A stretch of 38,110 bases of DNA from Actinomycetota bacterium (GTDB lineage: Bacteria > Actinomycetota > Actinomycetes > Mycobacteriales > Pseudonocardiaceae): positions 1 to 38,110 of the forward strand of contig JAJPIR010000137.1 in NCBI GenBank assembly GCA_021324675.1. The letters run 5' to 3'. Shown here one piece after another: positions 1 to 38,110 of the stretch (its first letter is position 1; each line of letters begins with the position of its first letter). The notes beneath the pieces were generated by a model. That model was not told the DNA's origin, ran no database searches, and saw only the letters and a program-made list of their open reading frames with translations. A program made the translations under genes and the position numbers.

Positions 1-8
1 TAGGAAAT

Positions 9-290
9 GTGGTGGCCACCAATGTGCGCGTGGGTGGCAACAACACTCCAGGCCTGCGATTTACTATCACCGGATTGAATTTAACCACAAACACTCCGGC
101 GGTTGTGATAATACAACCCCGCCAGGGAGATAATCAAGAGTTCAGCTTTCCCGATGAATTCGCGGTCCAGGTCATCAGAACGACCCCTAGTAGCGTCCTA
201 TGCAGGATTCTACGCATCGACGCGAACAGCGGATGGGGGCAAAACCTACGGTTGGACCTGTTCATCGTCGATAGGGTAGTCAACCCGTAA
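9..290 (+). CDS. small hypothetical protein, possibly 5'-truncated
   Basis: A reading frame of about 93 residues begins GTG-GTG at the window edge and ends at TAA 288-290. The frame is open up to base 3, so the true start may lie outside the window. The protein is rich in beta-prone stretches (GLRFTITGLNL, FAVQVIRT, VLCRILRIDA, LRLDLFIVDRV) and has no signal peptide in the visible part. The pattern of an FxFPxxF segment followed by alternating hydrophobic strands and a C-terminal strand loosely resembles the H-type lectin fold, but this is a guess from pattern only. Base composition is lower in GC than the core genes on the right, as expected for island cargo (island E1). Confidence 0.5.
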   Translation: MVATNVRVGGNNTPGLRFTITGLNLTTNTPAVVIIQPRQGDNQEFSFPDEFAVQVIRTTPSSVLCRILRIDANSGWGQNLRLDLFIVDRVVNP

Positions 291-590
291 GAAGGCCAAG
301 CGTCTGCGCCGGATGGAATCACCACGGGTGTAAACAGGCGCGCACAGCAACATCATACAGTGAAAGTTCACAGCGATCCTCCACCGGCGTCGACCTACCT
401 CACGTCTACGCAAGACCGCAGGAAATCGTGGCCTGCAGCCGTGATCTTCTAGGCGGTGATCGGGGTCGCTCGGTTCACAACTGTCACCCCGGTGGGCCTG
501 ACCGTCCTTCGACCTGCCCGCCCTGAGAGGATGATTCGGCGGTTCGTCAGTGCCAATGTGGCTCGACCGCGTGAAGTCAGACTGCCAAAT
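291..590. other. intergenic, no gene recognised
   Basis: This stretch separates the small plus-strand frame from the convergent membrane protein. Short frames occur on both strands, but none has a convincing start, composition or similarity. Confidence 0.4.
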
Positions 591-1469
591 CTAGCGGAAT
601 TCGATGTTTCGGAACTCCGCCTGCCCTCCCCACACTCGAATGAGGAATCCGGAACCTAGACAACTCGGTGGATATGGAAAATTTCCCGTCGCCGGTTCGG
701 GCTGCAGCTGCAAGTCGTTGTCGAAGTATGCTGCCACTTTTTCCTGATGGATGATTAGCGTCCAGTGATGCCACTGGCCATCGAGAGCGGTGATACGGCT
801 GACATTTCTTTCGTCCTCGCTCGGCGTATCAGCTTGAGGAAGAATCCGCGGGTACAAGGCCGCCACCGGCCCGGTGGAAGATTGATAGACACCGTACTGC
901 CAAGAAAGTCCTTGCGGCTCAGGAGAATGCAAAAATGAGCATAAGCCGACACCGTATCCCCAACCCTGACCCGGCGATGGATCAGGGACGAGTGGTCCTA
1001 TTAGTTTTGCATCAAGCTCTACAGTATAGTCACATGCGGGCACCCGTACGTAATACCCCGCCCACTTGTAGGCCTTGCTCGATGCACGTGCGTAGTATAT
1101 GCCATCTTGCAGCGTAAATTCCGCAGAGTCGTCCTTCCACCAAGGAGCAATCCTGAGTTCCTGGAGCGCCTGGATGTCGGCGTGACTTCCCGGACCCACG
1201 CAGAACTCCGCGAATTCAGGAAGTTGAAATAAGCCGAGAGGTACGAACGCCGTTCCAAGAATCCCTACCAAAAGCGAAATGTTCGCAAGTTTCTTGTCGT
1301 CGGACCACGAAGGAGGCGGTATAAAAAGCAGCAGCAATCCAAGCAGCAAAACTGGTGAGGCGACAATTCTTTCAACAACGTTTCCGGTGACTAAAAAATA
1401 ACCGCATGCCAAGGTTGTCGATAACCCTAGGAATCGACAAAGAAGTTGGATCCTCTTTTGCTTGGTCAA
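591..1469 (-). CDS. membrane-anchored protein with extracellular concanavalin-like domain
   Basis: The 292-residue product has three hydrophobic helices at its N-terminus (about residues 12-30, 33-51 and 62-85) followed by a soluble region of about 200 residues. That region reads like a LamG/concanavalin A-like jelly roll: GIYYARASS, YTVELDAKL, WGYGVGLC, LSWQYGVYQ, the signature GQWHHWTLIIHQEKVAAYFDN, and a closing FLIRVWGGQAEFRNIEFR. The WHxWTL...VxxYFDN segment is typical of sugar-binding or DUF1080-like sandwich domains. I infer an exported glycan- or surface-binding domain tethered to the membrane; no catalytic residues can be assigned. It is a single gene on the minus strand, AT-richer than the core genes, and belongs to island E1. 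Confidence 0.65.
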   Translation of the reverse strand: MTKQKRIQLLCRFLGLSTTLACGYFLVTGNVVERIVASPVLLLGLLLLFIPPPSWSDDKKLANISLLVGILGTAFVPLGLFQLPEFAEFCVGPGSHADIQALQELRIAPWWKDDSAEFTLQDGIYYARASSKAYKWAGYYVRVPACDYTVELDAKLIGPLVPDPSPGQGWGYGVGLCSFLHSPEPQGLSWQYGVYQSSTGPVAALYPRILPQADTPSEDERNVSRITALDGQWHHWTLIIHQEKVAAYFDNDLQLQPEPATGNFPYPPSCLGSGFLIRVWGGQAEFRNIEFR

Positions 1470-1920
1470 GGGTTCCCGTTTGCCTTCTGACCATCGCCGC
1501 CCGCGCGTGGCGGCGTAAGGCGCAGACTGCGCCCGCCGCGCACGCTTTTCGCAGCACGAATCCTCACGTTGACCCTCTTGGACCCCCTATGGGCTTTACA
1601 TCTTTCGCAATGATTGATCGCCGACATCAGGCGTTCTGTTACTCATCTTCCGTTTGTATTTCATCGAATGTTGTTGTCAACTCACGGTGACAGGCTTGCC
1701 ACGCTGCGGAGTAGATCGGATAGTTCGATCATGCCCGGACAACAGGGAGAATCTGTCTACCGCGCCAGGTAATTGCCGCTGACCTGTAGGGCCAGCACAG
1801 GGGTCTAGGTAAACGCCCATGGCCGACGGGCTGGGCGGTCATTGGTTGATCAGTCCTGGGCAGTATTGTTAGCGGATGACCGACCACGCCAATGCTTTCT
1901 CTAATGGGTCTCCTGGACTG
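1470..1920. other. intergenic region of island E1
   Basis: Located between the membrane protein and the integrase remnant. No reading frame here has recognisable content; it probably holds the promoter of the minus-strand membrane protein near 1470-1560 and decayed sequence beyond. Confidence 0.35.
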
Positions 1921-2110
1921 ATGAGTCAGTTAAGCGCCGGCCACATTGATCCTAGAATCCTCAGTGATCGAGTTTGATACTCCAACCCGACGATCACGTT
2001 CAGATCTATGCTCATCGATCGGCCGGACGGAACCGCGCCGCCGCGCAACTCATTGGTCAGCTGATCGAGGATTCCGTCCAAGGTGGAGGACTCGCACTCT
2101 CGGTACGTGA
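1921..2110 (+). pseudogene. tyrosine integrase C-terminal remnant (island E1)
   Basis: Reading the plus strand from 1921 gives SAGHIDPRILSDRV, a stop codon (TGA 1975-1977), then YSNPTIT, and after a one-base frameshift at 1998 VQIYAHRSAGRN. Together these match the C-terminal box of actinophage/AICE tyrosine recombinases (consensus AGxDPxxxSxRLGHSxPxIT-VxxYxH), including the nucleophilic tyrosine. Two substitutions turn the expected GGA-CAC (Gly-His) into TGA-TAC, and one G is missing between ACG and GTT. Everything upstream of this box is gone. The remnant is followed by a hairpin and a tRNA-derived att copy, the same order as in the other islands. It is clearly non-functional. Confidence 0.7.
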
Positions 2111-2145
2111 CAGAGCTCTTGCCACCGTTCTTGCTAGAAAGGCAC

Positions 2146-2178
2146 GAAAATGCCCCCTGAGATCTCTCGGGGGCGTTC
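2146..2178 (+). terminator. hairpin terminator after integrase remnant
   Basis: GAAAATGCCCCC pairs with GGGGGCGTTCTC around a short loop, just before the att copy. Terminators in the same place follow the other integrase genes in this window. Confidence 0.65.
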
Positions 2179-2182
2179 TCCC

Positions 2183-2225
2183 TGGTGCGGGGGCGGATTC
2201 GAACCACCGACCTCTGGGTCATGAG
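2183..2225 (-). repeat. att copy 1: diverged 3' half of tRNA-fMet
   Basis: On the minus strand this reads as the anticodon loop to the CCA end of the tRNA at 24182-24258. It has several differences, such as CATGACC for CATAACC and a T-stem change. It is the most diverged of the three partial copies, so probably the oldest junction. It marks the boundary between islands E1 and E2. Confidence 0.75.
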
Positions 2226-2313
2226 CCGTCCCAGGATCGTCTCACCTGTACCCACCCAACGGCGTCCCGCCGGGGTGGTCTCCGAGGTCAGCATGATGTC
2301 GGCTCGTTGCGGT

Positions 2314-2330
2314 GGTGAGAACTGCGGTCA
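2314..2330 (+). promoter_or_regulatory. candidate paired integrase arm site, left end of E2
   Basis: GGTGAG at 2314 and GGTCAT at 2326 are 12 bp apart, about 90 bp right of att copy 1. The spacing equals that of the other GGTNAC-like pairs near att copies. Confidence 0.35.
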
Positions 2331-2391
2331 TCTGGTGGCGGCCCGGCACCCTGCCTGCCCACCGAGGCGAGGGCGCGGGGGGCCGGCGTAG

Positions 2392-3045
2392 CTACTGCTC
2401 GAGGGACGGTGCATCGAGGTAGCCGGCCAGATCCACGCTCTCGAGGGGAAGGTCGATCTGTGCAGCGGTCTGATCGAAGCGGGTGAACTCGACGGTGGTC
2501 CGCATCGACGTGTCGGGGCTGGCGGAGCCCGCCATCATGATCTCGACGCGGCGCAGTCGGCCGTTGTCGTCGAAGGCGGGCCGGGCCCTCAGCTGCCAGT
2601 CCGGATTGAGCCCAGGATGGGTCAGGTCAGCGGCTCGATCGCGATCGAGCTCCACCACGTCAGGCTCGCCGCCCGGCGCGGCTGACCGGCAGCACTGCCG
2701 GAGCACCTCCAGCGCCCAGCGGGGGTGCGTAGGGGTCCAGTGCCCGGCCCGCTGAGCATGCCTGGTGTGCGTCCACACCCCGTCGGGCATCTTCTGGTAG
2801 GTCACCGACCCGTCCAGGACCAGTGACGTGCTCGCACCCGTCAGCGAGGCACGGTCACTGCGGAAATCGACGACGCCACGGTACTGCGACGACATCTCCG
2901 CCGGCAGGGCATCGCCGGCAGCCTCGTCGGGAAAGCTGTACTCGAGGAGCACCGCTACCTCGGCGCTGCCTTCGGCCACAGTGCGCGCTACCCCGGCGGC
3001 GATGTGAGCGCACTGCGACTGCGGCGCCGGCCCGTCTACCATCAT
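2392..3045 (-). CDS. hypothetical protein, LppX/LolA-like pattern
   Basis: The product has 217 residues from ATG-ATG at 3045/3042. The centre (EMSSQYRGVVDFRSDRAS, LVLDGSVTYQKMPDGVWTHT) and the late part (PAFDDNGRLRRVEIMM, TTVEFTRFDQ) alternate strands. This order is like the LolA/LppX half-barrel of actinobacterial lipoproteins, where substrate-lining strands are followed by a 'thing yielded the test protein' helix. However, no signal peptide or lipobox is visible, so a cytosolic role or a lost N-terminus is possible. GC content and codon use are similar to the chromosome. It stands alone, convergent to nothing, just inside island E2. Function not assigned. Confidence 0.55.
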   Translation of the reverse strand: MMVDGPAPQSQCAHIAAGVARTVAEGSAEVAVLLEYSFPDEAAGDALPAEMSSQYRGVVDFRSDRASLTGASTSLVLDGSVTYQKMPDGVWTHTRHAQRAGHWTPTHPRWALEVLRQCCRSAAPGGEPDVVELDRDRAADLTHPGLNPDWQLRARPAFDDNGRLRRVEIMMAGSASPDTSMRTTVEFTRFDQTAAQIDLPLESVDLAGYLDAPSLEQ

Positions 3046-3221
3046 CCTCTGAGCCTAATGCGGTAGCCGCAGCGCGCGACTTTTCACTCACAGTCGGCTC
3101 ACCCGATAGCCTGGATGCAGCCTATGAGAGCAGCTACCGGGCGGCGACATGCCCCTGTTCGCGGAGCCGATCGCATCGAGCGCTGGTCCCTCGTCCTGGC
3201 CGATTTGCTCGTCGCGTCGGT

Positions 3222-3573
3222 GGTGTCATGGTGCGAGGTCGCCGCACAAATCAATCGAGCCCTGGCCAAGAAGCGACGCGTCATCGCTGTTGGCGCGACG
3301 GTCATGCGAACTCCCGAGTCACTAGCGGTCCACAATGAGCCCAAGGCGCCTATTCGGCCCCAAACGGCATGGACCGATCTCTATATTTATCCAGGATTCC
3401 GGTTCAAGGTCGTGGATGTACTGCTGACGAACCTTCACCGACCACGGTCCAGCCACATTGTACTCACGGCGGGTTTCGCCGGCAAAGATTTCGTTATGCG
3501 GTCCTACGCCGAGATCTTAGAGAAGGATGGATACGAGTTCGACATGTTCGGCGACAGCATGCTGATTTTATAG
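3222..3573 (+). pseudogene. queA: queA fragment (tRNA ribosyltransferase-isomerase C-terminus)
   Basis: QueA transfers and isomerises the ribose of SAM onto preQ1 in tRNA during queuosine synthesis. The frame here matches roughly the last 115 residues of the usual 340-360: RRVIAVGATVMRTPESLA (family RRVIAVGTTxxRxLE), then TDLYIYPGFRFKVVDVLLTN (family TDIFIYPGYxFKxVDxLxTN), FAGKDFVMRSYAE, and the closing FGDSMLIL. The open frame extends upstream to 3115, but that part is not QueA-like, and the N-terminal two thirds of the enzyme are absent. It is followed after 25 bp by another gene fragment (flavoprotein), so this patch is debris from an earlier recombination. I am confident of the family and confident that it is not a working enzyme. 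Confidence 0.75.
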
Positions 3574-3597
3574 TCGCGCGGACACGCAAATGACATC

Positions 3598-3720
3598 ATG
3601 GAACGTGCAGAATGCATCGACACAGTCCTGATTGGCGGTGGTCATGCGGGTCTTTTAGGAGCTATGTCATACAGCGCGAGGGGCGCGAAGCATGTGGTTC
3701 TAGAAAAGGCACGAGCTTGA
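3598..3720 (+). pseudogene. flavoprotein N-terminal fragment (FAD-binding Rossmann motif)
   Basis: A 40-codon frame from ATG 3598 to TGA 3720 encodes ECIDTVLIGGGHAGLLG, then YSARGAKHVVLEKARA. The GxGxxG-type loop (GGGHAG) preceded by a hydrophobic strand and followed by the HVVLEK strand is the FAD-binding start of flavin-containing monooxygenases and related oxidoreductases, which are usually more than 350 residues long. Only the first beta-alpha-beta unit survives. Directly after the stop the sequence changes to integrase remnant. It lies 25 bp after the queA fragment on the same strand. Confidence 0.65.
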
Positions 3721-3754
3721 GCCTGTGCGTGGCAGCGATACCAGGCACCGGGTC

Positions 3755-3940
3755 AAGTGGCTGCCTGCTGCACTGTCCGATCGCTCCGCCGCTCTGTGGC
3801 TGCTCGCAGTCACAACGGGAATGCGGCGCTCCGAGCTGGCCAGCGCCAACCGGGACCTGCTCGACCTCCATCCGCCACACCTACGCCACGCTGTCGCTGG
3901 ATAGCGGCGCATCACACCAAAGATCGTCAGCGACCGATGC
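3755..3940 (+). pseudogene. internally deleted tyrosine integrase remnant
   Basis: The first part reads KWLPAALSDRSAALWLL then AVTTGMRRSELASANRDL, the Arg-I box of tyrosine recombinases. About 100 codons are then missing. In another frame SIRHTYATLSLDSGA follows, the His-x-x-Arg box, and after a further shift TPKIVSDR. It is therefore the wreck of another integrase gene inside island E2. No att copy is seen next to it. This suggests that E2 swallowed, or was built on, an older element. Confidence 0.65.
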
Positions 3941-4100
3941 AGACGGTCTCGCGATTGGTGTTGTTCAGTGTGATTAAGTGTCCGGAAAGTGTCCAAGTGA
4001 TCATGGAGCGTGTCGCGTGGCTTGGTCTCGGGCTCTGGGCTGCGGGTCCAGGACTGAGAGTGGATGTTCGTGTCACCATGACGGTGTGGTCTCGTCAGCG

Positions 4101-5384
4101 GTGAACGAGGGCGCTGGCGCCTTGATCTATCCCCATCGGTTTTGCAGTGCGCGGCAACGTAACGAGCGGTTGGGCCGGGTGCTGCGTTTGGTCGCGGGGG
4201 TCAAGACGGTGGATGAGCGGTTGCTTGAGCAGTTGGGCAGGCGGATGTTCGCCCGCGACGAGCTCGGTGCCCGGCTGGCTACGGCGATGCGCTTGACGAA
4301 GGATGATCCCGGGCGGGTCAGCATGGCGCAGTTTCACGCTGCCCTGGCTGACGGGATAGATGCCGTGCCGCAAGCGCCTGAGGCGTTGCGAGAGTTCTTT
4401 GCGGTGATTGATGAGGTGCCGGGCTGGGTGGACTTCGATCTGTTGGAGCGAGGCGCGGAGGTATTTCGGCGGTTTGGGCGCAGCCGAGATGATGTGTTGT
4501 TGCAACTGTCGCTGATTGGGGGATATCGGTTCGCCGGACCGGCTGACCTGCTGGTGCTGACCGGTGGCCTGACCGGTTCGAGCGCGATGCGCCGACTCGG
4601 GGAAACGCAGAAATGGGCCGATGCAGTCAGTTCACCGGCGGGAATGCGCCGATCCGGCGAGGGTTTTCAGCTCACTGTCCACGTGCGAGTGACGCACGCG
4701 CTGGTCAATCACCAGTTTGAAACCAGCGGCCGCTGGGACATCCCCCACTACGGCCTGCCGATCAATCAAAGTGACCAGGCGGGGACGCTGGGGCTGTTTA
4801 GCGGCGCGGTGTTGCTCGGGGTGCGCGTGCTGGGCCGCATCGTGACCAGATCCGAGTCGCTGGCGGTGATGCACCTGTGGAAGTACGTGGGCTGGCTGCT
4901 GGGCATCGACCAGGAGTGGCTGTTTGATACCGAAGGCGACCAGAACGTCTTCAACTACCACGTCGTGCTCGCCCAAGCCGGCGCCACACCCGCTGGCGCC
5001 GCCCTCGCCGCGGCACTTGTCGATGGACAACTCACCCAAAATTACGGGCGCCTGAACACGTTTCGTGGACACTACGCGCGGTTGCGCATGCTGAGCATGC
5101 TGCGCTACTTCCTCGGTAAACAAGGCCTGCGCGACCTAGACTTGCCCATTACACCGATCTGGGCCATCCCACTGATCGTCGCCAGAAATCTGGTCGAATC
5201 AGGGCTCATTGCCCGTACCAGCCTTGGGCGCCGTTATCTCGGCTACGCCAACGACCGAACCTCACAACGCCTTCTCAAACTCAGATTCGGCACCGCGCCT
5301 GCAGAAATCGGTGCCCTGCCAACCTTAACTCCGCCACTTCTCAGCGACGCGGTGCCCGCCAAGGGATGGCGGCAGCCCGACTAG
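4101..5384 (+). CDS. oxygenase MpaB family protein (DUF2236)
   Basis: About 427 residues from GTG 4101. The frame is open further left to 3978, but that part overlaps integrase debris and has no family character. The family (MpaB, latex-clearing protein Lcp) binds heme b and cleaves or oxidises isoprenoid side chains or polymers. Matching parts are the N-terminal GWVDFDLLERGAEVFRRFG, GPADLLVLTGGLTG, the conserved helix FQLTVHVRVTHALVNHQF with Arg and His (heme-contact helix in the family), WDIPHYGLPINQSDQAGTLG, the segment following it, and LWKYVGWLLGIDQEWL. No secretion signal is visible. The gene is alone, about 490 bp before an O-methyltransferase on the same strand; a shared tailoring role is possible but unproven. 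The weak ribosome binding site makes the start uncertain. Confidence 0.75.
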   Translation: MNEGAGALIYPHRFCSARQRNERLGRVLRLVAGVKTVDERLLEQLGRRMFARDELGARLATAMRLTKDDPGRVSMAQFHAALADGIDAVPQAPEALREFFAVIDEVPGWVDFDLLERGAEVFRRFGRSRDDVLLQLSLIGGYRFAGPADLLVLTGGLTGSSAMRRLGETQKWADAVSSPAGMRRSGEGFQLTVHVRVTHALVNHQFETSGRWDIPHYGLPINQSDQAGTLGLFSGAVLLGVRVLGRIVTRSESLAVMHLWKYVGWLLGIDQEWLFDTEGDQNVFNYHVVLAQAGATPAGAALAAALVDGQLTQNYGRLNTFRGHYARLRMLSMLRYFLGKQGLRDLDLPITPIWAIPLIVARNLVESGLIARTSLGRRYLGYANDRTSQRLLKLRFGTAPAEIGALPTLTPPLLSDAVPAKGWRQPD

Positions 5385-5877
5385 CCCTCGACGGACCGGT
5401 GCGCATCTCGTGCAGCTCTGCCCCGGGCTGCCTGGTAGTCCATGAGGGAGGCCTGGGGATGCCCCACCCTGCCGACAGAGGTGTGGTGGCCGGCCATCCC
5501 GCAGACCTGCCCGCCCGGCGAGGGCATGGTTTGGTTACACCTGCGGGGTAAGTGCACCATGCCCATTAATGACGATCACACATGAGCCCCAGCTTGGAAG
5601 ACTGCGCTCGTCGCGCCGTCAGGGGCCTCGACCTGCGGTCAGGCCGGGTCACAGTGACCCGCTCTTGACCGTGGTTTACCGCAGCTAATCGCACGCCGAC
5701 AGCGCTTCGGCGTCACGATCGACGAGCGCTGCGTAAGCCGCCAGCTACTCGCGGAATTGGCTTGATCCGATCGCCCTTGGCATTGTCAAGCGGCCTGGCG
5801 TTTGACGCTGCGCAGGTCGCGGTGGCGATCGTAGGCTAGCCAGCCGACAGACCTGTTCTCGGAAATGGGGTGCGTTG
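5385..5877. other. intergenic region between oxygenase and methyltransferase
   Basis: There is no intact gene. On the plus strand at about 5680-5762 a short frame reads LIARRQRFGVTIDERCV then SRQLLAELA and stops. It has the helix-turn-helix flavour of IS630-type transposases (RFGVxxSxxxVxRxL), but it is too short to call. The sequence just before 5878 should contain the methyltransferase promoter. Confidence 0.35.
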
Positions 5878-6924
5878 GTGAGCGAAGTACAAGCGTCGGC
5901 GGTCGAGCACGATACCGAGGTGACACCCGCTGCGATTATGCAACTCGGGATGGCGTTTTGGGGCTCGAAGGCGTTACTCAGCGCTGTTGAGCTGGGGGTA
6001 TTCTCGGAGTTGGCGAGCGCGGGCGCGTTGGATGGCGACACGCTGCGGAAGCGGTTGGGGCTGCACCCGCGCAGCTCGAGAGACTTCTTGGACGCGTTGG
6101 TCGCGCTGGGCATGCTCGAGCGCGAGGACGGCCGCTACGCCAACACGCCGGCCACCGGCTTGTTCCTCGATCGGGCCAAGTCGTCTTACGTGGGTGGCAT
6201 GCTGGAGATGGCCAACGCGCGTCTGTACGGCTTTTGGGGCTCTCTGACGGAGGGTCTGCGAACCGGTCTGCCGCAAAATGAGGTCAAGGGCGGCGGCCAG
6301 GACATGTTCGAGGTGATTTATCCCGATCCGGTGAAGTTGGCGCAGTTCGCCCGCGCGATGAGCGCACTCAGCGCCAACACAGCCAGAGCCATCGCGGCGA
6401 AGTTTCCCTGGCAGCAGCACCGCAGCGTGATCGACATTGGCTGCGCCGAGGGAGCCGTGCCGGTTCAGATCGCCCTCGCGCATGAGCACATCACTGGCGG
6501 CGGTTTCGACTTGCCCGCGCTCGGGTCGATCTTCGACGCGTACGTCGCGGGCTTCGGGCTCGGCGAGCGGCTGAGCTTCACTGCCGGCGACTTCTTCACC
6601 GACCCACTGCCCCAGGCGGATGTGCTCGTGATGGGCCACATCCTGCACGACTGGGACCTCGACGAGAAACGCCTGCTGGTGCGTAAGGCCTACGACGCCC
6701 TGCCCGAGGGCGGCGCGCTGATCGTCTACGATGCGATCATCGACGATGAGCGGCGCAGCAACGCCTTCGGCCTGCTGATGAGCCTCAACATGCTCATCGA
6801 GACACCCGGAGGGTTCGACTACACGGGTGCCGATTGCCGTGCCTGGATGCATGAGGTGGGCTTTCGCGACAGCTACGTCGAGCACCTCGTTGGGCCTGAC
6901 TCGATGGTTGTCGGAATCAAATAG
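5878..6924 (+). CDS. SAM-dependent O-methyltransferase (family 2)
   Basis: The product has 348 residues from GTG 5878; a TTG lies one codon earlier, and TGGGG upstream is the likely ribosome binding site. The N-terminal 100 residues form the winged-helix dimerisation domain ([39 protein letters not shown]). The Rossmann part has SAM motif [16 protein letters not shown], the acidic GGGFDLP, and the active-site segment [14 protein letters not shown] with the general-base histidine. It ends with [11 protein letters not shown] and [17 protein letters not shown]. This is the acetylserotonin/hydroxyneurosporene/anthracycline-type O-methyltransferase family. The substrate is probably a phenolic or polyketide hydroxyl, but cannot be told. 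It looks intact and is the best-preserved cargo gene of island E2. Confidence 0.85.
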
Positions 6925-7008
6925 GCGGTCTCGCTACAGCTGCGACACGGCGTCGGGCCGCGGGGGGCTTTCGGGCGTGCCACCCGTGGCTGTGGTGCGA
7001 TCTACCCA

Positions 7009-7901
7009 ATGACTGGCTGCGCGCATCCGAGCACCGATTGCGGCTGGCCGACCCGGCCGCGACCGAGCACGGCCCCAAAACAGGACGGTCTCTCACCCAA
7101 GACCGTGCGAAACGTGCACACCATGCTCACCGCAGCACCAAGCGATGCCGTTCGATGGGACTACATCCCGCGAAACCCCGCAGCTGACGCCAAGCCACCA
7201 AGAGCACCACGGACAGTACGCGAAGTGTGGACCGCAGAACAGCTCCGGCGCTTCATCACCCAAGTCCTTAGCGACCGCTTCTACGCGTTGTGGCTACTGG
7301 TCTGCACCACTGGCCTACGCCGCGGGAACTGGCCGCCCTGCGCCGCAATGGTGTCGACCTCGACAACGGTCGGATCACGAACAGCACAACCCGCGTGGTA
7401 GTCGGCGGACGAGCCGAAGATTCCGATACCAAAACCCACAGCAGTAGGCGGTCAGTCGCTCTGGACCCCATGACGCTCGCCGCCCTCCGCAGCTACGTCC
7501 GACTGTGGGACATCGAGCGTGCTGAATTCCAACACCAGGGCGCCGTTCTGTTCTGCTGGCCCCACGGTCACCCCATCCATCCAGAAACGATCAGCGACTG
7601 GTTCGCTCAGCACTCCATCGCCGCCGGATTGCCACCCATACGCCTGCACGACGTCCGACACAGCTACGCCACTGCCGCGCTACGCGCGGGCGTACCAGTC
7701 AAAGTGGTCAGCGAACGACTCGGACACTCCTCCGTCGCCTTCACCCAGCAGGTCTACATGCACGTCATCCCCGGCATGGATGCAGAGGGTGCCCGGCTCG
7801 CAGCGACGGCCATCCTCGGGCCAGTGTCAGGACCCATCTCACCCAGCGACGCGGCCGTGACTAATTCGGTGACTGCAGGGTCAGACTCACCACTGCTATG
7901 A
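7009..7901 (+). pseudogene. int: tyrosine integrase, N-truncated and frameshifted (island E2)
   Basis: The frame from 7009 gives GLSPKTVRNVHTMLTAA, the last part of the core-binding domain, and then LVCTTGLRRG. At 7324-7328 GGGG of the expected Arg-Gly-Glu codons is reduced to GGG, and the reading moves to the next frame, continuing ELAALRRNGVDLDNGRI, PPIRLHDVRHSYATAA, VVSERLGHSS and QQVYMHVIPGMD. All catalytic residues (Arg-I, His-x-x-Arg, Gly-His, Tyr) are thus still encoded, but in two frames. About 150 residues that normally carry the arm-binding and most of the core-binding domain are missing. The gene points into terminator and att copy 2. It should be inactive unless the frameshift is a sequencing error and an N-terminus is not needed. 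Confidence 0.85.
7857..7874 (+). promoter_or_regulatory. candidate paired integrase arm site (E2 right end)
   Basis: GTGACT occurs at 7857 and 7869, 12 bp apart, inside the integrase 3' end about 90 bp left of att copy 2. It is a variant of the GTTACC/GGTCAC pairs at the other ends. Confidence 0.35.
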
Positions 7902-7916
7902 GCTCCTACAGCAACG

Positions 7917-7952
7917 AGAAGGCCCCTGAACCCGACTGGTCAGGGGCCTTCT
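7917..7952 (+). terminator. terminator after E2 integrase
   Basis: Perfect 13-bp arms AGAAGGCCCCTGA and TCAGGGGCCTTCT around a 10-base loop, 16 bp after the integrase stop and 7 bp before att copy 2. Confidence 0.8.
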
Positions 7953-7959
7953 GCGGTAG

Positions 7960-8001
7960 TAGCGGGGGGCGGATTCGAACCGCCGACCTCTGGGTTATGA
8001 G
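7960..8001 (-). repeat. att copy 2: 3' half of tRNA-fMet
   Basis: Over 42 bp this is identical to the tRNA 3' part (anticodon through discriminator base) at 24182-24226. Right of it the tRNA sequence is replaced by GCCGTCCCAGGGTCGTCTCACC, split here as GCCGTCCCAGG and GTCGTCTCACC, nearly the same flank as at att copy 1. It separates islands E2 and E3. Confidence 0.85.
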
Positions 8002-8118
8002 CCGTCCCAGGGTCGTCTCACCAGGCCCGACTGGATGCATTCGAGATGGCCGGTACGACTGCCGGCATCTGTGTTGTCCCATGCTGTCTCAGCAGACTCA
8101 CTCGGTCGCGCGGCGTCT

Positions 8119-8138
8119 CGTTACCACTGCCGTTACCA
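8119..8138 (+). promoter_or_regulatory. candidate paired integrase arm site (E3 left end)
   Basis: CGTTACCA at 8119 and 8131, 12 bp apart, about 120 bp right of att copy 2. The same octamer pair with the same spacing lies left of att copy 3 and left of the intact tRNA. Confidence 0.5.
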
Positions 8139-8202
8139 AGCACGGTCCCTACTCCCCCGGTCTGCCCCGACCGTGGTCGGCGACAGAGGCGAGGACCCTG
8201 CG

Positions 8203-8372
8203 ATTAACAGATGCAGGCAAGTCCGGGATCGGACCGCGCAACGTGGGCGTGCAGCGTTCGCCGGGGAGTGTACGAGTGCAGCACGGTGCTGCTCGTTGCG
8301 GTCAAAACTGCGGTCACCTAGTGACACTCCGGCGCCCTACGTGACGATCAAGGCAGGAGCCACTTGACCCCA
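8203..8372 (+). repeat. 170-bp direct repeat, copy A
   Basis: Matches 9361-9531 at roughly 80 percent. Shared blocks include TTAACAGATGCAGGCA, GAGTGCAGCACGGT and CTTGACCCC. It contains GCGGTCA at 8298 and 8310, again a 12-bp pair. A shorter piece of the same sequence occurs near 2300-2335 at the left end of E2, so it is part of the island left-end structure. Confidence 0.65.
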
Positions 8373-8805
8373 GAAGCACGCAAACTCCCTCCCATGCCCA
8401 CGATCTGTGCCACGCCCCGGCTTCGCAGTGTGCTGCCGGTGCTCGGTTGTTGTCTGCGTTGCCATCATTACTATCGTCAGCTCCCGAAGTGAGTGGCCTA
8501 CCGCGAGCTTGCGCACTGGGACTCGTGTGCCATTCGGTCGACCTGGTATGCCGACCGCACCGCAGCCGATCGCGTCGACCTAGACGGCCAAGTTTCCCGG
8601 ATATCAGGCGTAGCAGACTGCTGTCTATCGCGCGGAACCTCACCTGGTGCGGGCTCACTGCCGTGGTCGGGCTGATAGGCCGACGAGCACCAACCCCCAC
8701 GGTCGATACAGGATTGTGAACCCGTTCGTTGGCACTTGCCGCGGTGTCGGAGAAGGCGACGGTAGCAGGTATGCAGAAACAGCTTTTTAGCGGCGTTGAT
8801 ATTCT

Positions 8806-9293
8806 ATGACTATGCAGTGGTCGACTCTCCTAGGAACAGCGCTCGGAACTATAATTGGCTTAGGCTCTGCACTTGTCAACGACACGCTTAGACGGAAGCG
8901 TGAGCAACAAAAATGTCAGAGGTCTATTCGACAAGAGCTTTATGCGGAATTCTTTCAGTGCTCACTGAGGCGCATGAAAAGATGAGGGCTGCGTCACAGA
9001 GGGAGTACGAGTCGGCCACCGTTAGGTCGCTAGAGATCCGCGATCTTTTCCGCGATTGCTATAGAATGCGCTACCAACTTTCCATTATCGCTGAGCAAGG
9101 CGTGATCAACGCAAGTGAAGCAGCCTTTCGAAAGATGCGCGATATACGCGATTTTCTATCCACAGGCGGAGAACTGGAGTCTGCTGACTACGAGAATCTC
9201 CGTACCGATTGGGGTGCTTTATTTCGGCGGCTACAGCATTCCATGCGACTGGAGTTGAGGATCGGAAAGGTGGAGTTGACGGGAGGGTCGTAG
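8806..9293 (+). pseudogene. conserved actinobacterial one-helix membrane protein, frameshifted
   Basis: From ATG 8806 the frame encodes WSTLLGTALGTIIGLGSALV, a transmembrane helix, then a charged helix ending RQELYAEF. Around 8953 one base is missing, and the rest continues in the next frame: LTEAHEKMRAASQ, IRDLFRDCYRMRYQLSII, AFRKMRDIRDFL and LQHSMRLELR, to TAG 9291-9293. The joined product (about 160 residues) has the layout of a widespread actinobacterial family with one N-terminal helix and a long coiled-coil cytosolic part (ALxxAHExxRA, YxLRYQLALLAP, AFRALRDLRDxL). Its function is unknown to me. A start at 8913 in the second frame would give a 126-residue soluble protein, but that would discard the membrane helix, so I prefer a broken gene. 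Confidence 0.65.
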
Positions 9294-9360
9294 CAATGAA
9301 TCCCCTTGACGCCGAATAGTTGTCGTAATTGTCAACCGGACGCGGCGAAGCGGGCCTAGG

Positions 9361-9531
9361 GTTAACAGATGCAGGCAGGTCCTTGTTCCGACCGCACGAC
9401 GTGGGCAAGAGGAGTTCGCCGGTGGTGTCGAGTGCAGCACGGTACTGCTCGTTACCGTCAGAATTGCGATCATCGGTGGGTGGCCGACGCCCTGGGTGAT
9501 GACCAAGGCGGGAGCACCCTTGACCCCCAGG
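9361..9531 (+). repeat. 170-bp direct repeat, copy B
   Basis: The second copy of the repeat at 8203-8372. Together they flank the frameshifted membrane-protein gene. The 12-bp-spaced pair is present as ACCGTCA 9454 and GCGATCA 9466. Confidence 0.65.
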
Positions 9532-9804
9532 ACGTAGGGTTAGCCATCTCCGCTGGTCAAAGCGGATGCACGCGGCGTGCGGGCACATGGTCGATGTGCG
9601 GGTTGTTCACGTCCGTGCAGGACGTGTGGTCCCCAGATGGTCCCCAGCAAGAAGCTCCACCTCATCCACCACGTCTTGACCACTGGCTAGTTGCGGTGCT
9701 GGACCAACAACGGCCTCTCACAGCAACTTCCTGCGCGGCTCTGTCTCGTTGTCGGTGGAATGAGGCATCCTGTATGCATCGGGCGAAACGACGGGGGTGA
9801 GCAC

Positions 9805-9987
9805 ATGGACGCGATTGTGATCAAGGCTGACCCGGCGGAGCTACGGGCCCGGCGAGAGCGGGCTTTGTCGTCGGTTCGGCTAACCGAAGAACAGCTGCGG
9901 GCACGTATCGAGGCCGGCACCGCCACGCCAGAGGAGCGTGATGCGTGGCAGGAGGTTGACACAGTCGCGTTCCTCCTTGGAGCCTAA
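9805..9987 (+). CDS. small helical actinobacterial protein (60 aa)
   Basis: ATG 9805 is preceded by GGGGGTGAG as ribosome binding site. The product of 60 residues begins MDAIVIKADPAELRARR and continues with ALSSVRLTEEQLRARIEAG and TPEERDAWQEVDTVAFLLGA. It is almost wholly charged alpha helix and has no cysteine or membrane segment. Only 9 bp separate its stop from the next gene on the same strand, so the two are probably co-transcribed. The pair resembles the small-protein-plus-partner arrangement common in actinobacterial islands. A toxin-antitoxin type function can be imagined but nothing in the sequence shows it. Confidence 0.65.
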   Translation: MDAIVIKADPAELRARRERALSSVRLTEEQLRARIEAGTATPEERDAWQEVDTVAFLLGA

Positions 9988-9996
9988 CCTCTGCGA

Positions 9997-10731
9997 GTGG
10001 CCTTCGACCTTGCCGCAGCAGCGGGTGAGTTTGGTGAAGAACTACAGCAGCTGCTCGACGCGGTGTTGCCTTACGAGGAGGGTGTTGACCCCGAACTCCG
10101 CCAGGTCACGGTTACAGCGTCTGGTCTTGCCTTCGCAGTAGAGATCGGTACAGCAAAGGCGAAGGAGGCCAAAGCGATTTCATTGCTGCATAAGGGCAAT
10201 AAGGTCGCCGAGCTATTTATCCAGATCCGGCTCGTTGCAGATTCAGTCGACCGGTATCCAGCGGTGGCCAAGTCTAAGTTCGAACTTCGGGTTAATCGCC
10301 ATCCGCTGCTCCGTCTGGACTTCGACCGTAGTATGCACTCCGCGCCGGGCTGTCATTGGAATATCCATGCTGAGCGTTGCGCGATTACAAATTTACTAGT
10401 ACGACACAACCCTGACCATAGCGGCGAGCTAAGTAAGCTGCATCTGCCGGTCGGTGGCGCCCGAATGCGACCATGTTTAGAAGATCTGCTGCAGCTGCTC
10501 GTCGAAGAGTTCCGGTTCGACGCGATGCCGGGTGCTCGTCAGGCCATCGAGGACGGCCGCGTCAAGTGGCGCCGTCAGCAACTCGCATCGATGGTTCGCG
10601 ACGATCCGGAGGAGGCCGCCGCGTCTTGCGCGATGAGCTTGGCTACGAAATCATGTCGCCGGCTTCTGGTGCCCCTAGTGTCCGATTCGATCGACTGCGA
10701 CGCTGGTAAGGCGGCCAACGGCAGCGGGTAA
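9997..10731 (+). CDS. uncharacterised protein, probable C-terminal frameshift
   Basis: From GTG 9997 the product is 244 residues: MAFDLAAAAGEFGEELQQL, VTVTASGLAFAVEIGTAKAK, WNIHAERCAITNLLVRH, then LEDLLQLLVEEFRFDAMPGAR and VRDDPEEAA. After about 10615 the current frame turns into low-sense sequence. The frame one base over gives RVLRDELGYEIMSPA and SVRFDRLRRW with a stop at 10707-10709. The latter is the more natural end, so a one-base deletion near 10615-10620 is likely and the intended product would be about 237 residues. It follows the 60-residue gene by 9 bp. I do not recognise the family. The N-terminal half looks like an alpha/beta domain with a WNIHAERCA segment. Confidence 0.6.
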   Translation: MAFDLAAAAGEFGEELQQLLDAVLPYEEGVDPELRQVTVTASGLAFAVEIGTAKAKEAKAISLLHKGNKVAELFIQIRLVADSVDRYPAVAKSKFELRVNRHPLLRLDFDRSMHSAPGCHWNIHAERCAITNLLVRHNPDHSGELSKLHLPVGGARMRPCLEDLLQLLVEEFRFDAMPGARQAIEDGRVKWRRQQLASMVRDDPEEAAASCAMSLATKSCRRLLVPLVSDSIDCDAGKAANGSG

Positions 10732-11035
10732 CACAATGGTCCACAGATCAGTTCGCCCACGCTGTACGCTTTCACAACTGAATCTCGGCTTCACAGGTTA
10801 TGCCGCTTGGCGGTGACGGTCTTCCACTGCTTCCAGTGGATTTGCCGCAGGCAGCGGCGCAGCCTCCGTGCAGATCGCGAAACGGGCTTGCCAGATCCGC
10901 GAGCCGGAAATAGGCCATTTTTCAGCCCGGGTGATCGCCTGAGGAGCGAGTCGGACCCTGACCTGCCCGCCGTCAACCGGATCTGCCGTGATAACGGCAT
11001 CACCGACCGGCTCACCGAACTGGGCCCACGTGAGA
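10732..11035. other. intergenic, possible minus-strand fragment
   Basis: A short hairpin (TCCACTG, four bases, CAGTGGA) lies near 10822-10839. On the minus strand a frame of 84 codons (11052 to 10798) reads VLFSLTWAQFGEPVGDAVI and VRVRLAPQAITRAEKW. It has amphipathic, protein-like composition and may be a fragment of a gene, but I do not recognise it. Confidence 0.3.
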
Positions 11036-12229
11036 CTAAAGAGGACTCTCACGAAAGATGGTATCTTTCGCGATATGAACTCCTATTATCCCAAGAATGG
11101 CTAGCGGATCAATCCTTCCATAATCTCGGTGTTCAGGTAGTCGACCAGTTGGAACTCCCGCAACAGATAAAACCCTCTCCGCCACCTCTTGACCTCTACG
11201 ATCGTGTGATCTATGCGGGATAACCCCAGCGCAAAAACTCTGGTTTGCGGATTTTAGGTATGCAAATTCAGGCGTTAGATCCAGCTTAAGGTCTTGACGG
11301 TCTCCCGTGACTGCAAATATTGCTGGCATATGCGCGAAAGGCTTGGCCTCCATGGGTCGATTAGCATACCGTATCGCGGGATGTGAAATCTTCTTAAGTC
11401 CCGCTTCCCGATTCATGCGCGCGGGCAAAGAAAACGTACCCAGGTTGGCCAGCACGAGCCTGCCGATCGCGTCCGACCACGAATTGCTACCATCCTCTTG
11501 GTTCATTCGGGCGAGGTAAGCTTTTTGTGCGGCAACAAGCAAGATCAGGACGTCTTGAAGGTTCCCTATAAATAGAGGCTGATACGACCGAAAGTCTTCA
11601 GGATGGCGGATAATTGCTTGAGAGGCGTGGTGAGGTCTGTGCCGTTGCTGCTCACTCCTCAGCCCGCTAACCGCACACTGAGCCTCGTGAGTAGCCGCAA
11701 AAAGCTGATGATACGGATGTTTTGGACTCCTTAGTAATTCGATAAATTGAAGGGCTGGCTGCTGGATCCAGCGGGCTCCAGCGAGCATGAATTGATGATA
11801 TGCGCCACGATAAGGGGTCTTGATTAGGTCGCAAACATAGGAGACACCATTGCGCGCTTCTTGAGCCGGAAGCGTCAAATCCTCTTTTCGTTCAAGCGAA
11901 GGTAGGACACCGGCTGCCAACTCCACAAAAACCAAATGAACGAACGCCGACCGAAGCGCTTGATGTTGACCCCTAACGATCCGCAACCGTTTCTCAATGG
12001 AACTGTTCACAAAATGCGCTCTAATGGCGTTCCAGTCGGCGGTGCCATCCTCGAATGCCGGAATGACATCCGCAACCAAAGAGCAAAAAAGAGCCCTATT
12101 TGTAGCGTGCACCTGGTCGGGCTTATTCAAAAAATCCTGCGATGCCCTGGCGATAATTTCGTGGTGGCGTCTTCTTCTCGCACTACGAGCTTCCTTGATC
12201 GGGCATTCCTCGCCTGCTTCCCCATGCAT
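11036..12229 (-). CDS. uncharacterised AT-richer island protein (397 aa)
   Basis: The start ATG 12229 has GGCGAGGAGAGC directly upstream, a strong ribosome binding site. The 397-residue product is soluble and mostly helical: RRRRHHEIIARASQDFLNK, IEKRLRIVRGQHQALRSAF, FVHLVFVELAAGVLPSL, GAYHQFMLAGARWIQQPAL, and a long middle region rich in His, Arg and Gln. No nucleotide-binding loop, HNH, metal-binding or membrane motif could be found. Codon use is much less GC-biased at third positions than that of the neighbouring or core genes, a sign of recent transfer from another host. It is transcribed alone, opposite to the integrase. I do not recognise it. A defence-associated or phage-related role is possible from context only. 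Confidence 0.6.
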   Translation of the reverse strand: MHGEAGEECPIKEARSARRRRHHEIIARASQDFLNKPDQVHATNRALFCSLVADVIPAFEDGTADWNAIRAHFVNSSIEKRLRIVRGQHQALRSAFVHLVFVELAAGVLPSLERKEDLTLPAQEARNGVSYVCDLIKTPYRGAYHQFMLAGARWIQQPALQFIELLRSPKHPYHQLFAATHEAQCAVSGLRSEQQRHRPHHASQAIIRHPEDFRSYQPLFIGNLQDVLILLVAAQKAYLARMNQEDGSNSWSDAIGRLVLANLGTFSLPARMNREAGLKKISHPAIRYANRPMEAKPFAHMPAIFAVTGDRQDLKLDLTPEFAYLKSANQSFCAGVIPHRSHDRRGQEVAERVLSVAGVPTGRLPEHRDYGRIDPLAILGIIGVHIAKDTIFRESPL

Positions 12230-12664
12230 GCTCTCCTCGCCATCATCGGGTTAGTGGCGGCGACCCACCTAACGTAGCCTTGGCAGATCATTAACGGTTG
12301 GCTCATCAGTCAACCCCGGGGCCATGCGCCTACCGCGGCCCGGCAGCGTTGCCGGTCAAAAACTACATCGGCCAGATCGCCGTGATCAATCCTGTGAGAA
12401 GCACAGCGCGCGTCAGCGCATCAACGCGAAACTCGTGGTGCAGCGGGTTACGCACCGCGTCGGGAGCTGCGCTGGCTCGCCGTGGCGGCGAGCGCATGAA
12501 AATCATCCTGCCGACTTGGTTGATCCACGCTATGAATTCGCTCAGCGTGGCCAGCCACCCTGAGCGAATTCAGCACGACATGCCAGCCACCTGTCATCGC
12601 AGACTGAGGTTCCCCCGTAGCACGGACACCTCCCTGCCTGCTCTCTGACAGGTCGCGTCATCGC
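12230..12664. other. intergenic, contains long inverted repeat
   Basis: There is no convincing gene. It contains a 13-bp perfect inverted repeat at 12533-12572 and, at 12310-12520, protein-like but unrecognised frames on the plus strand, perhaps transposase debris. Confidence 0.35.
12533..12572. repeat. 13-bp inverted repeat, hairpin or operator
   Basis: TGAATTCGCTCAG (12533-12545) and CTGAGCGAATTCA (12560-12572). The spacer contains a further GTGG/CCAC pair, so the whole can fold into one long hairpin. It lies downstream of the DUF397 gene's stop on the minus strand, so it may act as its terminator, although no T-run follows. Confidence 0.5.
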
Positions 12665-12883
12665 TTAGAACTCCCCGTGACGCACGCCGTCCAGGAAAAC
12701 CGCCCACCCAGAGGCAGTGAACCGAAGGTCTGGTCCAGTCGGGTTTTTGGAATCACGCAGCGCTACAGCGCCGCCGCCCAGCTCAGCTACCTCCACACAC
12801 TCACTGCCCTCAATAAAACTTCTCTTACTCTTACGCCACGTCAGGTTAGTCGGGTTAAGCGCATAAAGTGCACTATTGTCCAT
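12665..12883 (-). CDS. DUF397 domain protein
   Basis: I choose ATG 12883 because GAGAGGGA lies 7 bases upstream. The longer frame to 12970 has no such site. The 72 residues contain the full DUF397 pattern: LTWRKSKRSFIEGSECVEVA, GGAVALRDSKNP, LRFTASGWAVFLDGVRHGEF (family LTWRKSSxSxxxGxCVEVA, VAVRDSKxPxGPxLxF, WxxFLxxVRxGEF). In Streptomyces and relatives such proteins are the small partners of XRE regulators (abaA/whiJ-type loci), encoded just downstream of them. Here the position where the XRE partner should be (right of 12970) is occupied by the integrase, so the gene is an orphan. Another XRE regulator is at 21968, but it belongs to a different family type. Confidence 0.85.
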   Translation of the reverse strand: MDNSALYALNPTNLTWRKSKRSFIEGSECVEVAELGGGAVALRDSKNPTGPDLRFTASGWAVFLDGVRHGEF

Positions 12884-13019
12884 TTTATTGTCCCTCTCGC
12901 TGTCGACCGTGCTGCCTGGTGAAGCGCTCCAATCACTGGTGGATGGACCGATGAGCACATCACAGATCATCGTCTAGAGCGAAACCAGCTGCAACCTGTA
13001 TCGACGCTCGCCGAGCCGT

Positions 13020-13862
13020 GTGCGGTCTAAGTACGGACCGGCGCCGAAACCGCGTCCAGCCGCACCAGAGCCTGATCCCGGGTTAGCTCCCAAGACCGTC
13101 GTAAACGTTCATCACATGCTGCACCGCGTCTGGGAGGACGCCAGCCGATGGGGTTATGTGAGGCGTAACGTCGTCGCCGACGCCAGCCCACCCCGGGTAC
13201 CTCGCAAAGCTCACCGAACCTGGACGGTTGCGCAGCTGACGACGTTTCTGTTGGAAGCACGCAAGGATCGGTTCTTTGCGCTATGGGTCCTCGAAGCGAC
13301 GACCGGCATGCGGCGCAGCGAACTCGCCGGTGTGCACCGTGACGGGATCGATTTCGACATCGGCACTCTCACCGTCGGCTCGACCCGCGTCGTGATAGAC
13401 GGCAAGGTCATCGAAGAAGACGGCAAATCCGACAACAGCCGTCGCACCATCGCACTAGATCCCTACACACTCGGCATGCTGCGTTCCCACGTGAACATGC
13501 TGGACGCCGAACGCGCGGTAGCCGGCGAGCACTACCAAGACCACGGGCTGCTGTTCTGCTGGGAAGACGGCCGGCCGCCACACCCGGACACCATCACTAC
13601 TCGCTTCACCCGGCTGGCTCAGGCTGCTGGCCTGCCCCGAATCCGACTGCACGACGTCCGGCACAGCTACGCCACCGCTGGCCGGCTAGCGCGAGTCGAC
13701 ACCAAAGCACTAAGCCAACGAGTCGGGCACACGTCGGTGAGCTTCACCATGGAGACCTACATGCACGGCGACCTGGAAGCCGACCGCGAGGTCGCTCACG
13801 CGCTGGCATCGGTGATCCTCGCCGGCCTACCGGGACAGGTTAGCCCCGGTGAGACGGTATGA
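13020..13862 (+). CDS. int: tyrosine integrase lacking its N-terminus (island E3)
   Basis: The frame starts at GTG 13020 and encodes 280 residues, against about 370-400 for full-length AICE/actinophage integrases. Present are the end of the core-binding domain (GLAPKTVVNVHHMLHRVWED) and the complete catalytic domain: Arg-I ATTGMRRSELAG, a beta-hairpin with SDNSRRTIALD, His-x-x-Arg IRLHDVRHSYATA, Gly-His QRVGHTS, and the nucleophile METYMH. The frame is open back to a TAG near 12975, with NLYRRSPS fitting the core-binding domain poorly. The arm-binding N-terminal domain is missing. It is the only integrase in the window with an uninterrupted catalytic domain, and could in principle still make a partial protein. 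It points into terminator and att copy 3. Confidence 0.85.
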   Translation: MRSKYGPAPKPRPAAPEPDPGLAPKTVVNVHHMLHRVWEDASRWGYVRRNVVADASPPRVPRKAHRTWTVAQLTTFLLEARKDRFFALWVLEATTGMRRSELAGVHRDGIDFDIGTLTVGSTRVVIDGKVIEEDGKSDNSRRTIALDPYTLGMLRSHVNMLDAERAVAGEHYQDHGLLFCWEDGRPPHPDTITTRFTRLAQAAGLPRIRLHDVRHSYATAGRLARVDTKALSQRVGHTSVSFTMETYMHGDLEADREVAHALASVILAGLPGQVSPGETV

Positions 13863-13874
13863 GAGTGGACAGAG

Positions 13875-13894
13875 CGTTACCAAATCCGTTACCA
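13875..13894 (+). promoter_or_regulatory. candidate paired integrase arm site (E3 right end)
   Basis: CGTTACCA at 13875 and 13887, spaced 12 bp, between integrase stop and terminator. Identical to the pair at 24113/24125 and to the left-end pair 8119/8131. Confidence 0.5.
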
Positions 13895-13903
13895 CTGGGG
13901 CAT

Positions 13904-13940
13904 AAAACAGGCCCAGCCTGCGCGAGACCGGGCCTGTTTT
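13904..13940 (+). terminator. terminator after E3 integrase
   Basis: AAAACAGGCCC and GGGCCTGTTTT form an 11-bp stem whose A/T tracts make it a bidirectional intrinsic terminator. Confidence 0.85.
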
Positions 13941-13943
13941 CCC

Positions 13944-13988
13944 TGGTAGCGGGGGGCGGATTCGAACCGCCGACCTCTGGGTTATGAG
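13944..13988 (-). repeat. att copy 3: 3' half of tRNA-fMet
   Basis: Over 45 bp it is identical to 24182-24226 (CCA end to anticodon loop). Beyond the anticodon it switches to TCGGCACGCAGCCGTCTC. It separates islands E3 and E4. Confidence 0.9.
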
Positions 13989-14107
13989 TCGGCACGCAGC
14001 CGTCTCGCACCGTCTCACCCATACGCCGACATCCCAGGTGACCAGCCCACCGGTGACGCCACCGTCTCACCTCTTCCACACGGTCTCAGCACGTGACATA
14101 GCGTCCT

Positions 14108-14125
14108 GGTCACAAATCTGGTCAC
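14108..14125 (+). promoter_or_regulatory. candidate paired integrase arm site (E4 left end)
   Basis: GGTCAC at 14108 and 14120, 12 bp apart, 120 bp right of att copy 3; TGGTCACAAATC followed by TGGTCAC. Same distance from att as the pair in E3. Confidence 0.5.
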
Positions 14126-14249
14126 ATGCCCGCCCACGATCACTGTGATTCACTGACGATCTGGACGGGGAGCCCTGTGGTAGCCCGTCGATCTGGCGAA
14201 AGCCCGACCACACGGCAGCCCGGGGGCTGCCCCCGACGAGACCGGTGGT

Positions 14250-14610
14250 CGCCACCCTGGCCGAGAAATACCCCGACGCGGCCGAGCACTTAGACGCCGC
14301 CCGGGACGAGTTGCTGGCCTTCACCGCTTATCCCCGCGAGCTGTGGCGTCAGATCTGGTCCAATAATCCCCAGGAGCGATTGAACAAAGAAATCCGTCGC
14401 CGTACCGACGTCGTCGGCATCTTCTCCGGCCGCTCTTCCCTGATCCGCCTGGTCGGCTCCGTGCTCGCCGAACAACACGACGAATGGACCGAAGGCCGCC
14501 GCTACATGAGCCTGGAACTCCTCGCCAAAAGCGGAATCCGCATCGTCGCCGCCGAAACCAACCCGGCTTCCAACACACTCACCATAACAACCGAAACACC
14601 CACCGCTTAA
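14250..14610 (+). pseudogene. IS256-family transposase C-terminal fragment
   Basis: The last 119 residues or so of a mutator-type (IS256) DDE transposase: [78 protein letters not shown]. The conserved [22 protein letters not shown] block lies around the third catalytic acidic region of the family. Full-length proteins have about 400-420 residues, so the first two catalytic aspartates are missing. Upstream of 14250 the sequence is unrelated, marking a deletion or recombination edge. The transposon's right end follows about 30-60 bp downstream. Confidence 0.85.
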
Positions 14611-14640
14611 AATACCCACAGCGAAAGGATCACCCGGAGC

Positions 14641-14670
14641 CCTCCCATACACCAGCTCCGCGGACGTGAC
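14641..14670. repeat. probable right terminal repeat of the IS256-type element
   Basis: CATACACCAGCTCCGCGGACGTGAC ends here and is written in two parts, CATACACCAGCTCC and GCGGACGTGAC. Its reverse complement (GTCACGTCC then GCGGAGCTGGTGTATG) looks like the ends of actinobacterial IS256 elements. The left end is not in the window. Confidence 0.5.
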
Positions 14671-15187
14671 CTAGAGATATACCAGGGCGGCACCTACAAC
14701 TACAGCCCGGTGCTCCATCCGCGCTCGAGTGGGCCGATCCCTCAATGCAACAGTGCCCGCATGCGTGGTTAACCCTTATTATCCGGTTGTCATGTGGGGG
14801 CTGCTCAAGACGTCGCCGCCAGGCACTTGAGGAGCCGTGGTCAAGCTCCAAAAATTGAGTGGACAGGTGTACCGCTACGTGACAGCATCACGCCAGGGGA
14901 GTTGGGAGGGCACTGTTGCATTGAGGGATCAGCTCAGCGAGCTGATCTCATTTGTCCGCCCACAATCCCTTGGCCAAAGTCTTCAGATGCCGGTTTGTCG
15001 CAGTCATCTACGGGGCTTGTAGTGCCGGTCTTGCTGCTTTGAGCCACGGCGAGTACACCTTTTGCTTCAATGTCACAGTGCCCCGACAGCTGCGTGCAAC
15101 CCTCCATACTCGCACCCGGTGATCATCATGCGCACAAGCGCAACACTAGATCTATTCAGATTTCAAAATGCACTGAGGTGATTCACC
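14671..15187. other. IS debris, 517 bp without a gene
   Basis: Contains a pair of 23-bp perfect inverted repeats (14736-14758 and 14908-14930) and no protein-coding frame that I can support. The last 20 bases provide the ribosome binding site GAGGTG for the gene at 15188. Confidence 0.5.
14736..14930. repeat. 195-bp unit with 23-bp inverted repeats, IS6-like ends
   Basis: The left arm 14736-14758 begins GATCCCTCAATG and ends CAACAGTGCCC. The right arm 14908-14930 is its exact reverse complement. GGCACTGTTGCA is the start of IS6/IS26-type terminal repeats. Read that way, the two arms are the outer ends of two different IS copies facing each other across 149 bp. Alternatively the 195 bp are a miniature element bounded by GATCCCTC ends. 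No transposase remains. Confidence 0.6.
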
Positions 15188-15658
15188 ATGACTACCGTTG
15201 GAAAGACCATGACTGACATAACCTTGGACACCAGTCTTCGCCAGACCCGAGAAGCAACCGTCAAAGCACATATCGACGGGGAAAACCGCCACGATCCCGA
15301 GGCAACCCTAGCAACCTTCTCTAAAGCGCGAGCCAGTTACGATATTCCCGCATACGGCGAAGAAGGACAGATACCGAATCACGCCGCCGTGCGACAGCTC
15401 TACACTGCCTTCTTTTCCGCCTTTCCCGATTTCCATATTGACATTGCCCTCCTGAAGCATGGCGACGACCACGTTTTCGTCGAAGCACGTTGGTCTGGCA
15501 CTCAACAAGAGGAATGGTTTGGTATTCCTTCGACGGGTCGCTCGTTCAACAACCGCGTGGCGTTCCTATACGAATTCGAAGGAGATCAACTTGTGTGCGA
15601 ACGTATCTATATGGACTTCGCCGAATTCTCCGCCCAGCTCCAGGGATCAACCAACTGA
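15188..15658 (+). CDS. SnoaL-like NTF2-fold protein (ester cyclase type) 1
   Basis: 156 residues from ATG 15188, preceded by GAGGTGATTCACC. The second methionine, eight codons on, is an alternative start. The pattern VKAHIDGENRHDPEATLATF, YDIPAYGEE, LYTAFFSAFPDFHIDIALL, FVEARWSGTQQEEWFGIPS and TGRSFNNRVAFLYEFEGDQL, ending YMDFAEFSAQL, is that of the SnoaL-like polyketide cyclase / ester cyclase group. These are small cone-shaped enzymes that use an acidic residue to catalyse intramolecular aldol closure, or serve as binding proteins. It is the first of four consecutive genes of the same fold. The product looks complete. Confidence 0.8.
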   Translation: MTTVGKTMTDITLDTSLRQTREATVKAHIDGENRHDPEATLATFSKARASYDIPAYGEEGQIPNHAAVRQLYTAFFSAFPDFHIDIALLKHGDDHVFVEARWSGTQQEEWFGIPSTGRSFNNRVAFLYEFEGDQLVCERIYMDFAEFSAQLQGSTN

Positions 15659-15705
15659 ATCAAAAAACCCGACCACACCCGACGGCGCCGTTGAAGGACA
15701 TCATC

Positions 15706-16244
15706 ATGGATCGGAGATCGCACTCCGCAATCAGAAGTTTATCCAGCAGCTCTACGACAACTTCGCCGCGGGCAACATCCCGGCGGTGTTGGCCGCGTTT
15801 GCCGAGGACATTTACTGGCACGTTCCCGGACGTGGCCCCTTATCCGGCGACTACCGCGGTCACGCGGAGGTACTCGGCTTCTTCGAGCATTTCCTAGGAT
15901 TGGCCGACGAGGGCAGCTTCTCTATCCGGATCGACGACGTGCTGGCGAAGGGGGACAGGGTCATCGTGCTCTGCACCGAGAGCGCAACCCGCAACGGCAG
16001 GAGCTGGTCCTCACCACAGGTTCACGCCTGGACCATTCGAGACGAGAAGGCGAGCGTGTGGCGGCAGTTTCAAGGTGATCAGCAGACCGAGGACGAGTTC
16101 TGTGTCCTGACGATCAGCACAAACCCAAGGCCTTCTGTTCCCGTGGTCGGAAGCAGCACTCCTTTAGGACCTACAAATTGTCCGTGGACGTGCTTAATCC
16201 TCGGTTCACGTCCGAGGACGTCCACGGTCATCTGTAGTCGTTGA
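15706..16244 (+). pseudogene. NTF2-fold (SnoaL-like) protein 2, probable frameshift near the start
   Basis: The fold is evident: IALRNQKFIQQLYDNFAAGN, IPAVLAAFAEDIYWHVPGRG, PLSGDYRGHAEVLGFFEHFL, then FSIRIDDVLAKGDRVIVLC and VHAWTIRDEKASVWRQFQGD. The HVPGRGPLSGxYRGxxEVLGFF motif is typical of nuclear-transport-factor-2-like proteins of actinobacteria. GAAGGA precedes ATG 15706 at the proper distance, but that ATG is one frame away from the domain, and the domain frame has no start codon nearby. A single-base deletion around 15709-15720 would explain this. After DQQTEDEF the C-terminus continues into sequence without family character up to the stop at 16244, so the end may also be altered. It lies 50 bp after gene 1 on the same strand. 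Confidence 0.6.
16182..16227. repeat. nested inverted repeat at the end of NTF2-like gene 2
   Basis: CCGTGGACGT (16182) pairs with ACGTCCACGG (16218), and inside it CCTCGG (16199) pairs with CCGAGG (16212). The right arms are contiguous, the left arms separated by 7 bases. It may act as a terminator or be the footprint of an inserted element; no T-run follows. Confidence 0.45.
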
Positions 16245-16380
16245 GGTACAACTAATGTAGATCAGGCAGGGCGGACTCTGGATGCATGTGCTTGCCCACG
16301 CCCGGTTGACGGTGTCGCGGCCTGGCCAGGTGGGCGAGCTGCGGATCGGCGTAGTGGCGGTATGAGGGTATGGAGAGGTT

Positions 16381-16782
16381 ATGACGCAGAAGACGGGATC
16401 GGAAGTCGTTCGGATCGAACGTCCAGACGGAGCTCCCAAGGTATGCCAGGATGCATTTAATGCGGGTGATCTTGACGGATTGGTCAACCTATTCGAGCCC
16501 GAAGCGGTAGTATGTTTAGCTCCCAACCAGGTGATTACCGGTTCTGGCAAAATACGTGAAGTGTTCGCTGGTTTTCTAGAGGCAGGATGGCGGTGGGAAA
16601 TCAAGCTAGTCAGTCATCATCGCGTCGGGGATATTTCCTTGAACACCGTTGAACACACCCTACGGAAGAACAGTTCTGACGGCGACACGGATACGTTGAG
16701 ACTTCGTGCTGCGGTTGTTTTTCGCCAACAAGAGGATGGATCCTGGCGCTTCCTCATCGACAACGCAGCTCCCTTCGAGTAG
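16381..16782 (+). CDS. NTF2-fold protein 3 (ketosteroid isomerase-like)
   Basis: 133 residues from ATG 16381, with GGAGAGG just upstream. The order PKVCQDAFNAGDLDGLVNLF, EPEAVVCLAPNQVITGSG, KIREVFAGFL, then LRLRAAVVFRQQEDGSWRFL and IDNAAPFE fits the SnoaL-like/DUF4440 (YybH) group, in which the C-terminal strand pair GxWRFLIDNAxP is conserved. The cavity residues cannot be assigned to a known reaction. The gene is complete and on the same strand as the other three, 136 bp after number 2. Confidence 0.8.
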   Translation: MTQKTGSEVVRIERPDGAPKVCQDAFNAGDLDGLVNLFEPEAVVCLAPNQVITGSGKIREVFAGFLEAGWRWEIKLVSHHRVGDISLNTVEHTLRKNSSDGDTDTLRLRAAVVFRQQEDGSWRFLIDNAAPFE

Positions 16783-16851
16783 CTCCTCAACAGGTGCATC
16801 CACGCTATCGTTCATCGAACTGATGACCAACGTGAGGTGAGACGAGTCACT

Positions 16852-17280
16852 ATGAGTAGCATCGAACAGCGAACCGACAACATTCGCGCAGCCTGGAACA
16901 ACCATGACGCTTCCGACTTCGCGTCACAGTTCTCCCCAGACGCTGTACTGCGATTCATCGCAACAGGTGAGGTCGCGCATGGCCGGAAGCAGATTCAAGG
17001 ATTCGCAGCCGCCCTCCTTGAAGCGTTTCCGGACTTGCGCTTAGACCGCCGGAATACCTACGGCTGTGGTGAAAGAGTCCGTGTCATCGAATGGACGATT
17101 ACCGCGACCCATAACGGACAATTCTTGGGCGTCCCGCCGACCCATCGTTCGGTTGAGATTCGCGGTTGTTCGATCTTTGTGCTAGGTGCGGACGGGTTTG
17201 TCAGCGGGGAAACCGTCTACATGGATGCCGCAACCATGCTTCGTCAACTCGATGTACTTCCGGCCTCTGCGAACGCATAG
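16852..17280 (+). CDS. SnoaL-like NTF2-fold protein (ester cyclase type) 4
   Basis: 142 residues. I choose ATG 16852 (MSSIEQRTDN) over the GTG/ATG upstream because GAGGTGAGA precedes it. Visible pattern: IRAAWNNHDASDFASQFSPD, GEVAHGRKQIQGFAAALLEA, FPDLRLDRRNTYGCGERVRV, EWTITATHNGQFLGVPPTHR, SVEIRGCSIFVLGADGFV, ETVYMDAATMLRQL. This is the classical SnoaL-like polyketide cyclase layout (FPDxxxxxxxxxxxGxxVxxxWxxxGTHxGxFxGxxPTGR). It is 69 bp after gene 3 and probably part of the same transcript. A hairpin follows. Confidence 0.82.
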   Translation: MSSIEQRTDNIRAAWNNHDASDFASQFSPDAVLRFIATGEVAHGRKQIQGFAAALLEAFPDLRLDRRNTYGCGERVRVIEWTITATHNGQFLGVPPTHRSVEIRGCSIFVLGADGFVSGETVYMDAATMLRQLDVLPASANA

Positions 17281-17327
17281 CCTACATCCCACTGGGTAAG
17301 GATGCGTATTACGGTGATCCACCCCTG

Positions 17328-17369
17328 CCCACCTGTGCTAATGGGCGCGGCGCGGTCGGCACAGGTGGG
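17328..17369 (+). terminator. hairpin after the NTF2-like gene group
   Basis: Perfect 11-bp arms CCCACCTGTGC and GCACAGGTGGG with a 20-base GC-rich loop, 48 bp after the stop of gene 4 and followed by TAGCTTTCG. It is the probable end of the NTF2-like transcript. Confidence 0.55.
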
Positions 17370-17522
17370 TAGCTTTCGCTGCTTGTCTCCGACGGCCCGA
17401 CCACGGCCCAGGGGTCGACTCTGCCGACGGTTGTGTCGGTTAGTGGCGACCTATCCCGTCGACCATCCAGGGCGTTCGGTGGGGGATGTGCTGGGAGATC
17501 GAGCGGAGAGGGGATTAGGGGC

Positions 17523-17978
17523 ATGACCGTTCCAGAGACTGGGGCGTGGTCGGTCGTGGGTGGTCGGTCGGCCAGTGGTGCTAGGGCCGAATGCAGCTAC
17601 GCGCTTGGGCATGAGGAACCTGAGCTGGCCCGCCTGGAACATCAAGCGCGTCTTCTGGGGCCGGCAACGGTTGCGATTCTGCGTCTTGCCGGTATTAGGC
17701 CAGGGATGCGGGTGCTGGATATCGGTACTGGGCTTGGTGATGTAGCTTTCGCTTCTGCGGAGCTAGTCGGGTCTGCCGGCGCGGTCGTGGGAATCGACCA
17801 GGAAAGCCGCGTTCTGGAATCGGCGCAGCGTCGCGCCGATTCTCGCGGTTTGAACAATGTCACCTTTGAGCAAGGCGACGCCCGGACATGGCAAGCATCG
17901 CACCGCTTCGACGCTATCGTCGGTCGACTCGTGCTGTTGTACTGCGATGTAGCGCAATGTAATTGTATGCCGAGGTGA
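17523..17978 (+). pseudogene. SAM-dependent methyltransferase, C-terminally truncated
   Basis: ATG 17523 follows GGAGAGGGGATTAGGGGC. The first 140 residues are a class I methyltransferase: a short N-terminal YALGHEEPELARLEHQARLL, LRLAGIRPGMRVLDIGTGLG (SAM motif I), GAVVGIDQESRVLESAQRRA, LNNVTFEQGDARTW, and FDAIVGRLVLLYC, the motif IV strand. After Cys the family continues for another 120-140 residues (DPAxxLRxxxxxLRPGG...), but here the sequence becomes unrelated at about 17945 and a stop follows at 17976-17978. The enzyme lacks the rest of its Rossmann fold and should be inactive. It is convergent with the ICMT-like gene. Confidence 0.75.
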
Positions 17979-18044
17979 TACGACGGGGCGTGACGGGGCA
18001 CTCGCTGGAAAAGATCGCATCCGCCGTGGTCACAATTCCGGGGC

Positions 18045-18656
18045 TTATGCATCGCCGGACATCTTCGCGGGTCGGTGGACCGGTATCAGACGGGGGATCA
18101 ACCGGGGCACCTGCTGCCGATAGTGCTCATAGTCGAGAGGGAACGTCTCGGCGAGGAGGCGTTCCTCGGCCCGGATCTTCAGCCAAATCCAGGCGAGCGC
18201 GAGCGCGATGACGACCAGGGTTGGCCCGAACCCAGATGCGGCGGCAGTGCCCAGCGCCATGCCCAAAATGCCGGTGTAGATGGGGTTGCGGGTGATCGCG
18301 TACGGGCCGTCGGTGCGTAACTGATGATCGTCTTTGATGACCGCGGAAACGGTCCACATCCGCCCGAGCACCACCCGCGCCCAGATCGTGAACACGGTCG
18401 CGATCACCAGTACCAGGAGCCCGGCGACGAGCAGCACCGGGGAATGCACGGTCACCGGCTGCCATACCCAGCGCGGTACCAGCCTCACGATGAGCACCGC
18501 CGGGACAGCCACCATCCAGCCCGACGGCACCAGCCGCCGCTGGCGCGCCGCGGGGGCGCGGAACCAGTTGTAGATCGCCCCCACCAACCAGGCGGTCAAA
18601 AACGCTCCCCAGCACACCCAGATGGTGACCTGCGCGATCCAGAACCAGACAAACAT
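18045..18656 (-). CDS. isoprenylcysteine carboxyl methyltransferase-family membrane protein
   Basis: 203 residues from ATG 18656. The N-terminus has hydrophobic helices (about residues 3-28, 46-64, 73-92 and 133-157). The family signature near the C-terminus is complete: LRTDGPYAITRNPIYTGILG, then IWLKIRAEERLLAETFPLDY and YRQQVPRLIPRL. The GPYxxxRHPxYxG and RxxxEExxLxxxFPxYxxYxxxxxRLxP elements bind SAM and the membrane substrate in the ICMT / phospholipid methyltransferase superfamily. Bacterial members mostly have unknown substrates. It is intact, on the opposite strand to its neighbours, so with its own promoter near 18660-18760. Confidence 0.85.
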   Translation of the reverse strand: MFVWFWIAQVTIWVCWGAFLTAWLVGAIYNWFRAPAARQRRLVPSGWMVAVPAVLIVRLVPRWVWQPVTVHSPVLLVAGLLVLVIATVFTIWARVVLGRMWTVSAVIKDDHQLRTDGPYAITRNPIYTGILGMALGTAAASGFGPTLVVIALALAWIWLKIRAEERLLAETFPLDYEHYRQQVPRLIPRLIPVHRPAKMSGDA

Positions 18657-18814
18657 GCCATAAGGGTAATCCTGGCGCCTAGTCTGTTACCGACGTCGGT
18701 TGAGCCGGTTACCGCGCCATGTAACTGTGGTGCGACGTTGCGCGACAAACACCGCAAAGTCAGGTAACTGGGCTATCGTTCGGCAATAGTCGATCTTGGA
18801 TCGTCGCAGGTCAG

Positions 18815-19219
18815 CTGCCGAGCTGGGATCAAGCCTGCCAGCAGCTCACCGAACCGGCGCACATGGTCCGGTTCGGGGACCAGGTGCATGTCAAAGGAAT
18901 TCTGGGTGGCACCGAAGAAGCCGGTCGTCACCTCGAATACCTCACTAAATATCTAACGAAAAGCATCAGCCAAGCCGCTGGGCTTGACGACCACGCCACC
19001 GACGCCCAACGCGACCATCTCCAGCGCCTGCACGCTGAACTGCAGATCACACCCTGCTCGCCCAGGTCCCCGATCTGGCTGCTGTATGGCATCCAGCCCA
19101 AAGGCGCCCGCCACACCATGACCCCCGGCAAGTGCGAAGGCAAAGCCCACCAGCTAGAACACCTGGGCATCGCCGGCCGCCGTGTGCTCATCTCCCGAAA
19201 GTGGTCTAACAAAACCCTG
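18815..19219 (+). pseudogene. RepSA-type replication initiator remnant
   Basis: RepSA of pSAM2 and its relatives starts rolling-circle replication of AICEs. This segment encodes QLPSWDQACQQLTEPAHMVR, FGDQVHVKGILGGTEEAGRH, LEYLTKYLTKSISQAAGLDD, HATDAQRDHLQRLHAELQ, PCSPRSPIWLLYGIQPKGAR and VLISRKWSNKTL. The YLTKYLTKS and CSPRxPxWLLYGIQPKGA blocks are diagnostic of the family. The N-terminal half (zinc-binding and nicking part) and the last 80-100 residues are absent; the reading frame runs to 19372 in unrelated sequence. It shows that E4 derives from an AICE. Confidence 0.8.
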
Positions 19220-19378
19220 GACGTATCGCCATGTAGTACGTCCACCCGAATTGCCCATCGCCAGGGTATCCGCCGGTCAGTGGCCGGACGGCAATACAGA
19301 GAGGCAAGCGGTGCGTCTTGCTACGCTGCCGGTGATCTTGTGGGATGGCTCTGCTTAGCGTCGATCCTGTGATCGCAC

Positions 19379-20822
19379 TTACGCCTGGATCAGGTAGAGG
19401 AAATTGGGGTCTTCACCCTTGCCCGGGATCGCGGGCCGGGTCGTCCAGCCCGGAGGCCAGCAGGTACTCGGACTGGCGATCGAGGTCACCCGGGCGCCCC
19501 AGAAACTGAACACGCCAGTGTCCCGGGCGGGGCGGTTGACCTCGCGGAGGTCGAGCTCGCGGAAGTCGACCTCTCCGTTGAATTGGGCGTGCTCGAAGAT
19601 CGCTTCGTCGGTGAAACGGGCGCCCACGAACTGGGCCAGGTCTGTGAACTTGGCGCGCTCGAAGCTCGCTTCGGTGATGAACTGGGCGTCCTGAAACAAG
19701 GCCTGGTTGGTGAAGTGGACATCAGTGAAGTAGGCCAGGGGGTCGAACCGGACGCCCCAAAAGTGGGCCACGCCGCCGTTGAACCGGGCGCTTTCGAAGT
19801 TCGCCACACCGGTGAACCGAGCATCACGAAAGAAGGCCGCGCTAGCGAACTTGACGCGCTCGAACTGGGCCAGTGTGGCGAATTCGGCATCGTTGAAGTG
19901 GACCAGGGAAGCGAACTTGGCGCGCTTGAACTGGGCTAGGTCAGTGAACAGGGCGCGCCGGAAATCGGCTTCGCTTTTGAACTTGGCGCGTTCGAAGCTC
20001 GCTTCGCCGGTAAATCCAGCGTTCAGAAAGTGCGCCCCGCTCGCGAATTGGGCGCCCTCGAAGTTAGCTTTGCCGGTGAACAGTGTGCCCACGAAATCAG
20101 CTTCGCCTTTGAACTGGGTATGTGCAAAATTGGCGTAGCCGAGCTGGCAATCGGCCAGGGAAAATTTAAGGAGAAGCGCACCAGTGAGATCTACCCGAGT
20201 GTTCGGTGGTGTGCGATGCCAACCGCGTCGGCCGCGCTGGCCGACGACTGGCAGACAGCGGGACAAGATGTCTTGGGCAGCAAGCCGCACCTGCTGTTCC
20301 TGGCGGCGATTCTCGTAGCGGGTATGTGCTTCGGCGGGGGCGTCCTGGTCCGGGGGTTGTTCGTCGGGTGGGGTGTAAGGCATGCGCAGGTAAGCGCAGA
20401 TCACATCCACGATGGTCTGACGCTGTTCCGGGGTGTTGTGCGCCAGGCGTTCCAGCGCGTGCAGACCCGCTAATCGCACCGGTGCCTTGTCGGAGCCGAG
20501 CTGGTCGGCAGCCTTGGTGTAAAGCTCGGTGATGCGCCGTTCGGTGGCGTCGTTGGTTGTGTGTACCAGGGTCAGCTCGGTGTAACGCTGTCGGCGAGCG
20601 GTCAGTAGCAGAGCCACCGCTCCGCCGGTGCCGACCACCAGCGTTCCGGCGGTGCGGATCGCGTCGAGTTGGATCTGCGCCCCCTGCCCCCCCATAGCGA
20701 CGCAGCAGCACGAACGAGACCACCGCCGCGACGGCGAGCACAACCAGCGCCCCCGCAGCGATGCTCCAGTTCGATAACGGTCGCGGCGTGGGCTCGTCGG
20801 GTCGACTGCTGCGTGCGGTCAC
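19379..20822 (-). pseudogene. pentapeptide-repeat membrane protein, frameshifted in a G7 tract
   Basis: The N-terminal part from about GTG 20822 encodes TARSSRPDEPTPRPLSNW and a transmembrane helix (SIAAGALVVLAVAAVVSFVL), then LLRRYGG. At about 20690 a run of seven G on the coding strand shifts the frame. The rest continues as QGAQIQLDAIRTAGTLVVG, a second helix, RYTELTLVHTTNDATERRI, LYTKAADQLGSDKAPVRLAG and LHALERLAHNTPEQRQTIVD. From residue 190 or so about 25 pentapeptide-type turns follow (AxFxxA/DF pattern: FEGAQF, FERAKF, FRDARF), forming a right-handed quadrilateral beta-helix. With six G the product would be one protein of about 480 residues. This architecture (two helices, YTKAADQLGSxxAPVRLAGLxALERLAxN, pentapeptide repeats) is widespread and uncharacterised in actinobacteria. 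Confidence 0.8.
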
Positions 20823-21105
20823 ACTCGGATCATCGCCCACGGCCCGGAAGTCATCACACAGTCTGGTAGTGCGGCCTGCTGGTGCCGCGCTTTGACGCCA
20901 CTTCGCGAGCGCTCCGCAAATTGAAGTGCGATACGACAAATGGGTGGCTCTTGTATCCAGTGGCCCGCCAGGTTAGGCAAATAGCGCAGGGGACAGCCTG
21001 AGACCGTGAGCGTCGATAGACAGGCGCCCGAGGAGGGATCACGGCAGCACGCGCTTAACCAAGCCGAAATGTTGATACCGCCGTTTGGTAGGGAGGAAGC
21101 GCTGG

Positions 21106-21804
21106 ATGGCGGAGGATCAGGAATGGCGGACGTTGCCAGATGGCCGGCGCGTGCCCATTGGACCCAAAAGAAGTAATAATGGCGTGACTCTGGGAGTGGC
21201 TGCGGCCATCATGTTATCGGCGGGCACTGGTCTAGGTAGCGCTACGTCGATCAGTGAATCAGCCAGCGAGTACGGCTCCAGAATCTCCAGGAACGAGTCT
21301 GATGTACGCGCCAACCGCGCCGAGTCCGACGCCCGCGCGAGCGGCACTAGCGATGCCCTCAGGATAACCAGTCGCCTCCGGCGACAAGGTTATCGGGTAA
21401 CAGTCCAAGTGGAGCCCGATCAAACTAATTGCGACGCCCACTCTGACGGAGATGTGCGCACATTCTTCGCCGGGAACCCATGCCGGTCCCTCTACCGGCA
21501 GCTTATCGAAATCGAAGACAAGAGAAACGTGATCATGCTCGGAATGGCTACGATTGAGATGCCTGACCCGCAAACCGCGATGGATCTCAAAAGGCTACTC
21601 GATCAGGCAGACAGAGGAAAAGTTATTCAGCTAAGCCGGGATAGTGGGAAACATCGCCATTTCAGTTTCGCTAACTCACTGTTCACTACCACCCGGCACG
21701 ACGCAACCGTGACCGTCTACGACGGCCAAATAGTCAGCGGCGCCGCCACCGATTTCATCCTCATCGCTTTTTTCAACAACGCACTATTCGGCATCGGCGG
21801 CTAG
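21106..21804 (+). CDS. uncharacterised actinobacterial protein with one membrane segment
   Basis: 232 residues from ATG 21106 (MAEDQEWRTLPDGRRVPIGP); an earlier GTG at 21085 is less likely. A hydrophobic stretch (VTLGVAAAIMLSAGTGLG) at residues 27-44 is followed by a Ser/Glu/Arg-rich coiled segment and then a conserved domain: LRITSRLRRQGYRVTVQVEP, TNCDAHSDGDVRTFFAGNPC, RSLYRQLIEIEDKRNVIML, IEMPDPQTAMDLKRLLDQAD and HFSFANSLFTTTRHDATVTV. The NCxAHSxGxVxxFFxxxPC / LYRxLxExxDxR pattern recurs in a group of exported or membrane proteins of Streptomyces and Pseudonocardiales whose function is unknown to me. The gene is intact and faces the XRE regulator gene downstream on the same strand. Confidence 0.7.
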   Translation: MAEDQEWRTLPDGRRVPIGPKRSNNGVTLGVAAAIMLSAGTGLGSATSISESASEYGSRISRNESDVRANRAESDARASGTSDALRITSRLRRQGYRVTVQVEPDQTNCDAHSDGDVRTFFAGNPCRSLYRQLIEIEDKRNVIMLGMATIEMPDPQTAMDLKRLLDQADRGKVIQLSRDSGKHRHFSFANSLFTTTRHDATVTVYDGQIVSGAATDFILIAFFNNALFGIGG

Positions 21805-21893
21805 CCGGTAGCAACCAACAGATGCGGCACCGAGTTGGCCGCGATCGTCGGATCTGACGACAAAGTGCACCGCGTAGCCTGGAGCTGCAACCT

Positions 21894-21953
21894 TTCACCG
21901 GGATGTATGCCCCGGGGCGACGGCTCCGGGGTCCGGTGGGGGTTCCCGGTGAA
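21894..21953 (+). promoter_or_regulatory. long inverted repeat in the XRE gene leader
   Basis: TTCACCGGGA (21894) and TCCCGGTGAA (21944) form perfect 10-bp arms, with CCCCGGGG and further GC pairing inside. The right arm runs into GAAGG at 21951, the likely ribosome binding site region of the gene at 21968. It could be an RNA structure that hides the site, or an operator for the regulator itself. Confidence 0.5.
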
Positions 21954-21967
21954 GGTGGTGCAAAGCG

Positions 21968-23218
21968 GTGGACGCTGAGGAAGCGTCGGCGATCGGTGCG
22001 CGAGCCCGGATGATCCGCCGTCGCCGCGGGCTGAGCCTGGACGTGGCTGCCGGGCTTGCCGGTATCAGCAAGCCCTATCTATCCGCGCTTGAACGGGGCC
22101 AGCGTGGGTTTAACCGGCGGGGTCTTCTTGAGGATCTGGCGGCCGCTTTGGGCTGCTCGGTGGCGGATCTGACCGGCCAGCCGTACCTGCCGCAGGACCG
22201 CAACACGGCCGATGTGCTGGCGTCGCTGCCTACTATCCGGTTGGCTCTCAATGACTTCGGCCCCATGGACGTGCCGGACCTGACGCCGCGCTCGTTGGAA
22301 GTGTTGGCGATCGAGGCTGACAAGGCCAACGAGCGCTGCGGACAAGCGAATTACTCCCTCGCGGGTCGCGACATGGGCGCTCTGCTCGCGGAATCACAAG
22401 CCAGCGCCTTGACCGTATCGTCAGCCGAGCGGGACCGCGCCTTCACCGCGGCTGTCACCGCATGCTTCGCAGCCGGAGTGGTGTCCAGTCGCGCAGGCAA
22501 CATCGACCTGGCGGCCACCGCAGCACGGCGCGGTTATGACCTCGCGCAGCAACAGGACAACCCGGGAGTCCTCGGGTTCGCTCGCTGGTACTGGGCGTGC
22601 GAGCTCACCAGCATGGGAGCACGGACCCGGGCTCAAGCGTTGTTGTCCGAAGGGATCCACGACCTGACACCAGCGGTGCAGTTGTCTGCTGCGGACACGC
22701 TGCCTGCCGAGCTGGTCGGCATGATGCACCTCCAGCAGGCGCGAACCGCAGCGCGGCAGCAACGCCGTGACGACGCATACGCACACCTCGCCGAGGCCGC
22801 AGTGCTAGCGGACCGGGTTGGCGAGCGCAACGGGATGCGGCAGCACTTCGGACCCACCAATGTCGCGGCGTGGCGAGTTTCGATCGGGGTGGAGCTTGCC
22901 GAGGGTGCAAAGGTGTACGAGGACGCCACGGCGACCCCGATCAACATTGACGCGCTGGGCAGTCGGGAACGCTCATCCTCGATGCACTTTGACCTCGCTC
23001 GCGTGCTGGCGCAGGAGGGAGGGCGACGTGACGGGGATGCGATCCGGCACCTGGACATGGCCGACCGCTTGGCTCCTCAGCGGATCCGCAACGACCCAAT
23101 CGCCCGGGATCTGGTGTTGACCCTCCACCGCCGTGCTCGCCGGCGGGTGTGGGAGTTGGACAGCTTGCGTAATCGGTTCGGGGTAGGCGCACGGGGTCTC
23201 CGAAGTGGAGACAACTAG
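21968..23218 (+). CDS. XRE-family regulator with TPR-like C-terminus
   Basis: 416 residues from GTG 21968. The N-terminal 60 residues are a Cro/C1-type helix-turn-helix: IGARARMIRRRRGLSLDVAA, GLAGISKPYLSALERGQRGF. The rest is a helical solenoid of TPR character (AFTAAVTACFAAGVVSSRAG, AATAARRGYDLAQQQDNPG, LMSEGIH-like LLSEGIHDL, AYAHLAEAAVLADRVGER, HFGPTNVAAWRVSIGVELAE, LDMADRLAPQRIRNDPIARD). It is the common actinobacterial signal-responsive regulator architecture. In AICEs and near-by loci such genes sit a few genes upstream of int and are followed by small metal-binding proteins, as here. The inverted repeat just upstream suggests autoregulation. The gene is intact. Confidence 0.85.
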   Translation: MDAEEASAIGARARMIRRRRGLSLDVAAGLAGISKPYLSALERGQRGFNRRGLLEDLAAALGCSVADLTGQPYLPQDRNTADVLASLPTIRLALNDFGPMDVPDLTPRSLEVLAIEADKANERCGQANYSLAGRDMGALLAESQASALTVSSAERDRAFTAAVTACFAAGVVSSRAGNIDLAATAARRGYDLAQQQDNPGVLGFARWYWACELTSMGARTRAQALLSEGIHDLTPAVQLSAADTLPAELVGMMHLQQARTAARQQRRDDAYAHLAEAAVLADRVGERNGMRQHFGPTNVAAWRVSIGVELAEGAKVYEDATATPINIDALGSRERSSSMHFDLARVLAQEGGRRDGDAIRHLDMADRLAPQRIRNDPIARDLVLTLHRRARRRVWELDSLRNRFGVGARGLRSGDN

Positions 23219-23354
23219 CGTGATCTAGGCCGCAGTCTTGCCGGGTGATCCACGACGCCACTCAGGCACCACCAGCACCACCCGCCGGACCGCGCACCCG
23301 CGAGGTCCTCCGTGCGACCTGCTTGTTGGACCGCGGCCCGGGGGTCACGGGGTG

Positions 23355-23585
23355 ATGGCAGGCAAGCACAGCAGGTGCCGGGCGCACGATCGGACCATCC
23401 CGGTGCAGCGCCGTCCGGGCATTGAGCTGGTAGACGCATGCACCCGGGTCATGCACCGAGTGACCAGTGACGAGCTGCTAGCTGGCCGCCGGTCTGGCGA
23501 CTATGAGGCGCTATGTGGCATGCGGGTGCTCGCCGCCAGCCTGGTCGATCCTGGCCGTGCCCGCTGTGCGGAATGCGCGCAGTGA
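23355..23585 (+). CDS. small cysteine-containing actinobacterial protein (76 aa)
   Basis: ATG 23355 (GTG at 23352 is an alternative) gives MAGKHSRCRAHDRTIPVQRR, PGIELVDACTRVMHRVTSDE, LLAGRRSGDYEALCGMRVLA, ASLVDPGRARCAECAQ. The conserved HRV-x-LxAGRxxGxYxALCGxRVLAASLxxPxxxxCxxC pattern, with the final CxxC pair, suggests a small zinc- or cluster-binding protein. It is commonly found next to XRE regulators in actinobacteria. Its stop overlaps the GTG of the next gene (GTGA), so the two are translationally coupled. Function unknown. Confidence 0.7.
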   Translation: MAGKHSRCRAHDRTIPVQRRPGIELVDACTRVMHRVTSDELLAGRRSGDYEALCGMRVLAASLVDPGRARCAECAQ

Positions 23586-24100
23586 GCAATCCGGCTTCCG
23601 GTCGAGCCGCGGCTGAGCTGCCCCCGTCAACCATCGCTCCCCGGGCCCGGCCGGTTCCACCGCCCACCGTCACGATGACCACGGCCACCGATCCCACCAG
23701 CGAGGCATGCCCCGGTTGCCGCCAGACCGAGGGTGTGCAGCTGACCAGCGCCACCCCCCGCGTCACCGCGTGGACGTGCACATGCGGGCTGAGCTGGGCA
23801 ACCTCCGTGGTAAATCAGCACCTACGGCCGCAATACCCGGTCAGCATCGCAGCGGCACTCGACGAGATCACCCGCCTACGCCGAATCCTGGCGCAGATCA
23901 TCACGCTGGCCGACGACGCGCCGACTCTCACCGACGATCAGTTGCGGGACCGGCTGATCACGCTGGCCCGGTCGGTGAGCTTCACCATGGAGACCTACAT
24001 GCACGGCGACCTGGAAGCCGACCGCGAGGTCGCTCAGGCGCTGGCATCGGTGATCCTCGCTGGTCTACCGGGACAAGTTGGCCCTGGTGAGACGGCATGA
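23582..24100 (+). CDS. zinc-ribbon protein fused in frame to an integrase tail
   Basis: From GTG 23582 (overlapping the previous stop by 4 bases) the first 130 residues form a small zinc-ribbon protein. The metal-binding segment is ACPGCRQTEG ... AWTCTCGLSWATSVVNQHLR (CxxC and CxC), followed by a helical part, ALDEITRLRRILAQIITLAD and LTDDQLRDRLITLAR. At about 23970 the frame passes without a break into SVSFTMETYMHGDLEADREV and ends GPGETA, which is the C-terminus of the E3-type integrase including its nucleophilic tyrosine. This is a chimera created by a deletion or recombination that removed some 900 bp of integrase gene. Homologues of the first part should stop around residue 130. Whether the fusion is made and stable is unknown. 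Confidence 0.75.
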   Translation: MSNPASGRAAAELPPSTIAPRARPVPPPTVTMTTATDPTSEACPGCRQTEGVQLTSATPRVTAWTCTCGLSWATSVVNQHLRPQYPVSIAAALDEITRLRRILAQIITLADDAPTLTDDQLRDRLITLARSVSFTMETYMHGDLEADREVAQALASVILAGLPGQVGPGETA

Positions 24101-24112
24101 GAGTGGACAGAG

Positions 24113-24132
24113 CGTTACCAAATCCGTTACCA
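24113..24132 (+). promoter_or_regulatory. candidate paired integrase arm site (E4 right end)
   Basis: CGTTACCA at 24113 and 24125, 12 bp apart, between the integrase-tail stop and the terminator. Identical to the E3 right-end pair. Confidence 0.5.
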
Positions 24133-24141
24133 CTGAGCATG

Positions 24142-24178
24142 AAACAGGCCCGGCCTACGAGAAGACCGGGCCTGTTTT
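24142..24178 (+). terminator. terminator between integrase tail and tRNA-fMet
   Basis: AAACAGGCCCGG and CCGGGCCTGTTT with T-run. It lies directly behind the tRNA 3' end and can serve both the integrase side and the tRNA transcript. Confidence 0.85.
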
Positions 24179-24181
24179 CCC

Positions 24182-24258
24182 TGGTAGCGGGGGGCGGATT
24201 CGAACCGCCGACCTCTGGGTTATGAGCCCAGCGAGCTACCGAGCTGCTCCACCCCGCG
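24182..24258 (-). tRNA. initiator tRNA-fMet (CAU), complete, target of the islands
   Basis: The minus strand reads CGCGGGGTGGAGCAGCTC at the 5' end and has anticodon stem-loop CTGGGCTCATAACCCAG. The T arm is GGCGGTTCGAATCCGCC, and the gene ends CCCCGCTACCA with CCA encoded. The first base pair is a C1-U72 mismatch and the anticodon stem has three G-C pairs, both marks of initiator tRNA. All 77 bases are present. The three partial copies at 2183, 7960 and 13944 match only its 3' part, which is the usual pattern when an integrase uses a tRNA 3' end and restores the gene at each insertion. Confidence 0.95.
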
Positions 24259-24269
24259 TTGCTCGCGCA

Positions 24270-24299
24270 ACTGTACGCGCACGGTCACTGGCGGGGCAA
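24270..24299 (-). promoter_or_regulatory. putative tRNA-fMet promoter
   Basis: On the minus strand TTGCCC (24294-24299) and TACAGT (24270-24275) are 18 bp apart, and the tRNA begins 11 bp downstream. Consistent with a sigma-A-type promoter. Confidence 0.45.
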
Positions 24300-24315
24300 A
24301 TCGGCTGCTCAGCGG

Positions 24316-27234
24316 TCAGCCACCACCGGCGGCCGGTGGAGCAGCAACGCCACCGGCCGCCCTCGAGGCAGCGTCGAACCGTTTGCTGGCCGCGTCAAGG
24401 TCGGCCAGTGCCTTGCCTTGCGCGGCGAAGTCGCCAGCTGCCTGTGCCTGGTGCAGGCGTTGCAGCGCGCTGGCGATATCAGCGACGGCTTCGTGCAGCT
24501 CCTGGTTGGCCGTGCCAGCTGATACCGGTGGAGGCGCGGCACCCAGGTTGGGCACCCGGGTCTGCTGGCCGGGCGAGGCAGTCGCGTCGCCAGCGCCCGC
24601 ACCGAACACCTGATTGAGCGCCCCTCGCAAGGTCGGGTCGTACCCGATGCGGTCACCGTAGGCGACCAGCACCCGGTTAAGTTGCGGGAATGTCGCTTGC
24701 CGGTTTGCCCGCTCGATATAGACGGGTTCCACGTATAGCAGGCCACCGCCGACCGGCAGGGTGAGCAGGTTTCCAAAGCGAACGTCGGTCTCAGACTGCC
24801 GCAGGAGGTTGAGCTCCTTGCTGACTTCCGCAGAAGACACGAACCTGTTCTGTACCTGCTCTGGCCCCAGCGTCTGGGATTCACTGGGCAGCTCAAGAAC
24901 CGTGATCTTGCCGTAATTCTGTGGATCGCACCCCACCGAGATGTAGGACGCGAGGAACGGTCGGCGCAGGCTGACCAGCGCGCTGGTCAGCTGGAATTGG
25001 GCCCGCCCAGGCCCCGTCGGCGAGCCAGCCAGGACATAGTAGGGCGGCTGGTCCACGCCCGGCTGATTCTGTGTCGGATCAGCGGGAACATTCCAGAAGT
25101 CGTCGTTGGTGAAAAACACCGACGGGTTGTTGACGTGGTAGCGAGCGAGCATCTCCCGCTGCACCTTGAACAGGTCTTCCGGGTAACGGAAGTGCTGTCT
25201 CAGCTCATCGCTGATCGCACTGCTGGGTTGGACGGTCCCCGGGAAGATATTCATCCAGGTGCGCAGTACTGGATCGGTGTCATCCATTGCGTACAGCGTC
25301 ACAGTGCCGTCATAGGCGTCCACGGTCGCCTTGACCGAATTGCGGATATAGCTGATCTCCTCATCCGGCAGCCGCGAAACGCCGGTCAGCGTGTCAGTAG
25401 TCGCTCTGCCCAATACGGTCCGCTGCGCGTACGGGTAGTTATCGAGAGTTGTATAGCCGTCGAGAATCCACTCGATCCGTCCGTTGATCACCGCAGGGTA
25501 CGGGTCACCATCGACGGTCAGCCACGGCGCGACCTTTTCCACCCGATCCCGCGGATGTTGATTATAGATGATCCTCGAGTCCGGGCCGATCGCCTGGTTG
25601 AATAAAATATTACGTTCGCCGTAGTACGACGCGAAGATTAACCGGCGCGCCCAACTCCCTAGCGGTACCCCGCCCTTGCCTTGATAAGTGTAGTTTTCTG
25701 GACGACCGTCGAACTCCCTGGGCGTGGCACCGGGGTCGCCCCCGACAATGGCGTAATCATCGATCAATTCACCGAAGTAGATCCGCGGTTGGGTCACCGG
25801 GATATCGCCTTGCCGCGAGGTGTCCGATACGGTGAATACCGGGTAGCCACCTTCTCCGGAGCCGGCGTCGGCTAGCGCCGAGTTCACGGTGTTGGCTGGA
25901 GCGGCGACGAAGCCGTTGCCGTGGGTGAAGGTCAGATGCTGGTTGATCCAGGTACGCTGGTTTTCGGCCAATGACGCAGATTCCAACTCCCGTACAGCGA
26001 CGATGTAATCCTGCGTCTTACCATTAACTGTGTAGCGGTCGATATCGAGCTTGTCTGGAAAGCCGTAGAAGTTTTCCCGCTGCTGCAGCTGGGTGAAGGT
26101 CTGGGACAGCACGCTGGGGTCGAGCAAGCGGATATTCGGGATGGTGACGGTATCGGCGCGCACGTCGGAAGGTGATACATCGCTGCGTCCCGAGTATTGC
26201 TCGTACGTGACCTGACGGTCGGTAAGGCCGTAAGCCTGCCGAGTGGCGGCGATATTGCGCTGGATGGATGGTGCTTCGCGCTCGTTGGCATTAGGCCGCA
26301 CTACGAACTGCTCCAGCACCGCCGGCCAGGCCGCACCTACCAAGATGCTGGACAGCAACAGCAGCGCGATGGCGATCGCCGGTAGTTGCAGATTGCGCAG
26401 CACTGCTCCGGCAAAAAAGGCAACCGCACAGATCACCGCAATGCACATGAGGATGAGCTTGGCCGGGAGTACCGCGTTGAGATCGGTATAGCTGGCGCCG
26501 GTAAACAGCGGGTTGCGCCGCGAAAACAGCAGACTGTAACGATCCAGGTAGTAGCCCACCGCCTTGAGCAATACAAAGACCCCAGCCAATAGGGCGAGCT
26601 GGACCCGGGCCGGAGCGGAGAGCTGACCGCCACGGCCGGCCAGCCGCAGCCCTCCGAACAGGTAGTGGGTGATCAGTGCACCGATGAAGGAGATCACCAC
26701 AATGACAAAGCCCCACCCCAGCAGCTTGCGATAAAAGGGTAGGTCAAAAGCGTAGAAGCTGACGTCCTTGTGGAATTGGGGATCGGCCACACCGAAACTG
26801 GCACCGTGAAGAAACATCTGCGCGGTCTGCCAGTCACCCAATGCGGAAAGCCCAGCGATGAACCCGACCAGCAGGGGCACCCCGACGCCGAACAACCGCA
26901 GCCGCGTCAGGATAGTCGTTCGGTAGCGCGCTACTGGATCGTCTGGTCCTGCTACTGGTACGAATACCGGACGAGTCCGATATGCGATCACCAGATTGAC
27001 CGCCAGGAAGCCACCGACCAGCAAGCCGACGATGAGGAATTGCACCAAGCGCGTGGCCAGAACGGTGGAGAACACCGACCGGAATCCCACCTCGTCGAAC
27101 CACAGCCAGTCCACGTAAGTATCGATCAACCGCGACCCGACGATGAGAAGCACCAACACAGCAACCCCGACAGCAATCAGGATCCTGGCGCGACGGGACA
27201 ACGCGGGAACTGCGACAGGGGGCCGGTTGACCAC
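24316..27234 (-). CDS. UPF0182 family integral membrane protein
   Basis: About 972 residues. I prefer GTG 27234 (VNRPPVAVPALSRRARILIA) over GTG 27243 because AGGAG lies 8 bases upstream of the former. The N-terminal third has about seven transmembrane helices (the first being ILIAVGVAVLVLLIVG, then VDWLWFDEVGFRSVFSTVLA and so on). The large extracytoplasmic middle part carries family blocks such as NIRLLDPSVLSQTFTQLQQ, FYGFPDKLDIDRY and LESASLAENQRTWINQHLTF, then THGNGFVAAPAN. The C-terminus ends in Ala/Pro-rich low complexity. It corresponds to M. tuberculosis Rv3193c. Its function is not known. It is the first core gene next to the tRNA and is divergent from the PPA1309 gene. Confidence 0.93.
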   Translation of the reverse strand: MVNRPPVAVPALSRRARILIAVGVAVLVLLIVGSRLIDTYVDWLWFDEVGFRSVFSTVLATRLVQFLIVGLLVGGFLAVNLVIAYRTRPVFVPVAGPDDPVARYRTTILTRLRLFGVGVPLLVGFIAGLSALGDWQTAQMFLHGASFGVADPQFHKDVSFYAFDLPFYRKLLGWGFVIVVISFIGALITHYLFGGLRLAGRGGQLSAPARVQLALLAGVFVLLKAVGYYLDRYSLLFSRRNPLFTGASYTDLNAVLPAKLILMCIAVICAVAFFAGAVLRNLQLPAIAIALLLLSSILVGAAWPAVLEQFVVRPNANEREAPSIQRNIAATRQAYGLTDRQVTYEQYSGRSDVSPSDVRADTVTIPNIRLLDPSVLSQTFTQLQQRENFYGFPDKLDIDRYTVNGKTQDYIVAVRELESASLAENQRTWINQHLTFTHGNGFVAAPANTVNSALADAGSGEGGYPVFTVSDTSRQGDIPVTQPRIYFGELIDDYAIVGGDPGATPREFDGRPENYTYQGKGGVPLGSWARRLIFASYYGERNILFNQAIGPDSRIIYNQHPRDRVEKVAPWLTVDGDPYPAVINGRIEWILDGYTTLDNYPYAQRTVLGRATTDTLTGVSRLPDEEISYIRNSVKATVDAYDGTVTLYAMDDTDPVLRTWMNIFPGTVQPSSAISDELRQHFRYPEDLFKVQREMLARYHVNNPSVFFTNDDFWNVPADPTQNQPGVDQPPYYVLAGSPTGPGRAQFQLTSALVSLRRPFLASYISVGCDPQNYGKITVLELPSESQTLGPEQVQNRFVSSAEVSKELNLLRQSETDVRFGNLLTLPVGGGLLYVEPVYIERANRQATFPQLNRVLVAYGDRIGYDPTLRGALNQVFGAGAGDATASPGQQTRVPNLGAAPPPVSAGTANQELHEAVADIASALQRLHQAQAAGDFAAQGKALADLDAASKRFDAASRAAGGVAAPPAAGGG

Positions 27235-27400
27235 AGGACACACTCCTGGCGACGACAGCGATGCGGTGCAGACGCCCTGCGAGGCCCATGCCGCGCAGGG
27301 TTGCGTCCTGCCTGTCCAACTCTACGGAGAGCCTTAGGGTTCCGATCCTGGTGGCTCCGGGCTACTGCCCGTGCCCAACGAGCGGTGCGACGATGACCAC

Positions 27401-27943
27401 GTGAGCACGCCGCCAAACCCGTCCCCGCTGTCCTACGCCTTGCCTGCCACCGCACGTGAGGTCGAGCAGTTCGTCGCGGCCGCCGGATGGGACCAGCAGC
27501 CACAATTGTTCGCCCTCGTCGCCACGACCACCTTGCTGGCCAGCCAGCCCGACCTGGCCGACCAGCTGGACGCACAGGCAGCACTCACTCCAATTGCCCA
27601 GGAAGCCTTCCCGGAGGGAGAGCTCGACGCGGCGCTGGCCGGCATCGAATGGCCCGATTCAGTGGCCGGTTGCGCGTTAGCCCAGGAGATCGTGATACTG
27701 CCGCCTGCGGCAGAAGCTGACCTTGGCGCGCTACCTGACGACCCAGCACAGGCGCGTGTTGCCGCTCTCGGGCATCCCGAGCGGCGAGAGGGCAGGCTGG
27801 TGGCGGCCGTACTCCGGGACGGTGTCGGAGCCTGCGTGTTGCGGTTACGAGCCGACCCTGACGGTGGCCAGCGAGACGAGCTGGTAGAAGATCCGCAGCT
27901 CGCCCCGAACTTGCTGCGGGCACTACTCGCCACCTTGCGGTAA
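27401..27943 (+). CDS. PPA1309 family protein
   Basis: 180 residues from GTG 27401 (STPPNPSPLSYALPATAREV). A small acidic protein with EQFVAAAGWDQQPQLFALVA, LTPIAQEAFPEGELDAALAG, IEWPDSVAGCALAQEIVILP, VLRDGVGACVLRLRADPDG and LAPNLLRALLATLR. The order (W-D-x-P-x-LFALV near the start, WPxxVxGCAxxxE in the middle, LxPxLVxALxATL at the end) marks the actinobacterial PPA1309 family, whose genes lie between the UPF0182 and PDZ protease genes in many genomes. Function unknown. It is convergent with the PDZ protease gene, whose stop is only about 20 bp away. Confidence 0.8.
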   Translation: MSTPPNPSPLSYALPATAREVEQFVAAAGWDQQPQLFALVATTTLLASQPDLADQLDAQAALTPIAQEAFPEGELDAALAGIEWPDSVAGCALAQEIVILPPAAEADLGALPDDPAQARVAALGHPERREGRLVAAVLRDGVGACVLRLRADPDGGQRDELVEDPQLAPNLLRALLATLR

Positions 27944-27965
27944 CGGGATCGGTGACTTCGCGCGC

Positions 27966-28988
27966 TTAGCAGCGCGGCGGTTGCTGGCCCGCGCGGATTG
28001 CGTCCAGCGCGTGCACGGCATCTGTCAGGGTGCTCACTCGGACCAGACGCAGCCCCGCTGGAGCGCGCTGCACGGCTTCGGCGCAATTGTCCGCTGGCAC
28101 GAGGAACACCGTGGCTCCCGCCTCCCGTGCCCGGATCATCTTGAGCGGGATGCCGCCGATCGCCCCCACCTGACCAGCAGTGGTGATCTCCCCGGTGCCT
28201 GCCACGAACGTGTTACCGGCCAACGCGCCGGGCGTCAGCTTGTCCACGATGGCCAGCGCGAACATCAGTCCCGCTGACGGGCCGCCGATATCACCCAGGT
28301 TGATGGTGACGGTGAAGGGTACGTCGGGCTTTTCGGTCAACCCGACGCCCAGGTAGCCCCGACCTGGCTGGGCTCCGGGTCCCAGAGTGATCGCTGTCTC
28401 CTGCGGCGAGGTGTCACCGCGCTGAAAGCGGACACGGACAAGTTGCCCCGGGTGACTACCGGTGAGCAGATCGATTGCCTGCTGCGCGGTGCGCACGTCG
28501 TGACCGTCCAGCGCCAGCAGCCGATCCCCGGCAATCAGCTTGCCGCTGGCCGCGCCGCGCGGGAGCACCTGGCCAGTCACGACATCGACCGGGTAACCGA
28601 GATAGTGCAGCGCGGCCGCCTTGGCGTTGGATTCGGAGTCGCGGAACATCTGCTGGTTCTGCTTCTCCACCTGCTGCTCAGACAGTTCCGGGGGGAAGAT
28701 CTCGTCGCGAGGAACCAACTCGCTCTGCCCAGACACCCACAGCGCGAGCGCTGTGTAGAGCGTTACGTTGTCGACTACCGACACCGTGGTCATGTTCAGG
28801 TGCCCGCTGGTGGGGTATGTCTGAGTACCTCTGATGTTCACCACGGTCTTGCCGGCCACCACGCCCAGCGTGTCAAAAGTCGGCCCCGGACGAAGTGCGA
28901 CGTAGGGCACCGTTGCGAAAGCGCCCAGTAACCCCAGCATCACAGCCAGGCCGAGGCTGACCAGCAGGGTCCAGGTGCGGCGGGTCAC
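27966..28988 (-). CDS. YlbL-type PDZ / Lon-like serine protease
   Basis: 340 residues from GTG 28988 (TRRTWTLLVSLGLAVMLGLL). An upstream ATG at 29033 would overlap the divergent gene's start and is less likely. One N-terminal membrane helix anchors it, with the rest outside. GHLNMTTVSVVDNVTL and the PDZ domain (VLPRGAASGKLIAGDRLLAL, DGHDVRTAQQAIDLLTG) are followed by a Lon-type S16 domain: INLGDIGGPSAGLMFALAIV with the catalytic serine (GPSAG), and GAIGGIPLKMIRAREAGATV with the catalytic lysine. This corresponds to Rv3194c. The substrate in actinobacteria is unknown. The gene shares a 43-bp divergent promoter region with the zinc protease. Confidence 0.92.
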   Translation of the reverse strand: MTRRTWTLLVSLGLAVMLGLLGAFATVPYVALRPGPTFDTLGVVAGKTVVNIRGTQTYPTSGHLNMTTVSVVDNVTLYTALALWVSGQSELVPRDEIFPPELSEQQVEKQNQQMFRDSESNAKAAALHYLGYPVDVVTGQVLPRGAASGKLIAGDRLLALDGHDVRTAQQAIDLLTGSHPGQLVRVRFQRGDTSPQETAITLGPGAQPGRGYLGVGLTEKPDVPFTVTINLGDIGGPSAGLMFALAIVDKLTPGALAGNTFVAGTGEITTAGQVGAIGGIPLKMIRAREAGATVFLVPADNCAEAVQRAPAGLRLVRVSTLTDAVHALDAIRAGQQPPRC

Positions 28989-29031
28989 GGCCGAACAGCG
29001 TACGTGCCGGGGATCCGCGTACCGTGGACGC

Positions 29032-30423
29032 ATGAGCGACGTGCCCTTCGGTTTCGGTTCGGACGATCCCCGGGATCCAGACCGGAGGAACAAACCGGAA
29101 GACAGCGGCCGCAGCCCTGACCCGGCCAATCCGTTTACGGCTTTCGGCTCCGGTGGCTTTGACGTCGGCGCGCTTGGCCAGATGCTCACCCAGCTGGGCC
29201 AGATGATCAGCCAGGGAGCAGCGCATGGTGGCGGTGGCCCAGTGAACTACGACCTCGCCCGGCAGATGGCGGTGCAGAAACTGTCGACCACCGGGCTGCC
29301 GTCAGACCAGCAAGCCACCGCGGTCACCGACGCGGTACACCTAGCCGAATTGTGGCTGGATCCGGCGACCGCACTGCCCACCGGCGTACACAGCACCGCT
29401 GCTTGGGCGCCGCGAGACTGGGTCGAGGCCACGTTGCCAACCTGGCAACGGTTGTGCGACCCGGTGGCTCGCCGGATGGCGAGCTCGTGGATCGACGCGC
29501 TACCCGACGAGGTCCGGCAGGCGGCCGGCCCGATCGTGGCGATGATCGAGCAGATGGGCGGGATGGCTTTTGGCTCGCAACTCGGCACGGCACTGGCTCA
29601 GCTCGGTGGCGAGGTGCTCACCTCCACCGAGATCGGGCTGCCGCTTGGACCCTTGGGCGTGGCAGCGCTGCTACCGGCCGCTATCGACCAGTTCGCCTCC
29701 GGGTTGGAACGCAAGAGTTCCGAGGTGATCGTATTTCTAGCCGCCCGCGAGGCCGCCCACCACCGGCTGTTCGGCCACGTGCCCTGGCTGCGCCAGCGGC
29801 TGCTGGGCAGCGTGGAACAGTTCGCCCACGGCATCCGGGTGGACACCGACGCGCTGTCTGAGCTCGCCCGCCAGGTCGACCCCACAGACCCGCAAAGCAT
29901 GCACCAGCTGCTGTCCTCCGGTCTGCTCGAGCAGCAGCACAGTCCCGAGCAGAAGGCTGCCCTGAGCCGGCTGGAAACGCTGCTTGCACTGATCGAGGGC
30001 TGGGTCGATGTGGTCGTCGCGGAGGCCCTGGGAGAGCGCCTCCCTGGCGCCGAGGCGCTGCGAGAGACGCTTCGCCGCCGGCGGGCGTCGGGGGGGCCGG
30101 CCGAGCAGACCTTCGCCACGCTGGTCGGGTTGGAACTGCGGCCGCGCAAGCTGCGTGCTGCCGCCGATCTGTGGCGTCGGCTCACCGAGGCTCACGACGT
30201 CGAGCGCCGGGATGCCCTGTGGAATCACCCGGACCTGTTGCCTACCGCCGATGACCTGGACTCGCCTGGAGCATTCGTCGATCGGATGGCGAGGCATGCT
30301 GCCGATCTCGACGACCCGATCGCGGCCCTGGAACGCACCTCGGCGGATGCGCCGCACGAGTCACAGCCGCCCGACGATCCCGGTGCATCTGGCGAAGGCC
30401 CAGCGTCATCCTCCAGCAGCTAA
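29032..30423 (+). CDS. zinc-dependent metalloprotease (DUF2342 family)
   Basis: 463 residues from ATG 29032 (MSDVPFGFGSDDPRDPDRR). The Gly/Pro-rich start and NPFTAFGSGG are family features. The metal site is VIFLAAREAAHHRLFGHVPW, a His-His pair in helix context (AREAAHxRLFxxVPWL), with further acidic helices downstream: LLALIEGWVDVVVAEALG, then RLPGAEALRETLRRRR. It matches Rv3195-type proteins annotated as F420-biosynthesis-associated or zinc-dependent proteases. The C-terminus is low-complexity Ser/Pro. Divergent from the PDZ protease and followed by the ThiF-like gene on the same strand. Confidence 0.9.
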   Translation: MSDVPFGFGSDDPRDPDRRNKPEDSGRSPDPANPFTAFGSGGFDVGALGQMLTQLGQMISQGAAHGGGGPVNYDLARQMAVQKLSTTGLPSDQQATAVTDAVHLAELWLDPATALPTGVHSTAAWAPRDWVEATLPTWQRLCDPVARRMASSWIDALPDEVRQAAGPIVAMIEQMGGMAFGSQLGTALAQLGGEVLTSTEIGLPLGPLGVAALLPAAIDQFASGLERKSSEVIVFLAAREAAHHRLFGHVPWLRQRLLGSVEQFAHGIRVDTDALSELARQVDPTDPQSMHQLLSSGLLEQQHSPEQKAALSRLETLLALIEGWVDVVVAEALGERLPGAEALRETLRRRRASGGPAEQTFATLVGLELRPRKLRAAADLWRRLTEAHDVERRDALWNHPDLLPTADDLDSPGAFVDRMARHAADLDDPIAALERTSADAPHESQPPDDPGASGEGPASSSSS

Positions 30424-30490
30424 GGCGGTCGGGCCGGACTGTGAGTTGTGTCCCCACCCGGCCTCGGCGTTCCTCACCCAGTACCCACGC

Positions 30491-30532
30491 CTGTCCACAA
30501 AGCATCCACAATTGTGGATAACCTGTGGACAG
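30491..30532. promoter_or_regulatory. nested palindrome of DnaA-box-like sequences
   Basis: Outer arms CTGTCCACA (30491) and TGTGGACAG (30524) enclose the perfect palindrome ATCCACAATTGTGGAT (30504-30519). One unit (TGTGGATAA, 30513-30521) equals the DnaA-box consensus TTATCCACA on the minus strand, and three others differ by one or two bases. It lies 68 bp after the zinc protease stop and about 38 bp before the ThiF-like gene. Confidence 0.6.
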
Positions 30533-30569
30533 TCAGTTGAGCAGCCAGACGGGGCCAGCCAGGATGGCG

Positions 30570-31658
30570 GCCATGATCTCCCCCAGCGACAGCGCAGCCC
30601 TGCCGACCACCGGCGACACCGCGCAAAGCACTGTTCCTGAGCAGCTGCGACTGGCACCCGGCCGGGTCGTCCTGTGGCGCTCCCCCACCTGCCTGCAGCT
30701 CGGGCTGGATCCTCAGCGCGCCATGGTCCTCGACGAACTGCCCGAACCGCTGGCCGCACTGCTCAAACGGATGGACGGCGTGTGTAGCACCACCGAACTG
30801 CTCGACGAGGCGCAAGCGACCGGATTCTCCCGCCGCGAAGCTCTCACGATGCTCGCCGAGTTGCACCGGTGCGGTCTGGTGCAGGACGCAACAGCGGCCG
30901 ATCCCAGCCGGCCGGGATGGCACCGGCTAGCGCTCGCCGCTGAAGCCGCCAGCTGGTCCATCCACAGCGGTCGCCCGACTCGCCACGTCCTGCGGCAGCG
31001 GCGCAGTGCGGTGGTACGAGTGATGGGGTCCGGCCGGGTCGGGGTTGCAGTGGCGACTGCACTGGCCGCCGCCGGAGTCGGGCACGTTGTGGTGCACGCC
31101 ACGGGCACGGTCAGCGCCGCAGATCTGGGCACTGGCTACCTTCCCGACGACCTCGGTCGACCTCGCGCCGCTGCGGCTGCTGACGCCCTGCGCCGCGCCT
31201 GCCCGGAGGTGGTCGTTGCGGCACGTCGCCGGCCCGATCTGATTGTGCTGACCGACATGGTGGTGCCTGAACCCACCGTGGTGACCGAACTGCTGGGTAG
31301 CCGGATTCCCCATCTGGTCGGCTACGCCCACGAGGGGATGGCGGCGGTGGGCCCGCTGGTGTGGCCTGGCCGCACCAGCTGCCTGCGCTGCGCCGACTTG
31401 CACCGTGCGGACACCGACCCCGCGTGGCCGAAACTCGCCGCGCAGCTCGCCGGGCAGAGCCCGACCGCAGGACTGGCCTGCACCCAGCTTGCTGCTGCGC
31501 TGACCGCCGAGCAGGTGTTGGCCATGCTCGCCGGACCACAATCCGGTCTTCCGGTCCCTCCCACCTGGGGTGCGGTCCTCCAGCTTGACCCGGTACGCGG
31601 CAGCTTCGCGTGCCTGCCCCGGCCAGCTCATCCGCGCTGTGGCTGCGGCGCCAGATGA
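30570..31658 (+). CDS. ThiF/TOMM leader-binding-like protein
   Basis: 362 residues from ATG 30570 (ISPSDSAALPTTGDTAQS), with ATG 30561 also possible. The N-terminal 100 residues have the winged-helix look of a peptide-binding (RRE-like) domain: LDELPEPLAALLKRMDGVCS, TTELLDEAQATGFSRREALT. The middle is an E1/ThiF-type Rossmann fold, RVMGSGRVGVAVATALAAAG, VGHVVVHATGTVSAADLGTG, without the full ATP-binding Arg finger. The C-terminal part has the zinc cysteines TSCLRCADLHR and RCGCGAR. It is the Rv3196-like gene of this conserved neighbourhood. No ribosomal-peptide precursor or cyclodehydratase is nearby, so a real TOMM role is doubtful. It is followed 65 bp later by the ABC1 kinase. Confidence 0.8.
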   Translation, partial: AMISPSDSAALPTTGDTAQSTVPEQLRLAPGRVVLWRSPTCLQLGLDPQRAMVLDELPEPLAALLKRMDGVCSTTELLDEAQATGFSRREALTMLAELHRCGLVQDATAADPSRPGWHRLALAAEAASWSIHSGRPTRHVLRQRRSAVVRVMGSGRVGVAVATALAAAGVGHVVVHATGTVSAADLGTGYLPDDLGRPRAAAAADALRRACPEVVVAARRRPDLIVLTDMVVPEPTVVTELLGSRIPHLVGYAHEGMAAVGPLVWPGRTSCLRCADLHRADTDPAWPKLAAQLAGQSPTAGLACTQLAAALTAEQVLAMLAGPQSGLPVPPTWGAVLQLDPVRGSFACLPRPAHPRCGCGAR

Positions 31659-31723
31659 GGTGACGGTCTGCTACCAGACGCGGTGTTACGCAGAATAAGC
31701 GGGGGAAGGAGACAATCGTCGCT

Positions 31724-33034
31724 GTGACCGAAATCCCGCGCCGAGCGACGCAGCGCACCGCCCGGCTAGCGAGCCTCCCGCTGGGAGTGGCTGGAAGGGT
31801 TGCTGCCGGCTGGGGTAAGCGGCTAGTCGGGCACGACGCGGATGACGTCAATGCGCAGCTGTCCGCGCGCACCGCTGAGCAGTTGTTCTCCGTGCTCGGT
31901 GAGCTCAAGGGCGGCGCGATGAAGTTCGGGCAGGCGCTGAGCGTGTTCGAGGCGGCGATTCCTGACCAACTGGCCGCGCCGTACCGCGAGGCCTTGACCA
32001 AACTGCAATCAGAAGCGCCTCCGATGTCGCCGCAATCGGTACGACGGATGCTCGACGAGCAACTCGGCACGGGGTGGCGACGCCGCTTCGCCGATTTCTC
32101 GGATGAGCCGGCCGCCGCGGCCAGCATCGGCCAAGTCCATCGCGCGGTGTGGCATGACGGTCGTGAGGTTGCCGTCAAAGTGCAGTATCCAGGTGCCGAC
32201 GAGGCACTGCGATCGGATTTGCGGCAGTTGCAAAGGTTCAGTCGGTTTTTCCAGGCGATCGTACCGGGCCTGGAAGTCAAACCATTGCTGAGCGAGTTGC
32301 GCGACCGGATGGTGGAGGAACTGGATTATCGTGACGAGGCGAACAACCAGCGGGTGTTCGCCGCGGCGTTTCGTGGCCATCCCGACATCACTGTCCCCGC
32401 GATCGTGGCCAGCGCTCCAAAGGTGATCGTTTCGGAGTGGATTAACGGCGTTCCGATGGCACAAATCATCCGCAGCGGCTCACGAGCCGAACGAGATGAT
32501 ATCGGGACCAAGCTGTCACTGTTTCATTCCTGCTCGCCCGCTGTTACCGGGCTGCTGCATGCAGACCCCCATCCGGGAAACTTCGTACGCCTAGACGACG
32601 GGCGGCTGGGCGTGCTGGACTTTGGCGCTGCGGCGAAACTGCCTGGCGGCGCCCCTCGCACTCTCGGGGTGGCAATCCGGTTAGCAGTCGAGGAACGCTC
32701 CGCCGAGCTGCTTGAATTGCTGCGCAAGGAGGGCTTTGTACGACCGGGAATGCAGCTGCGGGCCGAGGATGTGCTCGCTTACCTCGGCCCATTCGCCGAT
32801 CCGGTCCGCACCGAGACGTTCCATTTCACTCGCGCCTGGATGCAAGCTCAGGCTGAGCGGGTCGGCGATTTCTCAGGCCCTGATTTCCGTACTGGGCGGG
32901 CATTAAATCTGCCGCCGAGCTACCTGCTTATCCACCGGGTGAGCACTGGAACATTCGGGGTGCTATGCCAGCTGGATGCAACCGTGCCATTACGTGGCAT
33001 TACGCAGCGCTGGCAACCAGGCTTCGCGAACTGA
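31724..33034 (+). CDS. ABC1/AarF/UbiB-type atypical kinase
   Basis: 436 residues from GTG 31724; GGAAGGAGA lies about 11 bases upstream. All family motifs are present: KxGQ segment GGAMKFGQALSVFEAAIPDQ, Ala-rich loop PAAAASIGQVHRAVW, lysine AVKVQYPG, KxGQ-interacting EELDYRDEANNQ, catalytic loop LLHADPHPGNFVRL and metal-binding VLDFGAAAKL. No C-terminal membrane helices are obvious. The family is ATPase/kinase-like and supports lipid or quinone metabolism (UbiB, COQ8). In actinobacteria this is the Rv3197 position, next to whiB7, where a link to macrolide-type drug tolerance has been proposed. It looks functional. Confidence 0.93.
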   Translation: MTEIPRRATQRTARLASLPLGVAGRVAAGWGKRLVGHDADDVNAQLSARTAEQLFSVLGELKGGAMKFGQALSVFEAAIPDQLAAPYREALTKLQSEAPPMSPQSVRRMLDEQLGTGWRRRFADFSDEPAAAASIGQVHRAVWHDGREVAVKVQYPGADEALRSDLRQLQRFSRFFQAIVPGLEVKPLLSELRDRMVEELDYRDEANNQRVFAAAFRGHPDITVPAIVASAPKVIVSEWINGVPMAQIIRSGSRAERDDIGTKLSLFHSCSPAVTGLLHADPHPGNFVRLDDGRLGVLDFGAAAKLPGGAPRTLGVAIRLAVEERSAELLELLRKEGFVRPGMQLRAEDVLAYLGPFADPVRTETFHFTRAWMQAQAERVGDFSGPDFRTGRALNLPPSYLLIHRVSTGTFGVLCQLDATVPLRGITQRWQPGFAN

Positions 33035-33068
33035 ACTGCCCCCTTTCCTGCCCTTTCTTCGCCCTTCT

Positions 33069-33127
33069 CGACATGGAGCCGTACCAGGCTAGAACAGCCC
33101 TCGATAATTCGATAGGGCTCCATGTCG
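33069..33127. terminator. inverted repeat between convergent genes
   Basis: CGACATGGAGCC (33069) and GGCTCCATGTCG (33116), perfect 12-bp arms with a 35-bp spacer, between the ABC1 kinase and the small minus-strand gene. Probably a bidirectional terminator. Confidence 0.5.
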
Positions 33128-33149
33128 GGCATCGACCCGGGTCGTAGGG

Positions 33150-33308
33150 CTAGAGGCGCTCGGCGGCGCGGCGGGCCCGCCGTTCTGCATAACGGGCCAA
33201 GCGCTGCCACCGGCGAGCCGTGGACAGCCTCCGGGCGGCCCGTTCCTGCCGAGCTTGGCGCTGATCATGGCGCATTCGATCGCGGGCAAGCACTTCGTAC
33301 AGCAACAT
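33150..33308 (-). CDS. small basic helical protein downstream of whiB7
   Basis: The 52-residue product from ATG 33308 has AGGAG six bases upstream. A longer frame to 33350 lacks such a site. MLLYEVLARDRMRHDQRQAR is followed by QERAARRLSTARRWQRLARY and AERRARRAAERL: one long arginine-rich amphipathic helix, no cysteine. Similar short Arg/Ala-rich proteins beginning MLLYExLAR are common in actinomycetes. It comes after whiB7 on the same strand, beyond the strong hairpin at 33390-33426. Nucleic-acid binding is plausible, nothing more. Confidence 0.65.
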   Translation of the reverse strand: MLLYEVLARDRMRHDQRQARQERAARRLSTARRWQRLARYAERRARRAAERL

Positions 33309-33389
33309 GGTGCGCTCCTGAAAGTCATGTGTTCGATCGGCAGCGGGCATGGCGACCGCGTGGTTGGTCGTCGTTGTGAGCAGCTGGGA

Positions 33390-33426
33390 CTGAGGTTGGG
33401 GGCTCTTGAAGAGCCCCCAACCTCAG
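33390..33426 (-). terminator. strong hairpin over the whiB7 stop codon
   Basis: Perfect 18-bp arms CTGAGGTTGGGGGCTCTT and AAGAGCCCCCAACCTCAG with a one-base centre. The whiB7 stop lies in its arm. It has no T-run but is stable enough to end or protect the transcript. Confidence 0.75.
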
Positions 33427-33818
33427 GCGGCGGTTCCCCGTGTGGCGCGCTCGCGCTCGGCACGCTCGCGCTCGGCACGCTCCCGCTCCAAGGCGGCCTT
33501 GCTGGGCCGGCCACGCGGGCGCTTGCGCGGGATGACAGCGCCGTGCTCGAAAATCTCGCCACCCCACACGCCCCATGGCTCTTGCCGGGACAGGGCGCTG
33601 TCCAGGCAGGCGAGCCTGATCGGGCATTCCGTGCACAGCTGCTTGGCCTGTTCCAGCTCAGCGGGTGATTCCGCGAACCAGAGATCCGGGTTGTGGTGTG
33701 AGCGGCAGGGCAAGGTCTCCGACCCGGACGGCACCGTATCGAACAGGTGGGCCAGCTCTGCGCTACCTAGCAGATCGGGCAACGCTCCGCCGTCCAGCGG
33801 GACGGTCGCGGTCAACAC
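33423..33818 (-). CDS. whiB7: WhiB7-type redox-sensing transcription activator
   Basis: 131 residues from GTG 33818 (LTATVPLDGGALPDLLGSA); GAGGAGAG is upstream. Cluster ligands: LPCRSHHNPDLWF, then KQLCTECPIRLACLDSAL (C...CxxCx5C). After that come the WhiB signature PWGVWGGEIFEHGAVIPRKR and the AT-hook RGRPSK that sets WhiB7 apart from other Wbl proteins. WhiB7 binds the sigma-A region 4 and activates intrinsic resistance genes after ribosome-targeting stress. The C-terminus is extended compared with the 92-residue M. tuberculosis protein by a repetitive RERAERERAERERA tail encoded by 15-bp tandem repeats. A complete regulatory leader lies upstream. Confidence 0.93.
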   Translation of the reverse strand: MLTATVPLDGGALPDLLGSAELAHLFDTVPSGSETLPCRSHHNPDLWFAESPAELEQAKQLCTECPIRLACLDSALSRQEPWGVWGGEIFEHGAVIPRKRPRGRPSKAALERERAERERAERERATRGTAA

Positions 33819-33870
33819 TTGTCTCTCCTCCTCGGTGCCGGCCCGCCGCGGGATGAGTGCCTCGCAAACG

Positions 33871-33913
33871 CACCGAGGCCGCGGATCCCGCTGCGGGGTC
33901 CGCGGCCTCGGTG
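33871..33913 (-). terminator. attenuator-like hairpin in the whiB7 leader
   Basis: CACCGAGGCCGCGGATCCC (33871) pairs over 19 positions, with one G-U, with GGGGTCCGCGGCCTCGGTG (33895) around a five-base loop. On the coding strand a short CGTTTG follows. It lies between the upstream ORF stop and the whiB7 start, the position where whiB7 attenuators are known in mycobacteria. Confidence 0.75.
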
Positions 33914-33937
33914 AGCCGGATGTCGCTGGCTCGGGGA

Positions 33938-34150
33938 TCAAGGCTCCGATGCGGACTTGTGCAGGCGGTCGGTAGCGGGCAGATCACTGCCAATCAGGTT
34001 GATGAGGACGGGGTGGAAGGGACGCTCAGCGAGCAGCCAGCGCGCGCTCATCGGCGCGGTCCGCGGACGCTTGGACTGAATGCCCCCAGGCACAGCGACG
34101 AGCCCGAACTGGGGGAAGTAACGGGCACCGATGGTCGTGTTCGTCTCCAT
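33938..34150 (-). CDS. upstream ORF in the whiB7 leader
   Basis: ATG 34150 has a nearly perfect ribosome binding site (AAGGAGGA, seven bases upstream) and opens a 70-codon frame: METNTTIGARYFPQFGLVAV, PGGIQSKRPRTAP, MSARWLLAERPFHPVLINL, IGSDLPATDRLHKSASEP. An inner ATG at 34051 would give a 37-residue version. The peptide has no conserved domain. Its location 25 bp before the attenuator hairpin suggests a translation-sensing leader: stalled or slow ribosomes on it would stop the hairpin from forming and let transcription reach whiB7. This is known in principle for whiB7/wblC; for this sequence it is inference. Confidence 0.65.
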   Translation of the reverse strand: METNTTIGARYFPQFGLVAVPGGIQSKRPRTAPMSARWLLAERPFHPVLINLIGSDLPATDRLHKSASEP

Positions 34151-34244
34151 CGGAACTCCTCCTTCCCGCCTGGCCCACGCGCAGTAGCTGGGCGATCCAC
34201 CCTGGTCAGCCGCCTACCACGACCGCTTCCAGGAAGTAGGAGCA

Positions 34245-34283
34245 AGGTTAGGACCCTGCTGATACACAGGCAACCGAATTATT
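34245..34283 (-). promoter_or_regulatory. whiB7 promoter with AT-rich WhiB7 site
   Basis: On the minus strand TTGCCT (34268-34273), 17 bp, TAACCT (34245-34250) form a sigma-A-type promoter. AATAATT (34277-34283) lies three bases upstream of the -35, the place where the WhiB7 AT-hook contacts DNA in autoregulated promoters. The resulting leader to GTG 33818 is about 420 nt. Confidence 0.75.
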
Positions 34284-34311
34284 CCGGAGAACTTTTCTTG
34301 CTCACGCCTGT

Positions 34312-36066
34312 TCACGTCCGGGCGGCGTAGGACCGTCCAGCCGTCACCGGTGCCAGGCCATGGAGAAACCGGCTGCGCTGCCGGGAAGGCCGCCCGCCCG
34401 GGCTTCGCGACAGCGCCCACGACAACGCAAGCCAGCGGCGCGCACGGGTCACTCCCACGTACAACAATCGGCGCTCCTCCTCCAGCGCAGCCTGGTCGCC
34501 GTCGGCGTATTGAATGGGCAGTGTGCCGTCGGCCAGCCCGACCAGGAAGACCGCATCCCATTCCAGCCCCTTGGCGGAGTGCAATGAGGCCAATGTCACA
34601 CCCTGTACCGCGGGGGGATGGGCAGCATCCGCGCGAGCGTCGAGCTCAGCGACGAACTGACCAAGATCAGCTAGGGGGATGCTTGCAGCAAGATCATCAG
34701 CCAGCTCGGCCAGCGCACGCAGCGACTCCCAACGGGTGCGGGCGGCACTGCCCGATGGTGGCTGCGCGGTAAGACCTTGCCGGGCCAGTACCGCCCGTAC
34801 GCTGGCACCTAGCCCGGCAGCTGGATCTCGGGTACCTGCCGCGGCGGCTGTCCGCAGCGCTCGGATCGCACTGCGGACTTCCAGACGGTGAAAAAAGCGC
34901 TCACCGCCACGGACCTGGAAGGGGATGCCCAGCGCATCCAAAGCCTGCTCGTACGCCTGCGACTGAGCGTTCACGCGGTACAGCACAGCAATCTGAGCCG
35001 CCGGGACACCCTTGCCCAACAAGCGCTCTATCGACTCGGCTACGGCGCTGGCCTCAGCGGGTTCGTCGTCGTGCTCGGTGAACGTCGGTTTCGGACCTGC
35101 TGGCTGCTGACCCTCTAACGGCAGCCGGGCACCAGCAGGGCGGCCGCGGGCGCTGGAGATCACCCGATTCGCCAGGGACACCACCTGAGGGGTGGAGCGG
35201 TAGTCGCGATGCAGCCGTACCGTGACCGCTTCGGGAAACCGTCGGCTGAACTCCAGGAGGAAACGAGACGTCGCACCGGCAAAGGAGTAGATGGTCTGGT
35301 TGACGTCACCCACCACGGTGAGGTCGTCACGGCCGCCCAGCCACGCATCGAGCACTCGCTGCTGCAGCGGAGTGACGTCTTGGTATTCGTCGATGACAAA
35401 GCAGCGGTAACGGTCCCGGAATTCCTGCGCTACATCCAGGTGCCCCTCCACGGCGGCTGCCGTGTGCAGCAGGATGTCGTCGAAGTCGAGCAGCTGGTTG
35501 CGGTTTTTCAGTTCCTCGTATCCGGCATACACCGCCGCGACCTGAGCTGCCGATGCCGGCGGCTGCCGCCGAGCCGCGGCCACGGCGGCTGGATACTGCG
35601 CCGGGCTGATCAAGTTCGCCTTGGCCCATTCGATCTCACCCGCGAAGTCCCGGACATCGTCGGCGCCGGTGGCCGCCCCCGTGCGCTGCGCGGCCTGGCC
35701 GACCAAGCGCGGCTTGTGCTCCAGCAGCGGCCACGGCTGGCCACCAACCACCCGGGGCCAGAAATAACGCAGCTGCCGCAGCGCTGCGGCATGGAAGGTA
35801 CGCGCCTGTACACCTCCCACGGCCAGATCACGTAGCCGGGTGCGCAGCTCCCCGGCCGCACGGGCGGTGAACGTCACGGCAAGCACCTGACCTGGCGCGA
35901 GATGGCCCGACCGGACCAACTGGGCGATCCGCCGGGTGATGGTGCGGGTCTTGCCGGTACCTGCGCCGGCCAGCACGCAGACCGGCCCGCGTGGCGCACA
36001 GACCGCGGCGCGCTGCTCTGCGTCAAGGCCGTTCAGCGGGTCCCGGTGCTCCCCCACGACCGGCAT
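34312..36066 (-). CDS. uvrD2: UvrD2-type ATP-dependent DNA helicase, short C-terminus
   Basis: 584 residues from ATG 36066 (GTG 36057 has better spacing to GGGAGG). Superfamily 1A motifs in order: Q-motif [12 protein letters not shown], Walker [24 protein letters not shown] in [49 protein letters not shown], motif [21 protein letters not shown] and motif [21 protein letters not shown]. The C-terminus stops after SRFLHGLAP about 20 residues later. Mycobacterial UvrD2 (about 700 residues) continues with a tetracysteine linker and an HRDC domain, and there is no space for these before the whiB7 promoter. The helicase core looks intact. Confidence 0.9.
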
Positions 36067-36117
36067 CCTCCCAGAGCCACCCGACGGTCAGGAACATTGC
36101 GCAAGGTTTCCCGGTTG

Positions 36118-36366
36118 ATGCTCACCGTGAACGACGTGACGATGTACTCGACGGTGTGGTGCGGCTACTGCCGGCGGCTCAAGGCGCAACTAACTCGCGC
36201 GGGCATCGCCTTTCGAGAGGTGGACATCGAACACGACGCGGCGGCCGCTGCGTTCGTGGCAGGCGTCAACGGGGGCAACCAGACGGTGCCGACCGTGCTG
36301 TTGCCAAACGGCTCGGTCCTGACCAACCCGACCATCGATGAGATCATCGCGGCTACGCCCGCCTAG
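36118..36366 (+). CDS. mrx1: mycoredoxin (glutaredoxin-like)
   Basis: 82 residues from ATG 36118 (MLTVNDVTMYSTVWCGYCRR). It is a thioredoxin-fold reductase with the redox pair WCGYC, then AFREVDIEHDAAAAAFVAGV, NGGNQTVPTVLLPNGSVLTN with the cis-proline TVPT, and IDEIIAATPA. Mycoredoxins use mycothiol to reduce mixed disulfides. The position beside uvrD2 equals Rv3198A (Mrx1). Divergent from uvrD2, 51 bp apart. Confidence 0.92.
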   Translation: MLTVNDVTMYSTVWCGYCRRLKAQLTRAGIAFREVDIEHDAAAAAFVAGVNGGNQTVPTVLLPNGSVLTNPTIDEIIAATPA

Positions 36367-36447
36367 CCTTCACCCTGCCGGAAGTCGGCCACGAAGCGTT
36401 ATGATTGCCCGCGTGCTTGGTCGGTAAGCGGCTGACGCGGGGGCGGT

Positions 36448-36651
36448 GTGCCAGTGAGAATCAGGGACCGGAAACGGTGGGAACGAGAGCTCACTGACCA
36501 CATGCGGCGCCACGCCGCTGATCTCCATCCCGTATCCCGGCCGCGGACCCAGGCTGGAATGTGGATGACCGCCCCGCGGCTCATCCTCTGGACGCTTATG
36601 GTCGTGATCATCACGAGTGTGGGCTGGGCAGTCGGTCTTTACCTTTTCTGA
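36448..36651 (+). CDS. small single-helix membrane protein
   Basis: 67 residues from GTG 36448 (MPVRIRDRKRWERELTDHMR). A basic, helical cytosolic half (RRHAADLHPVSRPRTQAG) is followed by one C-terminal transmembrane helix, LILWTLMVVIITSVGWAVGL. The positive-inside layout suggests a type with a cytosolic N-terminus. It has no recognised family. Composition and the GTG context are reasonable, and it sits between mycoredoxin and the M16 peptidase, convergent with the latter. Confidence 0.55.
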   Translation: MPVRIRDRKRWERELTDHMRRHAADLHPVSRPRTQAGMWMTAPRLILWTLMVVIITSVGWAVGLYLF

Positions 36652-36678
36652 TGCGATGAAGGAGCGGAGCACGCCGGG

Positions 36679-38043
36679 TCACGGCAGTTCCACGCCACCC
36701 AACCCGGCCAGCGGATCGGCCAGCCGCTTGGCGTCACCCACCACGACACCGGTGAACCGGTTGGGAGCGAAGAAATGCACTGCGGCTTCGGCTACTTGAG
36801 CGGTCGTGACGGCTCGTAGCCGGCTTGGGTGGTTGAGCAGCCAGTCGAGGTCCAGGCCAAGGCTGGCCAAGGTGACCAGCTGGCCGGCCAGGCCTCGCTG
36901 AGATGCCAAATTGATGGTCAGCGATCCGATCGCGTAGTGGCGAGCGCTGTCTACTTCGGCCTCGTCGGGCGGCGCAACGGTCATCCGGCCCAGCTCGTAG
37001 CGGGTCTCCAGCAGTGCGGCCGCGGTGACCTCGTTTGCTGTGTCGGCCTCGGCAACCAATGTGGCCCCGGAGGAGGTGAACTCCAGGCCGCAGTGTGCGC
37101 TGTAGGTGTAACCCTTGTCCTCGCGGATGTTCTCCACCCAGCGGGACGAGAAGTACCCACCGAACACCAGGTTTGCCAGCTGCAACGCTGGATAGCGTTC
37201 ATCGTCACGCGACACCGCCTGCGCGGACAGGCGCAGCTGGGACTGCACTGCACCGTCGCGGTGCACCAGGAGCACATCAGCGGGGCTTACCGGCGGCAGC
37301 GGCGCTAGCCCGACGGCGGGGTGGTCAGACTGCCAGCCCGTCAGCATTGATGCGGCCGATTCGACTGCGCGATCGGGCACGATGTCGCCCACAAGCACCA
37401 GCACGGCGCCGCGAGGCACCACCGAACGGCGGTGGAGGGCACGAACGGCGGACGGCGTCACGGTGGCGACGTCGTCAGGCTCCGGCCATTCCCGGGCGAA
37501 CGGGTGATTGCCATAGCGGCGTCGCTGCAGCGCCTCCCGGGCGATCACCTGCGGCCTCGACTTGCTCAGTGTCAGGCGCTCCACCAAGCGGTCCCGTTCC
37601 CGGATCACCTCGGGGCTGGCGTACGCGGCCTCCCTGAGCGCGTCACCGAGCACATCAAAAGCCACATCCCACCCGCCGGCCAGCGCTGATCCCGACACGG
37701 ACAGGTGCTCAGGATCAACTGTCGCCGACAGCTCACCGCCGACGGCGGCAAGGACCTTGTCGATGGCGAACCGGTCCCGCCGCGGCGTGCCTTGCAGCAG
37801 CGTGGCGCCCAGCAACTCGGCATGGGCCGCGTGCGTGCTCTGCGTACCGCCAAAAGGGATCCTCAACCGCAGTTCGACCATCGGCACCGCGGGCCGTCGC
37901 ACCGCGATGACTCGCAGACCGTTGTCCAGCACGGTATCCACAGCCGAGGGTGCGCTGGGGGTGCGTGGCGGGCCCAATGGCGGCAACGGACGCGGCCCTA
38001 GCTCAGTACTGCCGATCTGCTCGGCGGTGCGGTGCGGCATCAC
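36679..38043 (-). CDS. M16-family peptidase-like protein, non-catalytic type
   Basis: 454 residues from ATG-ATG at 38043/38040, with GGGGAGG upstream. M16 fold features are clear: VLDNGLRVIAVRRPAVPMVE, a Gly-rich AAVGGELSATVDPEHLSVSG, VPRGAVLVLVGDI, FGGYFSSRWVENIREDKGYT, YSAHCGLEFTSSGATLVAEA. At the place of the inverted zinc motif HxxEH the sequence is THAAHAELLGATL, which lacks the glutamate-histidine pair, so it is likely the non-catalytic partner of an active M16 subunit. Such subunits are encoded in tandem in actinobacteria, and the catalytic partner would be expected upstream, to the right of the window. Confidence 0.88.
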   Translation of the reverse strand: MMPHRTAEQIGSTELGPRPLPPLGPPRTPSAPSAVDTVLDNGLRVIAVRRPAVPMVELRLRIPFGGTQSTHAAHAELLGATLLQGTPRRDRFAIDKVLAAVGGELSATVDPEHLSVSGSALAGGWDVAFDVLGDALREAAYASPEVIRERDRLVERLTLSKSRPQVIAREALQRRRYGNHPFAREWPEPDDVATVTPSAVRALHRRSVVPRGAVLVLVGDIVPDRAVESAASMLTGWQSDHPAVGLAPLPPVSPADVLLVHRDGAVQSQLRLSAQAVSRDDERYPALQLANLVFGGYFSSRWVENIREDKGYTYSAHCGLEFTSSGATLVAEADTANEVTAAALLETRYELGRMTVAPPDEAEVDSARHYAIGSLTINLASQRGLAGQLVTLASLGLDLDWLLNHPSRLRAVTTAQVAEAAVHFFAPNRFTGVVVGDAKRLADPLAGLGGVELP

Positions 38044-38052
38044 GCCTCCCCT

Positions 38053-38110
38053 ACCGAAGAACCGCTTGCGGGTTCGAGCATTTGCACCGAAGAACCGCTT
38101 GCGGGTTCGA
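38053..38110. repeat. 33-bp-period tandem repeat at the window edge
   Basis: A 25-bp unit (ACCGAAGAACCGC then TTGCGGGTTCGA) occurs at 38053-38077 and 38086-38110 and is cut by the window end. Each unit holds the small hairpin GAACCGC-TT-GCGGGTTC. Confidence 0.7.

Follow-up and report, generated by a model that had tools for sequence, protein, structure and literature searches.

How did three partial copies of an initiator tRNA gene come to stand in line with the complete gene on a single contig of an uncultured actinobacterium, and how many integrations does that line record? The window, meaning the whole stretch of 38,110 bases analysed here, is one entire contig of a draft assembly of 364 contigs, and as the contig ends exactly at the window ends, the island furthest to the left is truncated there. 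The sole tRNA in the window, detected by ARAGORN, is a tRNA-Met(CAT) in which position 1/72 is unpaired and the anticodon stem is GGG/CCC, both of them marks of an initiator. With the tRNA and its flank as query, four places in the same genome were matched (E ≤ 0.001), all on the window contig: 24100–24300 (100%), 13862–13988 (95%), 7959–8003 (100%) and 2175–2227 (91%), the weakest with an E-value of 5.9e-13. As far as the assembly shows, the tRNA-Met at 24182 is the genome’s only initiator tRNA gene. What the tRNA and the partial copies have in common extends from the 3′ end of the tRNA as far as its anticodon loop; att2 and att3 are identical to the tRNA over 45 bases, and att1 differs. The tRNA, its copies and the hairpins beside them are as follows, with blocks and integrase types lettered as described below.

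24182–24258, minus strand: complete initiator tRNA-Met(CAT), the landing pad (ARAGORN and own-genome matches)
2183–2227, minus strand: att1, altered copy of the tRNA 3′ half at the junction of D and A (own-genome match)
7957–8003, minus strand: att2, copy of the tRNA 3′ half at the junction of A and B, 45/45 bases from 7959
13944–13988, minus strand: att3, copy of the tRNA 3′ half at the junction of B and C, 45/45 bases
2140–2182: hairpin 1 (folding against shuffles)
7920–7949: hairpin 2 (folding against shuffles)
13903–13943: hairpin 3 (folding against shuffles)
24138–24181: hairpin 4 (folding against shuffles)

Outward of each of the four tRNA or att copies lies a hairpin and then an integrase 3′ end, and all four hairpins are more stable than shuffled sequence on both strands (z −2.8 to −7.0). 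A sequence-only reading of this DNA had described one full initiator tRNA at 24182 with three 3′-half copies (2183, 7960 and 13944), and an integrase 3′ end with a hairpin ahead of every copy, and this was borne out by ARAGORN, the own-genome matches and the folding, the integrase ends being of types D, A, B and B. The blocks of the window thus have the form of integrations into a tRNA 3′ end with direct repeats, and the att copies make up a directly oriented array in which every one is accompanied by a separate integrase end. The 3′ flank of the A type (window 7950–7965) reads TAGTAG, not TGGTAG, hence a tRNA rebuilt by an A element would be without an encoded CCA.

The letters A, B, D and E are our own names for integrase lineages, typed by relatives in sister genomes: G008, G001 and G003_C153 for D, G003_C178 for A, the second integrase of G008 and that of G002 for B, and G007_C73 and Pseudonocardia oroxyli for E. 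The integrase remnants of the window are the following.

1945–2084, plus strand: D-type integrase 3′ end, amino acids 402–448 of 457, in two frames
3737–3949, plus strand: integrase fragment inside block A, of uncertain type, E-like by DNA
6940–7901, plus strand: A-type integrase remnant, frameshifted, without the N-terminal part
13020–13862, plus strand: B-type integrase remnant without the N-terminal part, homology from 13080
23969–24100, plus strand: last 42 codons of a B-type integrase, fused upstream to other coding sequence

The A-type remnant occupies two frames (7075–7329 and 7281–7850) and starts at about amino acid 153–178, the B-type remnant of block B runs from about amino acid 173 to a stop at 13862, and the codons of the B-type end beside the tRNA lie at 23969–24094. 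PF00589 was found in blocks A and B, in remnants only, with C keeping 42 codons and D about 47. Searches with five query integrases (E 1e-3; one of them, the B integrase of G008, is itself frameshifted near its C end) gave no match in the window to their first 134 residues and no integrase remnant in block C between its left arm and 23969. The window evidently holds no intact integrase of lineages A, B, D or E, and the further integrases of the same genome share at most 33% identity with B among the matches listed. The broken integrases agree with the proposal that the islands are immobilised, but present immobility is our inference: Faln1739 was excised despite its truncated integrase (PMC3218068), and block B could be mobilised by an incoming B element.

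In a tree of 59 rows, in which the window is represented by B and part of A, lineages A, B, D and E are distinct from one another, and each groups with a tRNA-Met locus from another species or genus (L164, L106, L091, L094). A tRNA-Met(CAT) follows within 700 bp of the matched integrase stretch in 21 of the 80 loci retained from 88 found with an integrase alignment. Together these results indicate that several integrase lineages use one landing pad, and at least four (A, B, D and E) have evidently used the initiator tRNA in this genus.

The family of these elements is best seen in sister genome G008, where an integrase of 457 aa lies together with HTH_17, RepSA and FtsK_SpoIIIE genes between an att copy at 236709 and the tRNA; this combination of integrase, xis-like HTH, RepSA and FtsK is that of an AICE (actinomycete integrative and conjugative element). 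AICEs are recognised by a tyrosine or serine integrase, insertion with direct repeats in a tRNA 3′ end, a replication initiator (RepSA, RepAM or Prim-Pol) and an FtsK/SpoIIIE-like transfer protein. Two integrases of G003 adjoin Prim-Pol and DUF3631 genes. Two fragments of mobile-element genes were recognised in block C.

18863–19372, plus strand: RepSA fragment (pSAM2-type replication initiator)
14245–14610, plus strand: Mutator-family transposase fragment

The RepSA fragment covers profile positions 273–386 of 438 and occurs in block C only. Like pSAM2 and its relatives, the window combines tyrosine integrases at a tRNA 3′ end, the tRNA 3′ half as direct repeat and a piece of RepSA, and its G008 counterpart has the integrase, HTH, RepSA and FtsK genes; unlike them, its blocks are without an intact integrase, and no FtsK/SpoIIIE-like transfer protein was found among 30 window ORFs scanned (of 113 of at least 100 aa). 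For this last reason the blocks are filed as AICE-derived remnants and not as AICEs. The earlier proposal of repeated tyrosine-integrase insertion at one initiator tRNA by elements of AICE ancestry is thus upheld by the att copies, the RepSA fragment and the G008 counterpart. A phage or plasmid origin was considered and rejected: the D integrase of G008 is below 60% to all 650 phage and 75 plasmid records, with 24.6–28.1% in the ten phage records listed, 26.9–29.5% in the ten plasmid records listed and 24–29% in five viral contigs. Cargo in block C includes four adjacent SnoaL-like genes (15188–17280), and that of block A (3115–6924) a C-terminal part of a queuosine synthesis protein, an MPAB/Lcp oxygenase domain and an O-methyltransferase.

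We consider it very probable that the locus arose by tandem accretion of AICE-family elements at one initiator tRNA gene, and that the elements later decayed and fused. Next to the integrase gene, each element would carry its own tRNA 3′ half, and a tyrosine integrase would recombine this copy with the resident tRNA 3′ half, the strand exchange presumably taking place on the anticodon-loop side. The newcomer would thereby rebuild the tRNA, and the old 3′ half with everything behind it would be moved outward.

The number of elements can be approached from their ends. A pair of direct 7-bp repeats, with starts 12 bp apart, is found after the integrase stop and before the hairpin, and a second copy of the pair lies about 117 bp inside the far att copy. 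The repeats differ by lineage, GTTACCA in B, TTACTAC in D, GTGACTA in A and GGTCACA in E. Tyrosine integrases use short arm repeats, and we take the 7-bp repeats to be arm-type sites, their presumed function. The pairs in the window are the following.

2119–2137, plus strand: decayed D-type arm repeat pair, found by eye (it failed a one-mismatch scan)
7857–7875, plus strand: A-type right arm repeat pair
8120–8138, plus strand: B-type left arm repeat pair (GTTACCA)
13876–13894, plus strand: B-type right arm repeat pair
14108–14126, plus strand: left arm repeat pair of block C, E-type (GGTCACA), the one exact E pair in this genome
24114–24132, plus strand: B-type right arm repeat pair beside the tRNA

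With a rule and distance range derived from part, or most, of the ends tested, a pair at 109–125 bp (at most one mismatch between the repeats) was present in 13 of 17 far ends against 5.9% of random places, and an exact pair in nine of 17 against 0.8% of random places in the same contigs. The far ends without a pair at that distance were att1 of the window, L118, G007_C73 and G004_C63 (4/17), and five of the six ends fetched after the rule was known conformed (G013, G042, L103, L118, L119, L124). Left and right repeats match in eight of the nine islands read, the ninth, L118, being without repeats. In the eight islands that have a single integrase type and two readable ends, 55 of 56 letters agree between left and right, a score reached by 4 of 40,320 permutations (the better repeat of each pair was used, and L118, in which both att copies are present without a pair, was left out). 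Within the window’s own genome the exact E pair occurs in one place, at 14108, the B pair (13 fixed bases) in five, three of them in the window, and a reversed control pattern in none. The repeat pair, distinct for each lineage and present at both ends, would therefore serve as a barcode of element type.

Read with this barcode, block B (8004–13943) has B-type repeats at both ends, and a blastn comparison with the B block of G002 gave matches at the two ends and in a small repeat only. Block C (13989–24181) has an E-type left end, 75% to G003_C36 over 141 bp, and a B-type right end, and its integrase is severed within the gene at 23971, where the likeness to the B copy begins. Because of these unlike ends and the severed gene we read block C as two elements fused by deletion. 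Block A (2228–7956) carries the A integrase at its right end, and its left end is the following.

2228–2260: B-like left end of block A, lacking arm repeats (match to B left ends)

This end shows 33 bp at 91% to the B left end of G002 and 19 bp at 95% to window 8004–8022, so that its B-like nature rests on 19–33 bp outside the core. Its second match, at 2268–2368, is part of a repeat with nine places in the genome. The B-like left end, the missing arm pair and the second integrase fragment at 3737–3949 suggest that block A is probably also a fusion, less surely than block C. The repeat in question (about 170 bp) lies at 8204–8371, 9362–9527 and 2268–2368 in the window and on other contigs in six of its nine genome places, and it also occurs in the arrays of G002 and G010.

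From left to right, the window would then read as a D tail, a block from B-like to A, a block from B to B, a block from E to B, and the tRNA, with the mismatched ends presumably left by deletions running from one element into its neighbour. The elements D, B, A, B, E and B point to about six integrations in four att-bounded blocks, and att copies can thus undercount integrations. The sequence-only reading had counted four islands, a number not supported in view of one clear and one probable fusion and of a relic outside the window. This relic is on contig C26 of the same genome, which also contains the chromosomal flank of the tRNA site; a decayed B-type left end lies there near 4105–3990, 72% like the window across 115 bp and 82% like G002 across 57 bp, without a recognisable att. 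The stack therefore probably continues beyond the window.

Other explanations of the array have to be weighed against accretion and fusion. The four integrase 3′ ends and four att modules would also be expected if exactly four elements had arrived in order and the unlike ends of blocks A and C came from end modules swapped before arrival, and module exchange between AICEs is described in PMC3218068. We consider this unlikely, as the two ends agree in eight of nine islands read, the block C integrase is severed inside the gene, as a deletion would leave it, and block A contains a second integrase fragment. Slightly less likely still is that several of the integrase-end and att copies were made by duplication or gene conversion within the genome and not by separate arrivals. 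In its favour, modules B and C show 94.6% likeness across 257 bp, and conflicting site patterns in the B copies of G000 and G002 suggest recombination between copies. Against it, the integrases D, A and B belong to distinct lineages and the types of the far ends are unlike; copying a single module would produce neither. For the C module alone, duplication or conversion may apply. It is hardly conceivable that the partial copies are unrelated tRNA pseudogenes without island boundaries. Nothing was found in favour of this, though several cargo genes are not mobile-element genes, whereas every copy ends at the anticodon loop and adjoins an integrase end, att2 and att3 have an arm pair at the expected distance, and this layout recurs in G002, G008, G013 and G042. 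Accretion of separate elements, with later fusion, accounts best for these observations.

Relatives show how the same locus has been loaded elsewhere. The junction of A, att and B is common to the window and sister genome G002, with 86.0% in the A integrase tail and 82.3% in the B left end compared with 90.0% in the host UPF0182 gene. The end that follows B is E in the window, D in G002 and G008, and A in G003_C36, hence the tRNA site is loaded differently in these genomes; the differently loaded sites sought among relatives exist, but no empty tRNA site was found among those compared. G004, the least loaded, retains about 100 bp at 78% to window 2129–2227, the tRNA core included. In G005, G006 and G009 the complete tRNA was not matched, and their contigs end within about 1.5 kb of UPF0182. 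In G002 the chromosomal flank, placed with C26, is bound at about 37.3 kb of contig C79; the block after B in this array (L026, G002 C79 51045–52385) contains a tandem repeat of about 120 bp inside a long ORF. G003 C36 (L030:526–569) and G004 C63 (L033:2995–3040) each contain an altered tRNA 3′-half copy, the left flank being the same in both, and an E-type pair lies behind the G003 C36 copy. A family-wide count of partial copies (297 genomes, three candidates scored per genome) was left out.

Whether the stack is ordered by age is a separate matter. In G008, G001 and G003_C153 the integrase next to the tRNA has a full-length open frame, and the distal integrases read in G008 and G002 are broken. 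Against a simple age order, an intact A integrase adjoins a displaced att in G003_C178, and in the window the integrase nearest the tRNA, instead of being the freshest, has been cut down furthest, to 42 codons. G002 and G008 share the junction of B and D (80.8% in the B tail, 74.6% across 138 bp of the D left end, 78.3% in the host), so that D may be ancestral and lost from the window lineage, as by excision, and gains and losses did not follow a simple order. The idea that older islands lie to the left is partly supported by the shared junction of A, att and B, near host divergence in G002, but the junction of B and D allows for a lost younger layer. Dating by att divergence was carried out and failed, as att2 and att3 equal the tRNA over 45 bases and are not datable in this way; the att at 2183, held to be the oldest, is indeed the leftmost and most altered att module. 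With fusion and possible excision the record is incomplete, and the fossil record first proposed is not a clean one. Whether the B and C modules are orthologous to the two G002 copies of B was also considered, and the conflicting patterns were read as mosaicism and set aside: over the last 257 bp the swapped order is favoured (six two-against-two sites versus one and one), and over the longer integrase stretch, with G008 as fourth sequence, the patterns number nine, eight and two.

The T-stem variant of the same-genome tRNA is carried exactly by 13 of 15 displaced att copies, whatever the integrase type, the exceptions being att1 and G004_C63 (window, L026, L027, L036–L039, L082, L083, L103, L118, L119 and L124, without copies from the mixed bins G003 and G007 and from G010, where the complete tRNA was not found). 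Exchange between closely related organisms could produce such a pattern, as could conversion among the copies. Loci L029 and L034 (G003 C167, G007 C5) are 100% identical over 10,882 bases; the G003 and G007 bins have one contig in common, which makes copies from both hard to assign.

Tandem accretion of AICE-type elements at one tRNA is a known process. AICEs occupy tRNA 3′ ends, including AICE Faln5456 in tRNA-Met, and tandem pairs are described at tRNA-Lys (Fean5518/Fean5534) and tRNA-Arg (Sav3708/Sav3728), with integrases like or unlike and with excision both singly and together (PMC3218068). The window shares with these the tandem arrangement at one tRNA and the use of a tRNA-Met gene, but where those are pairs it has four att modules and about six elements, with four integrase lineages at an initiator tRNA, all broken, in fused blocks. 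At Klebsiella asn tDNAs, tandem accretion of genomic islands with unlike integrases is likewise described (PMC4891358); composite islands, site-specific insertion beside an older island and integrases that are not necessarily kin are common to both, while the phyla, element families and tRNA differ. Among titles and the openings of abstracts, no deeper AICE array at an initiator tRNA was found, and we make no claim of priority. The term tandem accretion reportedly comes from Pavlovic 2004.

New in detail are the end code and the fusions. It is conceivable, if rather doubtful, that fusion freezes the stack, a fused block keeping the arm repeats of two integrase lineages, so that no single integrase would assemble both ends and the block could not leave by itself. 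If so, the repeat barcode could recover lost integration layers at an essential tRNA across the genus. The barcode is a cheap test for fused islands and may extend to other tRNA-borne elements. The locus itself, a deep natural array, allows integrations, fusions and losses at an initiator tRNA to be read end by end, a damaged yet readable record of past DNA arrivals.
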